Shown: positions 1-64,000 of the stretch, piece by piece
Layout: each line of letters begins with the position of its first letter
Numbering within the stretch: position 1 is the stretch's first letter
The notes under the pieces: model-generated
Database searches by the model: none
Told to the model about the DNA's origin: nothing
What the model saw: only the letters and a program-made list of their open reading frames with translations
DNA from: Caulobacter sp. FWC26
GTDB taxonomy: Bacteria; Pseudomonadota; Alphaproteobacteria; Caulobacterales; Caulobacteraceae
Direction: 5' to 3'
NCBI RefSeq assembly: GCF_002742645.2
Contig: NZ_CP033875.1
Coordinates: forward strand, 2,892,001 to 2,956,000
Length of the DNA: 64,000 bases
Translations under genes and position numbers: made by a program

Positions 1-1113
1 GCCGACTGGGCCCTGCCGCAGGCCCGCGCCCTGATCGGCGCGCGCTACGGCGAGACCATCGTCAAGACGACGCTGGACCCCGAACTACAAGAGAAGGCCG
101 AGCGCATTCTCAATGACTATATCGAGCGCGACGGCGAGGCCCTCAATGTCACCCAGGGCGCGCTGGTGGCGATGCGCAAGGATGGCCGGGTCGTGGCCAT
201 GGTCGGGGGGCGCGATTACAAGCAGAGCCAGTTCAATCGCGCCGACGCCGGACGCCAGCCGGGCTCCGCCTTCAAGCTGTTCGTCTACCTGGCCGCCCTG
301 CGCGACGGCATGACGACGACGACGCCCATCCTCGACACCCCGGTCCAGGTCAGCGGCTACATGCCCAAAAACCACGAGGGCAAGTACCACGCGCGCGAAG
401 TGCCGCTGATCACCGCCTTCGCCGGCTCGTCCAACGTGGCGGCGGTGCGCCTGGCCCATGACCTGGGCCCCGCCAAGGTGATCAAGGTCGCGCGCGAGCT
501 GGGGGTGACCGAAGACATCCCGTCCGACCTGACCATGGCGCTGGGCACCGGTCCGATGAGCCTCACCCGCCTCACCGCCGCCTATGCTTCGGTCGCCGCC
601 GGCGAGTATCCGATCGTTCCGCACGGTCTGGCCGACTTCAAGAAGCCCAAGACCAAGGCCTATGACCCCAAGGTGCTGGCCAATATGCGCGACCTGCTGC
701 GCTCGGCGACGCATCGCGGCACGGGCGTCGAGGCCGCCATCGCCGGCGCCTACGGCAAGACCGGCACCACCCAGGATTATCACGACGCGCTGTTCGTCGG
801 TTATGTCGACGATCTCGTCGTCGGCGTGTGGCTCGGCAACGACGACAACAGCTCGATGAACGGCGTGGTCGGCGGCGGCGAGCCGGCCAAGATCTGGAAG
901 GCGTTCATGCTGGCGGCGCTGGGACGCGACATCGCCCCCGTGGTCGAAGAAGATCCGCTGGAAGATCTGGGTCTGCCCCTAGAGGGCGAGATCGGCCCTG
1001 ACGGCCTTCCCCTCGCGCCTTTGACCCCGGCGCCCGACGCCCCGACCCCGTCGCCCGACGGCGGCGCACCAGCCGCCCCGCCCCCGCCCGAACCGCGCCC
1101 CGAGGCACCTTAG
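1..1113 (+). CDS. Penicillin-binding protein, class A, C-terminal transpeptidase part (5' truncated by window)
   Basis: The frame is open from base 1, so the glycosyltransferase half lies outside the window. The visible part is the penicillin-binding transpeptidase of a bifunctional PBP1A-type enzyme that polymerises and crosslinks peptidoglycan in the periplasm. All three active-site motifs are present in order: SAFK with the nucleophilic Ser at 265-267, SSN near 430, and KTGTT with its Lys at 757-759. The last 50 or so codons form a Pro/Ala-rich tail of the kind that often ends alphaproteobacterial PBPs. The 370 visible codons are uninterrupted. Which PBP1 paralogue it is cannot be decided without the N-terminus. 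Confidence 0.93.
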   Translation, partial: ADWALPQARALIGARYGETIVKTTLDPELQEKAERILNDYIERDGEALNVTQGALVAMRKDGRVVAMVGGRDYKQSQFNRADAGRQPGSAFKLFVYLAALRDGMTTTTPILDTPVQVSGYMPKNHEGKYHAREVPLITAFAGSSNVAAVRLAHDLGPAKVIKVARELGVTEDIPSDLTMALGTGPMSLTRLTAAYASVAAGEYPIVPHGLADFKKPKTKAYDPKVLANMRDLLRSATHRGTGVEAAIAGAYGKTGTTQDYHDALFVGYVDDLVVGVWLGNDDNSSMNGVVGGGEPAKIWKAFMLAALGRDIAPVVEEDPLEDLGLPLEGEIGPDGLPLAPLTPAPDAPTPSPDGGAPAAPPPPEPRPEAP

Positions 1114-1150
1114 ATCTATTTCATCCGCCCACGGACACACCGTCGTAAAA

Positions 1151-1169
1151 CTGTCGCCAAGCCGTGACA
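1151..1169 (+). promoter_or_regulatory. Possible Pho box upstream of pstS
   Basis: CTGTCGC at 1151 and CCGTGAC at 1162 are imperfect direct repeats with an 11-bp period and a 4-bp spacer, the layout of PhoB boxes. They lie about 60 bp before the pstS start. The second copy is weak, so this is an inference supported mainly by the downstream gene. Confidence 0.35.
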
Positions 1170-1229
1170 AAAGCCGGTCATCGGTCTGGCAGGTTCTCTC
1201 ACCGTCTAGACGACTCAGGATTTGACGAC

Positions 1230-2270
1230 ATGAACAAGCTCATCGGCGCGGTCGCCACCGTCGCTCTGCTCGCCGTCGCCGACCAAGCCCACGCGGCGCG
1301 CGACTACGTCTGGGCCGCCGGCTCCTCGACCGTCTTCCCGTTCTCGACGCGCGTCGCCGAGAACTACGCCAAGAAGACCGGCAAGAAGTCGCCCAAGATC
1401 GAAGCCCTGGGCACGGGCGGCGGCATCAAGATGTTCTGCGGCGGCGCCGGCGAGAAGTTCCCGGACATCGCCAACGCCTCACGCCCGATGAAGAAGTCCG
1501 AGTTCCTCGCCTGCCAGAAGGCCGGCGTGAAGGACATCGTCGAAATCAAGATCGGCTTCGACGGCATCGTCGTCGCGTCGAACAAGAAGGGCCCGGACTT
1601 CAACTTCAAGCTCGAGCAGTTGTATCTGGGCCTGGCCGACCAGACCCTGCGCGGTGGCCAGCTGGTGAAGCAGCCCTACAAGACCTGGAGCGAAGTCGGC
1701 CCCGGTCTGCCCAACGCCCGCATCCTGGCCTACGGCCCGCCGCCCACCTCGGGCACGCGCGACGCCTGGATCGAGCTGGCCATCGAAGGCGGCGCGGCCA
1801 AGCTGCCGACCCTGGCCAAGATGAAGACCGCCGACGAGAAGAAGTTCAAGGCCACCGTGTCGCCGATGCGCACCGACGGCGGCTGGGTCGATGCGGGCGA
1901 GAACGACAACGCCATCGTCGGCACCATCGAAAAGACCCCGAACGCCCTGGGCGTCTTCGGCTACTCGTTCCTCGAAGAGAACGGTTCGCGGATCAAGGGC
2001 GCCACGATCAACGGCGTGAAGCCCACCGCCCAGACGATCGCCAGCGGTCAGTACCCGCTGTCGCGCTCGCTCTACATCTATGTGAAGAAGTCGCAGGTCG
2101 GTGTGACGCCGGGCCTGAAGGAATTCGTGGCCGAATTCGTCTCGGACGCCGCCACGGGCCGCGGCGGCTATCTGCAGAACCGGGGCATGATCCCGCTGCC
2201 GCCGGCGGTTCACGTCCAGATGAAACAGAAGGCCAGCGCCCTGACGCCGATGCCGGCGCCGAAGAACTAG
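1230..2270 (+). CDS. pstS: Phosphate ABC transporter substrate-binding protein PstS
   Basis: Periplasmic phosphate-binding component of the high-affinity Pst transporter, 346 aa. An in-frame start at 1164 is possible, but ATG 1230 gives a clean Sec signal peptide (MNKLIGAVATVALLAVADQA then HAAR). Phosphate-binding segments typical of the family follow: AAGSSTVFPFS just after the signal, GTGGGIKMFCGG near residue 60 and PTSGTRDAW near 175. pstC, pstA, pstB and phoU are not adjacent, so this pstS is an orphan here and must work with a transporter encoded elsewhere. A candidate Pho box precedes it, which suits phosphate-starvation control. Confidence 0.94.
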   Translation: MNKLIGAVATVALLAVADQAHAARDYVWAAGSSTVFPFSTRVAENYAKKTGKKSPKIEALGTGGGIKMFCGGAGEKFPDIANASRPMKKSEFLACQKAGVKDIVEIKIGFDGIVVASNKKGPDFNFKLEQLYLGLADQTLRGGQLVKQPYKTWSEVGPGLPNARILAYGPPPTSGTRDAWIELAIEGGAAKLPTLAKMKTADEKKFKATVSPMRTDGGWVDAGENDNAIVGTIEKTPNALGVFGYSFLEENGSRIKGATINGVKPTAQTIASGQYPLSRSLYIYVKKSQVGVTPGLKEFVAEFVSDAATGRGGYLQNRGMIPLPPAVHVQMKQKASALTPMPAPKN

Positions 2271-2294
2271 TCCTCGCCAGAGGTGAGAACGACG

Positions 2295-2323
2295 AAGGCG
2301 GTCGCTGATGCGGCCGCCTTTTT
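2295..2323 (+). terminator. Rho-independent terminator after pstS
   Basis: AAGGCGG (2295-2301) pairs with CCGCCTT (2314-2320), followed by a T-run. It lies 25 bp past the pstS stop. Confidence 0.7.
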
Positions 2324-2340
2324 CGTGCGCGCTCGGTGGT

Positions 2341-2715
2341 TCAGGGCTCCTCTCGGGCGGCGACGCAGCGCCAGGTCCGCTGATCCGCCACATACTCGTG
2401 AAAATCGGGCGTCAGGCTCGGAACCTCGTCCAGGCAACCGGCGGCGATCGCCAGGATGCGCCCCGAGAACGGGTCGCCCAGCGCCGTCCCGCAACGGCCG
2501 CAGAAACAGCGATTGAACCGATGTGGCGGCTGGGGCGCGTAGCGGGCGACGAGATTACGTCCCGAAACCCAGGAGAACGCCTCGACGCGGACATAGGCGT
2601 AGACGCTCGATCCAGCCTTGCGACAGCGCGAACAGTGGCAGAGGCCCACCATTTCCGGGCGCCCGAACAGCTCGAACCGAACGCCGCCGCAGCAGCAGCT
2701 TCCCTTGACTATCAA
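2341..2715 (-). CDS. GFA / CENP-V-type zinc-binding protein
   Basis: A 124-aa protein of the glutathione-dependent formaldehyde-activating (GFA, DUF636) fold. The zinc-binding cysteine clusters are visible: GSCCCGGVRFE at the N-terminus, CHCSRCRKAGSS near residue 27 and CFCGRCGTALG near residue 70. Family members are small cytosolic beta-tent proteins. A few act on S-hydroxymethylglutathione, but most have no known substrate, and nothing nearby points to formaldehyde metabolism. Convergent with pstS across the pstS terminator. Family is certain; reaction is not. Confidence 0.88.
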   Translation of the reverse strand: MIVKGSCCCGGVRFELFGRPEMVGLCHCSRCRKAGSSVYAYVRVEAFSWVSGRNLVARYAPQPPHRFNRCFCGRCGTALGDPFSGRILAIAAGCLDEVPSLTPDFHEYVADQRTWRCVAAREEP

Positions 2716-2805
2716 CGCGCATCTCCCTGATCCGACAGGAAGTCTGCGCGATACCTACCGCCAGCGGGTGTCAGCAGTCGGCATAGAAAAGGAAATCTTA
2801 GGTTT

Positions 2806-2825
2806 TTAAATTCAGATTAAGAATC
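2806..2825 (+). promoter_or_regulatory. CtrA-type box (TTAA-N7-TTAA) abutting a GAATC site
   Basis: TTAA at 2806-2809 and TTAA at 2817-2820 are separated by exactly 7 bases, the full consensus for the Caulobacter cell-cycle regulator CtrA. GAATC at 2821-2825 matches the CcrM methylation target GANTC. A possible -10 (GCATAAC, 2833-2839) follows at promoter spacing, and the small gene below starts at 2883. The region is AT-rich, so a chance match is possible. Confidence 0.5.
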
Positions 2826-2882
2826 TATGGTTGCATAACGCAGAGGCCCATGAGACGCTATGGTCAGGTGAAGGAGGAATCC

Positions 2883-3149
2883 ATGCTGAAGCCACCCTCT
2901 ATCCGCAAACTCGTCGCAATCGCTACCGTTGTCTGTTCGAGCCTGTCCCCCATAGCACCCGCGCAGGCATTGCCAGCCTACCAAGTCGAGAGAACTTATT
3001 TCTCAGATGCTTCGTTTTCAGAAGTCATTGGTGACTCGGTGTTAAATTGTAGCGGTCAACTCTTCCTCACCGGACAATCTAGCGCTTATTCCACTATCGA
3101 GTTAGTTCCTTGCAAACACGACGATCCACCCCCATTTGACTTTGACTAG
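2883..3149 (+). CDS. Small secreted protein, DUF6289-like
   Basis: An 88-aa protein starting at ATG 2883, chosen because GGAGGAAT sits just upstream; an ATG at 2850 in the same frame has no such site. Residues 1-30 form a Sec signal (basic start, hydrophobic core, PAQALPAY cleavage region). The mature part is about 55 residues with two Cys, in the contexts VLNCSGQ and ELVPCKH, which could form one disulfide, and an acidic Pro-rich end. The pattern YFSDASFSEVIGDSVLNC resembles the DUF6289 family of short exported proteins of unknown function, named here from memory. The gene is clearly AT-richer than its neighbours, suggesting recent acquisition, and sits behind a CtrA-type box. Confidence 0.7.
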   Translation: MLKPPSIRKLVAIATVVCSSLSPIAPAQALPAYQVERTYFSDASFSEVIGDSVLNCSGQLFLTGQSSAYSTIELVPCKHDDPPPFDFD

Positions 3150-3208
3150 AAGTGATTCAAATCCATAACAATTGAATACATGTTGCCAAGTTAAAGAATT
3201 GATCATTC

Positions 3209-3236
3209 AGATCACCCCTAGATCTAATCTTTTTTT
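3209..3236 (+). terminator. Weak terminator-like stem with T-run
   Basis: AGATC (3209-3213) pairs with GATCT (3221-3225), followed within 5 bases by seven T. The stem is short, so strength is doubtful. The rest of the gap between 3150 and 3367 is AT-rich with no gene I can support. Confidence 0.35.
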
Positions 3237-3367
3237 GATTTTCGAATACCAGTTCAACTTTTGTTGACATACTCAACGCGCGGCAGCTCTAAGGAAATTA
3301 TGCCTGTGCAGTGCACTAGCGGACTGAGCGTGATAGCTTAGTTGACCGAGATTAGAAGGCTCGATGC

Positions 3368-3700
3368 CTATCGCGTCCGCGAGGTCATGCCGGCCGCGGC
3401 CGCGTCGTCGGCCACCTGCGAGTCAAGCTCCGGCGCGGGGCCGGTCTGGCGTACGGACGGAACGGCAGGCGGTTCGGGCGCCGGCGCGACGGTCTCGGTC
3501 TTGGCCGGCGCGGGCGGAGGGGCGCGGGCGGCCATGGCGGCGGCCGCAGCGTTGTCGGCGGCGGTCCGCGTTTCCGCCGGGCCGTCCTCATAGCCGCCAC
3601 CGCTGGAGGTCAGGAACAGGATGCTCCCGAAGGTCGCCAGAACACCGATGATGAAACCCAGCAGGACCCACCCGAACGGGTTGCCGCGACGCTCGCTCAT
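3368..3700 (-). CDS. Small single-pass membrane protein, unknown function
   Basis: A 110-aa protein with a short basic N-terminus, one transmembrane helix at about residues 9-31 (GWVLLGFIIGVLATFGSILF) and a low-complexity Ala/Pro-rich remainder ending in two acidic-alanine stretches. No domain is recognised. Codon use matches the chromosomal background, and the start has normal spacing from the divergent AT-rich island. The composition suggests a membrane-anchored, disordered periplasmic or cytoplasmic tail. Function unknown. Confidence 0.65.
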   Translation of the reverse strand: MSERRGNPFGWVLLGFIIGVLATFGSILFLTSSGGGYEDGPAETRTAADNAAAAAMAARAPPPAPAKTETVAPAPEPPAVPSVRQTGPAPELDSQVADDAAAAGMTSRTR

Positions 3701-3808
3701 CTCAGGGTCCGCCTTTCGCGCTCAAACAGCCTTAACGCCGGCTATCATGGTCTAAACGTGCGAGCCAGCGCTTGGTTACCGAATTTGGCTGAGAGGCGAG
3801 CGGCGAGC

Positions 3809-4459
3809 TCAGGTCCCCGTCCACTTGCGGACCGGTCCGACGTCGACATGCACGAAATTGCTGGTCGGGTAGTAACCGACCCCGCCGACGCCCAGGTCGA
3901 GGGCCGCAGCACGAACGTGGCTGAGCGCGACATCCTCCAGGAAGATGTCCATCGCCTTGCCGTCCATGTGCAGGCTCTTCTTGGCGACCTCGCCGCTGCG
4001 CTTGGACAGCAGGCGGTTGGTCGCCGGCGAGCGGTAGCCGGAAATGACCTGGAATGGCCCCTTGCTCTCGGTCTTGCGGGCGATCTGGTCGAGAAGGTCA
4101 TAAAGGCCGGGATCCATGGGATGGACCTCGTCGTTACGATAATCGCGCAGCACCTTGTCGAGGGCGCTGACGGCGTCCGGCACATAGGCGCCGTTCTCCC
4201 AGTAAACCGCTTCCAGCTTCTCGCCGGTGTGGATGTTGTGCAGGTGAACCCAGCGCGGATCGACGGCGGGCTTCAACGTCGGCGGGTCGATCGAGGCCAC
4301 CGTGGCGGCGACGCTGGTCGGCGCGGGAACCGAAGCGGCCTGCGGGACCTTTCCCTCCAGGATCGCACCGATGATGTCGTCGTCGGCGCGCGCGGCCAGC
4401 GGCGAGAGCCCAACCCCGATAGCGCCCAGCCCCCACTGGAGCAGCTTACGTCGATGCAT
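3809..4459 (-). CDS. DUF882 / M15-type murein peptidase, Tat-exported
   Basis: A 216-aa protein of the DUF882 (YcbK-like, peptidase M15 clan) family, predicted to act on peptidoglycan peptides in the periplasm. The N-terminus MHRRKLLQWGLG has the twin-arginine pattern of a Tat signal. The M15-type zinc site is visible as SLHMDGKAMDIF (His and Asp) near residue 163 and NFVHVDVG (His) near residue 203; VISGYRSP near residue 140 is also family-typical. It lies 74 bp downstream of an L,D-transpeptidase on the same strand, a pairing common in alphaproteobacteria. Substrate is inferred from family. Confidence 0.88.
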   Translation of the reverse strand: MHRRKLLQWGLGAIGVGLSPLAARADDDIIGAILEGKVPQAASVPAPTSVAATVASIDPPTLKPAVDPRWVHLHNIHTGEKLEAVYWENGAYVPDAVSALDKVLRDYRNDEVHPMDPGLYDLLDQIARKTESKGPFQVISGYRSPATNRLLSKRSGEVAKKSLHMDGKAMDIFLEDVALSHVRAAALDLGVGGVGYYPTSNFVHVDVGPVRKWTGT

Positions 4460-4533
4460 GAGTACGCCTTACACCCCGACACAGAAGGTCGGGAGGACAC
4501 CTCATACAGACCAAGAATGCAAGCTGAGCAGTA

Positions 4534-6057
4534 TCAAAGTGCGGCGATACGCTGCACCAGCTCCCGATCCCATCCATACGGATCCTGGCGGAAGTTCACC
4601 TGCCCGTCCGGGGTCACATAGGCTGTCCAATACAGCAGGTAGACGGCGATCTGCTGGGGCAGCTTGGCCCGCACGGTGTCGCCCGAAGCCAGGGTCTCGT
4701 TGACCTTTTCCGGCGTCCAGGTCGGATCGTCGCGCATCACCTCGTTGACCAGCTCGATTGGCTTTTGCAGGCGCACGCAGCCATGGCTGGCAAGACGGCT
4801 GAAGCTGTCGAACCGCGAGCGGCTGGGCGTATCGTGCAGATAGACGCCGTAGGGATTGTTGAAGTCGAACTTCACCTGCCCCAGCGCCGCCTTGGGCCCG
4901 GCCTTCTGCTGCAGGCGCGAGCCGCCGCCCTCGGTCGGGATGACGATGAAGTCGTTCCGCGCGAAATAGCCCGGGCTGGCCCGCTCCTTCGGCCACAGTT
5001 CCTTGGTCGCGATGGACTGCGGCACGTTCCACGGCGGATTGAGCACGATGCTGTGGATCATCGACGACAGCATCGGCGTCTCGTCGCCGGGGCGGCCCGT
5101 GACCGCCCGCATCGTCAGGGTCGGCGTGTCGTGGTGGAACACCGACAGGATCGCCGCGGCGACGTTCACCTGGATGCGATCGGCCGGCAGGGTCTGCGGC
5201 AGCCAGCGCCAGCGTTCCATATTGGCGACGATCTGGTCGATGCGGCGCTCGACCGGGATGTTCAGCGCCCCTAGCGTCGCCTTGTCGACGACCCCAGTGG
5301 GATTGAGCCCAAAGCGCTTCTGCGCGCGCTGAACGGCCTGGGTCAGCGCGGCGTCAAAGACCGGCGCGGCGTCCACGGCGACGGTCGGGTCCTCGGCGGC
5401 CAGACGCGCCTCCAGCGCGATCACCCGCGCCCCGGTGGCGCCCTCCTTCAGGTCGGGACCAGCGGCGATGGGAAGCCAGCCGCCCTTGGCAGCGATCTCG
5501 CGATAGGTGACCAGACCGGTGCGCAGGGTCTGATAGCCCGTATAAGGCGGCGGCAAGGCGTCGAGCCATTCGGCGAGGCGGCCCTGCTGCACGGCCGCGA
5601 CAAACTCCGGGGTCGGATCATAGGCCGCCGGGCGCAGCCCCCACTCGGCCTTGAAGGCGCTGATGGGCAGACGACCGGTCCGCACGGCGCGGGCATAGGC
5701 CAGGGTCAGATTGACGAGCTGCGACTGGCCGGCGGCGCGCGCCCCCGGGTCGTTGGACATATAGAGTTCGATCGCGCGATCCGGCGAAAACACGCTCATG
5801 GCGAAGCCATGGCTGTAGGCGTCGCCAAGGACGGCCCGCAACACCTCCACCTGGTCGGGACTCAGCTGCACCGCCGACAGGTCCGGCGGGATCACTGAGG
5901 GATGCGGCGTGACCAGCGGAACGTTCTGCACGGGTCGAGCGCCGGCCAGCGGAGGTCTTTGCGACTGCGCCTGGGCGACCTCGAGGGACAGAAGGCTCAA
6001 CGTCGCCGCCAGGGCGCCGCAGGTTCTCGAAAATCGCATCACCGTCGAACAACTCAC
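4534..6057 (-). CDS. L,D-transpeptidase, YcbB/LdtD type
   Basis: A 507-aa exported enzyme that forms 3-3 crosslinks (or related L,D bonds) in peptidoglycan. Order of parts: signal peptide (hydrophobic core then EVAQAQS), an N-terminal scaffold domain, a peptidoglycan-binding repeat near residues 205-270 (LKEGATGARVIALEARL), and the YkuD catalytic domain with SHGCVRL near residue 425, whose Cys is the nucleophile. An alternative ATG six codons in (6039) starts directly at the signal sequence and may be the true start. A TTAACG half-site upstream is noted but too weak to call. The 3' neighbour is the M15-type enzyme. Confidence 0.92.
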   Translation of the reverse strand: MSCSTVMRFSRTCGALAATLSLLSLEVAQAQSQRPPLAGARPVQNVPLVTPHPSVIPPDLSAVQLSPDQVEVLRAVLGDAYSHGFAMSVFSPDRAIELYMSNDPGARAAGQSQLVNLTLAYARAVRTGRLPISAFKAEWGLRPAAYDPTPEFVAAVQQGRLAEWLDALPPPYTGYQTLRTGLVTYREIAAKGGWLPIAAGPDLKEGATGARVIALEARLAAEDPTVAVDAAPVFDAALTQAVQRAQKRFGLNPTGVVDKATLGALNIPVERRIDQIVANMERWRWLPQTLPADRIQVNVAAAILSVFHHDTPTLTMRAVTGRPGDETPMLSSMIHSIVLNPPWNVPQSIATKELWPKERASPGYFARNDFIVIPTEGGGSRLQQKAGPKAALGQVKFDFNNPYGVYLHDTPSRSRFDSFSRLASHGCVRLQKPIELVNEVMRDDPTWTPEKVNETLASGDTVRAKLPQQIAVYLLYWTAYVTPDGQVNFRQDPYGWDRELVQRIAAL

Positions 6058-6240
6058 CGCGCGGCCAGACCGCGTTAAGGTTTACAGATGGCCGTGTGGC
6101 CCCTGCCGCGTCAACGCGGGTAGCGCGAAAGGCGAACTCTCCCCCAGCCGCACGAAGACGTTTTTCAGTAACAGGAACCCGCAAGCCACACCGTTGGTTT
6201 CACCGTGGCCAGGAACATCGCTGGCGTCGCGGGGGCGACC

Positions 6241-8052
6241 ATGGACAGAGCCTTGCCACAAAAGACCCTAGACCTGTTTCCGATCGGCAATTGCGCCGTC
6301 AGCGCCATGATCGACACCGGCGGTCGTTTCGTCTGGGCCTGTGCTCCCCGCATCGACTCCGATCCGGTGTTCAGCGCCTTGCTCGACAACGCCGATCTCG
6401 AAGGCGCGGAAGCCAAGGGCGTCTGGGACGTGCAGGTCGAGCGCCGCGCCGAGGTCCGCCAGGGCTATCTGCGCAACACCCCGATCCTGCGCACCGAGAT
6501 CGCGGACGAGGATGGCGCGCGGTTCGAGATCATCGACTTCGCGCCGCGCTATCAGCAGTTCGGACGCCTTTTCCGACCGACGGCCTTCGTGCGGCTGATC
6601 CGTCCGCTCGTGGGCGTGGCGCGGATCACCCTGCGACTGCGGCCGACGGCCGATTGGGGCGCTCGGGTCGCCGAGCACACCTCCGGCTCGAACCACATCC
6701 GCTATCTGTGCTCGGACATGACGCTGCGCCTGTCGACCGACGCGCCGGTGTCCCACATCCTGGAAGAGCGGACGTTCCGGCTTGAGCGCCCGATCGCCAT
6801 GTATCTGGGTCCCGATGAAGGCTTCAACGCGCCGATCGGTCCGACCTGCGAGCGGATGATGCGCGAAACCGACCAGTACTGGAAACTGTGGGTGCGCGGC
6901 CTGGCCCTGCCCCTGGAATGGCAGACCGCCGTGATCCGCGCCGCCATCACCCTGAAGCTCTGCATGCACGAGGAGACCGGCGCGATCGTCGCGGCCCTGA
7001 CGACCTCGATCCCTGAACACGCCGACAGCGGCCGCAACTGGGACTATCGATACTGCTGGCTGCGCGACGCCTATTACGTAGTGCAGGCGCTCAACCGGCT
7101 GGGCGCGGTCGATATCTTGGAGAACTATCTGGGCTATCTGCGCAACATCGTCGATCGGGCTAACGGCGGCCACATTCAGCCGCTGTTCGGCGTGGGCTTC
7201 GAGGAGGTGCTGACCGAGCGGATCGCCCCTGACCTGCCTGGCTACCGGGGCATGGGGCCCGTACGAGTGGGCAATCAGGCCTACGAGCATATCCAAAACG
7301 ACGCATACGGACAGATCGTCCTATCGACCGTCCAGGCGTTCTTCGATGAGCGCCTGCTGCGCCCCGCCACCATCGAGGACTTCCAGGCCCTGGAGCCCGT
7401 GGGCGAGCAGGCGTTCCGGCTTCACGACCAGCCCGACGCCAGCCTTTGGGAGTTCCGGGGTCGCGCCAACGTCCATACCTACTCGTCGGCCATGTGCTGG
7501 GCGGCGTGCGACCGCCTGGGCAACGCCGCCGAGAAGCTGGGCCTGGAGGATCGCGCCGCCTTCTGGAACGGCCGCGCCGCCCAGGTGCGGCAGGTCATCG
7601 AGTCTCGGGCCTGGAACGACAAGCTTGGCCGCTTCGCCGCCACCTTCGAGGGCGACGAGCTGGACGCGTCGCTTTTGCAACTGGTCGACCTACGCTTCCA
7701 CACTGCGGACGATCCTCGCAACGTCGCCACCTTGAAGGCCATCGAGGAGGGTCTGCGGCGCGGCGCCTATCTGCTGCGCTATGCGATCCCCGATGACTTC
7801 GGCTCGCCCCAGACCGCGTTCAACATCTGCACCTTTTGGCTGATCGAGGCCCTGCATCTGGCCGGGCGGAGCGACGAAGCGCGGGCGTTGTTCGAGGACA
7901 TGCTGTCGCGCCGAACCCCGGCCGGTCTTCTTTCGGAAGACATCGGCTTCGCCGACGGGGAGCTGTGGGGCAACTACCCCCAGACCTACTCGTTGGTGGG
8001 CCTGATCAATTGCGCCGTGCTGCTCAGCCGTCCATGGACCTCGGTCCGCTGA
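6241..8052 (+). CDS. Glycoside hydrolase family 15, probable trehalase
   Basis: A 603-aa GH15 enzyme (glucoamylase/trehalase fold, (alpha/alpha)6 barrel). The N-terminal supersandwich begins with DLFPIGNCAVSAMID and the barrel carries SGRNWDYRYCWLRDAYY near residue 265, the classic GH15 signature, with a second acidic region near the C-terminus (EDIGFADGELWGNYPQ). No signal peptide, so cytosolic. GTG 6205 in frame lacks a ribosome site, hence ATG 6241. It heads a block that ends in otsB-otsA, so hydrolysis of trehalose is the most likely activity (bacterial GH15 trehalases are known); glucoamylase activity cannot be excluded. Confidence 0.85.
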   Translation: MDRALPQKTLDLFPIGNCAVSAMIDTGGRFVWACAPRIDSDPVFSALLDNADLEGAEAKGVWDVQVERRAEVRQGYLRNTPILRTEIADEDGARFEIIDFAPRYQQFGRLFRPTAFVRLIRPLVGVARITLRLRPTADWGARVAEHTSGSNHIRYLCSDMTLRLSTDAPVSHILEERTFRLERPIAMYLGPDEGFNAPIGPTCERMMRETDQYWKLWVRGLALPLEWQTAVIRAAITLKLCMHEETGAIVAALTTSIPEHADSGRNWDYRYCWLRDAYYVVQALNRLGAVDILENYLGYLRNIVDRANGGHIQPLFGVGFEEVLTERIAPDLPGYRGMGPVRVGNQAYEHIQNDAYGQIVLSTVQAFFDERLLRPATIEDFQALEPVGEQAFRLHDQPDASLWEFRGRANVHTYSSAMCWAACDRLGNAAEKLGLEDRAAFWNGRAAQVRQVIESRAWNDKLGRFAATFEGDELDASLLQLVDLRFHTADDPRNVATLKAIEEGLRRGAYLLRYAIPDDFGSPQTAFNICTFWLIEALHLAGRSDEARALFEDMLSRRTPAGLLSEDIGFADGELWGNYPQTYSLVGLINCAVLLSRPWTSVR

Positions 8053-8146
8053 CGCGTGTTGCGATTTTCGCAAACTCTGAAATCCCGGCGCCATATGAGG
8101 CGCGCAACACCCGGCCCGGGACGTATCGTTATCGGAGGCGCTCATC

Positions 8147-10945
8147 GTGAGCCGTAAACTCGCCCTCGTCGGCGTCCTTGGCCTGTTGTCGGCCGGCGCG
8201 GCGCACGCGCAGCAGGTCCAGCCGGCCACGACGCCACAGACGGCGCCGCCGGCCTCCCCGTCGCCGGACCTGGAAGACACCGAGGTCGAGGCCGTCACCA
8301 TCACCGCCAGCGGCAAGCCGTTCGGCGCGGTGCTGGGCGACATTTCGCCAGAAGAGACCTTCACCGCCGCCGACGTCCGCGCCATCGGCGTCAGTTCGGT
8401 GGAAGACCTGCTGACCGAACTCCAGCCCCAGACCACCAGCGGCCTTGGCGGCGATCCGGTGATCCTGCTGAATGGCCGTCGCATCTCGGGACGCGGCGAG
8501 ATCCGCGACCTCCCTAGCGAGGCGATCCAGCGCGTCGAGGTCCTGCCCGAGGAGGTCGCGCTCAAATACGGCTACTCGGCCGACCAGAAGGTCGTGAACA
8601 TCGTGCTGCGCCAGCGCTTCCGCGCCTCGACCGTCGACGCCACCGTGGGCGGCTCGACCGATGGCGGGCAGATGACCGAGCAGCTCAACTGGAGCCGGCT
8701 GCAGCTGAACCGGAATGGCCGCACCAACCTCTCGGTCAAGATCCAGAATAGTGACGCCTTGCTGGAAAGCGACCGTGATCTGGTCAGTCGCTCCAGCACC
8801 GGCCTCTATGACTTCTCGGGCAACGTTACGCCGGTCGGCGGCGGCGCCCTCACCAACCTCAGCGCCCTGGCGGGAACGCCCGTGAGCGTGGCGGGCGTTC
8901 CGATTTCGGCCGCCGCCGGCGCCCCGAGCCTGGCGGGTTTCCTGCCGGGCGCGAACCGCGCCAACGTGAGCGACATCACCGACGACCGCACGCTACTGCC
9001 CCGCAACCGGCAGCTGACGATCAACAGCGTCACCAATCGCTACATCCTCGACAACGTCTCGGCGACCCTGAACCTCAGCCTGACCGGGTCGGAGAACGAC
9101 TCGTTGCAAGGCCCCGCGCGGGCGCGCCTGACTCTGCCCGCCGCCAGCCCCTTCTCGCCGTTCGGCCAGGATGTTTTGCTGTATCGCTATCTCGGCGGCC
9201 AGGACGCCCTGGGCCAGACATCGCGAAATCTCGCCGGCCACGCCGGCTTCACGCTGAACCGCGACACTGAGCAGCTACGCCTGTCCCTGACCGGCAACTA
9301 CGATCGCGCGATCAACAAGACCGAAACCGATCGCAGCGTCGACGTCAGCGCCCTGCAAGCGCGCCTGACGGGCCTGGAGGCCGGGCTGAACCCGTTCGGC
9401 GCCCTCCCCGCCCTGCCGCTCAACACCGACCGCGCCAAGTCGACGACCGACACCGCCGACCTGCAATTCGTCGCCAACCGCGCCCTGGCCAAGCTGAAGG
9501 CCGGCGACCTGTCGACGACCTTGAAGCTCGGCGCGACGGGCTCACGCCTGGAGGCGACCTCGGTCCGCTCGGGCGTCCAGAGCGACAGCACCTTGTCGCG
9601 CGGCGAGGGCGACGTTCAGCTCAGCTTCGACCTGCCCCTGGCCAGCCGACGCAAGGGCGTCCACGCCGCGCTCGGCGACCTGTCGGCCAACCTGAACCTC
9701 GCCGCCCGCCAGGTTTCCGACTTCGGGACCCTGACCACGGTGGGCGGCGGCGTGAACTGGTCGCCAGTCCGGCCGCTCAGCTTCATCGCCTCGGCCACCC
9801 GTCAGGAGAACGCGCCGAGCATCGCCCAACTCGGCAATCCGCTGATCGTAACGCCCGGCAGCCAGGTCTTCGACTATGTGCGCGGGACCAGCGTGGACGT
9901 CACCCGCGTCAGCGGCGGCAATCCGGATCTTCGCGGCGAGACGCGAAATGTCCTGCGCCTGGGCGCCACCTACAAGCCCGAGAAGATCCAGGGCCTGTCC
10001 CTGACCGCCAACTACAGCCGCACGCGGATCGACAACCCCGTCGCCGGCTTCCCGGCCGCCACGGCCGCCGTCGAGGCCGCGTTCCCGGACCGCTTCACGC
10101 GCGACAGCGACGGCGTCCTGACCCGCATCGACACCCGACCGGTCAACTTCCAGAAGCGCGAGCGCGAACAGATCCGCTGGGGGTTCAACCTCTCGCGCCA
10201 GATCGGCAAGGCTCCGCCGCCGCCGCCCGGAGGCTGGCGCGGACGCCAGGGCGCCGCATCGGACCGCGCCCCGACGCCGGGTCCGGCGCCCGACAGCACG
10301 TCCGAGACCAACGCGCCGCAGCCGGCGACCGGCGCAGCGCCGGCCACCGGAGAGGAGGCTTCGCGTCCGCCCGGCGGCGATGGACAACGCTTTAGCGGGG
10401 GCGGCGGACGCGGTTTCGGCGGCGGCGGCTTTGGTCGCGGCGGCGGCAATCCGCGCGCCACGCGTCTGCAGTTGGCGCTGTTCCACACGGTCCATCTGAA
10501 GGAACGTGTGACCATCGCCGACGGGCTGCCGGTTCTGGACCTGCTGAACGGTGACGTGCTCGGATCGGGCGGCGGTCAGCCGCGTCACGAGGTCGAGGCC
10601 CAGGCCGGGATCACCCGCTATGGCCTCGGCGCCCGGCTCACCGCCAACTGGAAAAGCGGGACGCACGTCGACGGCGGCGTCGGCGGCGCGACCACGGCCC
10701 TCGACTTCTCCAGCCTGGCGACCGTCAATCTGCGCCTGTTCGCCGATCTGGGCGTACGGCGCGAACTGGTCCAAGCCCATCCGCTGCTGCGCGGCGTGCG
10801 CCTGAGCCTGGCCGTCAACAACCTGTTCGACGCCGAGACCAAGGTTCGCGACGCCAACGGCGTGACCCCGCTCACCTACCAGCCCGACTACCTGGATCCG
10901 CGCGGCCGCGTCGTGCAGTTCACGGTGAGGAAGCTGCTGTTCTAG
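8147..10945 (+). CDS. TonB-dependent-receptor-like outer-membrane protein
   Basis: A 932-aa protein starting at GTG 8147 behind GGAGGCG. Signal peptide residues 1-22, then a Pro-rich linker, a TonB-box-like stretch (EVEAVTITASG) and a plug domain (VEDLLTELQPQT through INRVEV-like QRVEVLPEEVALKYGY and VVNIVLRQRF). The rest has the alternating pattern of an outer-membrane beta barrel and ends in aromatic VQFTVRKLLF, typical for Bam recognition. Around residues 680-770 there is a Pro/Ala then Gly-rich insertion (SGGGGRGFGGGGFGRGGG) interrupting the barrel, unusual for classical receptors. Located between a GH15 hydrolase and trehalose synthesis genes, so a glucan or disaccharide ligand is conceivable; this is inference. 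Confidence 0.85.
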   Translation: MSRKLALVGVLGLLSAGAAHAQQVQPATTPQTAPPASPSPDLEDTEVEAVTITASGKPFGAVLGDISPEETFTAADVRAIGVSSVEDLLTELQPQTTSGLGGDPVILLNGRRISGRGEIRDLPSEAIQRVEVLPEEVALKYGYSADQKVVNIVLRQRFRASTVDATVGGSTDGGQMTEQLNWSRLQLNRNGRTNLSVKIQNSDALLESDRDLVSRSSTGLYDFSGNVTPVGGGALTNLSALAGTPVSVAGVPISAAAGAPSLAGFLPGANRANVSDITDDRTLLPRNRQLTINSVTNRYILDNVSATLNLSLTGSENDSLQGPARARLTLPAASPFSPFGQDVLLYRYLGGQDALGQTSRNLAGHAGFTLNRDTEQLRLSLTGNYDRAINKTETDRSVDVSALQARLTGLEAGLNPFGALPALPLNTDRAKSTTDTADLQFVANRALAKLKAGDLSTTLKLGATGSRLEATSVRSGVQSDSTLSRGEGDVQLSFDLPLASRRKGVHAALGDLSANLNLAARQVSDFGTLTTVGGGVNWSPVRPLSFIASATRQENAPSIAQLGNPLIVTPGSQVFDYVRGTSVDVTRVSGGNPDLRGETRNVLRLGATYKPEKIQGLSLTANYSRTRIDNPVAGFPAATAAVEAAFPDRFTRDSDGVLTRIDTRPVNFQKREREQIRWGFNLSRQIGKAPPPPPGGWRGRQGAASDRAPTPGPAPDSTSETNAPQPATGAAPATGEEASRPPGGDGQRFSGGGGRGFGGGGFGRGGGNPRATRLQLALFHTVHLKERVTIADGLPVLDLLNGDVLGSGGGQPRHEVEAQAGITRYGLGARLTANWKSGTHVDGGVGGATTALDFSSLATVNLRLFADLGVRRELVQAHPLLRGVRLSLAVNNLFDAETKVRDANGVTPLTYQPDYLDPRGRVVQFTVRKLLF

Positions 10946-11063
10946 GCACGGACAGCGGCCCCACCTGCCTTTTGATCACGCCCGCTTGACCGTCGGCCGG
11001 GATCGAACGCCGCCGTTCCGCGTTCTGACCCCCATGTTGCTTACAGCTGAGGGGGTTCTCGCC

Positions 11064-11843
11064 ATGACCGTGGCCATGCCGGCCGCGCGGACGGAGTCCG
11101 CCAATCTGCCCACGCCGCCCGGCGACCTGCCCCGCCGGGCCGCCCTTTTCCTGGATCTGGACGGCACCTTGGCCCCGATCATGCCGCGTCCCGACGACGT
11201 GGGGCCTGACCCCGCCCGCGCCCGCTTGCTGAGCCTTGCGCGCGAGAGGCTGAACGGACGTGTCGCCGTCGTCAGCGGGCGGTCACTCCCCGACCTCGAT
11301 CACATTCTCAGCCGGGGCGTGCCCGCGATTGGCGCGGTGCACGGCCTTGTGCGGCGCTCGGCCGACGGGATCGTCACCACGCTTGAGCCCCACCCTGGCC
11401 TCGAAGACGCCCGCCGGATCCTGGGTGAACTGGCGCATTGCGACCGAGGCCTGTTGTTCGAGGACAAGGCCCTCAGCGTCGCGCTGCACTATCGCAACGC
11501 GCCCAACGCCGCCGAAGCGGTGATTGAGGCCGCTGAACGTCTTTCCCGCGCGACAGGGCTTATCCTGCAACTCGGCGACATGGTGGCCGAGTTGCGCACG
11601 CCCGGCGCGGACAAGGGGGCGGCGGTCGCCGCCTTCCTGCGCGAACCGCCGTTCCTGGGCGCGACTCCCATCTTCGTCGGCGACGACCTGACCGACGAGG
11701 ATGGCTTCGCCGCCGCTGAACGCCTGGGCGGCTTCGGCGTACTGGTCGGCGAACCGCGCCCGACCACCGCCCGCTATCGCCTATCTGACACCCGCGACGT
11801 CAGCCGCTGGCTGCAAACCCTCACCGCGCCGGTGACCGCATGA
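11064..11843 (+). CDS. otsB: Trehalose-6-phosphate phosphatase
   Basis: A 259-aa HAD-superfamily phosphatase that removes phosphate from trehalose 6-phosphate. Motif I is FLDLDGTLAP near residue 31, and the C-terminal motif IV is FVGDDLTDEDGF near residue 205. Earlier in-frame starts (10986, 11034) exist, but ATG 11064 follows a GAGGGGG tract and gives the usual family length. Its stop overlaps the otsA start by four bases (ATGA), so the two enzymes are translationally coupled and made together. Order otsB then otsA matches many proteobacteria. Confidence 0.93.
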   Translation: MTVAMPAARTESANLPTPPGDLPRRAALFLDLDGTLAPIMPRPDDVGPDPARARLLSLARERLNGRVAVVSGRSLPDLDHILSRGVPAIGAVHGLVRRSADGIVTTLEPHPGLEDARRILGELAHCDRGLLFEDKALSVALHYRNAPNAAEAVIEAAERLSRATGLILQLGDMVAELRTPGADKGAAVAAFLREPPFLGATPIFVGDDLTDEDGFAAAERLGGFGVLVGEPRPTTARYRLSDTRDVSRWLQTLTAPVTA

Positions 11844-13327
11844 GCCGGTTGATCGTGGTCTCCAACCGGGTGAACCCGCCCAATCCCGCCGACGGCGAAA
11901 GCTCGACGGGCGGCCTGGCCATGGCGCTCGCGGCGGCTCTGCGCGAGTATTCCGGCATCTGGTTTGGCTGGAGCGGCAAAACCGTTCCTGAGTTCAGCGG
12001 CCAGTTGAACATGCAGCGGATCGACGGCGTCACCGTCGCCACCGTCGATCTCGAGGAGACTGACTATCAGGAGTACTACAACGGCTACGCCAACAAGACG
12101 CTGTGGCCGCTGTTCCACTATCGCGTAGACCTGACCGCCTACGACCGCTCGTTCGGGCAGGGCTATGACCGGGTCAACCGCCTGTTCGCCGAGACCCTGC
12201 TGCCGCTGATCGAGCCAGACGACATCGTCTGGATCCACGACTATCACCTGATCCCCCTGGCGCGAGAGCTTCGCCGACTGGGCGTCACTAACCGGATCGG
12301 GTTCTTCCTGCACATCCCGTGGCCGGCGCATCAGCTGGTGGTCACCCTGCCCCGCCACCGGCAACTGGTGGAGGCTCTTTTCGACTACGACCTGATCGGC
12401 TTCCAGACCGAGGAGTCGCTTCAGGCTTTCGAAGGCTACGTTTTCTCAGAGGTCGAGGGCTCCAAGACCGAACGGGGCGAGCTTGTGGCGTTCGGCAAGC
12501 GCGCCCGGGCGGCGGCGTTCCCGATTGGCGTCGACGCCCAGGACTTCGCCCGCCTCGTCGACGGCGACACCGCTCGCAAGGTCTACGACCGCATGATGGC
12601 CCACAGCGTGTTTCGTAAGATGGTGGTGGGCGTCGACCGGCTGGACTACTCGAAGGGGCTTGAAGAGCGCCTCATCGGCTTCGAGCGCTTCCTGCACGAC
12701 CACCCCGAGCTTCGCCGCGAAGTGATGCTCTTGCAGATCGCCCCGATCTCTCGCGACGAGGTCGAGGCCTATCAGGACCTGCGCGTGCGGCTCGACGGCC
12801 TGATCGGGCGCATCAACGGCGCCTATGCCGAGATGGACTTCACCCCCATCCGCTGGGTCAACCGCTCCTACCGTCGTGACGAACTGGCCGGCGTCTATCG
12901 CGCCAGCAAGGCCGCGCTGGTGACCCCGCTGCGCGACGGCATGAATCTGGTCGCCAAGGAGTTTGTCGCCGCCCAGGATCCGGAAGACCCCGGCGTGCTG
13001 ATCCTCTCGCGCTTCGCCGGCGCGGCGCGTCAGATGAAGGACGCCCTGATCATCAATCCCAACAGCCCGGAAGAGGTCTCCGACGCGCTGGACAGGGCCC
13101 TGTCGATGGATCTGACCGAGCGCCAGCGCCGGTGGCGGACCCTGTTCGACAACGTCCAGCGCGAGGACGTCACCGCATGGCGCGACGACTTCGTTTCGGC
13201 GCTGAAGGGCGAGTCGATTTCGGACACGGCCACCGCCCCGCTCCCGAGACCTCGCGTGCAGAGCCTGGACACCGCTGCAAAGGCCCTGAAGGCCCGCAAC
13301 ACCGAGGCGCAGGACGTCAGAGCCTGA
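11840..13327 (+). CDS. otsA: Trehalose-6-phosphate synthase
   Basis: A 495-aa GT20 retaining glycosyltransferase that joins UDP-glucose and glucose 6-phosphate to give trehalose 6-phosphate. Typical segments: SNRVNPP at the N-terminus, WIHDYHLIPLA near residue 132, GFFLHIPWPA near residue 154, VVGVDRLDYSKGLEER near residue 258 and LRDGMNLVAKEFVAAQ near residue 366. Overlaps otsB by 4 bp. Together with the upstream GH15 enzyme this gives both synthesis and breakdown of trehalose, an osmo- and desiccation protectant. Confidence 0.96.
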   Translation: MSRLIVVSNRVNPPNPADGESSTGGLAMALAAALREYSGIWFGWSGKTVPEFSGQLNMQRIDGVTVATVDLEETDYQEYYNGYANKTLWPLFHYRVDLTAYDRSFGQGYDRVNRLFAETLLPLIEPDDIVWIHDYHLIPLARELRRLGVTNRIGFFLHIPWPAHQLVVTLPRHRQLVEALFDYDLIGFQTEESLQAFEGYVFSEVEGSKTERGELVAFGKRARAAAFPIGVDAQDFARLVDGDTARKVYDRMMAHSVFRKMVVGVDRLDYSKGLEERLIGFERFLHDHPELRREVMLLQIAPISRDEVEAYQDLRVRLDGLIGRINGAYAEMDFTPIRWVNRSYRRDELAGVYRASKAALVTPLRDGMNLVAKEFVAAQDPEDPGVLILSRFAGAARQMKDALIINPNSPEEVSDALDRALSMDLTERQRRWRTLFDNVQREDVTAWRDDFVSALKGESISDTATAPLPRPRVQSLDTAAKALKARNTEAQDVRA

Positions 13328-13356
13328 GACTGCCCACGACGCCGAAGGGCCTGGAC

Positions 13357-13719
13357 CTACTCGCCCATCTCGTCGATGAGCTTCTTGAGCTTGGCGACTT
13401 CGTCGGGCTTGAGCGGCCGATGTTGGGCGAAGTGGCTGATCAGCGGCGCCAGCTGGCCGTCAAACAGGCGATCTAGAAGTCCCTGGCTTTCAGCCTGGAC
13501 ATAGGCGCTGCGGTCGACCAGCGGACGATAGCCGTGTTTGCCGTCGGCGCGCTCGGAGCGGATCGCCTTCTTCTTCAGCAGGCGATTGATCAGCGTCTTG
13601 ACGGTGGCTTCGCCCCAATTTTGCGCGGCGCCGACCTCGGCGACCAGCTCGTCGGCCGATAACGGCGAGCGGCGCCAGAGCGCTTCCATCACATGGGCTT
13701 CGGCGGCGGTGATGTGCAT
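13357..13719 (-). CDS. BlaI/MecI/CopY-family transcriptional repressor
   Basis: A 120-aa winged-helix repressor. The N-terminal 70 residues match the BlaI fold (ITAAEAHVMEALWRRSPLSA, then LINRLLKKKAIRSERADGK as recognition helix and wing) and the C-terminal helices form the dimerisation part. Canonical BlaI/MecI proteins are cleaved after a BlaR/MecR membrane protease senses a signal, but no such gene adjoins this one, so it is an orphan regulator here. A palindrome just upstream of its start may be its own operator. Convergent with otsA, 30 bp apart. Confidence 0.88.
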   Translation of the reverse strand: MHITAAEAHVMEALWRRSPLSADELVAEVGAAQNWGEATVKTLINRLLKKKAIRSERADGKHGYRPLVDRSAYVQAESQGLLDRLFDGQLAPLISHFAQHRPLKPDEVAKLKKLIDEMGE

Positions 13720-13724
13720 GACGC

Positions 13725-13736
13725 TTACATCCGTAA
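13725..13736. promoter_or_regulatory. Short palindrome before the BlaI-type gene
   Basis: TTACATCCGTAA (TTAC/GTAA arms) ends 6 bp before the repressor start; CGTAAT at 13732 and ATTACG at 13761 form a second, wider dyad. Either could be an autoregulatory operator. Location is the main support. Confidence 0.3.
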
Positions 13737-13871
13737 TTCAACGCGAAACGCTATACCGGTTATTACGCCTGTCAAGCCGTGGCGAGCGCGATGTCGCCCG
13801 CTCTGAGCGAGGGCTGGGCAAAGGACGGGTCCGTATTTCCGATGCGCAGGCGTCTCAGCCCCGATTGTCAA

Positions 13872-13886
13872 TGACACCGGTTTCCA
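13872..13886 (+). promoter_or_regulatory. Hexuronate-regulon operator (LacI-type motif)
   Basis: TGACACCGGTTTCCA, identical to the site at 34213-34227 next to the LacI-family gene and differing by one base from those at 26616 and 32997. It lies 62 bp before the hydratase-family gene and should control it together with the transporter gene behind it. Confidence 0.75.
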
Positions 13887-13948
13887 TTACAGACATCGCA
13901 ATCCCTGCAAAGCGGGGAAAGTGCCGGATTCGAGGGAGGACTTGCGGC

Positions 13949-14767
13949 GTGACCGTTTCTGAGGCCGACAGCGAGGTTTTCGCCCCCGCGGCCATCGCCC
14001 CCCAATTCGTCAAGGCTCGTCAGCAGGGCGTCAGCGTTCCAGGCTATCCAGGCGGCGTCATCCCCCCCAGCATGGCCGACGGCTACGCGGTCCAGGACAT
14101 CGCAATCGACCTCTGGCCCGACGAACTGGTCGGCTGGAAGGTGGGTCTCGTGCCGCCGCAGCACCGCGAGCGCCTGGGCGCCGAACGGCTGGCCGGCTGC
14201 ATCTTCAAGTCCAAGGTGCAGCAGGCGTCGTCCGAGAAGCCGAACACGTTCCGCGCCATCGCCGGCGGCTTCTGCGCGGTCGAGGCCGAGTTCATCATCC
14301 GCCTGGGTAAGGACGCGCCGGAAGGCAAGACCGAGTGGACCGCCGAGGAAGCCGCCGACTATGTGGGCGAGCTGCTGGTCGGCGTCGAGATCGCCGGCAG
14401 CCCCCTGAAGACCATCAATGCGCTCGGCCCCACCGTGGTGGCGTCAGACTTCGGCAACAATGATGGTCAGATCATTGGTCAGGCCATTTCCAACTGGCGC
14501 GACATCGCCTGGGAGGATATGCCGGTCGAGACCTTCATCAACGGCAAGTCGGTGGGTACCGCGACGGCCGCGACCATTCCGGGTTCGCCGCTCGCAGCGC
14601 TGGCCTTCCTGCTCGGAACCGTCGCCGCGCGCGGCAAGCCGCTGAAGAAGGGCCAGATCGTCACGACAGGCGCGACCACCGGGATTCACGACGTGGTCGC
14701 CGGCGACGTCGCCCATGTGAGTTTCGGCCCGTTCGGAACCGTGGATTGCGTAGCCGTCCCGGCCTGA
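13949..14767 (+). CDS. 2-keto-4-pentenoate hydratase / FAH-superfamily protein in hexuronate regulon
   Basis: A 272-aa protein of the 2-oxopent-4-enoate hydratase branch of the fumarylacetoacetate hydrolase superfamily. Start GTG 13949 follows GAGGGAGGA at good spacing. Family features: GWKVGLVPPQHRERLG near residue 58, AVEAEFIIRLGKD near residue 105 (metal-binding acidic residues expected here), VGVEIAGSPLKTI near residue 143, SDFGNNDGQIIGQ near residue 163 and GQIVTTGATTGIHDV near residue 236. It lies 44 bp before an ExuT-type transporter and behind a hexuronate operator, so it probably handles a uronate-derived 2-keto acid or related compound. The standard UxaC/UxuB/UxaA/KdgK/KdgA route has no step for it. 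Family is clear; substrate unknown. Confidence 0.82.
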   Translation: MTVSEADSEVFAPAAIAPQFVKARQQGVSVPGYPGGVIPPSMADGYAVQDIAIDLWPDELVGWKVGLVPPQHRERLGAERLAGCIFKSKVQQASSEKPNTFRAIAGGFCAVEAEFIIRLGKDAPEGKTEWTAEEAADYVGELLVGVEIAGSPLKTINALGPTVVASDFGNNDGQIIGQAISNWRDIAWEDMPVETFINGKSVGTATAATIPGSPLAALAFLLGTVAARGKPLKKGQIVTTGATTGIHDVVAGDVAHVSFGPFGTVDCVAVPA

Positions 14768-14811
14768 CGCCAACACCAACGCGATAAAAAACACAGGGGA
14801 AGGAAGCCAAG

Positions 14812-16089
14812 TTGATCGAGGTTCCAAAAGCGCCCGAACCCTCCGAGAAGATCGGACGGTATCGCTGGGTCATCGTCACGCTGCTGTTTCTGGCGATGGT
14901 CATCAACTATGTCGATCGCCAGACGATCGGCTTCCTGAAGACCGACCTGTCGCACGAGTTCGGCTGGAGCGAGAAGGACTACGCCAACCTCGTCTTCTAC
15001 TTCCAGCTCTCCTACGCCGTGGCCTACCTCGTCTGGGGTAAGATCATGGACAAGATCGGGGCGCGCTGGGGCTTCGGCATCGCCTTCCTGATCTGGCAAG
15101 TCGCGCACATCGCCCACGCCGGCGCGCGTGGCCTGACAGGCTTCATCTTCGCCCGCATGGCGCTGGGCGTCGGCGAGGCCGGAGGCTTCCCGGGCGGCAT
15201 CAAGGCCGTGACCGAGTGGTTCCCCAAGAAGGAGCGCGCCTTCGCCACCGGCATCTTCAACGCCGGCACCAATATCGGCGCCATCGTCACCCCGCTGGTC
15301 GTTCCGGCCATCGTGCTGACCTGGGGCTGGCAGATGGCGTTCATCGTCACGGGCGTCGCCGGTCTGATCTGGCTGCCGATCTGGCTGCTGGTCTATCGTA
15401 CGCCGCGCGAAACCAAGAACCTGTCCGCCGCCGAGCTGGCGCACATCGAGCAGGATCCGGCCGACCCGGTCGAAAAGATCGCCTGGACCAAACTGCTGAC
15501 CAAGCGCGAGACCTGGGCCTATGCCCTGGGCAAGTTCCTGATCGACCCGATCTGGTGGATGTTCCTGTTCTGGCTGCCGGATTTCCTGGGCAAGCGTTAT
15601 GGCCTGGACCTTAAGACTTTCGGCCCGCCGATCGTGGCGATCTATCTGCTGTCGGACGTCGGCAGCGTCGGCGGCGGCTGGCTATCCTCGCGCCTGCTCA
15701 AGAACGGCGCCTCGATCAACAAGGCCCGCAAGCTGACCATGCTGGTGTGTGCGCTGCTGGCCGTGCCGGTGATGTTCGCCTCCTACGCCAGCTCGGTCTG
15801 GCTGGCCGTGCTGATCATCGGTGTCGCCACCGCCGCCCACCAGGGCTTCTCGGCCAACCTCTACACCCTGCCGTCGGACGTGTTCCCGCGCGGGGCCGTG
15901 GGCTCGGTTGTCGGGATCGGCGGCATGCTGGGCGCGTTCGGCGGCATGGTGTTCTCCAAGTACATCGGCCAGGTGCTGGAAAGCATCGGCAGCTACACGC
16001 CGATCTTCATCGTGGCGGGCAGCGCCTATCTGGTCGCGCTGCTGGTCGTTCACCTGCTGGCGCCCAAGATGGAGCCGGTGAAGGTCTAG
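14812..16089 (+). CDS. exuT: MFS hexuronate transporter, ExuT type (anion:cation symporter family)
   Basis: A 425-aa, 12-helix major facilitator of the anion:cation symporter family that includes ExuT and other sugar-acid carriers. Start is TTG 14812, decided by the strong GGAAGGAAG just upstream. Diagnostic segments: RWVIVTLLFLAMVINYVDRQ in helix 1, MALGVGEAGGFPGGIKA in helix 4 and WFPKKERAFATGIFNAG before helix 5. Co-transcribed with the hydratase-family gene behind a shared operator, so hexuronate (galacturonate or glucuronate) uptake across the inner membrane is the best assignment. A strong terminator follows. Confidence 0.85.
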   Translation: MIEVPKAPEPSEKIGRYRWVIVTLLFLAMVINYVDRQTIGFLKTDLSHEFGWSEKDYANLVFYFQLSYAVAYLVWGKIMDKIGARWGFGIAFLIWQVAHIAHAGARGLTGFIFARMALGVGEAGGFPGGIKAVTEWFPKKERAFATGIFNAGTNIGAIVTPLVVPAIVLTWGWQMAFIVTGVAGLIWLPIWLLVYRTPRETKNLSAAELAHIEQDPADPVEKIAWTKLLTKRETWAYALGKFLIDPIWWMFLFWLPDFLGKRYGLDLKTFGPPIVAIYLLSDVGSVGGGWLSSRLLKNGASINKARKLTMLVCALLAVPVMFASYASSVWLAVLIIGVATAAHQGFSANLYTLPSDVFPRGAVGSVVGIGGMLGAFGGMVFSKYIGQVLESIGSYTPIFIVAGSAYLVALLVVHLLAPKMEPVKV

Positions 16090-16116
16090 TCACCGCGTTT
16101 CGATCGAGATCAATTT

Positions 16117-16145
16117 GGGCCGGGGAGCAATCCCCGGCCCTTTTT
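16117..16145 (+). terminator. Strong rho-independent terminator after exuT
   Basis: A perfect 10-bp stem GGGCCGGGGA / TCCCCGGCCC with a GCAA tetraloop (16127-16130), followed by five T. Confidence 0.92.
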
Positions 16146-16208
16146 GTTTGAACCCAGGACAGGGGATAACCGGCTGGCGCGGGGCGAAAAGCGCTCTAAG
16201 TAAGAGTC

Positions 16209-17435
16209 ATGCGCACGCCCTTGCTCACCGCCTCCGCCGCCCTCGCCGCCGCCTTGGCCGCCTGTGGTCCCGCTCCCGCTCAGCCCGGCCAGGCCGGCGC
16301 GCCGGTCGAGAGCCGCGCGCCGAACGCCCCGGAGCAGAAACCCGCCTTCGCCGGCCAGACCCGCGCGCCCGGCCTGAACTCCGCGATCAGCGGCCAGTAT
16401 CAGACGCTCGCCAGCGGCCTGGACCACCCCTGGGGCATGGCCTTCCTGCCGACCGGCGAGATCCTGGTGACCGAGCGGGCCGGCCGCCTGCGCGTCTATG
16501 GCAAGGACGGCAAGCTTTCCCCCGCCGTTACTGGCCTGCCGGCGATCTACGCCCAGGGCCAAGGCGGCCTGCTGGGCGTCGCCATCGATCCTGACTACGC
16601 CAAGAACGGCCTCGTCTACTGGTCCTACGCGGAGGAAACCGACGGCGTAAACGGCACGGCCGTGGCGCGTGGCAAGCTGGCCCTGGGCGCGGCGCCCAAG
16701 GTGGACGATGTGCAGGTGATCTGGCGCCAGACGCCGAAGATGGCCAGCGCCCTGCACTTCGGCGGCCGCCTGGTGTTTGGTCGTGACGGGAAGCTCTTCA
16801 TCACCACCGGCGAGCGATCGATCCCGGCCGGCCGTGTGCAGGCCCAGAACCTGGACGGCACCCTAGGCAAAGTCGTTCGGATCAACGCCGACGGCTCGAT
16901 CCCCAGCGACAATCCGTTCGTGAACACTGCCGGCGCCAAGCCGGACATCTGGTCGCTGGGCCATCGCAACATCCAATCGGCCACGCTGGATGCGCAGGGC
17001 CGCCTGTGGACCGTCGAGCACGGCGCACGCGGCGGCGACGAGCTGAACCGCCCAGAACCCGGCAAGAACTACGGCTGGCCGCTGATCACCTATGGCGAGG
17101 AGTATTCGGGCAAGCCGATCAGCGAAGGCGCGACGCAGAAGGCGGGGCTGGAACAACCCGTGTACTACTGGGACCCCGTCATCGCCCCGTCGGGCATGGC
17201 GCTCTATAACGGCGCCCTGTTCCCAGCGCTGAAGGGTAGCCTGCTGATCGGCTCGATGCGCGAGCAGCACGTCGCACGCCTGGTGCTCAAGGATGACAAG
17301 GTGGTCGGCGAGGAGCGCCTGTTCGCCGACATCGGCGGCCGCGTCCGCGACGTATCGGTCGGTCCCGACGGCGCGATTTACGTGCTGACCGACGAGGAAG
17401 ACGGCAAGCTGATCAGGATCACGCCGAAGGGCTGA
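16209..17435 (+). CDS. PQQ-dependent aldose sugar dehydrogenase, lipoprotein
   Basis: A 408-aa protein of the soluble glucose/aldose sugar dehydrogenase family (GSDH domain, six-bladed beta propeller, YliI-like). The N-terminus ends in [10 protein letters not shown], a lipobox, so it is probably anchored in the outer or inner membrane facing the periplasm. Propeller motifs include [20 protein letters not shown] near residue 73, [12 protein letters not shown] near residue 118, [19 protein letters not shown] near residue 180, [12 protein letters not shown] and [12 protein letters not shown] near residue 265, the last being the typical PQQ/calcium region. It oxidises aldoses with PQQ as cofactor; no pqq genes are in the window. 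Confidence 0.88.
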
Positions 17436-17443
17436 TCGAAAAA

Positions 17444-17474
17444 GGGGGCCTGGGCGCCGACGCCGAGGCCCCTT
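17444..17474 (-). terminator. Shared terminator hairpin between the sugar dehydrogenase gene and arsN1
   Basis: GGGGCCT (17445-17451) pairs with AGGCCCC (17466-17472). On the minus strand the stem is followed by a T-run (AAAAA on plus at 17439-17443), so it best serves the arsenic genes, and may act in both directions. Confidence 0.65.
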
Positions 17475-17984
17475 CTAGCCAAGATTGGCTTCGATGATCC
17501 GCTCCACGGCGACCACGTCGCGCCAGACGCCATCGAGCTTGCCGTGCTTCTCATGCACGCCCACCTCGCGAAATCCGACCGAGCGCAACAGAGCCAGGCT
17601 GGCCCGGTTCTCCACGAACACCCGCGACAACAGCTTCCAGAAACCTGCGTCCTCGGCGGCGGCGATCAAGGCCTTCATGGCCACCACCCCGACGCCCTGA
17701 CCGCGATGCGAACGGCGGACATAGACCGAGAACTCCGCCACGCCCGCATAGCAGCAGCGATCGGCGTAGGCGAAGGTCACCGCATAGCCGACCACCTGCC
17801 CGGCCGCATCGACCACGACCACGGCCGGATGCTTCCCGTCAAACCAGGCCAACACGTCCTCGGGCGTGCGCGGCGTGGTCTCGAAGGTGGCGACCCGGTC
17901 GGCGATGCCCTCGTTGTAGATCTCGGCCATAGCCGTCGCGTCATCGACGGCGGCTGGACGTACGGTCAGCGCAGCGGCGGTCAT
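17475..17984 (-). CDS. arsN1: GNAT N-acetyltransferase, ArsN1 type
   Basis: A 169-aa single-domain GNAT acetyltransferase. The acetyl-CoA loop is visible as [19 protein letters not shown] near residues 88-106, and [20 protein letters not shown] near 122 is the usual second half. Sequence pattern ([15 protein letters not shown]) is that of the phosphinothricin-acetyltransferase/ArsN1 group. ArsN1 proteins acetylate and so detoxify phosphinothricin-like organoarsenicals such as arsinothricin. It overlaps arsH by 4 bp (ATGA) in an arsenic gene cluster, which strongly favours ArsN1 over a generic acetyltransferase. Confidence 0.86.
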
Positions 17985-18736
17985 GCGGACGCCGCCTCGT
18001 GCTTCATGGCTTCGGCGGCCAGCGCCACATGCTCGGGAATCCGGCCTTGCGCTTTCCGCTCGCTGTAGCGATCGACCAGATAGTCGGCGCGGTCCCGCGT
18101 CAGCAGGGTGAACTTCACCAGCTCCTCCATCACATCGACGACCCGATCATAGTAGCTGGACGGCAGCATGCGATCGTTGTCGTCGAACTCGCGGAAGGCC
18201 ATCGCCACCGACGACTGGTTGGGAATGGTGATCATCCGCATCCAGCGGCCCAAGAGGCGCAGCGTGTTGACCGCGTTGAACGACTGAGACCCGCCGCTGA
18301 CCTGCATCACCGCCAGGGTCTTGCCCTGGGTGGGGCGCACGCTGCCGATCTCCAGCGGAATCCAGTCGATCTGCGCCTTCATGATCCCCGTGATGGCGCC
18401 ATGCCGTTCGGGGCTGCACCAGACCTGCCCTTCCGACCACTGAGACAGCGCGCGCAGCTCCTGCACCTTGGGGTGGTCGGGGCCGGTCGCGTCGGGCAGG
18501 GGCAGATCGCGAGGATCGAAGATCCGCGTCTCACACCCCAGCGCCTCAAGAATGCGGGCGGCTTCTTCAACCAGCAAGCGGCTGAACGAGCGCTCCCGCA
18601 GTGACCCGTACAGCAGCAGGATGCGCGGCGGATGGCTCGCGCGAACATCGACCTCAAGGCGGTCGCCATCGATCTTGGCCAAGAACTTGGCATCCAGGGC
18701 GGGGAACTCGGACAAACGCGCCTCCAGCATCGTCAT
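17981..18736 (-). CDS. arsH: Arsenical resistance NADPH-flavin reductase ArsH
   Basis: A 251-aa flavodoxin-like protein. [20 protein letters not shown] near residues 40-60 is the ArsH FMN-binding signature (GSLRxRS), and [20 protein letters not shown] and [19 protein letters not shown] are strongly conserved in the family. ArsH oxidises trivalent organoarsenicals and reduces flavin with NADPH in the cytosol. ATG 18736 is chosen; ATG 18760 is in frame but would put the start inside the arsR operator. Divergent from arsR with only 33 bp between starts and translationally coupled to arsN1. Confidence 0.92.
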
Positions 18737-18757
18737 TGATCTGTCGAATAATTCTAG

Positions 18758-18772
18758 CATATTGGAAATATG
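18758..18772. promoter_or_regulatory. Putative ArsR operator, perfect palindrome
   Basis: CATATT-GGA-AATATG is a perfect 6-3-6 inverted repeat in the arsH/arsR divergent region. Its right arm contains the arsR start codon and its left arm contains an alternative arsH start, so bound repressor would cover both promoters or start sites. Confidence 0.6.
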
Positions 18773-19123
18773 GAATCGAAAGCGGCTGTCAACATGCTGT
18801 CGGCCTTGGGCCACGAAGGGCGCCTGGCGATCTTCCGCCTCCTGGTGCAGGCCGGCCCTGCGGGCGTCGCCGCCGGCGAGATCGCGCGCACGCTGAGCGT
18901 GCTGCCAAACAGCCTGTCGGCCAATCTCAACGTCCTGTCCCACGCCGGATTGATCGCCTCGCGCCGCGACGGCCGCTCGATCATCTACAAGGCCGACTAT
19001 GACGCGATGAGCGGGCTGCTGGGCTTTCTGATGGAGGACTGCTGCGCCGGCGCGCCGCAGATCTGCGCCCCGCTGAGCGCCATCGTCAGCGGCGGCATGG
19101 CTTGCGGGACGGCCAAGGCGTGA
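18770..19123 (+). CDS. arsR: ArsR-family arsenite-responsive repressor
   Basis: A 117-aa winged-helix repressor of the SmtB/ArsR family: [20 protein letters not shown], then recognition helix ([20 protein letters not shown]) and wing ([13 protein letters not shown]). The E. coli-type As(III) site CVC in the DNA-binding helix is absent. Instead Cys91, Cys92 and Cys99 sit in the C-terminal part ([11 protein letters not shown]), like the C-terminal vicinal-cysteine site of the Acidithiobacillus-type ArsR. Start ATG 18770 lies within a palindrome and has no ribosome site; ATG 18794 is an alternative. GTGA overlap with aqpS follows. Confidence 0.92.
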
Positions 19124-19794
19124 GCCCGTTCGATACGCCCCGCCGCCTCGTCGCCGAAGCCCTGGGGTCGGCCCTGCTGCTGGCCGTCGTGGTCGGCTCT
19201 GGGATCATGGGCGAGCGCCTCTCGGACGGAAATGTCGCCATCGCGCTGCTGGGCAACACCCTGGCGACGGGAGCGGCGCTGGTCGTGCTGATCTGGGTCT
19301 TCGGCCCGATCTCCGGCGCCCACTTCAATCCGGCAGTCACCCTGGTCGCGGCCCTGCGGCGCGAACTGCCGATCGCCCTGGCGCTGGCCTATCCGCTGGC
19401 CCAAGTGCTGGGCGGGATCGCGGGCGTCTGGGGTGCGCACGCCATGTTCGGCGAACCGATCCTGCAAGTCTCGACCAAGCTGCGCTCCGGGGGCGGCCAA
19501 GCCTTCGCCGAGATGGTGGCGACCTTTGGCCTGGTGGCGACGATCCTGGGCGTCAGCCGTTTTCGGCCCGACAGCACGGCGATGGCCGTAGGGCTTTACA
19601 TCACGGCCGCCTACTGGTTCACCGCCTCGACCTCGTTCGCCAATCCGGCGGTCACGGTGGCGCGCAGCCTGTCGGACACCTTCGCCGGGATCGCGCCGAC
19701 CAGCGCGCCGGCCTTCATTCTCGCCCAACTGGTCGGCGCCCTGCTCGCGGCGGCGCTGTTTGGCTGGCTTCTCAAGACGGACACCTCTCGATGA
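19120..19794 (+). CDS. aqpS: Aquaglyceroporin of ars operon, AqpS type
   Basis: A 224-aa, six-helix major intrinsic protein. Both channel NPA motifs are intact: AHFNPAVT near residue 66 and FANPAVT near residue 175. GTG 19120 is the start because it overlaps the arsR stop (GTGA) and matches the family N-terminus ([21 protein letters not shown]). In Sinorhizobium meliloti the same gene order arsR-aqpS-arsC with arsH is known; there AqpS lets arsenite formed by ArsC leave down its gradient in place of an ArsB/Acr3 pump. No pump gene is present here either. Confidence 0.9.
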
Positions 19795-20201
19795 CCGACA
19801 CCGCCTTCCCGATCACCATCTTTCACAACCCGGCCTGCGGGACCTCGCGCAACACCGTGGCCCTGGTCCAGGCCGCCGGCTATGCGCCGCAGATCGTCGA
19901 GTACCTGAAGACCGGCTGGACCCGCGAGCAGCTGCAGGACCTCGCCGCCCGGTCCGGCGGGTCGCTGCGCGCCCTGATGCGGGAAAAGGGCACGCCAGCC
20001 GAGACCCTGGGCCTGCTGGCCGACGACGTCTCGGACGATCGTCTGCTGGACGCGATGGTCGAGCACCCGATCCTGGTGAACCGCCCCATCGTCGTCACGC
20101 CTAAGGGCGTAAAGCTGTGCCGTCCGTCCGAGCTGGTGCTCGACCTGCTGGACCGCAAACCCGACCAGTTCAGCAAGGAAGACGGCGAGGTCGTGATCTA
20201 G
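19791..20201 (+). CDS. arsC: Arsenate reductase, glutaredoxin-linked ArsC
   Basis: A 136-aa ArsC of the glutathione/glutaredoxin type. The catalytic Cys is in FHNPACGTSRNT near residue 15, and the anion-binding arginines expected in the family are in LVNRPIVVTPKG near residue 90 and KLCRPSE near residue 104. It reduces arsenate to arsenite in the cytosol. Start overlaps the aqpS stop (ATGA), completing a three-gene arsR-aqpS-arsC transcript. Its stop codon shares three bases with the stop of the convergent antiporter gene (sequence CTAG). Confidence 0.94.
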   Translation: MTDTAFPITIFHNPACGTSRNTVALVQAAGYAPQIVEYLKTGWTREQLQDLAARSGGSLRALMREKGTPAETLGLLADDVSDDRLLDAMVEHPILVNRPIVVTPKGVKLCRPSELVLDLLDRKPDQFSKEDGEVVI

Positions 20202-21562
20202 GCCTTCGCGGCGTCCGGCACGGCGTCCAATTCGCCCCGCGCGCGGGCCTTGCGCCCATAGACGATCTCGAACAGCGGGCTGGCCATCACCGTAGTGACG
20301 ATCGCCATCAGCACCAGCATCGAGAACAGCGTCGGGCCGATGATGCCCTTCTGCAGGCCGATATTGATGATGATCAGCTCCATCAGGCCGCGCGAGTTCA
20401 TCAAGGCCCCGATGCCCATGGCCGTGGCGTGGTCCTCGCCGGTGGCGCGGGCGGCAAGGTAGCAGGCGCCCCACTTGGCCAGGATCGAGGCGGCCAGGAT
20501 GCCGAGCGCGATCAGCAGCAGCTCCGGCGAATTGACCATGTCCATCCGGGTGTTCAGGCCGGAATAGGTGAAGAACATCGGCAGCAGCAGCACCACGGCC
20601 AGCGGCTCGACCTTCTTCTTCAGCTCTTCGGTCAAGCGGCCGCGCGGCATCACCACGCCCATGATAAAGCCGCCGAAGATCGCGTGAATGCCGACCGCAT
20701 CCATCAGGAAGGCTGAGAGGCAGAAGGCCAGGATGACCAGGGCCAGCGCGTGGGTGCTCATCTCGCCCTCGCGCTCGACCATGCGGCCCAGCGGCGCCAG
20801 GATTTTCGGACCCAGGGTCAGGACCAGCAGCACCCACAGCAGGCCGCCGCCAATGGCCAGGCCCGCGACGCCCGGGCCGCCGCCGAACGTGGCCAGCACC
20901 ACCGCCAGCACGCACCACGACACCGCGTCGTCGAAGGCGCCGGCGGTCAGGGACAGCGTGCCCAGCGATGTCTTCTGCAGGCCGCGCTCATTGATGATCC
21001 GCGCCAGCATCGGAAAGGCGGTCAGGGCGATGCACGCGCCCATGAACAGGGTCGCCGCGCCCGGCGTGATGGCGGGCGAGAACAGCCCGGGGACCTTCAG
21101 CAGGAACGGCGTGATGATCGCCGCGATCGCGAACGGCGCGGCGATGCCGGCGAACGAGACGCTCATCGCGCTCTTGGCCTTGGCCTTGAAGTGGTCGGCC
21201 TGAAAGGTCGTGCCCACCATGAACATATAGAGGCCTACGCCCAGCTGCGCGCCGACATAGAGGACGTTGCGCGTCTCCTTCGGGAAAAGGGCCAACTGGA
21301 AATCAGGAAACAGCAGCCCCAGCAGCGATGGCCCCAGAACCACGCCGGCGATCATCTCGCCCACCACCTGCGGCTGGGCCAAGAACTTCTTGCCCAACCA
21401 GCCGACCACCCGGCACGTGACCAGGATCACGGCCAGCTGCAGGAAGAAGTGAATGGAATAGTCGCCGGCGTTGTAGCTTTGGGCGGCCGCCGCCGTGGCC
21501 GGACCATGCGGCGAAAGAACGCCCGCCGCCGTCTTCAGCGTCTCCGAAATCAGGTCCGACAC
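20198..21562 (-). CDS. CPA2-family cation:proton antiporter
   Basis: A 454-aa inner-membrane protein with about 12-13 helices, starting at GTG 21562. It has the sodium/hydrogen exchanger domain of the CPA2 (Kef/NapA-like) family: QPQVVGEMIAGVVLGPSLLG near residue 63, then FMGACIALTAFPMLARII near residue 153, SLTAGAFDDAVSWCVLA near residue 187 (the DD-type ion site region) and IHAIFGGFIMGVVMPRG near residue 305. No C-terminal RCK/TrkA-N domain, so it is not a full KefB/C. Ion specificity (K+ or Na+) cannot be read from sequence. Convergent with arsC. Confidence 0.87.
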   Translation of the reverse strand: MSDLISETLKTAAGVLSPHGPATAAAAQSYNAGDYSIHFFLQLAVILVTCRVVGWLGKKFLAQPQVVGEMIAGVVLGPSLLGLLFPDFQLALFPKETRNVLYVGAQLGVGLYMFMVGTTFQADHFKAKAKSAMSVSFAGIAAPFAIAAIITPFLLKVPGLFSPAITPGAATLFMGACIALTAFPMLARIINERGLQKTSLGTLSLTAGAFDDAVSWCVLAVVLATFGGGPGVAGLAIGGGLLWVLLVLTLGPKILAPLGRMVEREGEMSTHALALVILAFCLSAFLMDAVGIHAIFGGFIMGVVMPRGRLTEELKKKVEPLAVVLLLPMFFTYSGLNTRMDMVNSPELLLIALGILAASILAKWGACYLAARATGEDHATAMGIGALMNSRGLMELIIINIGLQKGIIGPTLFSMLVLMAIVTTVMASPLFEIVYGRKARARGELDAVPDAAKA

Positions 21563-21713
21563 GTCCGTAAGCCCCCCAAATCACCGTACCGGCTTTGCGC
21601 CTTGTGGCATGCCGCGCAGACTAGGATCGCGGACGCAAACCATCGATCGCTCACTTTGACAGCCTTGTCACGCGCTGATTCCGGCGGTTTTCGTCCCAGA
21701 CGCTTTCCGAGGC

Positions 21714-22799
21714 TCAGAGCTTCGGCAAGCCGTCCATGATCGCGGTCAGGGCGATCACCGTCTGAGCTTCCATGGCGCTGTGGCCGGCGTCGGTGATGAC
21801 GTAGGTCGCCGGCGGCTGACCCGCCGCCTCCAGAGCCTGGACGAGGCGCGAGGCCTGGGTCAGCGGGCAGACCTGATCGAAACGGCCGTGGACAATATGG
21901 ACCGGCACGCCCTCGAGCGCCGCCACGCCGTCAGTAATCTCGCCCTCCTTCAAGAACAGGTCATGGGCGAAGAAGTGCGCCTCGATCTGGGCAAAGCTCA
22001 AGGCGAACGCGGCCTCGCCGAACTTGCCCGCGTCCTCGGTGGCCGGGATCATGTTCGAGATCGTCCCCTCCCAGACCGACCAAGCCAGGGCGGCTTTCAG
22101 CTGAGCCTCGCGCTCGGCGTCCGTGGTCGGAACCTTGTCGAAGATCGCCTTGTAGGCGCCCATCATGTCGCCGCGCTGGTTGGGCGGGATCACCTCGACG
22201 AAGGCCTTCCACTCGTCGGGATAGGTGATGTAGGCGCCCGGCGCGGTCAGGGCGTAGGGCTGGGCCTCATAGGTCTCGGCGTTGCCCTGGTACATGTAGA
22301 GCAGGTCCTCCTTCCGGCCCAGGAAGATGCCGCGCAGGATCAGCGAGGCGACCTTCTCCGGGTTACGGATGGCGTAGACGAGGGCCAGCGTGCTGCCCCA
22401 GCTGCCGCCGAATACGTGCATCTTGCCGGTGACGCCCAGCGCCTCACGCAGGGCGTTGATGTCGGCCACCAGATGGTCGGTCGTGTTGTTGGCCAAGGCC
22501 TTTTCCGGCCCGTCGGCCGCCACGGTCGGGCGGCTTTTCCCGCAGCCGCGCTGGTCGAACAGGATCACGCGATACCGGTCCGGATCGAAGAAGCGCGACA
22601 TCACCGGCGCGCAGGCCCCGCCCGGTCCGCCGTGCAGGAACATCACCGGCTCGCCGTCGGCGCGGCCGTATTCCTCCCAATAGAGCTCGTGGTCCGGCGC
22701 CGTGTCGACCCGCAGCCAGCCGGTGCGCAGCGGCTGCCCTTGCGGATAGCTCCACTCGGTGGTGACCTTGCTGGTGGCGCGAAGCTTCGAGAAATCCAT
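21714..22799 (-). CDS. pip: Proline iminopeptidase
   Basis: A 361-aa alpha/beta hydrolase of peptidase family S33, releasing N-terminal proline from peptides in the cytosol. HGGPGGACAP near residue 55 forms the oxyanion region, FDQRGCGKSRP near residue 80 is highly typical, the nucleophile is the Ser in FGGSWGSTLAL near residue 120, the Asp is in HGRFDQVCP near residue 305 and the His in DAGHSAMEAQ near residue 338. ATG 22799 is preferred to an ATG ten codons earlier because it matches the family start. Length is slightly above the usual 310-320 aa owing to the N-terminus. Confidence 0.92.
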   Translation of the reverse strand: MDFSKLRATSKVTTEWSYPQGQPLRTGWLRVDTAPDHELYWEEYGRADGEPVMFLHGGPGGACAPVMSRFFDPDRYRVILFDQRGCGKSRPTVAADGPEKALANNTTDHLVADINALREALGVTGKMHVFGGSWGSTLALVYAIRNPEKVASLILRGIFLGRKEDLLYMYQGNAETYEAQPYALTAPGAYITYPDEWKAFVEVIPPNQRGDMMGAYKAIFDKVPTTDAEREAQLKAALAWSVWEGTISNMIPATEDAGKFGEAAFALSFAQIEAHFFAHDLFLKEGEITDGVAALEGVPVHIVHGRFDQVCPLTQASRLVQALEAAGQPPATYVITDAGHSAMEAQTVIALTAIMDGLPKL

Positions 22800-22878
22800 G
22801 GTCGAATCCTGCCGAAAGAGGTCGCGCACTCTCGCGCTGAAAGATGGAAATCTCTAGGCTCGAAACTCACGCTCTTCC

Positions 22879-22992
22879 GTGTCATCCCGGCCGGAAGCCC
22901 GCTTGCGGGCTGTAGAGCCGGGACCCAGGGGCCGGCGCACTGCGGTTCCCCCTGGGTCCCGGCTCTCCGCTACGCTGCGGCCGGGATGACAC
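22879..22992. repeat. Palindromic intergenic element, copy 1 (114 bp)
   Basis: Bounded by a perfect 14-bp inverted repeat (GTGTCATCCCGGCC at 22879-22892 and its complement at 22979-22992) with a second inner pair around CGGGACCCAGGGG / CCCCTGGGTCCCG. A related copy lies at 30483-30586. It fills the gap between pip and the DUF1244 gene and would fold into a long hairpin. Confidence 0.85.
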
Positions 22993-23008
22993 GACATTTG
23001 GAACACCC

Positions 23009-23320
23009 ATGGCCCTCGACATCGAAGACCGCCTCGCCGCCGCCGCCTTCCGCCGTCTGGTCGAGCATCTGCAGATGCGCGCCGACGCCCAGAACATCGA
23101 CCTGATGGGCCTGGCCGGCTTCTGCCGCAACTGCCTGGGCGATTGGGTCCATGAGGCCTCCGACGGGACAATCAGCAAGGAAGCCGCCCGCGAAGCGGTC
23201 CATGGCATGCCCGCCGCCGAGTGGAAGGCCAAGCACCAGTCGCCGGCGACGCCCGAGCAACTGGCGCGGATGGAGGAAAGCCTGGCGCTGAACGCGAAAC
23301 TGCGGGCTGAACGCGCGTAG
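23009..23320 (+). CDS. DUF1244 family protein
   Basis: A 103-aa helical protein of the DUF1244 family, conserved in alphaproteobacteria and without known function. The core FRRLVEHLQMRADAQNIDLM and GLAGFCRNCLGDWVHEA (residues 15-50, with two Cys) is the family hallmark, followed by YHGMPxxEWKxKHQ-like VHGMPAAEWKAKHQSPAT. The C-terminus is a short charged helix. A palindromic element ends 16 bp before its start. Confidence 0.88.
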   Translation: MALDIEDRLAAAAFRRLVEHLQMRADAQNIDLMGLAGFCRNCLGDWVHEASDGTISKEAAREAVHGMPAAEWKAKHQSPATPEQLARMEESLALNAKLRAERA

Positions 23321-23337
23321 GGGGATGGGCGAAGAAT

Positions 23338-23523
23338 CCTTCTCTCGAAGAGAGAGGGGGACCCGCCGCGGAGCGGTGGGAGGGTGAGAGGTTTCACCCT
23401 TTCCGGATTGGGCTCAGCCACAAGATACTGGAATAACAAAGGATTTAAAGGTTACTCTCGTAACCTCTCACCCTCCCACGCCTAACAGCGCGGGCCCCTC
23501 CCTCTCTCGAAGAGAGAGAGGGA
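23338..23523. repeat. Inverted-repeat element with GA-rich ends
   Basis: An 18-bp perfect inverted repeat (GTGGGAGGGTGAGAGGTT at 23376-23393, complement at 23462-23479) lies inside longer arms that each carry a CTCTCGAAGAGAG palindrome. The whole resembles a miniature palindromic element. The inner 68 bp are AT-richer. Confidence 0.8.
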
Positions 23524-23978
23524 TTTTATGGGCGCTCAACGAGCATCCAGCCCTTTTCATCCTCCCCTGCAAAACCGGCCCTATCCTCTTTCCACCTCGA
23601 AGCACTGGGGAGGGCGCGCGGCCAGCGACCTTCGCGGCTTCGGGGGGCGGTCGAGCGGGGACAGGTTCGAGGGGGATACTCGAACGGTCCGGGGCTGAGC
23701 TTGCTGGGTTCACCCGCCCGCCGTCGGCGTGGTTGGAGGTAAAAGGGCGCGTCTGGCTGCAAGCCCGTCCTCTCCGATCGCTGGGGCTCTCGGAAACGGG
23801 AGGTCCAGGTCCCGGTAAGGCCTGAACAGGGCCACCCGACGGGACGCTGATGGAAAACGGTCGCGCGAGGCGTCGGGCTTCGTCGAAACGGTAATTACTC
23901 TTCACACTCCGGACGAACGTCCGGCGCCTCGCATCCCTCCCCGCTCCCGGCGTTTCCGCGTCGGGCCGATTTCGCGCG

Positions 23979-24097
23979 CCCTCCCCCCTTGATGGGGGAG
24001 GGTTGGGTGGGGGTGAGCACGGCGGCGAACGCCTTCGCGACGGCTAGCGCAGCGGATCACCTCCATCCCCTACCCTTCCCCCATCAAGGGAGAAGGG
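23979..24097. repeat. Second inverted-repeat element (CCCTTGATGGGGGA arms)
   Basis: CCCTTGATGGGGGA at 23986-23999 is the exact complement of 24077-24090, with further G-rich/C-rich pairing outside and inside. About 20 bp separate it from the next small open frame. Confidence 0.75.
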
Positions 24098-24118
24098 AGC
24101 TTGTGGGAGAGACCATTT

Positions 24119-24457
24119 ATGCCCCTGCCTCGAAAGCCACGACTCAAGCGCTCCACCGGCGGCACCCGCGCCAGCCGGCGCTTCATCCGTGACAAGGCTC
24201 GCCTGAAAGCCATGCTCATGGCCCGGTTCATCGCGCTTCACGAGCAGATCGAACGCCGCAAGCAGTACACCTATCGCGGCGCGTACGGCGCGATCAGCTA
24301 TTTCAACCCTGGAGAGCCCATTCCACCGGGCTACCAGAAGGTCGAATACGACGAGGACGGCAATGAAACACCGCCCTGCGTCAAAGAAAAAGTCCCCGGC
24401 CTTGCGACCGAGGACTTCTCCTTGTTCTTTAGAGAGCGAGAGACGCTTAGCGGATGA
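24119..24457 (+). CDS. Hypothetical protein, basic N-terminus
   Basis: A 112-aa frame starting at ATG 24119 with GGGAGA upstream; TTG 24101 is an alternative. Residues 1-50 are strongly basic (PRKPRLKRSTGGTRASRRF), then a helical stretch and a Tyr/Pro-rich segment (GAISYFNPGEPIPPGYQK). No family is recognised. Coding character fades after about residue 90, and the last 11 bp overlap the convergent kdgK stop. It lies directly behind a repeat element, so it may be a lineage-specific gene or a non-coding frame. Confidence 0.42.
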   Translation: MPLPRKPRLKRSTGGTRASRRFIRDKARLKAMLMARFIALHEQIERRKQYTYRGAYGAISYFNPGEPIPPGYQKVEYDEDGNETPPCVKEKVPGLATEDFSLFFRERETLSG

Positions 24458-25553
24458 CCCGCGCGCCCTTGCCCTTCATCACGGCCTCGACCTCTTCCTT
24501 GCGCACCATCGAGGTGTCGCCCGGCGTGGTCATGGCCAGGGCGCCGTGAGCCGCGCCGTACTCGACGGCGGCCTGGGGACCCTTGCCTTCCATGAAGCCG
24601 AAGGCCAGGCCCGAGGCGAAGCCGTCGCCGCCGCCGACGCGGTCGTAGATCTCGAGGTTCTCCCGCATCATCGAGGCGTAGAACTGGCCGCCGGCGTACA
24701 GGATCGCCGACCAGTCGTTGACCGAGGCGGTCTTGGCGTTGCGCAGGGTGGTGGCGGCGACCTTGAAGTTCGGGAACTCCTTCACGGCCGTCTGGATCAT
24801 CTTCTTGAAGTTGGCCGGGTCGATCGAGCTGATGTGCTCGTCCAGGCCTTCCACTTCAAAGCCGAGGCAGGCGGTGAAGTCTTCCTCGTTGCCGATCATC
24901 ACATCGACGTACTGGGCGATGTGACGATTGACCTTCTGGGCGCCTTCCTTGCCGCCCTGCGACTTCCACAGGCTGGCGCGGTAGTTCAGGTCGTAAGAGA
25001 CGACGGTGCCGTACTTGCGGGCCACTTCGACGGCTTCGATCACGGCTTCCGCCGTGTTCGAAGCCAGGGCCGCAAAGATGCCGCCGGTGTGGAACCAGCG
25101 CACGCCTTCTTCGCCGAACAGCTTTTCCCAGTTCACTTCACCGGGGCGGATCTGCGAGGCGGCCGAGTGACCCCGGTCGCTGCAGCCCAGGGCCGGGCGA
25201 ACGCCGAAGCCCTTTTCGGTGAAGTTCAGACCAACGCGCGTGTTGCGGCCCAGGCCGTCGAACTCGCGCCAGATGATGTGGGAGGTGTCGACACCGCCCT
25301 GCATCATCAGATCCTCGACCAGCCAGCCCAGGTCATTCACCGGCAGGGCGGTGACGGCCGTCGAGCGCTTGCCCCAGCACTTCTTGAAAGCGCGGGCGAC
25401 GTTGTATTCGCCGCCGCCTTCCCAGACCTGGAACTGACGGGCGTTACGAACCCGGCCGAAGCCGGGGTCGAAACGCAGCATCACTTCACCGAAGCTGGCG
25501 CAGTCCCACTTCGTCTCCGAAGCCGGGCGGATGTTGAGGATATTGTCGGTCAT
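24447..25553 (-). CDS. kdgK: 2-keto-3-deoxygluconate kinase
   Basis: A 368-aa PfkB/ribokinase-family sugar kinase that phosphorylates 2-keto-3-deoxygluconate (KDG) to KDPG. Substrate-side GEVMLRFDPGFGRVRNARQF near residue 22 and EGGGEYNVARAFKKCWG near residue 45 are KdgK-like, and the ATP-binding/catalytic motif DRVGGGDGFASGLAFGFMEG near residue 300 contains the base Asp. The 6-bp gap to kdgA upstream makes a kdgA-kdgK operon controlled from the double operator at 26615-26663. It links hexuronate breakdown to the Entner-Doudoroff aldolase. Confidence 0.93.
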   Translation of the reverse strand: MTDNILNIRPASETKWDCASFGEVMLRFDPGFGRVRNARQFQVWEGGGEYNVARAFKKCWGKRSTAVTALPVNDLGWLVEDLMMQGGVDTSHIIWREFDGLGRNTRVGLNFTEKGFGVRPALGCSDRGHSAASQIRPGEVNWEKLFGEEGVRWFHTGGIFAALASNTAEAVIEAVEVARKYGTVVSYDLNYRASLWKSQGGKEGAQKVNRHIAQYVDVMIGNEEDFTACLGFEVEGLDEHISSIDPANFKKMIQTAVKEFPNFKVAATTLRNAKTASVNDWSAILYAGGQFYASMMRENLEIYDRVGGGDGFASGLAFGFMEGKGPQAAVEYGAAHGALAMTTPGDTSMVRKEEVEAVMKGKGARVIR

Positions 25554-25559
25554 TTGGTC

Positions 25560-26234
25560 TTAGGCCTTCCCACGAACCTTCTTGATCAGATCGACGGTCT
25601 CGCGAACCTTCTTGGAGATGCCCGCGTAGTCCTTGGCGTCCAGCAGCTCTTGCGTGATCAGCTTGGAGCCCATGCCGGCGGCGACGATGCCCGCGCCGAA
25701 CCACTTCTTCACCGAAGCCTCGTCCGGATCGACACCGCCCGTCGGCATGATGCGGGTCCAGGGCATCGGGCCCAGCACCGCCTTGACGAAATCGGGACCG
25801 CCGACCGACGAACCCGGGAACACCTTGACGATCTCGCAGCCCAGCTCTTCGGCGTACGAGATTTCCGAGGCCGAACCGCAGCCCGGCGAGTACGGGATCT
25901 TGCGACGGTTGCAGACCTTGGCGACATCGGCGTTCAGGATCGGGCCGACGACGAACTTGGCGCCGTTGGCGATGTAGATGCCGGCGGTCGGCGCATCGAC
26001 GATCGAGCCCACGCCCATGATCACGCGCGGATCGGCCTTATCGAAGTAACGGGTGACTTCGTAGAAGACGTGGCTGGCGAAATCGCCGCGGTTGGTGAAC
26101 TCGATGCAGGGCGCGCCGCCGTCGGCGCAGGCCTGGATCACGTTCTTACAGACCTCGACGTCCGGGTGATAGAACACCGGAATGACGCCCTGCTCCATCA
26201 GGGCGGTCAGCACCGCCATACGGTCTTTCACCAT
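25560..26234 (-). CDS. kdgA: KDPG aldolase
   Basis: A 224-aa class I aldolase (Eda/KdgA) that splits 2-keto-3-deoxy-6-phosphogluconate into pyruvate and glyceraldehyde 3-phosphate. ATG 26234 is chosen for the AGGAGTTTGAG before it. Family features: IEFTNRGDF near residue 45, SPGCGSASEI near residue 118, CEIVKVFPGSSVGGPDFVKA near residue 133 with the Schiff-base Lys in KVFP, and RIMPTGGV near residue 160. First gene of the kdgA-kdgK operon. Caulobacter uses the Entner-Doudoroff pathway for glucose, so the enzyme may serve both routes. Confidence 0.94.
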   Translation of the reverse strand: MVKDRMAVLTALMEQGVIPVFYHPDVEVCKNVIQACADGGAPCIEFTNRGDFASHVFYEVTRYFDKADPRVIMGVGSIVDAPTAGIYIANGAKFVVGPILNADVAKVCNRRKIPYSPGCGSASEISYAEELGCEIVKVFPGSSVGGPDFVKAVLGPMPWTRIMPTGGVDPDEASVKKWFGAGIVAAGMGSKLITQELLDAKDYAGISKKVRETVDLIKKVRGKA

Positions 26235-26507
26235 CTCAAACTCCTTCCCGAAGGATCGTTCTTGCGCGAACCGCCGCAGGGGCCGCCGCGCGAGCAATAT
26301 TTCGCCGGAATTGGCTCAGGGCGTTCCCTTAGACCGCGTTGCGCTCGGGCGCCACACCGCGCTTGCCGCTACGTCAAACTAAGGTCGCAGGGCGCATCGA
26401 CCTTCGACCGATCACGGTCCCCCGGTCTCGACCCGCAGGGCGATCTTCCGTCGCTGTCGCTTCCTTCCCTATGGCCTATTCCGCGCCCCTCAGTCCTCGC
26501 CCGGACC

Positions 26508-26579
26508 GCAAAATTGAGGGCGTCGGATTTCGCCGACGCCCCAAGAGTTTGCGCAGGAGCGAGCTCAAAGAGCCGCAAA
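26508..26579 (-). promoter_or_regulatory. Tandem hairpins with U-rich end in kdgA leader
   Basis: On the minus strand TTTGCG (26579-26574) pairs with CGCAAA (26553-26548). A perfect 9-bp stem GGGCGTCGG / CCGACGCCC (26541-26533 with 26526-26518) follows, then TCAATTTTGC. It sits between the operators (26615-26663) and the kdgA start (26234), so it looks like an attenuator or the 3' end of a short RNA. The remainder of 26235-26775 shows no gene. Confidence 0.5.
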
Positions 26580-26614
26580 CGAGACGGACCGACCGCCAAG
26601 CCGAACCGAAACGT

Positions 26615-26663
26615 ATGACACCGGTTACCAAAAGTGGCTTGGCCACTTCGCTACCGGTGTCAT
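26615..26663. promoter_or_regulatory. Double hexuronate operator for kdgA-kdgK
   Basis: ATGACACCGGT (26615-26625) and ACCGGTGTCAT (26653-26663) form a perfect 11-bp inverted repeat. The left copy extends to the full TGACACCGGTTACCA (26616-26630), identical to the complement of 32997-33011; the right copy matches 12 of 15. AGTGGC-TTG-GCCACT, a small palindrome, lies between them. Two sites 32 bp apart centre to centre (about three helical turns) could bind cooperatively. Confidence 0.72.
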
Positions 26664-26775
26664 TTGCAGATAACCAGAAACTGATAAGGAGCGCAAGCGC
26701 CGTTACAAGGCGAAATGGACAATCATAACCTCTTGGAATCCCGTGCCTTCTCCGGCCTGGGAGAACGCCGCTCCA

Positions 26776-29505
26776 TCAACCCGTGTTGCGCAGCCCCGCC
26801 GCGATGCCGGCGACGGTTAGCTGAATGGCCAGACGCAGCGCTTCGTCGCTGTCCCCTGCCCTGCGACGGGACAGGAGCTCCAGCTGCAGATGGTTCAGCG
26901 GATCGACCGAGCGGCTGGCTAGCGCGACGGATTCGGAGAGGTCCGGCTGATTGTCGAGCAGCGCGGTTCCGCCTCGGATCGCCAGGGCCAGCCCGGTCGC
27001 CGCCTCGTGCTCGCGCCGGATCGTCGCGAAGATCCGCTCGGCGTCGGCCTTGTCCGGCGACAGGGCCACATAGCGGGCGGCGATGTCCATCTGGCTCTGG
27101 GCCAGGGCCAGCTCCATGTTCGACAGCAGGGAAGCGAAGAAGTCGAAGCTGCCGGCCAGATCGCGCAACTGCTCAACCGATAGGCCCGCGCGCTCAACGC
27201 CCGAGGCAAAGCCATACCAGCCCGGCAGCATGAACCGCGCCTGCGACCAGCTGAACACCCACGGGATGGCCCGCAGGTCCTCGATCTTGCGGCTGGCGGT
27301 CCGGCTTGCGGGCCGGCTGCCGATATTGAGACCGACGATCTCGCTGATCGGGGTGACCGACCAGAAGAAGTCCTCGAAGGCCGGATCGTCATAGACCAGC
27401 GCCCGATAGCCGTGGAACGAAGCCTCGGCCAGAGCGGTCATGGCGGCCTCGACCTTGGGGTCGCGCTGCGGGACCGGACGCTCGCTGGCCATCAACACGG
27501 CGGCGGCCAGACCGTCGAGATTACGGCGGGCGGTCGGCTGGTCGCCGAAGCGGCGGGCGATCATCTCGCCCTGCTCGGTCATGCGGATGCGTCCCTGGAC
27601 GGTGCCGGCCGGTTGGGCGAGCACGGCCTCGGCGGCCGGCCCCCCGCCCCGCCCGACGCTTCCGCCGCGACCGTGGAACAGCTGCAAGCCTACGCCCATG
27701 CGATCAGCCTCGTGCGCCAAGGCAGAGGCGCCGGTCGCCACGCCGCGCCGGCTGGCGACATAGCCGCCGTCCTTATTGCTGTCGGAATAGCCGAGCATGA
27801 TTTCCTGCACCGGCCGATCGCCCAGGATCGTGCGGCTGAGCGGCAGCTCCAGCCACTGGCGCAGCACGGCCGGGCCGTTTTCGAGGTCGCCGATGGTCTC
27901 GAACAGCGGCGCGACCTTGACCGAGGCGCGCGGCGCCGCGCCGCCCCAGACCAGCCCCACCTGCTTGAGCAGCACCAGCGGTTCCAGCATGTCCGACAAG
28001 GTCGCCGACTTCGAGATGATGTAGGCGCCAAGGCAGCCGTGGCCATAGTCGCGCACCGCCTGGGCGGCCGCCTCCATGGTCGCCAGCTCCTTGGTCGTCT
28101 CTTCTTCATAAGCGGTGAACGGCGAGACCAGCGGGCGCTGATGCGACAGCTCCTCAATCAGCACCTTGCACCGAGCGTCCTCGCCGAGCTTCAGATAGTC
28201 GACGCCCGTGCCCGCCCGTCGGAACAGCTCGTCCAGGGTGCGCTCGTGAACGTCGGCGTTCTGGCGCAGATCCAGGCTCATCAGGTGGAAACCGCAGGCC
28301 TTGGCGACCTCGACCAGGGTGCGCAGGGCCGAACCGACCAGCCGCTCGCCGCCATTGCGCTCAAGGCTGTCGATGATGACCGAGAGGTCGGCGACGAAGG
28401 CGTCCGGATGACCGTAGGGCTCGACGCTGGTCACCCCCGTCGCGAAGGCCACCGGCGCGCCAGTCAGCTTCTGCGACACGGCGGTCAGGCGGTCGAAGAT
28501 CAGCTCCAGCGCCAGGCGGTAGGGCTCGTCGATCCGATGAACCGAAGGATCCTTGGCCTGGGCGGCCAGGGCCAGCAGCTCCTCGGACACTGGCGTGTAG
28601 GCCGTCGACACCGCGAGATTGGACCACAGCTTGCGCACTTCGCCGGCGTACCAATCGAGGATCACCCGCGACTGGCTGGCGAAAGCCAACTTCAGCGTCT
28701 GGCCGTTCACACCGGGATGGCCGTCGCGATCGCCCCCCAGCCACGACCCCATCTTCAGCAACGGCGCCAACTGGCCGTGCTGACCGATCTTGCCGGTCCA
28801 GTCACCGTAGAGGTCGATGATCGCCGGCAGGATCGAGGTGCGGACGATCGACAGCGCATTGCGGATCTCGTCCTTCACCGTGATCCGCTCGGGACGATAG
28901 AGCCGCGTACGCCACATCAGGGCGATCTCGCGGAACAGGCTCTCGCGAATCTCGGCGTCCAGGTCCGGCGGCAGGTGGTGACGGCGCAGGGCCATCAGAC
29001 GCGAGATCTCGGTCTCTCGGTCCACCATGCTGCGGCGACGCACCTCGGTCGGGTGCGCGGTCAGCACCGGCACGACGTTCATCGCCGCGAAGACCTTCGC
29101 CAGCTCGGCGTCGGACTTGCCGGCGGATTTCAGCGCCTTCACGGCGTCGACGAGGGTGCGCGGACGGTCGTCGCCGGGCCGGGCGTCAGCTTCGGCATGA
29201 CGACGACGACCGGCAACGTCCTCGCCGATATTGGCCAGCAGCGAATGGCTGGCGAACGCCCGCGCCAGGAACACCGCCTGCTCGGTCGTCAGGTCGGCGA
29301 ACAGGTGGTCCAGCTGCGGCGCGTCGCCGGTGGCGGCGTCCTCCCGGGACGCAGCCTTGCGCGCCCTGGCTACCAGCTCGGCCTTCTCCGGGCCCTCCAG
29401 ATAGGTGATCGCCTCGATCAGCAGCTCGCTGAGCAGATTGGCGTTCTGGCGGACGTGGCGGCTGGTCGGACGATCGGCGGCGATCGACAGGGCCGGGTTG
29501 CGCAT
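26776..29505 (-). CDS. ppc: Phosphoenolpyruvate carboxylase
   Basis: A 909-aa cytosolic enzyme making oxaloacetate from phosphoenolpyruvate and bicarbonate, the main anaplerotic step. Catalytic motifs: VLTAHPTEVRRRS near residue 146 with the essential His, WLGGDRDGHPGVN near residue 250, and FHGRGGSVGRGGGP near residue 590 (PEP-binding glycine loop). The C-terminus IAAGLRNTG is the conserved end of all PEPCs. ATG 29505 follows GGAGTCCGC; upstream in-frame codons to 29649 are basic and unlike the family. It sits inside the hexuronate region, but no operator copy is found at its promoter. Confidence 0.96.
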   Translation of the reverse strand: MRNPALSIAADRPTSRHVRQNANLLSELLIEAITYLEGPEKAELVARARKAASREDAATGDAPQLDHLFADLTTEQAVFLARAFASHSLLANIGEDVAGRRRHAEADARPGDDRPRTLVDAVKALKSAGKSDAELAKVFAAMNVVPVLTAHPTEVRRRSMVDRETEISRLMALRRHHLPPDLDAEIRESLFREIALMWRTRLYRPERITVKDEIRNALSIVRTSILPAIIDLYGDWTGKIGQHGQLAPLLKMGSWLGGDRDGHPGVNGQTLKLAFASQSRVILDWYAGEVRKLWSNLAVSTAYTPVSEELLALAAQAKDPSVHRIDEPYRLALELIFDRLTAVSQKLTGAPVAFATGVTSVEPYGHPDAFVADLSVIIDSLERNGGERLVGSALRTLVEVAKACGFHLMSLDLRQNADVHERTLDELFRRAGTGVDYLKLGEDARCKVLIEELSHQRPLVSPFTAYEEETTKELATMEAAAQAVRDYGHGCLGAYIISKSATLSDMLEPLVLLKQVGLVWGGAAPRASVKVAPLFETIGDLENGPAVLRQWLELPLSRTILGDRPVQEIMLGYSDSNKDGGYVASRRGVATGASALAHEADRMGVGLQLFHGRGGSVGRGGGPAAEAVLAQPAGTVQGRIRMTEQGEMIARRFGDQPTARRNLDGLAAAVLMASERPVPQRDPKVEAAMTALAEASFHGYRALVYDDPAFEDFFWSVTPISEIVGLNIGSRPASRTASRKIEDLRAIPWVFSWSQARFMLPGWYGFASGVERAGLSVEQLRDLAGSFDFFASLLSNMELALAQSQMDIAARYVALSPDKADAERIFATIRREHEAATGLALAIRGGTALLDNQPDLSESVALASRSVDPLNHLQLELLSRRRAGDSDEALRLAIQLTVAGIAAGLRNTG

Positions 29506-29691
29506 GCGCGGACTCCAGGGACCGCGCGAGAGGCGGTCCCGATCAGGAATGGATCTCGAGAACACGTCGTCGCGCCGGGCCGTTCCCCGGCGCTTGACGT
29601 AGCGGCGCCCTCTAGCGCGCTTCACCGGGCGGGAAAAGCCGCCCGGCACGATGGTTGCGCTACCATCGTATTTCTGCGCGTTTTTCTTTCG

Positions 29692-30459
29692 CTAGCGAGC
29701 CAGCCAGCCGCCATCCACGGGCAGAGTAATGCCCTGAACGTAGTCCGAGGCCGACGACGCCAGAAACACTGCAGCGCCGCCAATGTCCTCCGGACGCCCC
29801 CAGCGACCGGCGGGAATACGGGCCAGGATGGCGGCGTTCCGGTCAGCGTCGTTGCGCAGGGCCTCGGTATTGTTGGTGTCGAAATAGCCCGGCGCGATGG
29901 CGTTGACGTTGATCCCCTTGGTCGCCCACTCATTGGCGAGAATCTTGGTCAGACCCGCCAAGCCCGACTTGGAAGCCGTGTAGGACGGGACCCGGATGCC
30001 GCCCTGGAAGGACAGCAGCGAGGCGATGTTGATCACCTTGGCCTGACCGCCCTCGACGCCCTGCTTGAGCGCCTGCTTGGCGAAGGCCTGGGTCAGGAAG
30101 AAGACGACCTTCAGGTTGGTGTCCATCACCGCGTCCCAGTCGGCCTCGCTGAACTCGATCGAGTCCGCGCGACGGATGATGCCGGCGTTATTGACCAGGA
30201 TGTCGACCTTGCCATAGGCGGCGACGGTTTCGTCGACGACGCGCTGAACGGGCTCGGTCGAGCCGAAGTCGGCCTTGATCGACAGGAACTTACGACCCAG
30301 GGCCTCAACAGCCTTCTGCGTGTCGACCGGCTCACTGCGGCCCGCGGCGGCGATATCCGCGCCGGCGGCGGCCAGGGCGATGGCGATCCCCTGCCCGATC
30401 CCGGTGTTGGCGCCGGTGACGAGCGCGACCTTGCCTTCGAGGCTGAACGGATTGGCCAT
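29692..30459 (-). CDS. kduD: 2-dehydro-3-deoxy-D-gluconate 5-dehydrogenase
   Basis: A 255-aa short-chain dehydrogenase that interconverts 2,5-diketo-3-deoxygluconate and KDG with NAD. TGANTGIGQG near residue 16 is the nucleotide loop, NNAGIIRRADS near residue 90 the structural NAG motif, and YTASKSGLAGL near residue 160 the catalytic Tyr-x3-Lys. The internal pattern and the adjacent kduI identify KduD among SDRs. It is last in the uxaC-kduI-kduD run, separated from kduI by a palindromic element. Confidence 0.88.
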   Translation of the reverse strand: MANPFSLEGKVALVTGANTGIGQGIAIALAAAGADIAAAGRSEPVDTQKAVEALGRKFLSIKADFGSTEPVQRVVDETVAAYGKVDILVNNAGIIRRADSIEFSEADWDAVMDTNLKVVFFLTQAFAKQALKQGVEGGQAKVINIASLLSFQGGIRVPSYTASKSGLAGLTKILANEWATKGINVNAIAPGYFDTNNTEALRNDADRNAAILARIPAGRWGRPEDIGGAAVFLASSASDYVQGITLPVDGGWLAR

Positions 30460-30482
30460 GTCGAGTTCCTGTTCAAATTAGC

Positions 30483-30586
30483 TGTCATCCCGGACGACCT
30501 GAAAGGTCGATCCGGGACCCAGGGGCCAGCGGCAAGGCGACCGCCCCTGGGTCCCGGCCCTACGCTGCGCTCCGGCCGGGATGACA
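30483..30586. repeat. Palindromic intergenic element, copy 2 (104 bp)
   Basis: Bounded by the 11-bp inverted repeat TGTCATCCCGG (30483-30493) / CCGGGATGACA (30576-30586), with inner CGGGACCCAGGGGC / GCCCCTGGGTCCCG arms. Same organisation and largely the same sequence as 22879-22992. It lies within the kduI-kduD intergenic gap, so it should be transcribed as a hairpin in the operon mRNA. Confidence 0.85.
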
Positions 30587-30609
30587 CCGGAGCACGGTGG
30601 CCGAAGGCC

Positions 30610-31449
30610 CTATTTCAGCTGGCAGATGTCCAGCACGTTCATGTCGGTGTAGTCGAGGTTCTCGCCGCCCATCGCCCAGATGAAGGTATAGTTGGCGGTG
30701 CCCGAACCCATGTGGATCGACCACGGCGGGCTCATCACGGCTTCCTCGTTGGCGATCACGATGTGACGCATCTCGTCCGGCTCGCCCATGTAGTGGAAGA
30801 CCCGGTCGTTCTCGCCCAGGCCGAAGTAAAAGTAGGCTTCCGAACGACGATCGTGCAGGTGGGGCGGCATGGTGTTCCAGACGCTGCCCGGCTTCAGCAC
30901 GGTCATGCCCAGCAGCAGCTGGGCCGACTTGCAGGTGGTCGGCACGATGTACTGGTAGATCGTGCGCTCGTTGGAAGTCTCCAGCGCGCCACGCTCCAGC
31001 GGGATCGCGTCGGCGAAGGCCAGCTTCTTGGTCTCGAACGCGGCATGGGCCGGAAGGCTGACCAGGTAGAAGCGCGCGGCGCCGTCGACGCCTTCGAAGG
31101 TGACGTCCTTGGCGCCCATGGTGACGTACAGGCCGTCACGCGGCACGATCTCGTAGACCACGCCGTCGACGGTGACCTTGCCGGTCGTCTCGCCGACATT
31201 GATGAGGCCCAGCTCGCGACGCTCCAAAAACGGGTGGCCAGCGGCCGAGGCGGGCTCGGTCTGGTCGGGCAGCTTGATCGGGCTGGTGGCCACGACGCCG
31301 CCGACGACAAAGCGTTCGGCGTGATTGTAGGTCAGGACGATCTGGCCGTCCTGGAACAGACCCTGCATCAGGTAACGGTCGCGCAGGTCGTCATTGCTGA
31401 CCGCGAACATCATGTCCGGATGGGTGGCGTGATAGGTCTTGGCGAACAT
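30610..31449 (-). CDS. kduI: 5-keto-4-deoxyuronate isomerase
   Basis: A 279-aa cupin-type isomerase that converts 5-keto-4-deoxyuronate to 2,5-diketo-3-deoxygluconate. The zinc site is visible: [15 protein letters not shown] near residue 197 supplies two His and the Glu, and [15 protein letters not shown] near residue 243 supplies the last His. Length equals the E. coli enzyme. In pectin degraders KduI acts on unsaturated uronate produced by lyases; KduI has also been implicated in handling galacturonate and glucuronate. No polysaccharide lyase is in the window. Between uxaC (24 bp) and kduD. Confidence 0.93.
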
Positions 31450-31473
31450 CGGGAAGTCTCCGGAAAGGGTGTT

Positions 31474-32937
31474 CTATTCGGCGGCCGCGCGCAGCGTGGC
31501 GGGGCGAGCCCAGTCCGGACGCTGGTCGAGCTTGTAGGCTTTCTTGGGCAGGTTATAGGTCAGGTCGACGATCAGTTCCTCGGCCTCGACCAGGTCCATA
31601 CGATGCTCGGCCACCATGCGGGCCAGGAAGGCGCTGTCGACACGGCGGGCCACGTCGTGGCGAGCCGGGATCGAGAGGAAGGCGCGCGTGTCGTCGTTGA
31701 AGCCGACGGTGTTGTAGAAGCCGGCGGTCTCGGTGACCTGCTCGCGGAAGCGCATCATGCCTTCCGGGCTATCGTGGAACCACCAGGACGGGCCCAGCTT
31801 CAGCACTGGATAGTGGCCGGCCAACGGAGCCAGTTCGCGGCTGTAGGTCGTCTCGTCCAGCGTGAACAGGATGATCGACAGGCGCGGATCGTTGCCCAGA
31901 CGGGTCAGCAGCGGCTTCAGCGCATCGACATATTCGGTGCGCATCGGGATGTCCGCGCCCTTGTCGCGACCATGCGAGTTCAGCAGGCCCACATTGTGGT
32001 TGCGGTGCGAGCCGGGGTGGATCTGCATGACCAAGCCATCATCGAGGCTCATCTTGGCCATCTCGGTCAGCATTTGGGCGCGGAACAGCTCCGCCTTCTC
32101 CGGCGTGACGTCCCCCTTCACCAGGCTGTTGAACAGCGCCTCGGCCTCGACATCGGAGAGGTCGGCGGTCGCCGCCGTCGGATGGCCGTGATCGGAAGAG
32201 GTTGCGCCGGCGTCGATGAACGCCTGGCGACGCAGGCGGTGCGCCTCCAGATAGCTCTTCCAGCTATAGACGTCCTGCCCCGAGGTCTCGGCGAACCGCT
32301 CGAAGGCGCGCGGGCCACGCTCGTCCTCGAAGTCGATGACCGCGTCGGGACGGTAGGCGGTGATCACGTGGCCGCCCCAGCCGCTTTCACGGATGGCGGC
32401 GTGATGCTGCAGGCTTTCGTGCGGCCCCTCGGTGGTGGCCAGCGTCTCGATGTTGAACCGGTCGAACAGCGCGCGCGGACGGAAGGCGTCCGTGGCAAGC
32501 GCGGCATTGATGCGGTCGAAATAGTCGTCGGCGTTCGAAGCCTCGAGGAACTCAGTGAAGCCAAAGACCTTGGCGAATACGTGATTCAGCCAGACCCACG
32601 ACGGCGTGCCGCGGAAGAGGTGGAAGTTCGAAGCGAACACCCGCCAAGCGTCACGGGGGTCGGTGTCGGGAACCCCGGCCTTCGAGCGCACCTTCAGCGC
32701 CTCCAGGCTGACGCCCTGGCTATAGAGCATGCGGAACAGGTAGTGGTCGGGCGCCAGCAACAGATCGGTAGCGTCCTGGAAGGGCGCGTTGGTCGCGAAC
32801 CAGGACGGATCAGTATGGCCGTGCGGGCTGATGATCGGCAGATCCTTGACCAGCGCATAGAGGCCGCGCGCATAGGACCGCATTGTCGGATCGGACGGGA
32901 AAAGACGATCCTCGTGAAAATTCAGAGGTCTGGCCAT
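31474..32937 (-). CDS. uxaC: Uronate isomerase
   Basis: A 487-aa amidohydrolase-superfamily enzyme that isomerises D-glucuronate to D-fructuronate and D-galacturonate to D-tagaturonate. ISPHGHTDPSWFA near residue 36 carries the His-x-His metal pair, GAxxxDHG-like TSSDHGHPTA near residue 242 and MQIHPGSHRNHN near residue 313 are family-typical, and SYYDTVGFNDDTRAF-like FYNTVGFNDDTRAFLSIPARHD is near residue 420. First gene of uxaC-kduI-kduD, with an operator 60 bp upstream. It is the entry step for both uronates. Confidence 0.95.
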   Translation of the reverse strand: MARPLNFHEDRLFPSDPTMRSYARGLYALVKDLPIISPHGHTDPSWFATNAPFQDATDLLLAPDHYLFRMLYSQGVSLEALKVRSKAGVPDTDPRDAWRVFASNFHLFRGTPSWVWLNHVFAKVFGFTEFLEASNADDYFDRINAALATDAFRPRALFDRFNIETLATTEGPHESLQHHAAIRESGWGGHVITAYRPDAVIDFEDERGPRAFERFAETSGQDVYSWKSYLEAHRLRRQAFIDAGATSSDHGHPTAATADLSDVEAEALFNSLVKGDVTPEKAELFRAQMLTEMAKMSLDDGLVMQIHPGSHRNHNVGLLNSHGRDKGADIPMRTEYVDALKPLLTRLGNDPRLSIILFTLDETTYSRELAPLAGHYPVLKLGPSWWFHDSPEGMMRFREQVTETAGFYNTVGFNDDTRAFLSIPARHDVARRVDSAFLARMVAEHRMDLVEAEELIVDLTYNLPKKAYKLDQRPDWARPATLRAAAE

Positions 32938-32996
32938 GGCTTAGCGTCTTCTCCCTTCGTCGATGGCGGCTTCGCAGACCGCCGCTCGTGTCCGCT

Positions 32997-33011
32997 TGGT
33001 AACCGGTGTCA
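32997..33011 (-). promoter_or_regulatory. Hexuronate operator upstream of uxaC
   Basis: TGGTAACCGGTGTCA; its complement TGACACCGGTTACCA is identical to 26616-26630. It sits between the LacI-type gene stop and the uxaC start, 60 bp before uxaC, in good position to block the uxaC promoter. Confidence 0.75.
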
Positions 33012-33045
33012 TCACTCGATGCAAGCATCAGCGCGTGAAGCTTGC

Positions 33046-34119
33046 TCAGGCCGGAACGGGCCCGGAAGACTCACGAATAACCAGGTTTGGTTCCATCTTG
33101 GTGACGTCGCGCGGCTCGCGACGTTCACCGCCGATCAGCTTCTCGACGGCGATACGACCAATCTCGCGCGTCGGGGTGTGGATGGTCGTCAGCGGCGGCC
33201 AGACGGCCTGAGCGATCTGGAAATCATCGAACCCCACGACGGTCAGATCCTGGGGCACCGAAAGCCCCGCCTTTCGGGCCGACTGCAGTACGCCGGCGGC
33301 CATTTCGTCATTGCCGCAGAAGATGGCCGTCGGACGCGGGGTCCGCGACAGCAGCAGGTCGCCACAGGCCATGCCCGACTCGAAGGTATAGGCCCCCTGG
33401 ACGATATCCTCCGGCGCCAGCGCCAACCCGGCCTCGGCCAAAGCATCCTCAAAGCCCCCTCGCCGCTCGTGCGACGAACGGAAGCTCTCCGGACCCGAAA
33501 TAAAGGCGATGCGCTTGTGGCCAAGCTCGACGATGTGCCGTGCGGCCTGGGCGCCGCCCATGCGGTCATGGCCGACGATCATGTGCTCAGGCTTGTCCAA
33601 CTCGACCGAAGCGATCCGGATATAGGCGCAACCGATCTCGTTCAGCAGCTTGGCCACCCGCTCGTCCTCGGACACCGACGGCGGCAGCACGACGCCATAC
33701 AGTTTCTGCCGCTCGACGAACGCGCGGATGTCAGTGAGGAAAGTCGGGCTGGCGCGATTACAGGGATGCACCACGAGTTCGAACCCGGAACCGCGCATAC
33801 CGTCCAGCAGGCCAAGCTGCATGTTGACGACGTACTGCGGATTGGGATTGTCGTAGATCATGCCGATCAGGAACGATCGGCGGAAGGCCAATCCCCGCGC
33901 CTGAGGGTCTGGCGCGTAGCCCCATTCGGCGATCACAGCCTCAATCCGCTCACGGGTCTCGTCGCGCACGAAGGGCGACTGGTTGATCACCCGCGACACC
34001 GTCTTTTTCGACACGCCGGCCAGACGCGCGATGTCGTTGATCGTGGCCCGCCGCCGTCCGCCTTCGACGCTGGTCTCGTTTTCATCGGGGATCGAGGACG
34101 GCGTCTTGGAAGGGCTCAC
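33046..34119 (-). CDS. LacI-family repressor, probable hexuronate regulator
   Basis: A 357-aa LacI/GalR protein. After about 24 polar residues comes the HTH and hinge: TINDIARLAGVSKKTVSRVI near residues 26-45, then INQSPFVRDETRERIEAVI and the hinge-helix region PQARGLAFRRS. The periplasmic-binding-protein-like effector domain follows (LIGMIYDNPNPQYV, HIVELGHKRIAFISGP, TAIFCGNDEMAAGVLQ, LTVVGFDDFQIA). It is flanked by uxaC and divergent uxaA and by operator copies on both sides, so hexuronate catabolism is the clear target and a uronate derivative the likely inducer. The site at 34213 allows autoregulation. Confidence 0.9.
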   Translation of the reverse strand: MSPSKTPSSIPDENETSVEGGRRRATINDIARLAGVSKKTVSRVINQSPFVRDETRERIEAVIAEWGYAPDPQARGLAFRRSFLIGMIYDNPNPQYVVNMQLGLLDGMRGSGFELVVHPCNRASPTFLTDIRAFVERQKLYGVVLPPSVSEDERVAKLLNEIGCAYIRIASVELDKPEHMIVGHDRMGGAQAARHIVELGHKRIAFISGPESFRSSHERRGGFEDALAEAGLALAPEDIVQGAYTFESGMACGDLLLSRTPRPTAIFCGNDEMAAGVLQSARKAGLSVPQDLTVVGFDDFQIAQAVWPPLTTIHTPTREIGRIAVEKLIGGERREPRDVTKMEPNLVIRESSGPVPA

Positions 34120-34212
34120 GGGGTTTCCAGCAGCTTCGGGCGTTTTCTTTTGTCATACTCCAGCCGACCCAAGCTCGCCAACATAAGGCGGAACATTCGA
34201 TTGCGAGATGAT

Positions 34213-34227
34213 TGACACCGGTTTCCA
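34213..34227 (+). promoter_or_regulatory. Hexuronate operator between the LacI-type gene and uxaA
   Basis: TGACACCGGTTTCCA, identical to 13872-13886. It lies 51 bp before the chosen uxaA start and 93 bp before the divergent repressor gene. Confidence 0.75.
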
Positions 34228-34278
34228 TCCTGCCGATAGCGGGCGATGACAGCAGACAGGCGACGACGATCACCCCTG

Positions 34279-35787
34279 ATGACCCAATCGACCTCGATCC
34301 CTGACGAATCGATCCACCTGGTGGACTCGCGCGATCATGTCGCCACTGCGCTGCGTGATCTCACCACTGGCGAAAAGGTGCGGCTGCACGGCCAGGCGCT
34401 GATCGTCGGCGCGGACATTCCCAAGGGCCACAAGATCGCGACGCGTCCGGTGCGATCCGGCGAGGATGTCTTGAAATACGGCTGGCCGATCGGACGCGCC
34501 ACCCGTGACATCGCGGCAGGCGATCACGTTCACGTCCATAACGTCGCCACCCGCCTCGAAGGCGTAGAGGACTACAGCTTTTCCCCCGCCCCGGTGACAC
34601 GCCCCCCGGCCGCTGATGCAAGAACATTCCAGGGCTTTCGCCGCAAGAACGGCAGGGCCGGGACGCGGAACGAAATCTGGGTTCTGTGCACCGTCGGCTG
34701 CGTCGCCAACACCGCGCGCCGGATCGCAGAAAAAGCCAACCAGCGCTTTAGCGGCCGGGTCGATGGCGTTCATGCCTTCCCCCACCCATTTGGATGCTCG
34801 CAACTCGGCGACGATCTGACCCATACGCGCAAGCTGATCGCCGCGCTGGCCAGTCATCCCAACGCCGGCGGCGTGCTGATCCTGGGCCTCGGCTGCGAGA
34901 ACAACCAGCTCAAGACGCTGCTCGAAAGCGCGCCCGATATCGATCGGGAACGACTGAGAAGCTTCACGACCCAGATGGTCGAGGACGAACTCGAAGATGG
35001 CCTGGCGGCCGTGGAAGCGCTGGTCGAAATCGCCGAGCGCGATCAGCGCGAACCGGTCCCGATCTCCCAACTGGTCGTCGGCCTGAAATGCGGCGGATCG
35101 GACGGCTTCTCGGGAGTCACCGCCAATCCGCTGGTCGGGCGGATCGCCGACAAGGTCGCCGAGGCCGGTGGCACCCCCGTACTGACGGAAATTCCCGAGA
35201 TATTCGGAGCCGAGAACGTTCTTCTGCAGCGCGCCGCGACACAGGAAGTGTTCGACGCTGCGGTCGCGGTCATCGACGATTTCAAGCGCTACTTCATCGA
35301 AGCCAACCAGCCGATCTATGAAAATCCGTCTCCGGGCAATATCGCGGGCGGCATCACCAGCCTCGAGGAAAAATCCCTTGGCGCGGTGCAGAAGGGCGGG
35401 CGCTCGCCGCTCGTGGAAGTTCTGCGCTATGGCGACAAGGTCGGTCGCCACGGCCTGACACTGCTGGAAGCGCCCGGTAATGACGCGGTGTCGTCCACGG
35501 CCCTGACAGCGGCCGGGGCGACGGTGATCCTGTTCACCACCGGCCGCGGAACGCCACTGGGCTTTCCCGCGCCGACCCTGAAGATCGCCTCCAACTCCGG
35601 ACTGGCGCAGCGCAAGCCGGGCTGGATCGACTTCGATGCGGGCCAGGTGCTGGAAGGCGTTTCAATGGACGCTGCGGCTGACCGACTGATGGACCTTGTG
35701 ATCGCAACCGCTTCCGGCAAGGCGACCAAGGCCGAACAGAACGGCGAACGGGAGATCGCGATCTGGAAATCCGGAGTCACCCTCTGA
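34279..35787 (+). CDS. uxaA: Altronate dehydratase
   Basis: A 502-aa UxaA-type dehydratase converting D-altronate to 2-keto-3-deoxygluconate. An N-terminal SAF-like domain (residues 1-90; IPKGHKIATRPVRSGEDVLKYG is typical) precedes the catalytic part with GFRRKNGRAGTRNEIWVL near residue 118, VHAFPHPFGCSQLGDD near residue 165, ILGLGCENNQ near residue 205 and LKCGGSDGFSGVTANPLVG near residue 272; these Cys are candidate metal ligands. Start uncertain: ATG 34246 is in frame, but ATG 34279 gives the family length. Divergent from the LacI-type gene, followed by uxuB. Confidence 0.92.
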   Translation: MTQSTSIPDESIHLVDSRDHVATALRDLTTGEKVRLHGQALIVGADIPKGHKIATRPVRSGEDVLKYGWPIGRATRDIAAGDHVHVHNVATRLEGVEDYSFSPAPVTRPPAADARTFQGFRRKNGRAGTRNEIWVLCTVGCVANTARRIAEKANQRFSGRVDGVHAFPHPFGCSQLGDDLTHTRKLIAALASHPNAGGVLILGLGCENNQLKTLLESAPDIDRERLRSFTTQMVEDELEDGLAAVEALVEIAERDQREPVPISQLVVGLKCGGSDGFSGVTANPLVGRIADKVAEAGGTPVLTEIPEIFGAENVLLQRAATQEVFDAAVAVIDDFKRYFIEANQPIYENPSPGNIAGGITSLEEKSLGAVQKGGRSPLVEVLRYGDKVGRHGLTLLEAPGNDAVSSTALTAAGATVILFTTGRGTPLGFPAPTLKIASNSGLAQRKPGWIDFDAGQVLEGVSMDAAADRLMDLVIATASGKATKAEQNGEREIAIWKSGVTL

Positions 35788-35804
35788 AATCCGCAAAGCT
35801 GGAT

Positions 35805-35819
35805 TGCCACCGGTGTCCA
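35805..35819 (+). promoter_or_regulatory. Hexuronate operator upstream of uxuB
   Basis: TGCCACCGGTGTCCA, 13 of 15 matching the 34213 copy. It lies in the 85-bp gap between uxaA and uxuB, implying that uxuB can be controlled separately or that repression is reinforced inside the operon. Confidence 0.6.
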
Positions 35820-35872
35820 AACTGGCTCATCTACCGTCCCGCCCTTCCCTAACGAAACTCCAGGCGTGTCCT

Positions 35873-37321
35873 TTGACTGCTTCCTTCGTCACGACCCAAG
35901 CCCTCCGCCTCAGCGCCACCAGCTATCCCGGCGCGATCCCCGGCGTGGCCATTCCCGGCTACGACAGAGACAAGATTCAGGTCGGTGTGGTGCACTTCGG
36001 TCCGGGCGCATTCCATCGCGCTCACCAAGCCTACTATTTCGACAAGCTGCTGGAGCACGACCCGCGCTGGGGCGTGTGCGCCGTGTCGCTCAAGAGCCCC
36101 GGCGTCCGGGATGCGCTGGAGCCCCAGGATGGCCTCTACACCCTGGCCCAGCTTGACGCCGACACGACCTTCCGCGTCATGGGCTCGATCCTGGAAGTGT
36201 TGGTGGCTCCCGAAGATCCGCCCTCCGTGTTCGCGCGTCTCGCCGCGCCGACCACTCGCTTGGTCACCCTGACCGTGACCGAAAAAGGCTACACGCTGTC
36301 GCCTGACGGGGGACTGGACGAGAACCATCCCGACATCATCCATGATCTGGCCAATCCACGCGAACCCCGGAGCGCCGTCGGCTACATTGTGGAAGGTCTG
36401 CGCCGCCGTTTCGCCGCCGGGCTCGCGCCGTACGCGGTCGTGGCCTGCGACAACCTCGCCGACAACGGCTGGCGGCTGAAAGCCGCAGTGGTCGCCTATG
36501 CCGGCAAGCTGGATGAGGAACTCGCCCGCTGGATAGACCACGAGGGCCGCTTTCCGCGGACGATGGTCGACAGCATTACGCCGGCGACCGATGATGCGCT
36601 ACGCGCCCGCGTTCTCGCCGCCACCGGACTGGAAGACGCTTGGCCGATCCAACGCGAGGCCTTCACCCAGTGGGTGGTCGAGGACGTGCTGCCAGCGGAC
36701 GGCCCCGACCTCGCCAGCGTCGGCGTCATCCTGACTGACGATGTTCGTGGGTTCGAGCGCGCCAAGCTAAGGCTGCTGAATGGCGTCCATTCAACGCTCG
36801 CCTATGTCGGCCTGCTGCGCGGCCATGAGACGGTCTTTGAAGCCGTCAGTGATCCCGCCCTCGCCGCCCTCGCGCAGGACATGATGGCCAACGACATCAT
36901 CCCGACGCTGACGCCACCGCGCGGCCTGGACCTGCAGAGCTATGCCGACGCGATCCTGGCGCGTTTCCGGAATCCGGAGATCCGCCATCTGCTCTCGCAG
37001 ATCGCCTGGGATGGCTCGCAGAAGCTGCCGTTCCGGATTCTGGGAACCCTCACCGAGACTTTGGAGGCTGACCGGTCCATTGAACGTCTGGTGGTTCCTC
37101 TAGCGGCCTGGATGCGCTTTATCGCTCGCCGCGCCGAGGCGGGTGAGATGATCGTCGATCCGCTGCAGGAACGCCTGTCGGCTCTGGGCGCGGCGGCGAC
37201 CGGCGAAGCCAAGACCGACGTCGCCGCGTTCCTGGCGCTGGACACGGTGTTCCCCGCCGCGCTCTCGGAAAATCCAACCTTCGTGGCGGCGCTCGAAACG
37301 GCCTATGCCAACCTGAGCTAA
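35873..37321 (+). CDS. uxuB: Mannitol-dehydrogenase-family oxidoreductase, probable fructuronate reductase
   Basis: A 482-aa NAD-dependent polyol/uronate reductase. GVVHFGPGAFHRAHQAYY near residue 38 is the Rossmann motif of the family, VTLTVTEKGYTLSPDGG near residue 137, VVACDNLADNG near residue 190 and KLRLLNGVHSTLAYVGLL near residue 300 (catalytic Lys region), and AWDGSQKLPFR near residue 378. Closest in pattern to E. coli UxuB (fructuronate to mannonate). Start is TTG 35873, since the frame upstream crosses the operator and no ATG/GTG fits. As the adjacent dehydratase acts on altronate, reduction of tagaturonate is an alternative. The stop overlaps that of the convergent gene. Confidence 0.85.
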   Translation: MTASFVTTQALRLSATSYPGAIPGVAIPGYDRDKIQVGVVHFGPGAFHRAHQAYYFDKLLEHDPRWGVCAVSLKSPGVRDALEPQDGLYTLAQLDADTTFRVMGSILEVLVAPEDPPSVFARLAAPTTRLVTLTVTEKGYTLSPDGGLDENHPDIIHDLANPREPRSAVGYIVEGLRRRFAAGLAPYAVVACDNLADNGWRLKAAVVAYAGKLDEELARWIDHEGRFPRTMVDSITPATDDALRARVLAATGLEDAWPIQREAFTQWVVEDVLPADGPDLASVGVILTDDVRGFERAKLRLLNGVHSTLAYVGLLRGHETVFEAVSDPALAALAQDMMANDIIPTLTPPRGLDLQSYADAILARFRNPEIRHLLSQIAWDGSQKLPFRILGTLTETLEADRSIERLVVPLAAWMRFIARRAEAGEMIVDPLQERLSALGAAATGEAKTDVAAFLALDTVFPAALSENPTFVAALETAYANLS

Positions 37322-37878
37322 CGCGTAACGCCGCGCGCGGTCAGCACCGGCACGACGGTGCTGACCAGGATCTGAAGATCAAACAGGAACGACTGGCGGC
37401 GCAGATATTCGGCGTCGAGCGCGACCTTGTCGGGAATGGCCAGTTCATCCCGCCCATTGATCTGAGCCCAACCGGTCACGCCGGGCCGTAGACTATCGAC
37501 CCCCGCCGCCTGGCGCGCCGCGATCAGGTCGTGCTGGTTGAAGAGGGCGGGACGCGGGCCAACCAGGCTCATGTGGCCGATGAACACACTCCACAGCTGG
37601 GGGAGTTCATCCAGGCTGAGCTTGCGCATGGCGCCGCCGATGGGTGTGAGCCATTGGTCGGGATTGTCCAGCAGGTGCGTGGCCACCTCGGGCGTGTCGA
37701 TCCGCATGGTGCGGAACTTGGGCATCGGAAACAGCGCCGACGCCCGCCCGACACGTTGAGACCAGTAGAGACCCGGCCCTGGCGACGTCGCTCGCACCAG
37801 CAGCCAGAGCAGCGCGAGTGGCGTGGCCAGAACGACCAGCCCGACCCCCGCCGCCACCATATCGAAGGCGCGCTTCAC
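37318..37878 (-). CDS. Small bacterial sugar transferase (PglC-like phosphoglycosyl transferase)
   Basis: A 186-aa monotopic phosphoglycosyl transferase that loads a sugar phosphate onto undecaprenyl phosphate. It starts at GTG 37878 and has one N-terminal membrane helix (residues 7-28), then SPGPGLYWSQRVGRASALFPMP, FRTMRIDT near residue 55, the catalytic Asp-Glu in KLSLDELPQLW near residue 90, and MSLVGPRPALF near residue 105. It lacks the four-helix N-terminal extension of WcaJ/PssY-type enzymes, so it resembles minimal PglC. Eight bases downstream of tipN, so probably co-transcribed with it. Sugar and pathway unknown. Confidence 0.9.
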   Translation of the reverse strand: MKRAFDMVAAGVGLVVLATPLALLWLLVRATSPGPGLYWSQRVGRASALFPMPKFRTMRIDTPEVATHLLDNPDQWLTPIGGAMRKLSLDELPQLWSVFIGHMSLVGPRPALFNQHDLIAARQAAGVDSLRPGVTGWAQINGRDELAIPDKVALDAEYLRRQSFLFDLQILVSTVVPVLTARGVTR

Positions 37879-37886
37879 GCGACGCC

Positions 37887-40553
37887 CTAGGCCAGATCGC
37901 CGCTGGCCGCGTCGAGCAACAGATAGGCCCGCCCTGCGTCGGACGACAGCAGCGCCGCCAGCAAGAAGCCCTCGCGGTCCTGACCCGCTGCTTCCTCGAT
38001 CATGCCCGCATAGCGCTTGAGGAAGCGCTCAGTGTTGCTCTTAAGGGTGGCGTCGGAGAATAGCCGGCGCACGAGGCGACGGATCGCCGCCGGCGCCAGG
38101 CGCTTGACCACCTCCCGCGCGCCGACGGAGTCCCGCGTTTGCAGCGCCGCGGCGATCTCGTCGATACGACCGCGCGGCAACAGAGCGTGGGGGTCGATGC
38201 CCATGGCTGTGATCTCGGCGGCGAGCTTTTCACCCAACCCCGCATCGCCCGGCGTGCTGTTCTCGATGCCCGACAACAGGCTGCGCCAGCTCCAGTTTCC
38301 TTCCGCGTCGGCCTCGGACGGAGATCCCCCGGCCTGTTTACGGGCTGAGGCCTGCTCGAACACCGAGCGGAATTCCTGATCGGTCGCCGTGGGCGTGAGG
38401 CGCAAACGCCGCCGATCCAACGGCGGCTCGTCCTCGTCGTCGAATTCAGCGATCGGCAGCGCGGCCGGCGTCGGCGCGGGCGGGGTTGGCGGCGGTGCGG
38501 CGGCGCGACTCCGCGTTGGCGGGGCCAGCGTCGCGGCGCGCGCCGCAACAGTCGAAACGCCGGAAGCCGTCACAGCCCCCGCCGCCTCGCTCAGCATCTC
38601 GTAGTTGCGACGAACCCGCTCCTGGAAGGCCTGATCGATGGCCGCCGTTTCCTCGGCCGTGCGACGCACGGCGTTCATCAGCTGCTCGACGCCCTGCTCG
38701 ATCGCGATACGAACCTCCCCGGCCTTCTGCAGGGCTTCGGCGGGCAGGTCTGCGGTGCGCCGGCTGATCTCGGCCAGCATCACCTCAAGCTCGTCCAACG
38801 TCCCGCGTGCGGTCTGCACCGAGTCCTGAAGCTTCTGCGCAGTGCGCGCGCCGGCCTGCTCGACCATTTGGGCGGAGTGCTCGATGATGTCGCGCGCCTC
38901 CTCCATCCGAGACTCGAACACCGCGTCCGCCTTCTGACCGGCGGCGAAGGCGATCTCGTTAAGTTGGTCGACACGGCTGCGCGCCGCTTCGACACGCGCC
39001 TCAACGCTCTCGCTGGCCTTCAGAGCCGCCTCAGCCATGGCTTCCATGGCCGCCTTGAGTTCCTCTTCCAGCAGGGAGCGCTGGTTTTCGGCGACGTCGC
39101 CAATCGTCTCCAGCGTCTTCTTGGTTTCCTCGGTTAGGGCGTCGCGCTGAGCCTTGGCGCCATCGGCCATCTCGCGGAACTGGTCCGCCGCCGCGCTGAT
39201 CAGACCGCGCAGGATCTCCGCGCCCATGGCCGCTGTGTCCGACAACTCGGTCGCGCCGACGCGGGTGTAGGCCACGAATTCGGTCAGCTGCGCCGTCCGC
39301 GTTTCGGCCTCGGCCGCGAAGTCCTCCTGCTCCGAACGCAGCGCCTGACTGATTTCGACCAGCGCGGCCCGTTGCGCCGCGAGCGTCTTTTCGACCGAAG
39401 CCACCTGGTCCCCGACGCCGACGCCAGCGGTCTCCAGACGCGCGATCTGTCTTGAAAGGTCCTCAGCCCCGACGCGAGCGGCGTCGGACGCCTCGGCGGC
39501 GGCGGCGGCGAGATCGGCTGCGCGGGCGGCCAAGGCCGCTTCGGCTTCACGCAGTTGAGTCTCGGCCAGATCGGACGCCTCGGCGACCATTCGGGCCTGG
39601 CTGCCGATCGCGTCGACCACCGCCGTCGAGCGTGCATCCAGGGACAGCGAGAGGGTCTCCATCGCCGAGCGCTCGTGGCTCAGGCCTTGCGCCAGCTGAT
39701 TGGCCATACGCGCGGACTCAGCGGCGGCGTCCGCGAGGCGCGCCGTCTCCTCGGCCAAGGCCTTGCGGAGCGAGATAATGTGCTCGCGTGCGCGCTCGGC
39801 CGCTGCGGCGGCCTCGTCCACGCCCTGGCGCATGGCGTCCACAGCGTTCGTGGCGCCGGCGGCGGCGAAGGCGGCGGGGGTGACCAGTCGGTCGGTCAGG
39901 GTTCGGTTGCGTCGCAATTCGTCCGAAATACCGTTCGCCTGACGAAGCAGGTACGCGCCCAGCAAGGTCAGTAAGGCTGGCCCGATCGCCAGACCTGCGA
40001 ACACCATCAGTGCAAAGCCTTCGATCTTGAAGGCCGGCACGCCGCGGGCATAACCCAGCGCGAAGGCGATCGGAGCCAGCGCCCAGAGCGCCGCGACCGC
40101 CGTCGCCAAAGTCCAGAAGAGGACGCCGGACATGCGACGCGGAACCGGCTCGGCTTCGAGGGCGATGGCCGGATCAGATGCGGAATCGCGCAGATCCAGC
40201 GCCGCCTCGCGCCCGCGCGTCGTCGCCGCAGCTTCGGTCGGGGTCGCCTGTTCGACGATGGGCGCCGGCGGTTGGGGCGTCGCCGCTAGCGACTGAGCAG
40301 CCCTCGCTTCAGGCTCGGCGATCCTCGCCTGCTCGGCTTCCCGGCGACGCCGAGAGCGCGCGGAGGTCGGGGGCGGCACGGCGAGGTCATCCGCGCGCTG
40401 ATCAAGCGTTAACGGCTCGCTAACAGGCGCATCGTCCTCCGGCGCCACGGACGCTGCCGGCTCCGGGAATTCAGGCGTGGTCTTGGGTTCCTCGGGAGGG
40501 ATCTCCGTCGGCGTCGCGGAGAAATCGAGCGGTTGGCGCTTCTTAGGCTTCAT
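37887..40553 (-). CDS. tipN: Polarity factor TipN
   Basis: An 888-aa protein with the architecture of Caulobacter TipN, a birth scar/new-pole marker that orients the division axis, flagellum placement and chromosome segregation. Residues 1-140 are Pro/acidic/Arg-rich and likely disordered. Two transmembrane helices follow at about 142-168 and 178-203, then a very long Ala/Glu-rich coiled coil (about 215-690), a Pro/Ala linker and a helical C-terminal domain. ATG 40553 gives 888 codons, the length I recall for C. crescentus TipN. An ATG six codons earlier is less likely. Confidence 0.9.
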   Translation of the reverse strand: MKPKKRQPLDFSATPTEIPPEEPKTTPEFPEPAASVAPEDDAPVSEPLTLDQRADDLAVPPPTSARSRRRREAEQARIAEPEARAAQSLAATPQPPAPIVEQATPTEAAATTRGREAALDLRDSASDPAIALEAEPVPRRMSGVLFWTLATAVAALWALAPIAFALGYARGVPAFKIEGFALMVFAGLAIGPALLTLLGAYLLRQANGISDELRRNRTLTDRLVTPAAFAAAGATNAVDAMRQGVDEAAAAAERAREHIISLRKALAEETARLADAAAESARMANQLAQGLSHERSAMETLSLSLDARSTAVVDAIGSQARMVAEASDLAETQLREAEAALAARAADLAAAAAEASDAARVGAEDLSRQIARLETAGVGVGDQVASVEKTLAAQRAALVEISQALRSEQEDFAAEAETRTAQLTEFVAYTRVGATELSDTAAMGAEILRGLISAAADQFREMADGAKAQRDALTEETKKTLETIGDVAENQRSLLEEELKAAMEAMAEAALKASESVEARVEAARSRVDQLNEIAFAAGQKADAVFESRMEEARDIIEHSAQMVEQAGARTAQKLQDSVQTARGTLDELEVMLAEISRRTADLPAEALQKAGEVRIAIEQGVEQLMNAVRRTAEETAAIDQAFQERVRRNYEMLSEAAGAVTASGVSTVAARAATLAPPTRSRAAAPPPTPPAPTPAALPIAEFDDEDEPPLDRRRLRLTPTATDQEFRSVFEQASARKQAGGSPSEADAEGNWSWRSLLSGIENSTPGDAGLGEKLAAEITAMGIDPHALLPRGRIDEIAAALQTRDSVGAREVVKRLAPAAIRRLVRRLFSDATLKSNTERFLKRYAGMIEEAAGQDREGFLLAALLSSDAGRAYLLLDAASGDLA

Positions 40554-40725
40554 ACACAGCCAGGGTCCCAAGACGGGGCATAAAAGGGGCGTCGGCGAGG
40601 GGGCGTGGGTAGAACGTCGCGCGCCGAACCCCTCCTTCGCGTGTTACATGAACCTAACGGCGAAAAGCCTTGGGGAAAAGCGGCTTTGGTTGCGTTCTCG
40701 AGGGTTGCGACGCCAGGGCGCGGGT

Positions 40726-40932
40726 TCAGGCGTCGCGTTTCGTCCGTTGGGGGCCGTTCAGGGCGACCGGGTCCGCCGGAACGGCCGCATCGCGGGAACG
40801 GCTGACCGTTCGCGCTTGCGTTGATTTGGCGTGAGGACAGACGGCGTGCTCGACCACGACGCCGAACTGGCAGAGCGCAAATGACGACAGCCAGACGACC
40901 GCCACGGCCAACATTTCCGCCAGGAAGCTCAT
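40726..40932 (-). CDS. Small membrane protein, unknown
   Basis: A 68-aa frame from ATG 40932, preceded by GAGGCGAG. The N-terminal 26 residues (MSFLAEMLAVAVVWLSSFAL) form one hydrophobic helix, followed by a polar, basic tail with two Cys. No family recognised. It lies between tipN and cysD, and its 5' side faces a 275-bp gene-free gap (40933-41207) that holds the cysD leader. Confidence 0.45.
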   Translation of the reverse strand: MSFLAEMLAVAVVWLSSFALCQFGVVVEHAVCPHAKSTQARTVSRSRDAAVPADPVALNGPQRTKRDA

Positions 40933-41077
40933 AGCTCGCCTCACGATCCGATAGCGACGTTATGCGAGAACCCCATGGCTTCGGCGAGTGAAATTTTGGT
41001 CATGAAGCGCCCGCCTTTCCGAGCCGGCGCCACGGCATCTGACAGCGCCCCCAGAATTACGACGGTTGTCGACGCGT

Positions 41078-41124
41078 CTGCTCGGGCCTAGGTGCCAGCC
41101 TAAGGCCGGCGCGCCCTTGAGCAG
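41078..41124 (+). promoter_or_regulatory. Hairpin in the cysD leader
   Basis: CTGCTCGGGC (41078-41087) pairs with GCCCTTGAGCAG (41113-41124) with a TT bulge; the loop contains a further GGCCT / AGGCC stem. It lies 84 bp before the chosen cysD start. No known riboswitch was recognised. Confidence 0.35.
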
Positions 41125-41207
41125 GCGTCATGCCGGAGATTTTTCCTTTGCGGACCCCAGCCTTGGCCCTTACGCAACTTGCACCCGCCGCCTCTCCGCC
41201 GGACCCG

Positions 41208-42143
41208 ATGACGCCCGATCTCACCCAGGCAGCGATGACTCCAGCGCGTTTGACTCATCTCCAACGCCTGGAGGCCGAGAGCATCCACATCCTTCGCGAG
41301 GTCGCCGCGGAGTGCGAGCGGCCGGTTATGCTCTACTCAATCGGCAAGGACAGCGCTGTGATGCTGCACCTGGCCGCCAAGGCGTTCTATCCAAGCAAGC
41401 CGCCCTTCCCGCTGCTGCACGTCGACACGACCTGGAAGTTCCGGGAGATGTACGCTTTGCGGGATCGGATCGCCTCGGAGCTCGGCTTCGACCTGCTGGT
41501 CCACAAGAACCCGGACGCCGAGGCGCGCGGGATCAATCCGTTCGATCACGGCAGCGCGGCGCACACCGACCTTTGGAAAACCGAGGGCCTCAAGCAGGCA
41601 CTGACGAAGTACGGCTTCGATGCGGCCTTCGGCGGCGCCCGCCGCGATGAGGAAAAGAGCCGCGCCAAGGAGCGGGTCTTCTCCTTCCGCACGGCCGAGC
41701 ACCGTTGGGACCCCAAGAACCAGCGCCCGGAGCTTTGGAACCTCTACAACACCCGCAAGCATCCGGGCGAAAGTCTGCGCGTCTTCCCGATCTCCAATTG
41801 GACCGAACTCGATGTCTGGCAGTACATCCATCTGGAGAACATCCCGATCGTGCCGCTGTACTTCGCGGCCGAGCGACCGGTGGTCGAGCGCGACGGCGCG
41901 CTGATCATGGTCGACGACGACCGCTTCCGCCTGCGTGAAGGCGAAGTCCCGCAGATGAAGAGCGTTCGGTTCCGCACCCTGGGCTGCTACCCGCTGACCG
42001 GCGCCGTCGAAAGCACGGCCGCCACCCTGCCCCAGGTCATCCAGGAAATGCTGCTGACCACCACCAGCGAGCGCCAGGGCCGCGTCATCGACCATGACCA
42101 GTCCGCCTCGATGGAGAAGAAAAAGCAGGAGGGCTACTTCTGA
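41208..42143 (+). CDS. cysD: Sulfate adenylyltransferase subunit 2 (CysD)
   Basis: A 311-aa ATP-sulfurylase subunit of the PP-loop (PAPS reductase-like) fold that activates sulfate to adenosine 5'-phosphosulfate with Cys[21 protein letters not shown] is the typical start of the domain, [18 protein letters not shown] near residue 40 the PP-loop, and [20 protein letters not shown] near residue 142 and [17 protein letters not shown] near residue 256 are conserved. Starts at 41130, 41208 and 41235 are all possible; 41235 would give the 302 aa of E. coli CysD. Its TGA overlaps the cysNC start (TGATG). Confidence 0.93.
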
Positions 42144-44050
42144 TGGCGCACCAGTCCGCCCTCATCGCCGAAGATATCGAAGCCTATCTGCACCAGCATC
42201 AGCACAAGTCGCTGCTGCGCTTCATCACCTGCGGCAGCGTCGACGACGGCAAGTCCACCCTGATCGGCCGACTGCTGTACGACAGCAAGATGATCTTCGA
42301 GGACCAGATGGCGGCCCTTGAGGCCGACTCCAGAAAGGTTGGCACCCAAGGTGGGGCGATCGATTTCGCCCTGCTGGTCGACGGCCTGGCCGCCGAGCGC
42401 GAGCAAGGCATCACCATCGACGTCGCCTACCGCTTCTTCTCGACCGAGAAGCGCAAGTTCATCGTCGCCGATACGCCCGGGCACGAGCAGTACACGCGCA
42501 ATATGGTCACCGGCGCCTCGACCGCCGACGCGGCCGTGATCCTGATCGATGCGCGCAAGGGCGTGCTGACCCAGACCCGTCGTCACAGCTATCTCGTCAG
42601 CCTGCTGGGCATCCGCCACGTGGTCCTGGCGGTGAACAAGATGGACCTGGTCGGCTGGGACCAGACCGTCTTCGACGCCATTGTCGCCGACTATCGCGCG
42701 TTCGCCGAGCAGATCGGTCTTTCGGTGTTCACCCCGATCCCGATCTCGGGTCTGGGCGGCGACAACATCGCCACGCGCAGCGAGGCGACACCCTGGTTCG
42801 ACGGTCCGATCCTGATGGACTGGCTGGAAGCCGTTGAGGTCGAGGACGACCTTCAGGCCAAGCCCTTTCGCATGCCGGTGCAGTGGGTAAACCGCCCCAA
42901 TCTCGACTTCCGGGGGTTCTCGGGCCTCATCGCGTCGGGCGCGATCAAGCCCGGCGATCGCATCCGCGCCCTCCCTTCGGGTCGTGAAAGCCGGGTGGCG
43001 CGGATCGTCACGCTGCCGGGTGATCTCGACCAGGCGGTCGCCGGCCAGTCGGTCACCTTGACGCTGGAAGACGAGATCGACATCTCGCGCGGCGACGTTA
43101 TCGCGACCGCCGACGCCCCGGCCCCTGTCGCCAATCAATTCGAGGCGACCATCGTCTGGATGGACGACGAACCCTTGCCGCCCGGCCGGACCTATCAGCT
43201 GAAACTCGGGGCTCGGACCGTTGGCGCCAGCATCACCGACATCAAGCACCGGGTGAACGTCAACACGCTTGAGAAAGCCGCCGCCAAACGCCTCGAGCTG
43301 AACGAGATCGGCCTGTGCAACCTGTCGGTCGATCAGGCGATCCCGTTCGAGGCCTATGCCGACAACCGCCAGATGGGCGGCTTCATCCTGATCGACCGCC
43401 TGTCGAACCGCACGGTCGGCGCGGGCATGATCAACTTCGCCCTGCGGCGCGCCGACAACATCCATTGGCAGCACACCGACGTCAGCAAGGTCTCGCGGGC
43501 CGCCCTGAAGCGCCAGCGGGGACAGGTGGTGTGGCTCACCGGTCTGTCGGGCGCGGGCAAGTCGACGATCGCCAACCTTGTCGAGAAGCGCCTGCACGCC
43601 CTGGGTCGCCACACCTATCTGCTGGATGGCGACAATGTCCGCCACGGCCTGAACAAGGACCTCGGGTTCACCGAGGAGGATCGCGTCGAGAACATCCGCC
43701 GGGTGGCCGAGGTCGCCAAGCTGATGGTCGATGCGGGCCTGATCGTGTTGACCGCCTTCATCTCGCCGTTCCGGGCCGAGCGCCAGCTGGCGCGCGACCT
43801 GATGGAGCCCGGCGAGTTCATCGAGGTCTTTGTCGACACGCCGCTGGCCGTCGCCGAGGCGCGGGACGTCAAGGGCCTCTACAAGAAGGCTCGGTCGGGT
43901 CAGCTGAAGAACTTCACCGGCGTTGACAGCCCCTATGAAGCGCCGGAAACGCCGGAGCTGCGCATCGACACGACCGCGATCGATCCCGTCGAGGCGGCCG
44001 AGCGGATCGTGGCCTGGCTGGAGGGCCAGGAGATCGACTACACGATCTGA
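42143..44050 (+). CDS. cysNC: Bifunctional sulfate adenylyltransferase subunit 1 / APS kinase (CysNC)
   Basis: A 635-aa fusion. The CysN part (1-440) is an elongation-factor-like GTPase: [19 protein letters not shown] near residue 31 (P-loop), [15 protein letters not shown] near residue 88, [12 protein letters not shown] near residue 110 and NKMDLV near residue 165. The CysC part (about 450-635) is APS kinase: [20 protein letters not shown] near residue 465, [15 protein letters not shown] near residue 493 and [16 protein letters not shown] near residue 535. Together they take sulfate to PAPS for cysteine synthesis. Fused CysNC is common in alphaproteobacteria. Confidence 0.96.
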
Positions 44051-44056
44051 AGTCGC

Positions 44057-45271
44057 TCAGAAGCGGAGCCTGTCGGAAGACAGGCTCCGCGCGCGGCGCG
44101 TCAGCAGGATTGCGCCGGCCAGGCCCAGCAGCGCCATGAAGGCGGTGGCCAGGTAACCGAATGCACCGAAAGCGTCGAACAGAGGGCCGGACGCCAAGGT
44201 CGCTATGCCCAGGGTGAAACCCGACGACAGCGCTGAATTGATCGCTTGGGCCGGCGAGGCGGCCGAAGGCGGCGCCAGCTTCTCGATCAGCCGCAGCGAC
44301 GCCAGGAACGAGGCGGCGAAGGTCAGAGCATGCAGCATCTGCAGCGGGAACAACGCCCAGAGCGGCGGCTCAAAGGCGTAGACTGTCCAGCGCAGCACGG
44401 CGGCGCCCGCGCCTAGCACCAGGAACAGCTCCGGCCCCCAGCGGCGACGCAGCGGTTCGAGGAACCACATGAAGCCGACCTCGGCCGCCACCCCCACGCC
44501 CCACAGCACGCCGATCATCGGCTCGCTGATCCCCTGCTTGCGCCAAAGAATGGCCGAGAAGCTGTAGTAGAAGGCGTGCGCGCCCTGGATCAGCCCGGCG
44601 GTCACCACCGCCAGGACAAAGGTGCGGTTGCGCAGCAGCTCCGACAGGCCGTTCCAGCGCTCCGACCGCAGCGGCTTGGCGCCCTCGGCATGGACACGCT
44701 CCGCCGGCACCAGGGTCGCGGCGGCCAGCGCCCCGAACAGGCACGCCGCCGCGATCCAGACCGCGATGATCGTCGGCGCCGCGAAGGTCAGTATCGCCCC
44801 CATGGCCAGATTAGCCGCGATGAAGGCGCTAGAGCCGGTCCCGCGCGGGATGCCGTAGTTGAAATTGTCGACCCGGGCCCGCCGCAGGGTGATGACATCG
44901 ATCAGCGGCGAGACCGTCGAGAGCAGCGTCTGGCCGACGAACCAGGCCAGCATGAACCACCAGAGGTTGGCCGGTCCCAGCAGAGCGCCATAACCGATCG
45001 CCGCGCCCAGCAGCAGCAGCACCATCGGCGTGCGGCGCAGGGTGAAGCCGTCCGCCCAGACCGCCAGCACCGGCCCGGTAAAGGGCTTGAGCAGCAGCGG
45101 CGCGGCCAGGATCAGGCCAATCGCACCGCCGCTCATACCTCGGTCACGCAGATAGGTGCCGATATAGGGTAGGCTGACGCCGGAACTCAGAAAGATGGCG
45201 GCGTAGAACAGGCAGAGGCGAACCAGGGTCGAGAACCCCTGCCGCTCTGCCTTGTCCGCCCCGCCCGTCAC
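44057..45271 (-). CDS. MFS transporter, HcaT/LacY-like
   Basis: A 404-aa major facilitator with 12 predicted helices, starting at GTG 45271. The N-terminus (LVRLCLFYAAIFLSSGVSLP then YLRDRGMSGGAIGLILA) is like the phenylpropionate permease/HcaT subgroup of the LacY-like MFS clan. FNYGIPRGTGSSAFIAANLA near residue 140 is also typical. One base after the metG stop, so it is in a metG operon. Substrate cannot be inferred; a terminator-like stem overlaps its last eight codons. Confidence 0.82.
   Translation of the reverse strand: MTGGADKAERQGFSTLVRLCLFYAAIFLSSGVSLPYIGTYLRDRGMSGGAIGLILAAPLLLKPFTGPVLAVWADGFTLRRTPMVLLLLGAAIGYGALLGPANLWWFMLAWFVGQTLLSTVSPLIDVITLRRARVDNFNYGIPRGTGSSAFIAANLAMGAILTFAAPTIIAVWIAAACLFGALAAATLVPAERVHAEGAKPLRSERWNGLSELLRNRTFVLAVVTAGLIQGAHAFYYSFSAILWRKQGISEPMIGVLWGVGVAAEVGFMWFLEPLRRRWGPELFLVLGAGAAVLRWTVYAFEPPLWALFPLQMLHALTFAASFLASLRLIEKLAPPSAASPAQAINSALSSGFTLGIATLASGPLFDAFGAFGYLATAFMALLGLAGAILLTRRARSLSSDRLRF
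44063..44090. terminator. 12-bp perfect hairpin at cysNC / MFS convergent junction
   Basis: GCGGAGCCTGTC - GGAA - GACAGGCTCCGC. It lies inside the last codons of the convergent MFS gene and just after the cysNC stop. No T-run on either side, so termination would rely on the stem alone or on Rho. Confidence 0.5.
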
Positions 45272-45272
45272 C

Positions 45273-46982
45273 TTACTCCGCGCCGCCGAAGCGGGCCGTC
45301 CAGTCGGCGATCTGCTCGTCCTCGATCTTCTTGAACAGAACCTCCGGCACGGTCACCGGCGCGCCGACCGTCAAGCTGCCGAGTTCGGTCTTGGCGTCGT
45401 TCGACGGCCAGGCGGCCGGGAAGTCCAGGCCGAAGGCGTCGCCGATCTTTTCGGCGGCGAACGGGATGAACGGCGCGGAGATTTTCGCGTACAGCGCCGC
45501 CAGGTTCAGGGCCGTGCGCACGATGACGGCGGCGCGGTCGCGATCGGTCTTGATCGCCGTCCAGGGCGCGGCTTCCTGCAGGTACTCGTTGCCAACCACC
45601 CAGAGGGCGCGGAGCGCCTGGGCGCTCTTGCGCATCTCGATCGCGTCCATCTGCTCGGTCAGATCAGCCAGACGAGCCGAGACATCGGCGAACAGCTTCT
45701 CCTCCAGCGGACCGGGCTCGCCACCCGCCGGAACCACGCCCTCGAACTTGCTCTCGTTGAACTTCAGGATACGGTTGACGAAGTTGCCCAGCACATCGGC
45801 CAGGTCACGGTTCACGGCGCTGGCGAACTGTTCCCAGGTGAAGGCCGTGTCGCTGCCTTCCGGCGAGTTGGCCGTCAGGTACCAGCGCCACAGGTCGGGC
45901 GGCAGGATCTCAAGCGCCGCGTCCATGAACACGCCGCGCTTGTTCGAGGTCGAGAACTTGCCGCCGTACCAGTTCAACCAGTTGAAGGCCTTGAGCATGT
46001 CGACGCTCTTCCAGGGCTCTTCGGAGCCGAGGATGGTCGCGGGGAAGCTGACGGTGTGGAACGCCACATTGTCCTTGCCCATGAACTGAACGTAGCGGAC
46101 GTCGTCAGCGCCGGCGTCGGTGCGCCACCAGCGCTTCCAGTCGCGGTCCGGCGAGCCTTCGGCCCACTCCTGGGTGGCGGCGATGTACTCGATCGGGGCG
46201 TCGAACCAGACGTAGAAGACCTTGTCCTCGAAGCCGGGGCGCGGAACACCGTCCTTCGCCACGGGGATGCCCCAGGCGAGGTCCCGGGTGATGCCGCGAT
46301 CGATCAGGCCCTCGTCCAGATGTTTGTAGGCGATCGAGCGGGCTAGCGGCGGCCATTCGGCGTGGGCGTCGACCCAGGCGCGGATCTTGTCCTGCATCTT
46401 GGTCTGCAGCAGGTAAAGGTGCTTGGTGTCCCGCACCTCGATGTTCCGTGAGCCGGAGATCACCGAGTACGGATCGATCAGGTCGGTCGGGTCCAAGAGG
46501 TTTCCGCAGTTGTCGCACTGATCGCCACGCGCCTTCTCAAACTTGCAGTGCGGGCAGGTCCCTTCGACGTAGCGGTCGGGCAGGAAGCGCTTGTCGTCGA
46601 CCGAATAGACCATCTGGTCGACGCGTTCCTCGATCAGGCCGTGATCCTCCAGGGCCTGGCAGAAGTGCTGGGTCAGGCGATGGTTCTGCGGCGAGGACGA
46701 GCGGCCGAAATGATCCCACGACAGGCCGAAGGCCCGGCCCACGTCGTGCTGCAGCACGTGCTGCTCGGCGCAGTAGGTGGCCACGTCCTGGCCAGCCGCG
46801 GCGGCGGCCAGTTCAGCCGGCGTGCCGTGTTCGTCGGTGGCGCAGATGTAGAGCGTCTCGTGGCCTTGGGCCCGCTTGAAGCGTGCATAGACGTCCGCCG
46901 GCAGCATGGAGCCCGCGAGGTTCCCCAGGTGCTTGATGCCGTTGATGTACGGCAGGGCGGAGGTGATCAGGATGCGTGCCAT
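45273..46982 (-). CDS. metG: Methionyl-tRNA synthetase
   Basis: A 569-aa class I aminoacyl-tRNA synthetase charging tRNA-Met. [19 protein letters not shown] near residue 8 contains the HIGH-type signature (HLGN), a zinc knuckle [17 protein letters not shown] is near residue 143, and [10 protein letters not shown] near residue 340 is the KMSKS equivalent. The anticodon-binding helical domain follows. No C-terminal EMAP-like tRNA-binding domain, consistent with the shorter MetG form. Co-transcribed with the MFS gene. Confidence 0.96.
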
Positions 46983-47152
46983 GCGGGCGCGGCCTTTCGG
47001 GGGAGTCTACAGAACGCTTGGAAGGGTCCGCATATAGAAGGCTCGGACCGGAAACGAAAGCGCAAGCCGGTTGACCGAACAGCGTTCTCGGGGGCAGCCT
47101 CACGAACGCTGAGCCGGATAGACCTCATCCGGCGGTTTCGGGGGAAACGCCA

Positions 47153-47566
47153 ATGAAGAACGTGAACTGGCTGGGCCTTGTCGTGGCCCTGGTCGCCGGA
47201 CAGGTGATCGGCATTCTCTGGTACGGCAATCTTTTCAGCGCCGCTTGGATGGAGGCCCAGCGCCTGACCGAAGCCGACTTCGTCGGTCAGGACTGGAAAA
47301 TGGGGCTTGGCGTCGTGAACATGATCGTCATCCTTCTGGGCTTGGACTGGCTGCTGCGTCGGCTCGGCGTTGACGGCTATGTCGCCGGGGCGAGGACCGC
47401 CCTGCTGGTCTGTGTCTGCTTCGCCCTGACGGTCGCAGCGCTAAACTACATCTATGCCGCTGGAACGCTGTCTCTGTTCGTGATCGACGGCGGCTACCAG
47501 GTCGTGACCTACACGATCGCCGGCGCGTTGCTGGCCGGCCTGAAGCGCAGACCAAAAGCGGCCTGA
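47153..47566 (+). CDS. DUF1761 membrane protein
   Basis: A 137-aa inner-membrane protein with four predicted helices and the DUF1761 N-terminus: NWLGLVVALVAGQVIGILWY followed by GNLFSAAWMEAQ. No function is known for the family. Monocistronic between divergent metG and convergent pccB; a hairpin follows. Confidence 0.87.
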   Translation: MKNVNWLGLVVALVAGQVIGILWYGNLFSAAWMEAQRLTEADFVGQDWKMGLGVVNMIVILLGLDWLLRRLGVDGYVAGARTALLVCVCFALTVAALNYIYAAGTLSLFVIDGGYQVVTYTIAGALLAGLKRRPKAA

Positions 47567-47572
47567 GCTAGA

Positions 47573-47600
47573 GGATCCTCCCCCAAAACGGGGAGGATCC
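47573..47600. terminator. Hairpin between the DUF1761 gene and pccB
   Basis: GGATCCTCCCC (47573-47583) pairs perfectly with GGGGAGGATCC (47590-47600). The pair of genes is convergent, so it may serve both; no T-run is present. Confidence 0.55.
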
Positions 47601-47612
47601 CGACAGTCTCCG

Positions 47613-49145
<1,533 letters not shown>

Positions 49146-49272
49146 GCGCGTACTCCCCTGCCCGGTTCATTAGACTGGCGGTTCTTCCACCTTATGACCA
49201 AGCCGTAGCGAGGCCTGCGTCAGGGCGCAAGGCGGACCTTGCGGCAGCGCAGCATAAGCCGTCGCCGGAGCG

Positions 49273-49995
49273 TCAGCGCAGCGCGGCGAACCAACGCTCG
49301 ATCATCTCCGCCTCGACGCCCAGCGCCTCGGCCCGCGCCTTGGCCTCGGCGTCCTCGCCCCATTGCTCGGCCTGATAAATCTCGTCCAGCCGCGACAGGT
49401 CCAGCGCGCTCCGCCCGGACAGCCGTTCCGCCCGGACCGCGAGGGCCAGGGCCGTCGAGCCGAAGAGGCCTGCGGCGAAGGCCATGCCCGCCAGCGCGAA
49501 ATCGTCCAGGGTCAGGGCCAAGCCCTCGATCGACGCCAGGGTGTCCGGCGGCTGCGGCGTGTGGATGATCCCGCTGACAGGCGTGAACGCCAGGCCATGC
49601 TCGGCCTTGATCCAGTCCAGAACCGCGCCCCACTCACGCTCTTGTCGCTCGACCAGCGCCCTGGGGCTTTCAGCGCGATAGCAGAGGTGATCCGAGGCGG
49701 CGTAGGCGGTGATCTCCCGAGCGACCTCGGCGCGGGTCTCGGCGATCCGGTCAATGGCGGTGAAGGCCAGGCGGGTGGCCGGCATCGCGCTGCTGTCGAT
49801 ATACTCGACCTGCGCTTCCCACTCGGCGGCGATCATCTCTCCCAAGGCCTTGGTCGGCGCGATGAGAGGCTTCTTGGCCGGCGATTTGGGCGTGCGGCCG
49901 TCCAGCTGGACCGCGAAGCCGCCCTCGGCCGGCGCAGCAGCGGCGGCCTTGTAGAAGCGCTTGGGTTTCAACAGCAGTTCGGACTTGTCGGACAC
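49273..49995 (-). CDS. ATP12-family F1-ATPase assembly chaperone
   Basis: A 240-aa ATP12-type chaperone, which in mitochondria and alphaproteobacteria helps F1-ATPase alpha subunit assemble. Family pattern: PKRFYKAAAAAPAEGGFAVQ at the N-terminus, LDGRTPKSPAKKPLIAPTKA near residue 31, MIAAEWEAQVEYIDSSAMPA near residue 53 and ASDHLCYRAESPRALVERQ near residue 99. It is distant from any atp operon here. It is divergent from the DUF1800-type gene, with 56 bp between the starts. Confidence 0.9.
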   Translation of the reverse strand: MSDKSELLLKPKRFYKAAAAAPAEGGFAVQLDGRTPKSPAKKPLIAPTKALGEMIAAEWEAQVEYIDSSAMPATRLAFTAIDRIAETRAEVAREITAYAASDHLCYRAESPRALVERQEREWGAVLDWIKAEHGLAFTPVSGIIHTPQPPDTLASIEGLALTLDDFALAGMAFAAGLFGSTALALAVRAERLSGRSALDLSRLDEIYQAEQWGEDAEAKARAEALGVEAEMIERWFAALR

Positions 49996-50051
49996 GGCTC
50001 AGGCTCTTTTTGACGCGCGTCCGCGACGGAAGGGCGGCGGACCGGCGTTGA

Positions 50052-51494
50052 ATGGGCAAGATCACGCGTTCGCGCAAGGGAGAGCGCCCTTTGAGCCTAC
50101 CATCCAAGGACATGATGGCCGCCATCGCCGTGACGCGCTTTGGCCTGGGCGCCCGGCCCGGCGAAATCGAGGCCGCCACATCCGATCCCCGCGAGTTCCT
50201 GATCGCCCAAATCCGCCGCGAGGGCGCGGACGTGCCGCAGGACGACGGCGAAAGCGCCGGCGCGCGCTTCGAGCAGATGCGCGCCTACCAGCAACAGCGC
50301 CGGGCCGAGCGCCAGAAGAAGGACGGCGAGGACGACGCTAAGACCACCGCCCAGGCGTTCATGAACGCCCAGCGGGACCTGCGCGAAAAAGTCGGCGCCG
50401 ACTTCCTCGCTCGCGCGCGTCTTGGGGCGGCCACGCCAGCGGCCTTCCGGGAGCGCTGGGCGCTGTTCTGGGCCAACCACTTCACCGTCTCGGCGACCAA
50501 ACAGCTGACCTCGGTGCTGATCGGGCCGTTCGAACGCGAAGCCCTTCGGCCTCATGTGTTCGGCAGCTTCGAGACACTGCTGGTGGCTTCCTCGACTCAT
50601 CCGGCCATGCTGACCTATCTGGATCAGGCCCAGTCGATCGGTCCCAACAGCCGCGCGGCGCAGTTCGCCGCCCGGCGGCGCAACGCCAAGGCCGGTCTCA
50701 ACGAGAATCTGGCCCGGGAAATCCTGGAGCTCCACACAGTGGGCGTCGATGCGGGCTACACGCAGGGCGATGTCACCGAGTTCGCCCGCGCCCTGACCGG
50801 CTTCTCGCTCGGCCGCGAACAGGAAGACCGCGCCGGCCAGTTCCTGTTCCGCGAACAGGCCCACGAACCGGGCGTGCGCACGATCCTGGGCCGGCGCTAC
50901 GGCGAGACAGGCATGGCCCAGGGCCTGGCCGTGCTGCGTGACCTGGCCGCCGATCCTCGCACCGCCAGACACGTCTGCGGTAAGATCGCCCGCCACTTCG
51001 TCGCCGATGTTCCGCCGTCGTCCCTGGTGGAGCGGCTGGAACGGCGGTGGCTGGAAACCGGCGGCGACCTGGCCGCCGTGGCCAAGGCCCTGGTCGAGAG
51101 CCCCGAGGCCTGGAACCCGGCGGCCGCAAAGTTCAAGACGCCCTACGAGTACACGCTGTCGACCTGGCGGCTGATCGGCGCCGAGCCCTCGGCGATCGAG
51201 CGCCTCGCGCCGATCCTGACCAGCCTGGGCCAAAAGCCGTTCTCGGCCCCCTCCCCGAAGGGCTGGGCCGAGGACGCCCAGACCTGGGCCGCGCCCGACG
51301 CGCTGATCAAGCGGATGCAATGGGCGCAAGGCTTCGCCGCCGCCGTCGCCGACCGCGCCGACCCCAACACCCTGGCGCGCTCGGCGCTGGGTGAGCGCCT
51401 GACGTCGCCGGTCGCCACCGCCATCGCCCGGGCCGAGACCCGCCGCGAGGCCTTCGCCCTTCTGATCATGAGCCCGGAGTTCCAACGCCGATGA
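50052..51494 (+). CDS. DUF1800 family protein
   Basis: A 480-aa protein with the DUF1800 pattern: VTRFGLGARPGEI near the N-terminus, RERWALFWANHFTVSATKQ near residue 138, LGSFETLL-like HVFGSFETLLVASSTHPAM, NENLAREILELHTVGVDAGY near residue 215 (strongly conserved) and CGKIARHFVADVPP near residue 312. No signal peptide is obvious. Function of the family is unknown. It overlaps the DUF1501 gene by 4 bp (ATGA), a pairing seen across many phyla, which suggests the two products act together. Confidence 0.88.
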   Translation: MGKITRSRKGERPLSLPSKDMMAAIAVTRFGLGARPGEIEAATSDPREFLIAQIRREGADVPQDDGESAGARFEQMRAYQQQRRAERQKKDGEDDAKTTAQAFMNAQRDLREKVGADFLARARLGAATPAAFRERWALFWANHFTVSATKQLTSVLIGPFEREALRPHVFGSFETLLVASSTHPAMLTYLDQAQSIGPNSRAAQFAARRRNAKAGLNENLAREILELHTVGVDAGYTQGDVTEFARALTGFSLGREQEDRAGQFLFREQAHEPGVRTILGRRYGETGMAQGLAVLRDLAADPRTARHVCGKIARHFVADVPPSSLVERLERRWLETGGDLAAVAKALVESPEAWNPAAAKFKTPYEYTLSTWRLIGAEPSAIERLAPILTSLGQKPFSAPSPKGWAEDAQTWAAPDALIKRMQWAQGFAAAVADRADPNTLARSALGERLTSPVATAIARAETRREAFALLIMSPEFQRR

Positions 51495-52711
51495 CCGCGC
51501 CTCTGAACCGCCGCTCACTGCTGGGCCTGGGCGCGAGCCTGGGCCTCTCGGTCAGCTTTCTGGGAACCCAGGCCTTCGCCGCCTCGGAGGGCGATCTGGC
51601 GCGCAAAAAGCTGGTCGTCGTCATCTGTCGGGGCGGCATGGACGGCCTGTCGGTGTCACCGCCGGTGGGGGACGCGAACTACGCGGCCCTGCGCGGCTCG
51701 ATCGCAATGCAGCGCGACCAGGTTCGGATGCTGGACGAGACCTTCGGCCTGCATCCTGAGCTGAAGGCCGTCCACGCCCTGGCGCAGAAGGGCCAGGCCC
51801 GTATCGCGCCGGCCATCGCCAGCCCTGACCGCGCGCGCTCGCACTTCGAGGCCCAGGACGTGCTGGAGACCGGCTCGGCCAAGGTGTACGGCGCCGAAAC
51901 CGGCTGGCTGAACCGCACGCTGGAGGCCCTGGCGCCAGTCCGCAAGGTCGAGGGTCTGTCGGTCGGAACCACCGCGCCTTTGATCCTCCGCGGCAAGGTC
52001 CAGGCGGCCAGTTGGTCGCCGGGCAAGCTGGTCGACGAGACCGCTCGCCTGCCCGGCCTTCTGCAGGACCTCTACAAGTCCGACCCCCTGCTCGGCCCCG
52101 CCTTCGCGCGAGGACTGGAGACCGAAGCCATGGCTGAGACCGCGATGGCGGGCATGGCGGCTTCCGGATCCATGGCCGCGCCGGACCTCGTCCGAAACCG
52201 GGGCGGAGCCGAGACCGCGCGCAAGCTGGGGTCGACGCTGGGCGGGTTCATGACCCAGACCGGCGGTCCGCAGATCGCGGCGGTCTCGCTGGACGGCTTC
52301 GACACCCACGCCAACCAGCCGGGCCAGATCGCCACGCGGCTGTCCTACATGGACGCGGTGCTGGACGGGCTTCATCAGGGCCTTGGCGCGGAGTGGAAAA
52401 ATACGGTGGTGATCGCCGTCACCGAGTTCGGCCGCACCGCGCGGGTGAACGGCACCGGTGGCACCGATCACGGCACGGCGTCCACGGGCCTGATCCTGGG
52501 CGGCGCGCTGAAGCCCGGCGGGATCGTCGGCGACTGGCCGGGCCTGGCCGACAAGGCGCTGTTCGAGAACCGCGACACGGCGCCGACGCTGGACATGCGC
52601 GGGCTGTTCAAGGGCGTTCTGGCCGACCACATGGGCGTCGACCGCGCCCTTCTCGATCGCAAGATCTTCCCCGACAGCCCCGGCGTGAAGCCGGTCGCGG
52701 GTCTGGTTTAG
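51491..52711 (+). CDS. DUF1501 family protein, Tat-exported
   Basis: A 406-aa protein with a twin-arginine signal (LNRRSLLGLGASLGLS, cleavage after AFA). The mature part matches DUF1501, which has an alkaline-phosphatase-like core: VVVICRGGMDGLSVSPPVGD near residue 38, ARSHFEAQDVLETG near residue 115, VSLDGFDTHANQPGQ near residue 260 and AVTEFGRTARVNGTGGTDHG near residue 302 with candidate metal-binding Asp/His. It is probably a periplasmic hydrolase or binding protein of unknown substrate. Translationally coupled to the DUF1800 gene. Confidence 0.88.
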   Translation: MTAPLNRRSLLGLGASLGLSVSFLGTQAFAASEGDLARKKLVVVICRGGMDGLSVSPPVGDANYAALRGSIAMQRDQVRMLDETFGLHPELKAVHALAQKGQARIAPAIASPDRARSHFEAQDVLETGSAKVYGAETGWLNRTLEALAPVRKVEGLSVGTTAPLILRGKVQAASWSPGKLVDETARLPGLLQDLYKSDPLLGPAFARGLETEAMAETAMAGMAASGSMAAPDLVRNRGGAETARKLGSTLGGFMTQTGGPQIAAVSLDGFDTHANQPGQIATRLSYMDAVLDGLHQGLGAEWKNTVVIAVTEFGRTARVNGTGGTDHGTASTGLILGGALKPGGIVGDWPGLADKALFENRDTAPTLDMRGLFKGVLADHMGVDRALLDRKIFPDSPGVKPVAGLV

Positions 52712-52775
52712 ACTTCCGCGAAACCGGACAGCCGCGCTCTTGCAGCGCAGCCTGTGGGGGACCAAGCGGCGCTTC

Positions 52776-53771
52776 TCAGCGTCGCTTGGTCTGCCGCCGG
52801 GCGAAGGGATCCTGGTCGGCCTCGTCCTCGGAGAATCCGAACTTGCGGAAGCCTTCCTTCATCTCGGCGCTCAACGGCGCCTCGATGTGCAGCATGCCGG
52901 CCGACGGATGCGGCAGCAGGATCGAGCGGGCGTGCAGCTGCAGCTTCAGCCCCTCTGACAAGGGGGCGGACTTTTCGTCGCCATACTTGGGATCGCCGAG
53001 AATCGGGTGCCCCATGGCCTTCATGTGGGCGCGTAGCTGGTGGGTGCGGCCGGTGTGCGGACGCAGGGCCATCCAGGTCACGCGCGGACCGGCGCGGCTG
53101 ATGGTGACGAACTCGGTCTCGGCCGGCTGGGCGTCCGGGTCCTTGGGCTGGGCAGGAACCACAAGTTCGCGGTCACCGACCCCGCGCTTGGCCAGGTGCA
53201 GTTCCATCACGCCCTCGGTCGGGTGCGGATTGCCGGCCACGATCGCCCAATAGGTCTTCTGCGCCTTGCGCTTGGCGAAGGCGCCCGACAGACGGGCAGC
53301 CGCCGACGGGGTCTTGCCCAGGAGCAACACCCCCGAGGTGTCGCGGTCCAGGCGGTGGACCAGACGCGGACGATCCACGCCCTCGCCCCACGCGCTGAGC
53401 AGCTTGTCGATATGCTTGGTCGTCTTGGTGCCGCCCTGCACGGCCAGACCCGCCGGCTTGTTCAGGGCCAGGACTTCCTCGTCCTCGTAAAGCACCAGCG
53501 ACTTAGCGTAGGCGACGTCGCGCGCCGACAGCTTGTTCTTGTCGGACGGATCAGGCGCGTCGGGCAGCGGCGGCACGCGGATCTGGCTACCGGCCGCCAG
53601 CTTGGTGTCGGCCTTGGCGCGCGAGCCGTCGACCCGGACCTGGCCCGAGCGGAACAGCTTGTTCAGTTGGATATGGTTCAGGTGCGGCCAGCGGCGCTTG
53701 AACCAGCGATCGAGGCGCACCCCGTCCTCGCCAGCGTCAACGTAGAGGGTGCGGACTTCCTTGGTGCTCAT
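52776..53771 (-). CDS. RluC-like 23S rRNA pseudouridine synthase
   Basis: A 331-aa pseudouridine synthase with an N-terminal S4 RNA-binding domain (VRLDRWFKRRWPHLNHIQLN near residue 18) and the RluA/RluC catalytic domain. The nucleophilic Asp is in RLVHRLDRDTSGVLLLGKT near residue 143; KPAGLAVQGGTKTTKHID near residue 110 and TGRTHQLRAHM near residue 247 are family-typical. ATG 53771 is chosen as it overlaps the crcB stop by 4 bp (ATGA) and gives the family length. Target uridines are most likely in 23S rRNA. Confidence 0.9.
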   Translation of the reverse strand: MSTKEVRTLYVDAGEDGVRLDRWFKRRWPHLNHIQLNKLFRSGQVRVDGSRAKADTKLAAGSQIRVPPLPDAPDPSDKNKLSARDVAYAKSLVLYEDEEVLALNKPAGLAVQGGTKTTKHIDKLLSAWGEGVDRPRLVHRLDRDTSGVLLLGKTPSAAARLSGAFAKRKAQKTYWAIVAGNPHPTEGVMELHLAKRGVGDRELVVPAQPKDPDAQPAETEFVTISRAGPRVTWMALRPHTGRTHQLRAHMKAMGHPILGDPKYGDEKSAPLSEGLKLQLHARSILLPHPSAGMLHIEAPLSAEMKEGFRKFGFSEDEADQDPFARRQTKRR

Positions 53772-54151
53772 GCGAAGACTTTCCGGGCCACCAGAAGGCC
53801 CGCGAACAGGGCCGCGATCGCCAGAAGGACGCTCGCAGCGGAATAGGTGAACGCCTGGCCGTAGGCGCGCTTCTGGATCATCAGCGCGGTCTCCAGCGAG
53901 AACGACGAAAAGGTTGTGAAGCCGCCCAGTGCGCCGACGCCCAGCAGCACCCGCCACTGTTCGCCAGAACCGTTACCGCGATGCGCCAGCCATGAGGCCA
54001 GGCAGCCCATCAGAAAGCCGCCGACCACGTTGACTGTAAAGGTGCCATACGGCCAGCCGGGTCCCAGGACCCGCATGGCGCCGACGCCCACCAGATAGCG
54101 CGCGACGGACCCGACGGCCCCTCCGGCCGCCACCAAGAGCAGCTTGTTCAT
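53768..54151 (-). CDS. crcB: CrcB/Fluc fluoride channel
   Basis: A 127-aa four-helix protein that exports fluoride as a dual-topology dimer. Signature segments: GGAVGSVARYLVG near residue 10, PYGTFTVNVVGGFLMG near residue 35 (pore Asn), and GALGGFTTFSSFSLE near residue 73 (pore Phe and Ser/Thr). An open frame continues upstream to 54481 but is not like the family, so ATG 54151 is used. Upstream of the rluC-like gene with a 4-bp overlap. No fluoride riboswitch was recognised upstream. Confidence 0.93.
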   Translation of the reverse strand: MNKLLLVAAGGAVGSVARYLVGVGAMRVLGPGWPYGTFTVNVVGGFLMGCLASWLAHRGNGSGEQWRVLLGVGALGGFTTFSSFSLETALMIQKRAYGQAFTYSAASVLLAIAALFAGLLVARKVFA

Positions 54152-54314
54152 GACCGCCTTATGCGCCGAGGGGCCGCGAACGCCAAGCGCCCACCGTCCA
54201 TCCCTCGGTTTTCCCCCGCTCTCTTCACGGTAAACCCGGTCGGAAACCCTATTTCCAAACGGGAGGTTAAGCGCGTGATCGGCACTGTGCGGGTTCATCC
54301 AAAGCGCCAGGTCC

Positions 54315-55544
54315 ATGCCCTTCGACACCCCCTCTTCAGACGCGAACGAACGCGTGGCCTTACCGGCGCCCGTCGTCCGACGCCTGGCAGGCTCGGAGCT
54401 GATCGCGCGCGGTTCGGTAAACGTCATCAGCATCAAGGCCATCCGCGCCTGGGCCGGCGAATGGTGGAGCCAGAAGCGCACCGACGTCTGGACCTATGTC
54501 GAGCGCAAGCTGAACGACCATCTGGACCGCCAGGACCTGCGCGCGCGGATTTCCGACAGCGAGTTTCTGATCGCGACGAACAACGATCAGGGTCTGGCGG
54601 CCCAGGCGACCAGCGTGAAGATCCTCGAGGACGTGCTGACGCATCTGTTGGGCGCGGCTTCGGTGATGGACCTTGGCGTTCGCTCGGTGATCGGCGTCGA
54701 GGACGGCGCGGCCGTATGCCGGCCGATCGATCCGATGGTGATCCTGGCGGCCCGCGCGCGGCGCGACTCCGCCCGCTCGCCGGTCCGCATCGCCATCGAA
54801 CCCAGCGACGAGGCCCGACGTACTCCCGTGGCCTTCACCACCGCCGGCGGCGCGGCGCTCCGGGTGGATTTTACGCTGGAACACGTCGTCAGCCTGAGAC
54901 GGAGCATCACCACGGCCGTGCGCATCGAACCGATGGTGACCCATCTGGCCAGTGGTCGGCAGGCCTCGGCGCGAGCATTGACCAAGCTTTCGGACCGGGA
55001 CGTCGCCTTCATCGACGAGTCGACGCTGAAATATGCCAGCGTGTTCGCCCGCGCCGCCCAAGGGCCGAACACGCCTGAACTCATCCTGCCGGCCTCGTTC
55101 CGTACGCTCGGCACTCAACGCGGCCGCGACCTATTGACCGGAACGGCGGGCCTGTCGCTGAGCCTGCTGCGCGGCGGGGTGATGATCGAACTGGTCGACG
55201 TGACGCGCGGCACGCCGGCGGGACGTTTGCTGGAGGTGGTCGGACTGCTGCGCGCCCTGACGCGCGGGGTCATCGCACGCGTGCCTCCCGACAAGGAGGC
55301 GCTGCGCGTGCTGCGTGACGCTCGCCTGGCGGGACTGGCGCTCGATGCATCGGACCTTTCGGGCGAGGCGTCGAAGATCGCGATGGACATCATGACCTTT
55401 GGTCGGGACGCCCAGGGTCTGGCCGCCATGACCATTCTGCAGGGGCTGCCGGCCGAGGGGTATTTCGCCGCCGCCGACACGGCCGGACTGACCCACGCGT
55501 CCTTGCGGGCGACCTATCCGCTCGCCCGGCAGGCGGCCGCTTAA
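54315..55544 (+). CDS. Unrecognised protein, possible degenerate GGDEF-EAL-like architecture
   Basis: A 409-aa protein without signal peptide or membrane segments. Residues about 75-110 (DSEFLIATNNDQGLAAQATS followed by VKILEDVLTHLLG) recall the second half of a GGDEF domain, and residues about 280-345 (VMIELVDVTRGTPAGRLLEV, then RVLRDARLAGLALDASDL) recall an EAL domain. Catalytic GGDEF and EAL motifs are absent, so if related it is a non-catalytic relative. The resemblance is by eye only. It is otherwise unknown, well-coded, and starts at ATG 54315. Its stop overlaps that of the convergent lipoprotein gene (TTAA). Confidence 0.75.
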   Translation: MPFDTPSSDANERVALPAPVVRRLAGSELIARGSVNVISIKAIRAWAGEWWSQKRTDVWTYVERKLNDHLDRQDLRARISDSEFLIATNNDQGLAAQATSVKILEDVLTHLLGAASVMDLGVRSVIGVEDGAAVCRPIDPMVILAARARRDSARSPVRIAIEPSDEARRTPVAFTTAGGAALRVDFTLEHVVSLRRSITTAVRIEPMVTHLASGRQASARALTKLSDRDVAFIDESTLKYASVFARAAQGPNTPELILPASFRTLGTQRGRDLLTGTAGLSLSLLRGGVMIELVDVTRGTPAGRLLEVVGLLRALTRGVIARVPPDKEALRVLRDARLAGLALDASDLSGEASKIAMDIMTFGRDAQGLAAMTILQGLPAEGYFAAADTAGLTHASLRATYPLARQAAA

Positions 55545-56050
55545 ACGCTAGCGCGCCCGTAGCCGACCACCTTGACGATCTCTCGCGCGTCGTAGGCGTC
55601 ACGGTCGCGCGGTGTCGGTCCTTTGCCGAACACCACCTCGATCGAGCGTGCAAAGGCGGGTCCTGGACCGAGGTCGAAGCTCGTGCCCACGCCGACCCCA
55701 AAGCCGGTGCGTCGGCCAAAGCTGGCGGAACCACCGCCGACGGAGAGGCGCGGGCCTGATCCCGCGCCGCTGACGACAGTGGAACGGTCGGCGATCCGGA
55801 ACCAGTCGTAGCCGTCACGCAAAGCCAACTCGGCGGCGCGCAGCAGCGCGTAGTCAGCGACCTGAGCTTCCGGAGCGCCGGGCCCACCCTGGAAGGTGAC
55901 CCGGTAACGCCCGGCCTCCAGGCGATACTCGGAATAGCCCATCGCGGTCGGCGCGCCCTGGGCCGCGCGATAGACCGTGGGGGCGGTCGCGCAGGCGGTG
56001 AGCAGCAAGGCGGCCAAGCCGGCAGCGATCAGGGGTGTGGCGGTTTTCAT
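55541..56050 (-). CDS. Small lipoprotein, CC0125/CC1285-like
   Basis: A 169-aa exported protein with a lipobox LLLTACATAP at residues 15-24, so lipidated at Cys20. The mature part has GYSEYRLEAGRYRVTFQGG and YALLRAAELALRDGYDWFRI, which fit the family of Caulobacterales lipoproteins named CC0125/CC1285, then a Gly/Ser-rich stretch and a beta-rich end. No function is known. ATG 56050 is preferred to one six codons earlier because it gives a compact signal. It lies 14 bp after the next RluA-type gene. Confidence 0.8.
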   Translation of the reverse strand: MKTATPLIAAGLAALLLTACATAPTVYRAAQGAPTAMGYSEYRLEAGRYRVTFQGGPGAPEAQVADYALLRAAELALRDGYDWFRIADRSTVVSGAGSGPRLSVGGGSASFGRRTGFGVGVGTSFDLGPGPAFARSIEVVFGKGPTPRDRDAYDAREIVKVVGYGRASV

Positions 56051-56064
56051 CACGGTTGGCCCTT

Positions 56065-56874
56065 TCAAGCCTGCTCAACGGTCGCCGGGGCCGGCTGTTC
56101 CGGAACAGGCAGGTCCAGAGCTTCGAGCATCGTGGTGAAATCGGTCGGAAGCGGTGCCAGGATCTTGCGTTCGCCACCCAGCGGATGCGGGAAGCTCAAG
56201 CTTGCGGCGTGCAGCATCAGGCGCGGGGCGGCGAACCCGCCCAGCATCAGCGCGCCGCCATATCGGCTATCGCCGGCCAGGGGGCGGCCTATGGAGGCCA
56301 TATGAACGCGCAATTGGTGCATCCGGCCCGTGTCCGGCGACAGCTCGACCAGCGCCGCCAAACTGTTGTGCGCCAGGGTGCGATAGCGGCTGCGCGCGGT
56401 CTCGGCGTCCGGATGGTTGGGGTCGCAGACGCGCATATAGGCCTCGCGCCCGATCGACTCGCGACGCAGCGGACTGTCGATCATGCCGCCCTTGGGTTCG
56501 GGCGCGCCGGCGACGATGGCCAGATAGCTCTTGCGAAAGCGCTTGGCCTCCAGCGCCTTGCCCAGCATCGCCGCCGCCGGCTTGGTCTTGGCCGTCAGGA
56601 TCACGCCCGAGGTGTCGCGGTCCAGACGATGAACCAGCTTGGGCCGAGGCCTGTTGGGTCGCGCGAACGCCCACAGCAGGTCGTCCAGCGTATGCGCCTT
56701 GATCCGTCCGCCCTGGCTGGACAGGCCCGCCGGCTTGTTGAGCACGATGATCGTCTCGTCCTCGTACAGCACCCAGGATCGCGCTGCAGCGATCTCGTCC
56801 GGTGTCAGGGCGATGGGCGTCTCTGAGGCCTTGGGCTTGGCGACGCCGGGCGGACGACGGTGAGGCTTGTTCAT
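56065..56874 (-). CDS. RluA-family pseudouridine synthase without S4 domain
   Basis: A 269-aa pseudouridine synthase. The catalytic Asp is in KLVHRLDRDTSGVILTAKT near residue 83; VLNKPAGLSSQGGRIKAHT near residue 44 and DTGRMHQLRVHMASIGRP near residue 182 complete the RluA-type core. Unlike the 52776-53771 enzyme it lacks an N-terminal S4 domain, having only a basic 25-residue leader. RNA target unknown (23S rRNA or tRNA). It overlaps the upstream membrane-protein gene by 4 bp (ATGA). Confidence 0.88.
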   Translation of the reverse strand: MNKPHRRPPGVAKPKASETPIALTPDEIAAARSWVLYEDETIIVLNKPAGLSSQGGRIKAHTLDDLLWAFARPNRPRPKLVHRLDRDTSGVILTAKTKPAAAMLGKALEAKRFRKSYLAIVAGAPEPKGGMIDSPLRRESIGREAYMRVCDPNHPDAETARSRYRTLAHNSLAALVELSPDTGRMHQLRVHMASIGRPLAGDSRYGGALMLGGFAAPRLMLHAASLSFPHPLGGERKILAPLPTDFTTMLEALDLPVPEQPAPATVEQA

Positions 56875-57272
56875 GACGCCCCCCTACCGAAATGACGCGA
56901 GAGAATGAAAGCCCCAATCGTAGCGACCAGTGTCGCCGGCCCCGTGAAAACCAGCAACGACCCCATAACGTCTTCACGCCACCACGGCATGGGCTCACTG
57001 AACATCATGTCCAAAGCGGTGTTGCAGAAGGCCTCGCCATAAAGGAACGCCGCCACCGCCAAGCCCGAGATGGCGGCGGAGACGACGGGGCGTCCCGGAA
57101 AGGCCTGAGCTGTCAGCACGATGCCGGTCGCCACCGAAAGAACGGCCAAGGGGAGCAGCAATTCCCGAACCTCGCGCGGAGGCGATCCCATAGCGCCGCC
57201 CTGAGCCGCGAAGGTCAGGAGCGTCAGCAGAATAAGCCCGACCGCGAGATATTGGCTCCTTAGCGCCTTCAC
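56871..57272 (-). CDS. Small four-helix membrane protein, unknown
   Basis: A 133-aa protein with four predicted membrane helices (about 8-28, 38-55, 60-80 and 105-128). No family recognised. It overlaps rarA upstream and the pseudouridine synthase downstream by 4 bp each, so it is part of one transcript from rarA onwards. Confidence 0.7.
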   Translation of the reverse strand: MKALRSQYLAVGLILLTLLTFAAQGGAMGSPPREVRELLLPLAVLSVATGIVLTAQAFPGRPVVSAAISGLAVAAFLYGEAFCNTALDMMFSEPMPWWREDVMGSLLVFTGPATLVATIGAFILSRHFGRGAS

Positions 57273-58570
57273 TTGCCGCCCCTCCGCCTTTGACTCCAGG
57301 CCTCGAGACGCTCGCGCACCTTGGCCTCGGCGCCGATCGGCTTGGGCTCGTAGAAGCGCCGGCGCTCCATCCCGTCGGGGAAGTAGTTCTGGCCCGACAC
57401 GCCGCCTTCCACATCGTGGTCATAGGCATAGCCGTCGCCATAGCCGAGCGACTTCATCAGCTTGGTTGGGGCGTTCAGGATATGAGCCGGCGGCGTCAGG
57501 CTGCCGGTTTCTTTCGCGGCCCGGCGTGCGGCCTTGTAGGCGGTGTAGACGGCGTTGGACTTGGGCGCGCTGGCCATGTGGACCACCGCCTGGGCCAGGG
57601 CCAGTTCGCCCTCGGGCGAACCGAGAAAGTCGTAAGCGTCCTTGGCCGCCGTAGTCAGCAGCAACGACAGCGGATCGGCCGCGCCGATATCCTCGGACGC
57701 CATGCGCACCAGGCGGCGGGCGATGAACAGCGGGTCCTCACCGCCCTCCAGCATCCGCGCCAGCCAGTACAGCGCTGCATCCGGGTCGCTGCCGCGCACC
57801 GACTTATGCAGGGCCGAGATGAGGTTGTAGTGCTCCTCGCGGTCCTTGTCGTAGGCGGGGCGACGCTTTTGCAGAAACTGGCCCAGTTGCGTCGGGTTCA
57901 GCGGGCTGTCGGTCCCGATCGAGAATAAGGTCTCGGCCAGGGTCAGCAGATAGCGGCCATCGCCGTCGGCCATGGCCACCAGGGCCGAGCGCGCCTCGGC
58001 GTCGACCGGCAACGGGCGGCTTTCGGCCGCTTCGGCGCGCTGCAGCAGAAGCTCCAGCGACTCCTCGGTCAGGCGCTTGAGCACAAAGACCTGGCAGCGC
58101 GACAGCAAAGCGCCGTTCAGCTCGAAGGACGGGTTCTCGGTCGTGGCCCCCACCAGGGTGACGATCCCCTCCTCGACGAACGGCAGAAAGCCGTCCTGCT
58201 GGGCGCGGTTGAAGCGGTGGATCTCGTCGACGAACAGCAGGGTCGACTGTCCCGCCATGCGCCGGGCGCGGGCCTGTTCGAACGCCTTCTTCAAGTCAGC
58301 GACACCCGAGAACACCGCCGAAATCTGCATGAACTCATAGCCGCCGGCCTTGGCCAACAGGCGGGCGATCGTGGTCTTGCCTGTGCCGGGCGGTCCCCAC
58401 AGGATCATCGAGGCTAGGCGATGCGCCGCCGCCATCCGGCCGATCGGCCCTTCAGGGCCCAGCAGATGCTGTTGGCCCACGACCTCATCCAGGCTCTGCG
58501 GCCTCAGGCGATCAGCCAAGGGTGATGGCGCATGGGGTGTCAAGCCGGCGGCCTGGAAGAGATCGGACAT
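57269..58570 (-). CDS. rarA: Replication-associated recombination protein A (RarA/MgsA)
   Basis: A 433-aa AAA+ ATPase related to clamp loaders, acting at stalled forks. PLADRLRPQSLDEVVGQQHL is the typical start, ILWGPPGTGKTTIARLLAK near residue 56 is Walker A, LLFVDEIHRFNRAQQDGFLP near residue 115 Walker B, and GATTENPSFELNGALLSRCQ near residue 142 the sensor 1 and arginine-finger region. The C-terminal tetramerisation domain is complete (YDHDVEGGVSGQNYFPDGM). First of a run of overlapping genes rarA - membrane protein - pseudouridine synthase. Confidence 0.95.
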   Translation of the reverse strand: MSDLFQAAGLTPHAPSPLADRLRPQSLDEVVGQQHLLGPEGPIGRMAAAHRLASMILWGPPGTGKTTIARLLAKAGGYEFMQISAVFSGVADLKKAFEQARARRMAGQSTLLFVDEIHRFNRAQQDGFLPFVEEGIVTLVGATTENPSFELNGALLSRCQVFVLKRLTEESLELLLQRAEAAESRPLPVDAEARSALVAMADGDGRYLLTLAETLFSIGTDSPLNPTQLGQFLQKRRPAYDKDREEHYNLISALHKSVRGSDPDAALYWLARMLEGGEDPLFIARRLVRMASEDIGAADPLSLLLTTAAKDAYDFLGSPEGELALAQAVVHMASAPKSNAVYTAYKAARRAAKETGSLTPPAHILNAPTKLMKSLGYGDGYAYDHDVEGGVSGQNYFPDGMERRRFYEPKPIGAEAKVRERLEAWSQRRRGGK

Positions 58571-58584
58571 TCGACTCTTCTAGA

Positions 58585-58662
58585 GCGTGGCAGGCGAAAG
58601 TGTGAGCAGTTTCGCCGCCCGCCACGCCTCAACAAGGGGCCGTTCATCAGGAGATGAACGGC
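58585..58662. terminator. Two hairpins between the DegP-like gene and rarA
   Basis: An interrupted stem GCGTGGC-A-GGCGAAA (58585-58599) with TTTCGCC (58610-58616) and GCCACGC (58621-58627), and a perfect 10-bp stem GCCGTTCATC / GATGAACGGC with an AGGA loop (58639-58662). Placed after the protease gene on the minus strand; likely its terminator and/or a transcript boundary. Confidence 0.5.
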
Positions 58663-58682
58663 TGCAGCGGGCGGCTCCAAAC

Positions 58683-60101
58683 CTAGAACTGCGCCTGGAC
58701 CAGTTGCCCGCCGCGCTCGATGGTGATGCTCCAGCGGCCCGCCCGGCCGGCGATCGCCGAAGCGAGATCAGCCACCGTATTGATCTGGCGACCATTGACG
58801 CTACGCACGAAATCGCCCGGACGCATCCAGTTGCCCGCATAACCAGGGCCGATCTTGGTGACCAAGGCGCCGCGACCGACGAAGGGATCGACGCCCAGGT
58901 CCTGGGCAACGGCCGGCGAGAGGTTCATCACCGTGGCGCCGTTGAAGGGGTTGTTGCCGCTGAGGGTGCGCTCGTCACGGGCCGGCGTTTCCGGCGCAGC
59001 GTCGGCGCGGACGGTGATGGTCTGCTCGCGGTCGCCCCGGCGGATCTGCATCGGCACGCGATCGCCGACCTTGTGGGTGCCGATGGCGAAGGCGCCGCCG
59101 CCTTCGTCGTTCACAGGCTGGCCGTCGATCGACAGGATGACGTCGCCTTCCCTCAGGCCCGCGCGCTCGGCCGACGAGCCCGGATAGACCTGCGCCACCA
59201 GCACGCCGCGCGGAGCGGCCATGCCCAAGCTCTTGGCGATGTCGGCTGTAACGGTCTGGCCTTTCACGCCCAGCCAGGGGCGCACGATGCTGTGGCCGCC
59301 GCCCAGGGCGGCGTTGACCACCTGGCGCACCACGCGGGCCGGGATGGCGAAGCCCACGCCCGACGACGAGCCAGAGCGCGAGATGATGAAGGTGTTGATG
59401 CCGACGAGGTCGCCGTCCATGTCGACCAGCGGACCGCCCGAGTTGCCAGGATTGATCGCGGCGTCGGTCTGGATGTAGCTGCCGAAATCCGCGGCGCCGA
59501 CGTCCGTCCGCGCCAGCGCCGAGACGATGCCGTTGGTGACGGTCTGGCCGACGCCGAAGGGGTTGCCCATCGCCAGGACGAGATCGCCGACTTCCAGCTG
59601 CTCCTGGTCGTCGATGGCCATTACCGGCAGCTTCTCGCCCTTTGTGTCGATCTTCAAGACCGCGAGGTCAGCGCGCGGATCGTCCAGCAGCACCACGGCC
59701 GGAAACTCGCGCCGGTCGGCCAGCTGGACCGTGATATCGCTCATCCCGTCGATGTTGTGATGGTTGGTGATGATCACGCCGTCGGCGCGGACGATCGCGC
59801 CCGAGCCCAGCGACCCCTGCACCTGCGCGCCGCCTTGGCCGCCGCCCATGAAGAAATCCCAGAACGGGTCGACGCGACGCTGGACCACCCGGCGGCTTTT
59901 GACATTGACCACGGCCGGAGCGGTCTTCTTCACGATCGGCGAGAAGGACTGCTTCATCGTCGCCGCATCCGCCGGAACCCGTCGGGTCGGCTGAGGCATG
60001 TCCGGGATAGCCTGCGCGTTGGACTGGCCGGTCGGGTTCGAACAGGCCGTCAGCAGGACGAAGACGGGCAGCAGGGCGCGAAGCTTGCGCATGTTGGTCA
60101 A
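58683..60101 (-). CDS. DegP/HtrA-like serine protease, lipoprotein
   Basis: A 472-aa trypsin-like protease with two PDZ domains. The start is TTG 60101, chosen for AGGAG five bases upstream; ATG 60092 is alternative. LLPVFVLLTACSN is a lipobox, so the enzyme is membrane-tethered in the periplasm. Catalytic triad: His in IITNHHNIDG near residue 112, Asp in DPRADLAVLKID near residue 142, Ser in AAINPGNSGGPLVDMDGD near residue 215. PDZ1 follows near 285-365 and PDZ2 near 385-465. It degrades or chaperones misfolded envelope proteins by family. The lipoprotein form is less common than soluble DegP. Confidence 0.92.
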   Translation of the reverse strand: MTNMRKLRALLPVFVLLTACSNPTGQSNAQAIPDMPQPTRRVPADAATMKQSFSPIVKKTAPAVVNVKSRRVVQRRVDPFWDFFMGGGQGGAQVQGSLGSGAIVRADGVIITNHHNIDGMSDITVQLADRREFPAVVLLDDPRADLAVLKIDTKGEKLPVMAIDDQEQLEVGDLVLAMGNPFGVGQTVTNGIVSALARTDVGAADFGSYIQTDAAINPGNSGGPLVDMDGDLVGINTFIISRSGSSSGVGFAIPARVVRQVVNAALGGGHSIVRPWLGVKGQTVTADIAKSLGMAAPRGVLVAQVYPGSSAERAGLREGDVILSIDGQPVNDEGGGAFAIGTHKVGDRVPMQIRRGDREQTITVRADAAPETPARDERTLSGNNPFNGATVMNLSPAVAQDLGVDPFVGRGALVTKIGPGYAGNWMRPGDFVRSVNGRQINTVADLASAIAGRAGRWSITIERGGQLVQAQF

Positions 60102-60192
60102 GGTGACTCCTAGCGTTTCTCCCTGAACTCAGCCGAGCTTTCGGGCGAGTCTAAGGCGACGAAAGGTCGAGGTTTGGCCATCACCAAAGCCG

Positions 60193-61443
60193 TCAGGCCG
60201 CCTGGGGTTCCGGCGCTGGGGCAGGCTTGGCCTTGGCATAAGCTAGGATGGTCGCCGCCAGCATCAAGGCCGCCGCGATCAGGATCGGCAGACCGGGGAT
60301 GTGCAGCGTCGCGTCATGCCGAACCGCGAAGGCGAACGGGATCAGGAACAGCGGCGGACCGATGATCGAGGCGATGCCCATCATGGCCGCGTTCGCGCCT
60401 TGCAGCTGGCCCTGCTCGTTGGGCCCGACACGGCGGGTCATCAGGCCTTGCAAGCCGGGTTGGATCAGGCCCGAGAAGGTGAAGATCGGCAGTCCGGCCA
60501 GATACAGCAGCCCAGTCGGCGCGAAGGCGTAGATCGAGAAACCCAAAAAGCCGGCGAACAGGCCGATCATCAGCACGCCGCGCTCGCCGAACCGCTTGAC
60601 CGCCGGACCGACGACGAAAGCCTGAATCAGGATGCTGGCGATGCCGCTGGCCATCAACGTCAGGCCGATCGTCTGCGGGCTCCAGCCATAGCGGAAGCCC
60701 ATGTACAGAACGAAGACGCTGGGCAGCACGTTGTGCGCCAGCTGGAACAGGAAGCCCACGCCCGCCAGGCCCATCAGACCCGGATGGTGTCGCAGCAGCT
60801 GCAGCGAGCCGACCGGATTGGCCTTCTTCCAGTCGAACCGCGGTTGGCGCCGCTCGGGCGGCAGCGACTCGGGCAGGACGAAGAAGCCGTACAACCAGTT
60901 GGTCAGGGCCAGGGCCGCGCACACCAGGAACGGCGCCCGGTGATCGAATTCCCAGAGCCAGCCGCCAAGGGCGGGACCGAAGGTGAAGCCGATGCCGAAC
61001 GCCGCGCCCATCAGGCCAAAGCCCTTGGCGCGGTTCTCCGGCGTGGTGACATCGGCGACATAGGCGCTGGCCGTCGAGAAGCTGGCGGCCGTCATGCCGT
61101 TAAAGATCCGGCCGATGAACAGCCACCAGAGGTTCGGCGCGAAGGCCATGAACAGGAAGTCGACGCCAAGGCCGAAGATCGAGGTCAGGATCACCGGTCG
61201 GCGGCCGAAGCGGTCCGACATCAGGCCCAGGATCGGCGAGCAGAAGAACTGCATCACACCCCAGGTCGTGGCGAACAGCACGTTCCAGTCTGCGGCAGAG
61301 GCGGTGTCGCCGCCGCCAAACGCCTTCACCAGGTTCGGCAGCACCGGGATCATCACGCCGAGGGACAGAACGTCCAGGATCGCGGTGACGAAGATAAAGC
61401 CCAGGGCGGCCTGACGCCGCCCGCCCGTGATCGTGGTGTTCAT
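60193..61443 (-). CDS. MFS drug-efflux-like transporter (TCR/Tet type)
   Basis: A 416-aa, 12-helix MFS protein of the drug:H+ antiporter-1 group resembling tetracycline efflux pumps. FIFVTAILDVLSLGVMIPVL in helix 1, GVMQFFCSPILGLMSDRFGRR (motif A) before helix 3, and GLMGAAFGIGFTFGPALGG (motif C) in helix 5 identify it. ATG 61443 overlaps the SRPBCC gene stop by 4 bp. It is the last gene of a five-gene run with VOC, YjbR, ArsR and SRPBCC proteins; substrate not inferable. Confidence 0.88.
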   Translation of the reverse strand: MNTTITGGRRQAALGFIFVTAILDVLSLGVMIPVLPNLVKAFGGGDTASAADWNVLFATTWGVMQFFCSPILGLMSDRFGRRPVILTSIFGLGVDFLFMAFAPNLWWLFIGRIFNGMTAASFSTASAYVADVTTPENRAKGFGLMGAAFGIGFTFGPALGGWLWEFDHRAPFLVCAALALTNWLYGFFVLPESLPPERRQPRFDWKKANPVGSLQLLRHHPGLMGLAGVGFLFQLAHNVLPSVFVLYMGFRYGWSPQTIGLTLMASGIASILIQAFVVGPAVKRFGERGVLMIGLFAGFLGFSIYAFAPTGLLYLAGLPIFTFSGLIQPGLQGLMTRRVGPNEQGQLQGANAAMMGIASIIGPPLFLIPFAFAVRHDATLHIPGLPILIAAALMLAATILAYAKAKPAPAPEPQAA

Positions 61444-61934
61444 GACCGCCCCTTGTCGCCCGCCCCTAGGTGGACGCTGTTCGCCCGCGCCGCAAGCCCG
61501 GCGAGAAGGTCGCGCCACCATTCGCCGTGTCGCGCCAGAAACACCGTGTTTGGAAAGCCGTGCCGCGCCACATGAGGGCCAGGAACGCTGTCCCAGCCAC
61601 GATGCTCGACAGTGACGCGGGTCTCGTCGCCAACCGCGTCGAAGCGGACCTCGACCTCGGTGTTCATGTCCGGCGCGAAAGCGGCCTGCCGCCAGCCGAA
61701 CACCAGCCGCTCGCCGCGCTCCCAGACGCTGACGGCGCCGACCTCAAAGACCTTGCCGTTGGGCAGGCGCTCAACCAGACGGCCGTTCTCGAACGCCATC
61801 ACGCCGGGTGAGCGTGGCGTGAACGAGAACAGGGTGTTGGGTCGCCACCAAAGCCCGATGTCGTCGACAAAGGAGTCGAACACCACCTCGGGCGGCGCTG
61901 CGATGCGCAGGGAGACCAGAATCCGCGAGCTCAC
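61440..61934 (-). CDS. SRPBCC (AHSA1-like) protein
   Basis: A 164-aa START-like fold protein: IAAPPEVVFDSFVDDIGLWW at the N-terminus, VWERGERLVFGWRQAAF near residue 70 and DETRVTVEHRGWDSVP near residue 105. Such proteins often bind hydrophobic ligands and are commonly paired with ArsR regulators, as here. Overlaps the ArsR-type gene by 4 bp and the MFS gene by 4 bp. Confidence 0.9.
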   Translation of the reverse strand: MSSRILVSLRIAAPPEVVFDSFVDDIGLWWRPNTLFSFTPRSPGVMAFENGRLVERLPNGKVFEVGAVSVWERGERLVFGWRQAAFAPDMNTEVEVRFDAVGDETRVTVEHRGWDSVPGPHVARHGFPNTVFLARHGEWWRDLLAGLAARANSVHLGAGDKGRS

Positions 61935-62260
61935 GAGCGCTTGGCCTCCACATGGTTCTTGAGCGCCGAGAGCTGATCGGCCCAGTGATTTTCGGCCGCC
62001 TCAAGCCAGGCCTTCAGCTCGGCCATAGGCCCAGGCCTCAGTCGATACAGCCGCACCCGGGCGTCGAACTCGGGGTGGCTCTCCTCCACCAGGCCCGACT
62101 GACGCAGGGCCCGTAGATGACGGCTCATGGCGGGCGCGCTGAGACCCAGGCTGTCGGCCAGCTCTCCCGCCCGCCGCGGTCGCTCGCGCAGCAGATCCAC
62201 CGCGCGCCGGCGATGCGGGTCGGCCAGGGCGGCCAGGGTGCGATCTAGCGCGTCGCTCAT
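61931..62260 (-). CDS. ArsR-family HTH regulator, SRPBCC-associated
   Basis: A 109-aa winged-helix protein: LAALADPHRRRAVDLLRERP, then LADSLGLSAPAMSRHLRALR (recognition helix) and the wing. No Cys at all, so it is not a thiol metal sensor; this is the ArsR subgroup that accompanies SRPBCC genes. It overlaps both neighbours by 4 bp and probably controls its own operon, perhaps from the dyad at 63065-63080. Confidence 0.9.
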   Translation of the reverse strand: MSDALDRTLAALADPHRRRAVDLLRERPRRAGELADSLGLSAPAMSRHLRALRQSGLVEESHPEFDARVRLYRLRPGPMAELKAWLEAAENHWADQLSALKNHVEAKRS

Positions 62261-62592
62261 GGCGCGGCGTCCAGCAACGTCTTCGGCGCGACGTTGCGCC
62301 AGGCGTCGAGCAAGGCCCCGCGCGCCGTCGCCTCATCGCACGCCGACAGACGCAACCGCGTCGCCCCGCCCCTTCCCCAGCCGCCTGGCACGGGAACAAA
62401 CACGTCAGGCAAGGCCGCGACCCGCGCCTCCTGCTGGTCGGGCGTCAGCTTGACCATGGCCCAGGCCGCATCCGGATTGCCCAGGGTCGCGAAGATCTTC
62501 CCGCACCGGAAGTCGACCGTGCCCATATGCGACGACTCGACCGCCCGAGGCAGGGCCAGGGCCAGGCGCCGGAAATCGTCCGGCGAGATCAA
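62257..62592 (-). CDS. MmcQ/YjbR family protein
   Basis: A 111-aa protein of the YjbR (DUF419, MmcQ) family with a double-wing DNA-binding-like fold. FRRLALALPRAVESSHMGTV at the N-terminus, FRCGKIFATLGNPDAAWAMV near residue 28 and WRNVAPKTLL at the end are typical. No biochemical function is established. Overlaps both neighbours by 4 bp. Confidence 0.88.
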   Translation of the reverse strand: MISPDDFRRLALALPRAVESSHMGTVDFRCGKIFATLGNPDAAWAMVKLTPDQQEARVAALPDVFVPVPGGWGRGGATRLRLSACDEATARGALLDAWRNVAPKTLLDAAP

Positions 62593-63044
62593 GGCTTGCC
62601 GACCGTGATCTTAAGGCCGCTGCGCGTCTCCATCTCATCCATCGAGACTACCTCGACATCGGCCGAGACCGTCCAGAGATGGCCCTCCAAGTCGCGACAG
62701 CGATAGGTGCGCGCGCCGTAAAACTGGGTTTCCGGAGCCTGGAGAATCTCCGCGCCGGCGTCTGCGGCCCGTCGGCAATGAGCGTCGACGTCGCCGTCGA
62801 TATAGATGTGCACCGTCTGAGTGACCTTGCCGCCCATCGAGGCCGGGCTGGCATGGGCGGGGCTCCATTCGCCGCCGACCATCAGGCGCGAGGCGCCGTG
62901 GGTCATCTCGGCGTGGGCGACGCTGGAGTCCTCGCCTTCGATCAGAAAAGTCAGCTCGAAACCGAAGGCGGCTTCCAGCCAGGCCAGAGCCGCCTTCGGA
63001 TCACGGTAAGTGACAGCCGAAACCAGGCCGGGGGAATTGGACAT
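62589..63044 (-). CDS. VOC-family (glyoxalase-like) protein
   Basis: A 151-aa vicinal-oxygen-chelate fold protein: VTYRDPKAALAWLEAAFGFE at the N-terminus, VAHAEMTHGASRLMVGGEW near residue 42, VHIYIDGDVDAHCRRAADAG near residue 78 and FYGARTYRCRDLEGHLWTVS near residue 108. It is like the PhnB/bleomycin-resistance subgroup in which the product binds or modifies small molecules. First gene of the five-gene run. Confidence 0.88.
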   Translation of the reverse strand: MSNSPGLVSAVTYRDPKAALAWLEAAFGFELTFLIEGEDSSVAHAEMTHGASRLMVGGEWSPAHASPASMGGKVTQTVHIYIDGDVDAHCRRAADAGAEILQAPETQFYGARTYRCRDLEGHLWTVSADVEVVSMDEMETRSGLKITVGKP

Positions 63045-63064
63045 GCGCCACTCCTTCTGAATAG

Positions 63065-63080
63065 GCGTAATATTTAACGC
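63065..63080. promoter_or_regulatory. AT-rich dyad upstream of the VOC-YjbR-ArsR operon
   Basis: GCGTAATATTTAACGC has complementary GCGT / ACGC ends around an AT-rich core, 21 bp before the first gene of the operon. A likely promoter/operator region for the operon's own ArsR-type regulator. Confidence 0.4.
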
Positions 63081-63111
63081 ATATCGAAACTATATCCGCA
63101 AGCCACCGCGC

Positions 63112-64000
63112 TCAGCGGCGATCTTCCAGCACCATCGCCGCGCCCTTCTCGGCGATCATCACGGTCGGTGCGTTGGTGTTGCCGGAGGTAATGGTCGGCA
63201 TGACCGAGGCGTCGATCACGCGCAGCCCCTCAACGCCCCGGACACGAAGACGGCCGTCGAGCACCGCCATTCGATCGTCGTCGGGCCCCATGGCGGCCGT
63301 GCCGACGGGGTGGAAGATCGTCGTCGCCAGCGCCTTGGCGGCGGCGAGAAGGGCCGTGTCACCCTCGACGTCAGGGCCGGGACGGAAGGCCTCGGGCTGA
63401 TAGGCCGCCAAGGCCCCCTGCCCCATGATCCGGCGGGCCCACTTCAAAGAGTCGACCGCCACGCGTCGATCCTCGTCCGTGGCGAGGTAGTTCGGATCGA
63501 TCCGGGGCGGATGCTCAAGTCCAGGGCCCGACAGCGTCACCGAGCCCCGGCTCGTCGGGCGCAGATTGCAGACGCTGGCCGTCACCGCGCCGAACCGATG
63601 CAGACCCTCGCCCCAGCGATCCAGGCTGAGCGGCTGGAAGTGGAACTCCAGATTGGCGGTCTCGGACGCCGGGCCCGAACGGCAGAACATCCCCAGCTGC
63701 GACGGAGCCATCGTCAGCGGGCCCGAGCGGCGCAGCAGATAGTCCAGACCCATGCCGGCCCGGCGAAGGAGATTGGCGTAGTCGGTGTTCAGGGTCCGCA
63801 CGCCCCGCACCTTGAACACCGGACGGATCTGAAGGTGGTCTTGCAGATTGGCGCCAACGCCCGGCAGGTCGTGGGTCACGGCCACGCCGACCTGCGCCAA
63901 GGCCGCGCCAGGGCCGATCCCCGAACGCTGCAGGATCACCGGCGAGCCGATCGCCCCCGCCGCCAGGATCAACTCGCCCGACACCCTGGCGGTCACCGCC
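63112..64000 (-). CDS. GMC-family oxidoreductase, C-terminal part (5' truncated by window)
   Basis: The frame is open to the right window edge, so about the last 295 codons of a glucose-methanol-choline oxidoreductase are seen. [20 protein letters not shown] is the second GMC signature, [13 protein letters not shown] is the following conserved stretch, HPVGTAAMG holds the catalytic His region near the C-terminus, and [20 protein letters not shown] with MIAEKGA forms the conserved FAD-side end. Family members oxidise choline, alcohols or sugars with FAD. The FAD-binding N-terminus is outside the window, so substrate remains open. Divergent from nothing here; 68 bp downstream of the VOC operon's promoter side. 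Confidence 0.9.

Follow-up and report, generated by a model that had tools for sequence, protein, structure and literature searches.

A probable LacI-type repressor of uronate catabolism in Caulobacter, with putative operators at pdhA and typA

Genes and predicted operators of the locus

The window (the whole stretch of 64,000 nucleotides of Caulobacter sp. FWC26 that was analysed) contains, on the minus strand at 33046..34119, a LacI-family repressor gene, as the preliminary description had stated. Its product exhibits the helix-turn-helix and the periplasmic-binding-protein-like ligand domain of LacI/GalR proteins (PF00356, E 1.3e-20; PF13377, E 3e-40) and a recognition helix with SKKTVSRV. 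On the same strand lie uxaC (glucuronate isomerase, 31474..32937, NF002794 above cut-off), kduI (5-dehydro-4-deoxy-D-glucuronate isomerase, 30610..31449, NF002091 above cut-off) and kduD (2-dehydro-3-deoxy-D-gluconate 5-dehydrogenase, 29692..30459, TIGR01832 above cut-off), which, from their order and strand, probably form an operon with uxaC first. The minus strand also carries kdgA/eda for the KDPG aldolase (25560..26234, PF01081 and NF005499 above cut-off) and a PfkB-family kinase gene (24447..25553, PF00294), for which similarity and gene context suggest a KDG kinase (kdgK), the NCBIfam KDG kinases being all below cut-off. On the plus strand, the gene at 34246..35787 belongs to the altronate/galactarate dehydratase family (uxaA; PF04295 and PF20629, with the NCBIfam galactarate dehydratase below cut-off). 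It is followed at 35873..37321, with an uncertain start, by a mannitol-dehydrogenase-family hexuronate reductase gene of the uxuB/uxaB type (PF01232/PF08125), for which the best NCBIfam family, fructuronate reductase, is below cut-off.

A further plus-strand gene, at 13949..14767, encodes an MhpD-like hydratase of the fumarylacetoacetate-hydrolase (FAH) superfamily, with PF01557 at 28.4 bits against a gathering score of 23.9. Four NCBIfam equivalogs were matched, all below cut-off, and the 2-keto-4-pentenoate hydratase (MhpD) equivalog gave 50.2 bits against 350. The closest solved structure is that of a 2-keto-4-pentenoate hydratase, 1sv6, with which the protein shares an aligned ExE pair and one E further along; these shared residues are presumably metal ligands. 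The next gene (14812..16089, +) encodes an MFS sugar-acid transporter similar to D-galactonate transporters (PF07690; best NCBIfam TIGR00893, below cut-off), whose substrates would be hexuronates. In a second bacterial class, too, a hydratase gene of this type was found in the vicinity of the repressor gene.

The six motif copies described previously were all recovered with the pattern TGACACCGGTTWCCA at up to 3 mismatches, and an extra match with 3 mismatches was found at 51052. Against these seven matches, 100 dinucleotide shuffles gave 1.64 on average (sd 1.17) and never more than 5, so that 7 was not reached in any of them. Five of the six sites are deeply conserved, and all are treated here as predicted operators. 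The one at 13872..13886 (+, 0 mismatches) precedes the hydratase and MFS genes, and narrows the earlier claim that every copy lies 5' of a hexuronate-type gene: the gene directly behind it is the hydratase, without a known hexuronate role, and the transporter gene comes next. Together with its preceding base, this site lies inside the 17-bp spacer from TTGTCA to TACAGA. The exact TGACACCGGTTTC was present in 16/16 orthologous promoters, 15 of which retain TTGTCA, so that the hydratase appears as a constant member of the predicted regulon in the genus. Conserved sites were likewise found 5' of uxaC (32997..33011, −, 0 mismatches) and between the repressor gene and the divergently oriented uxaA (34213..34227, +, 0 mismatches), the latter suggesting autoregulation. 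The exception is the weak site 5' of the reductase gene (35805..35819, +, 2 mismatches), which is lineage-specific: a counterpart with 1 mismatch to TGACACCGGTNNC occurs in 7 of the 32 compared loci (one strain counted twice) and is absent from the other 25.

Two conserved sites precede kdgA, at 26616..26630 (+, 0 mismatches) and 26648..26662 (−, 3 mismatches), with centres 33 bp apart, and 12 of 14 kdgA loci carry two exact sites. Among 42 distinct pairs of sites separated by no more than 150 bp, the spacings were 21-23 (2 pairs), 30-35 (31), 44-45 (7) and 96 bp (2), and none was of 36-43 bp. The helical-phase test gave an R of 0.84 at 10.5 bp and of 0.82-0.83 at 11, 12 and 13 bp; as these values are nearly equal, phasing is supported only through the empty 36-43 bp range. 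The kdgA sites, not treated as a pair in the preliminary description, would thus be a conserved and possibly phased pair.

Probable pairing of the repressor with a genome-wide site

A whole-genome scan had been proposed earlier as a check on whether the motif is frequent at unrelated promoters. In the 4.87 Mb genome, exact TGACACCGGTNNC occurred only 14 times, against 1 match for the reversed control pattern. The motif is therefore rare, and the abundance at unrelated promoters that would have spoken against the earlier proposal was not seen. Thirteen of these sites lie 5' of genes and one inside pdhA (own gene calls); the targets include a TonB receptor (two sites), a pectate lyase, kdgA, uxaC, uxaA, the hydratase and a LamG protein, whose promoter site is exact in 11 of the 12 relatives searched. 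The concept of a scattered hexuronate regulon with one LacI-type repressor and one operator is retained, but its extent of 22 kb is not borne out, the sites being distributed over the genome. Seven further genomes exhibited 8-23 TGACACCGGTNNC matches each, 115 in total (palindromic sites counted on both strands), compared to 0-2 each and 5 in total for the reversed control.

The sites at 34213 and 32997 flank the repressor gene and provide the palindromic operator with a central CpG beside the own gene that is found in LacI/GalR systems. The position of this gene between two copies, noted previously, is conserved across 30 genus loci (own genome included), the first copy having at most 1 mismatch in 30/30, and the second in 26/30 with 2-3 mismatches in the remaining 4. 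Around relatives of the repressor gene, exact TGACACCGGTNNC was present in 76 of 80 fetched loci, among them 19 of 21 in Lysobacteraceae, where repressor identity goes down to 53-57%. On these comparisons, the pairing of the site with the repressor is strongly supported. Among the 21 loci from Lysobacteraceae, 19 carry the operator at kduI. The hydratase was detected in 12 of the 21, 3 of these having an operator there, and no uxaC was found in the fetched flanks. Considering this distribution, the old core may be better characterised as "pectin/unsaturated uronate" than as "hexuronate uptake". In a search of phages for the repressor, all matches were below 60% identity.

Putative sites at pdhA and typA

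The site at G000:C3:2197195 lies within the gene for the pyruvate dehydrogenase E1-alpha subunit (TIGR03182, 510 vs 394 bits, NCBIfam). An exact in-gene site, at approximately codons 16-19, is present in 40 of 44 genus genomes, compared to 1 of 89 loci outside the genus. The site codons ACC-GGT-GTC are nearly invariant in the genus; the glycine codon is GGT in 40/40 aligned pdhA genes, where GGT accounts for 14% of Gly codons. A single codon throughout is seen in just 3 of the 37 conserved Gly columns, and in the two besides this one it is the usual GGC. An initial assignment of one such match (L064) as a chance coding match was rejected after the conservation and codon comparisons.

Among 133 family pdhA loci, the site was present in 40 and absent in 36 where the repressor was found, and present in 1 and absent in 56 where it was not found within the E-value limits of the searches. 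This gives a Fisher p of 1e-11, which overstates independence because one genus dominates the cross-table. The count leaves aside genomes that gave only pdhA fragments or no match, some of them not fetched (e.g. G023, G032, G114, G120), as well as G037-G060, the genomes at order level. G012, a draft of 93% completeness, has the pdhA site and no repressor orthologue was found in it; G158, G025 and G029 have the repressor and lack the exact site. Repressor-bearing genomes without an exact site are concentrated in g25 (15/15), g13 (9/9), g17 (2/3) and g14, g20, g28, g31 and g32 (together 7/7), and some g25 pdhA genes retain only the half site TGACACCGGAAC.

The gene behind the site at G000:C3:3786637 encodes the translation GTPase TypA/BipA; its orthologue in L119 (G007) scores 939 vs 757 bits with TIGR01394 (NCBIfam) and the two proteins are 93% identical. 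An exact site 5' of typA was found in 25 of 30 orthologous loci, which came from 30 of 57 matching genomes, and is missing in five although those genomes carry the repressor. Seven genus genomes gave no typA locus (G012, G015, G017, G023, G025, G026, G029), and the typA of G017, fetched later, has no site. By pattern search, the site centre lies 35-36 nt before a GGATAA or GGCTAA-like element in 20 of the 25 site-bearing loci; of the other five, L192 and L195 have AGATAA, and L209, L210 and L212 another layout. With putative sites conserved across many species, typA and pdhA, both outside the window, are probably two unexpected targets outside the sugar genes. A further predicted target, at first taken for alanine dehydrogenase, was reassigned to pntA.

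That a GC-rich pattern with 11 fixed positions has simply been matched by chance is hardly credible: the controls gave few matches in all eight genomes and the site positions are conserved within diverged flanks. Conservation excludes chance for the conserved sites; a few coding-sequence matches that are not general, such as the one in a large ORF adjacent to a gene resembling that for pyruvate kinase in G008 and G001 (names by eye), are in keeping with it. We consider it more plausible, but still unlikely, that the regulon is an ordinary one confined to hexuronate catabolic genes, the matches at typA, pdhA and pntA belonging to another regulator or to unrelated conserved sequence. The genome has 12 LacI-type genes, and among the ten recognition helices extracted by regular expression (the repressor and nine paralogues) related ones occur in paralogues, three with SIKT and one with SPKT. 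In G013, a paralogue of 46% identity (G013:C1:47268-48254) adjoins a TGACACCGGTATC site (G013:C1:48420), and a paralogue could therefore serve some sites. In addition, no connection of typA or pdhA with uronates is obvious, and the pdhA site is missing from 36 genomes that carry the repressor. Nevertheless, the pdhA site co-occurs with the repressor in 40 of 41 site-bearing genomes, whereas G017 and G065, without an exact pdhA site, have as sole LacI matches proteins of 40% and 39% identity (E limits 1e-60 and 1e-70). The loose-half types at typA and pdhA (GTGTC, TTACC, TTTCC, AAC, GGC) also resemble those at kdgA, uxaA and lacI. In this genome, every other LacI gene is more than 20 kb away from the nearest exact site.

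For pdhA, the match could alternatively reflect a protein-level motif, (D/E/A)-T-G-V, with the TGV residues retained in 40 of 44 genus genes and DTG present without the site in some g25 genes. This is improbable, since the residues sit in a tail variable in length and sequence, the uncommon GGT is kept throughout the aligned genes, the exact site is nearly confined to the genus, and the sequence there is GAC-GCC-GGC-GTC in G065, which belongs to a different genus of the family and lacks a repressor orthologue. For typA, the protein might instead be an activator, bound 5' of the −35 region at about −47 from the assumed start. Upstream sites are used for activation by Cra-type LacI proteins, e.g. 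FruR/Cra of E. coli, the spacing is near-fixed in 20/25 loci, and the alignment shows, by eye, no conserved −35. We regard activation as doubtful, because the transcription start is assumed, the GGATAA element is missing in five site-bearing loci, and such positions can also be used by LacI-type repressors.

Proposed regulation and comparison with known systems

The sites, their conservation, their co-occurrence with the repressor and the codon-level constraint in pdhA were established by computation. The reading that we prefer, with a probability of roughly 0.86, is that the LacI-type protein is an autoregulated repressor of uronate catabolism with a genome-wide regulon, whose operators have spread to pdhA, typA and pntA. 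The regulon would serve pectin-derived and free hexuronates, and the protein would bind an imperfect palindrome that combines the core TGACACCGGT with a loosely defined second half (NNC). In the absence of uronate, the repressor would block its target promoters, presumably acting at each by repression rather than activation; at the hydratase-transporter promoter it would sit between the −35-like and −10-like elements, and at kdgA and several TonB-receptor promoters it would occupy two sites separated by some three or four turns of the helix. Release would be caused by a catabolite, for which the likeliest candidate is KDG, a shared intermediate. In Caulobacter-type genomes, operators would have been gained outside catabolism, in the 5' coding sequence of pdhA, where the bound protein may act as a roadblock, and 5' of typA, and in some genomes also 5' of pntA.

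We lean slightly towards a broader view, in which the uronate repressor has become a lineage-specific global regulator that senses the catabolism of pectin sugars, tunes pyruvate dehydrogenase through an in-frame operator in pdhA and TypA through a promoter-proximal one, and couples the entry of uronate carbon to pyruvate oxidation and ribosome function; selection on DNA binding, and not on the protein, would then shape the pdhA N-terminal peptide. If true, a conserved operator of a LacI-type sugar repressor within a gene of core metabolism would exemplify dual coding in clean form, with a transcription factor site constraining a protein sequence, and typA under a sugar repressor would connect a ribosome-associated GTPase with the identity of the nutrient. 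Through the regulon, the uncharacterised MhpD-like hydratase also stands out as a uronate-regulon gene that is constant within the genus, and the LamG-domain protein as a likely pectin-related factor. No report of this repressor at typA or pdhA was found in the titles and abstract beginnings searched, which, being limited to open-licence papers, is weak evidence of novelty.

Hexuronate regulators of the LacI family include ExuR, KdgR, UxaR and UxuR (Ravcheev et al. 2014, PMC4052901). The present repressor resembles these groups in its family and in its predicted control of glucuronate/galacturonate catabolism, with predicted operators at uxaC, uxaA, kdgA and kduI-kduD. The passages of PMC4052901 consulted here name no Caulobacter hexuronate member and neither typA nor pdhA. 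They describe GluR (CC2053), also a Caulobacter LacI-family protein, which governs central carbon metabolism through zwf-pgl-edd-glk, pykA, gnl-gfo, ppdK and sucABCD; no GluR target is among the genes to which the 14 exact sites were assigned. That paper also names FruR/Cra of E. coli. This protein is likewise of LacI type and joins sugar catabolism to central carbon metabolism, but has different targets, the predicted extra ones here being pdhA (with the in-gene site), typA and pntA.

In E. coli, KdgR belongs to the IclR family and thus controls, with a different type of protein, the same catabolic steps as are predicted for the present repressor. The same holds for E. coli ExuR and UxuR, which are of the GntR family (PMC9369180). 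The Caulobacter repressor is, with respect to E. coli ExuR/UxuR and KdgR, a non-orthologous replacement.

Sites and genes of the uronate regulon

A pattern search of the window recovered all six copies of the 15-bp motif (13872, 26616, 26648, 32997, 34213 and 35805) where the preliminary description had placed them, and a family search assigned the product of 33046-34119 (minus strand), proposed there as a LacI-type repressor, to the LacI family. Family searches also identified the genes that follow the sites: 13872 is followed by a FAH/MhpD-type hydratase (13949-14767) and an MFS transporter, the double site 26616/26648 by the KDPG aldolase kdgA and a PfkB kinase (by its context, kdgK), 32997 by uxaC-kduI-kduD and 35805 by a hexuronate reductase, and the divergent repressor and uxaA genes flank 34213. 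Free hexuronates are degraded by UxaC, the reductase and UxaA, unsaturated pectate lyase products are handled by KduI and KduD, and the two branches join at KDG; genes of both are present in the window. The hydratase and transporter genes are located some 8 kb upstream of the block at 24.4-37.3 kb. Among the unrelated genes said to separate the sites, phosphoenolpyruvate carboxylase was confirmed, as the one pathway-foreign gene identified within this block. The proposal of a scattered hexuronate regulon holds for the catabolic genes behind the sites but not for its confinement to 22 kb, since TGACACCGGTNNC has 14 matches in the genome of the strain (the reversed pattern has one).

Targets in this genome (G000) were assigned by the position of the site. 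Besides the hydratase, uxaC and repressor/uxaA, with a predicted site at each, and kdgA with two, they comprise a TonB receptor (two predicted sites, 32 bp apart), a pectic-acid lyase, a carboxylesterase, a GH9 gene with a divergent DUF885 gene, and a LamG protein with the site upstream (G000:C3:2997569, L070) and a divergent carboxylase-like gene, named by eye. Of the 12 relatives only G019 lacks an exact site at the LamG promoter, the other 11 carrying it. Outside the window, exact sites were also found upstream of the translation GTPase gene typA/bipA (G000:C3:3786637-3786649, L073:1501) and within pdhA (G000:C3:2197195-2197207, L064:1501), and a further site upstream of the NAD(P) transhydrogenase alpha gene pntA (G000:C3:3921377-3921389, L074). 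The predicted pntA operator also occurs in G001 and G008, i.e. in 3 of 8 scanned genomes. In 12 relatives TGACACCGGTTNCC gave 2-8 matches each (64 in total, control 0), and in 7 genomes TGACACCGGTNNC gave 8-23 each (115 in total, control 5); several sites listed from other genomes fall within coding sequence and are probably due to chance. The catabolic regulon is real and ordinary in kind.

Promoter architecture and the link to the repressor

At the hydratase promoter, the predicted operator is inside the 17 bp separating TTGTCA from a hexamer starting with TA; the site is exact in all 16 orthologous loci and TTGTCA is kept in 15, while the 17th match is a paralogue with 36% identity and is without the site. 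Throughout the genus, this MhpD-like hydratase belongs to the regulon. The uxaA operator is, by eye, overlapped by TTGACA. Two sites precede kdgA in 12 of 14 loci (L143 has one, L150 none). The usual kdgA was not found in G013, where a different, non-orthologous KDPG aldolase, 30% identical and above cut-off for both NF004325 and TIGR01182, has the predicted palindromic operator about 200 bp upstream (L322, G013:C1:198970). The 42 distinct site pairs of all loci are spaced by 21-23 (2), 30-35 (31), 44-45 (7) or 96 bp (2), which fits same-face binding, the periodicity statistic alone not being decisive. The reductase site 35805 was matched in 7 of the 32 loci compared.

Around the repressor, the first site is kept with at most one mismatch in 30/30 genus loci, own genome counted, and the second in 26/30, the remaining four having 2-3 mismatches. 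Exact TGACACCGGTNNC occurs at some position of the fetched stretch in 76 of 80 named loci around repressor relatives, including 19 of 21 loci of the Lysobacteraceae, where repressor identity is 53-57%. Among 47 mainly distant loci (L249-L295, with L289 at 90% also in the set), kduI was found in 35, of which 28 have a predicted operator in the 400 bp before the gene, and the hydratase in 19, 8 of them with a predicted operator. In the fetched flanks of the 21 Lysobacteraceae loci, kduI has the operator in 19/19 cases, the hydratase is near the repressor in 12 (operator at 3/12) and no uxaC was found. The oldest common core seems to be the repressor with kduI-kduD, the hydratase being often close by, which would place the inducer within the unsaturated-uronate branch or downstream of it, KDG being the simplest candidate.

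Sites at pdhA and typA

The gene holding the internal site was identified by NCBIfam family search as encoding the pyruvate dehydrogenase E1-alpha subunit. In the first 30 loci the site is always at reading-frame offset 44/45 (41 in two), about codons 16-19. Of the 44 genus genomes, 40 carry it exactly, G158 has it with one mismatch, and G017, G025 and G029 lack it. It translates as (D/E/A)-T-G-V in an otherwise variable tail, with nearly invariant codons in the genus (ACC 39, GGT 40 and GTC 39 in 40 aligned genes). GGT makes up 14% of pdhA glycine codons; single-codon columns are 3 of 37 conserved glycine columns, the other two being GGC.

Across 133 family loci, the repressor was found in 40 with the pdhA site and 36 without, and not found in 1 with the site and 56 without. 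Three genomes of genus g17 have the repressor, and one of these, G145, is the sole genome of that genus to bear the site, which the 13 repressor-less genomes lack; in G065, of another genus and with no repressor orthologue found, pdhA reads GCC-GGC. Against this link, the draft genome G012 has the site with no repressor detected, and the exact site is missing from the repressor-bearing genomes of genera g25 (15/15, some with a half site only), g13 (9/9) and g14, g20, g28, g31 and g32 (7/7). The pdhA site is thus almost restricted to repressor holders, but repressor presence does not imply the site, and the signal comes mostly from one clade.

The typA product was identified as TypA/BipA through an orthologue that scores above the NCBIfam cut-off, and the exact site is upstream of typA in 25 of 30 orthologous loci. 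In 20 of these 25, a GGATAA-type element follows 35-36 nt after the site centre. No such element was found in the other five, where L192 and L195 read AGATAA and L209, L210 and L212 have another layout; these five loci weigh against the proposed regulation. L209, L210 and L212 carry a second palindrome, TGACAGCGCTGTCA, directly downstream of the typA operator. The five genomes without the typA site (G011, G014, G019, G028 and G035) have the repressor, at 68-71% identity, so along a lineage typA either entered the regulon or dropped out of it. In G017 (99% complete), neither a repressor orthologue nor a typA site was found.

Other regulators and known regulons

The genome has twelve LacI-type genes, this one included, and another of their products might act on these sites. 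Among the ten whose helices were read, only this repressor has the SKKT helix, and no exact site in the strain has another LacI gene less than 20 kb away. In G013 a LacI paralogue (46% identical) adjoins a TGACACCGGTATC site and a TonB receptor (L301, G013:C1:48420), so some sites may be shared with paralogue regulators.

RegPrecise reportedly includes LacI-type hexuronate regulons from several lineages, so the catabolic genes may well be on record there as a regulon. Main-text passages of Ravcheev 2014 (PMC4052901) count six LacI groups for glucuronate/galacturonate and describe GluR for Caulobacter; this regulon is not described in those passages. No such repressor was mentioned for typA or pdhA in the titles and abstract starts covered by a literature search. 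What is new and interesting is the conserved in-gene pdhA site together with the typA site.
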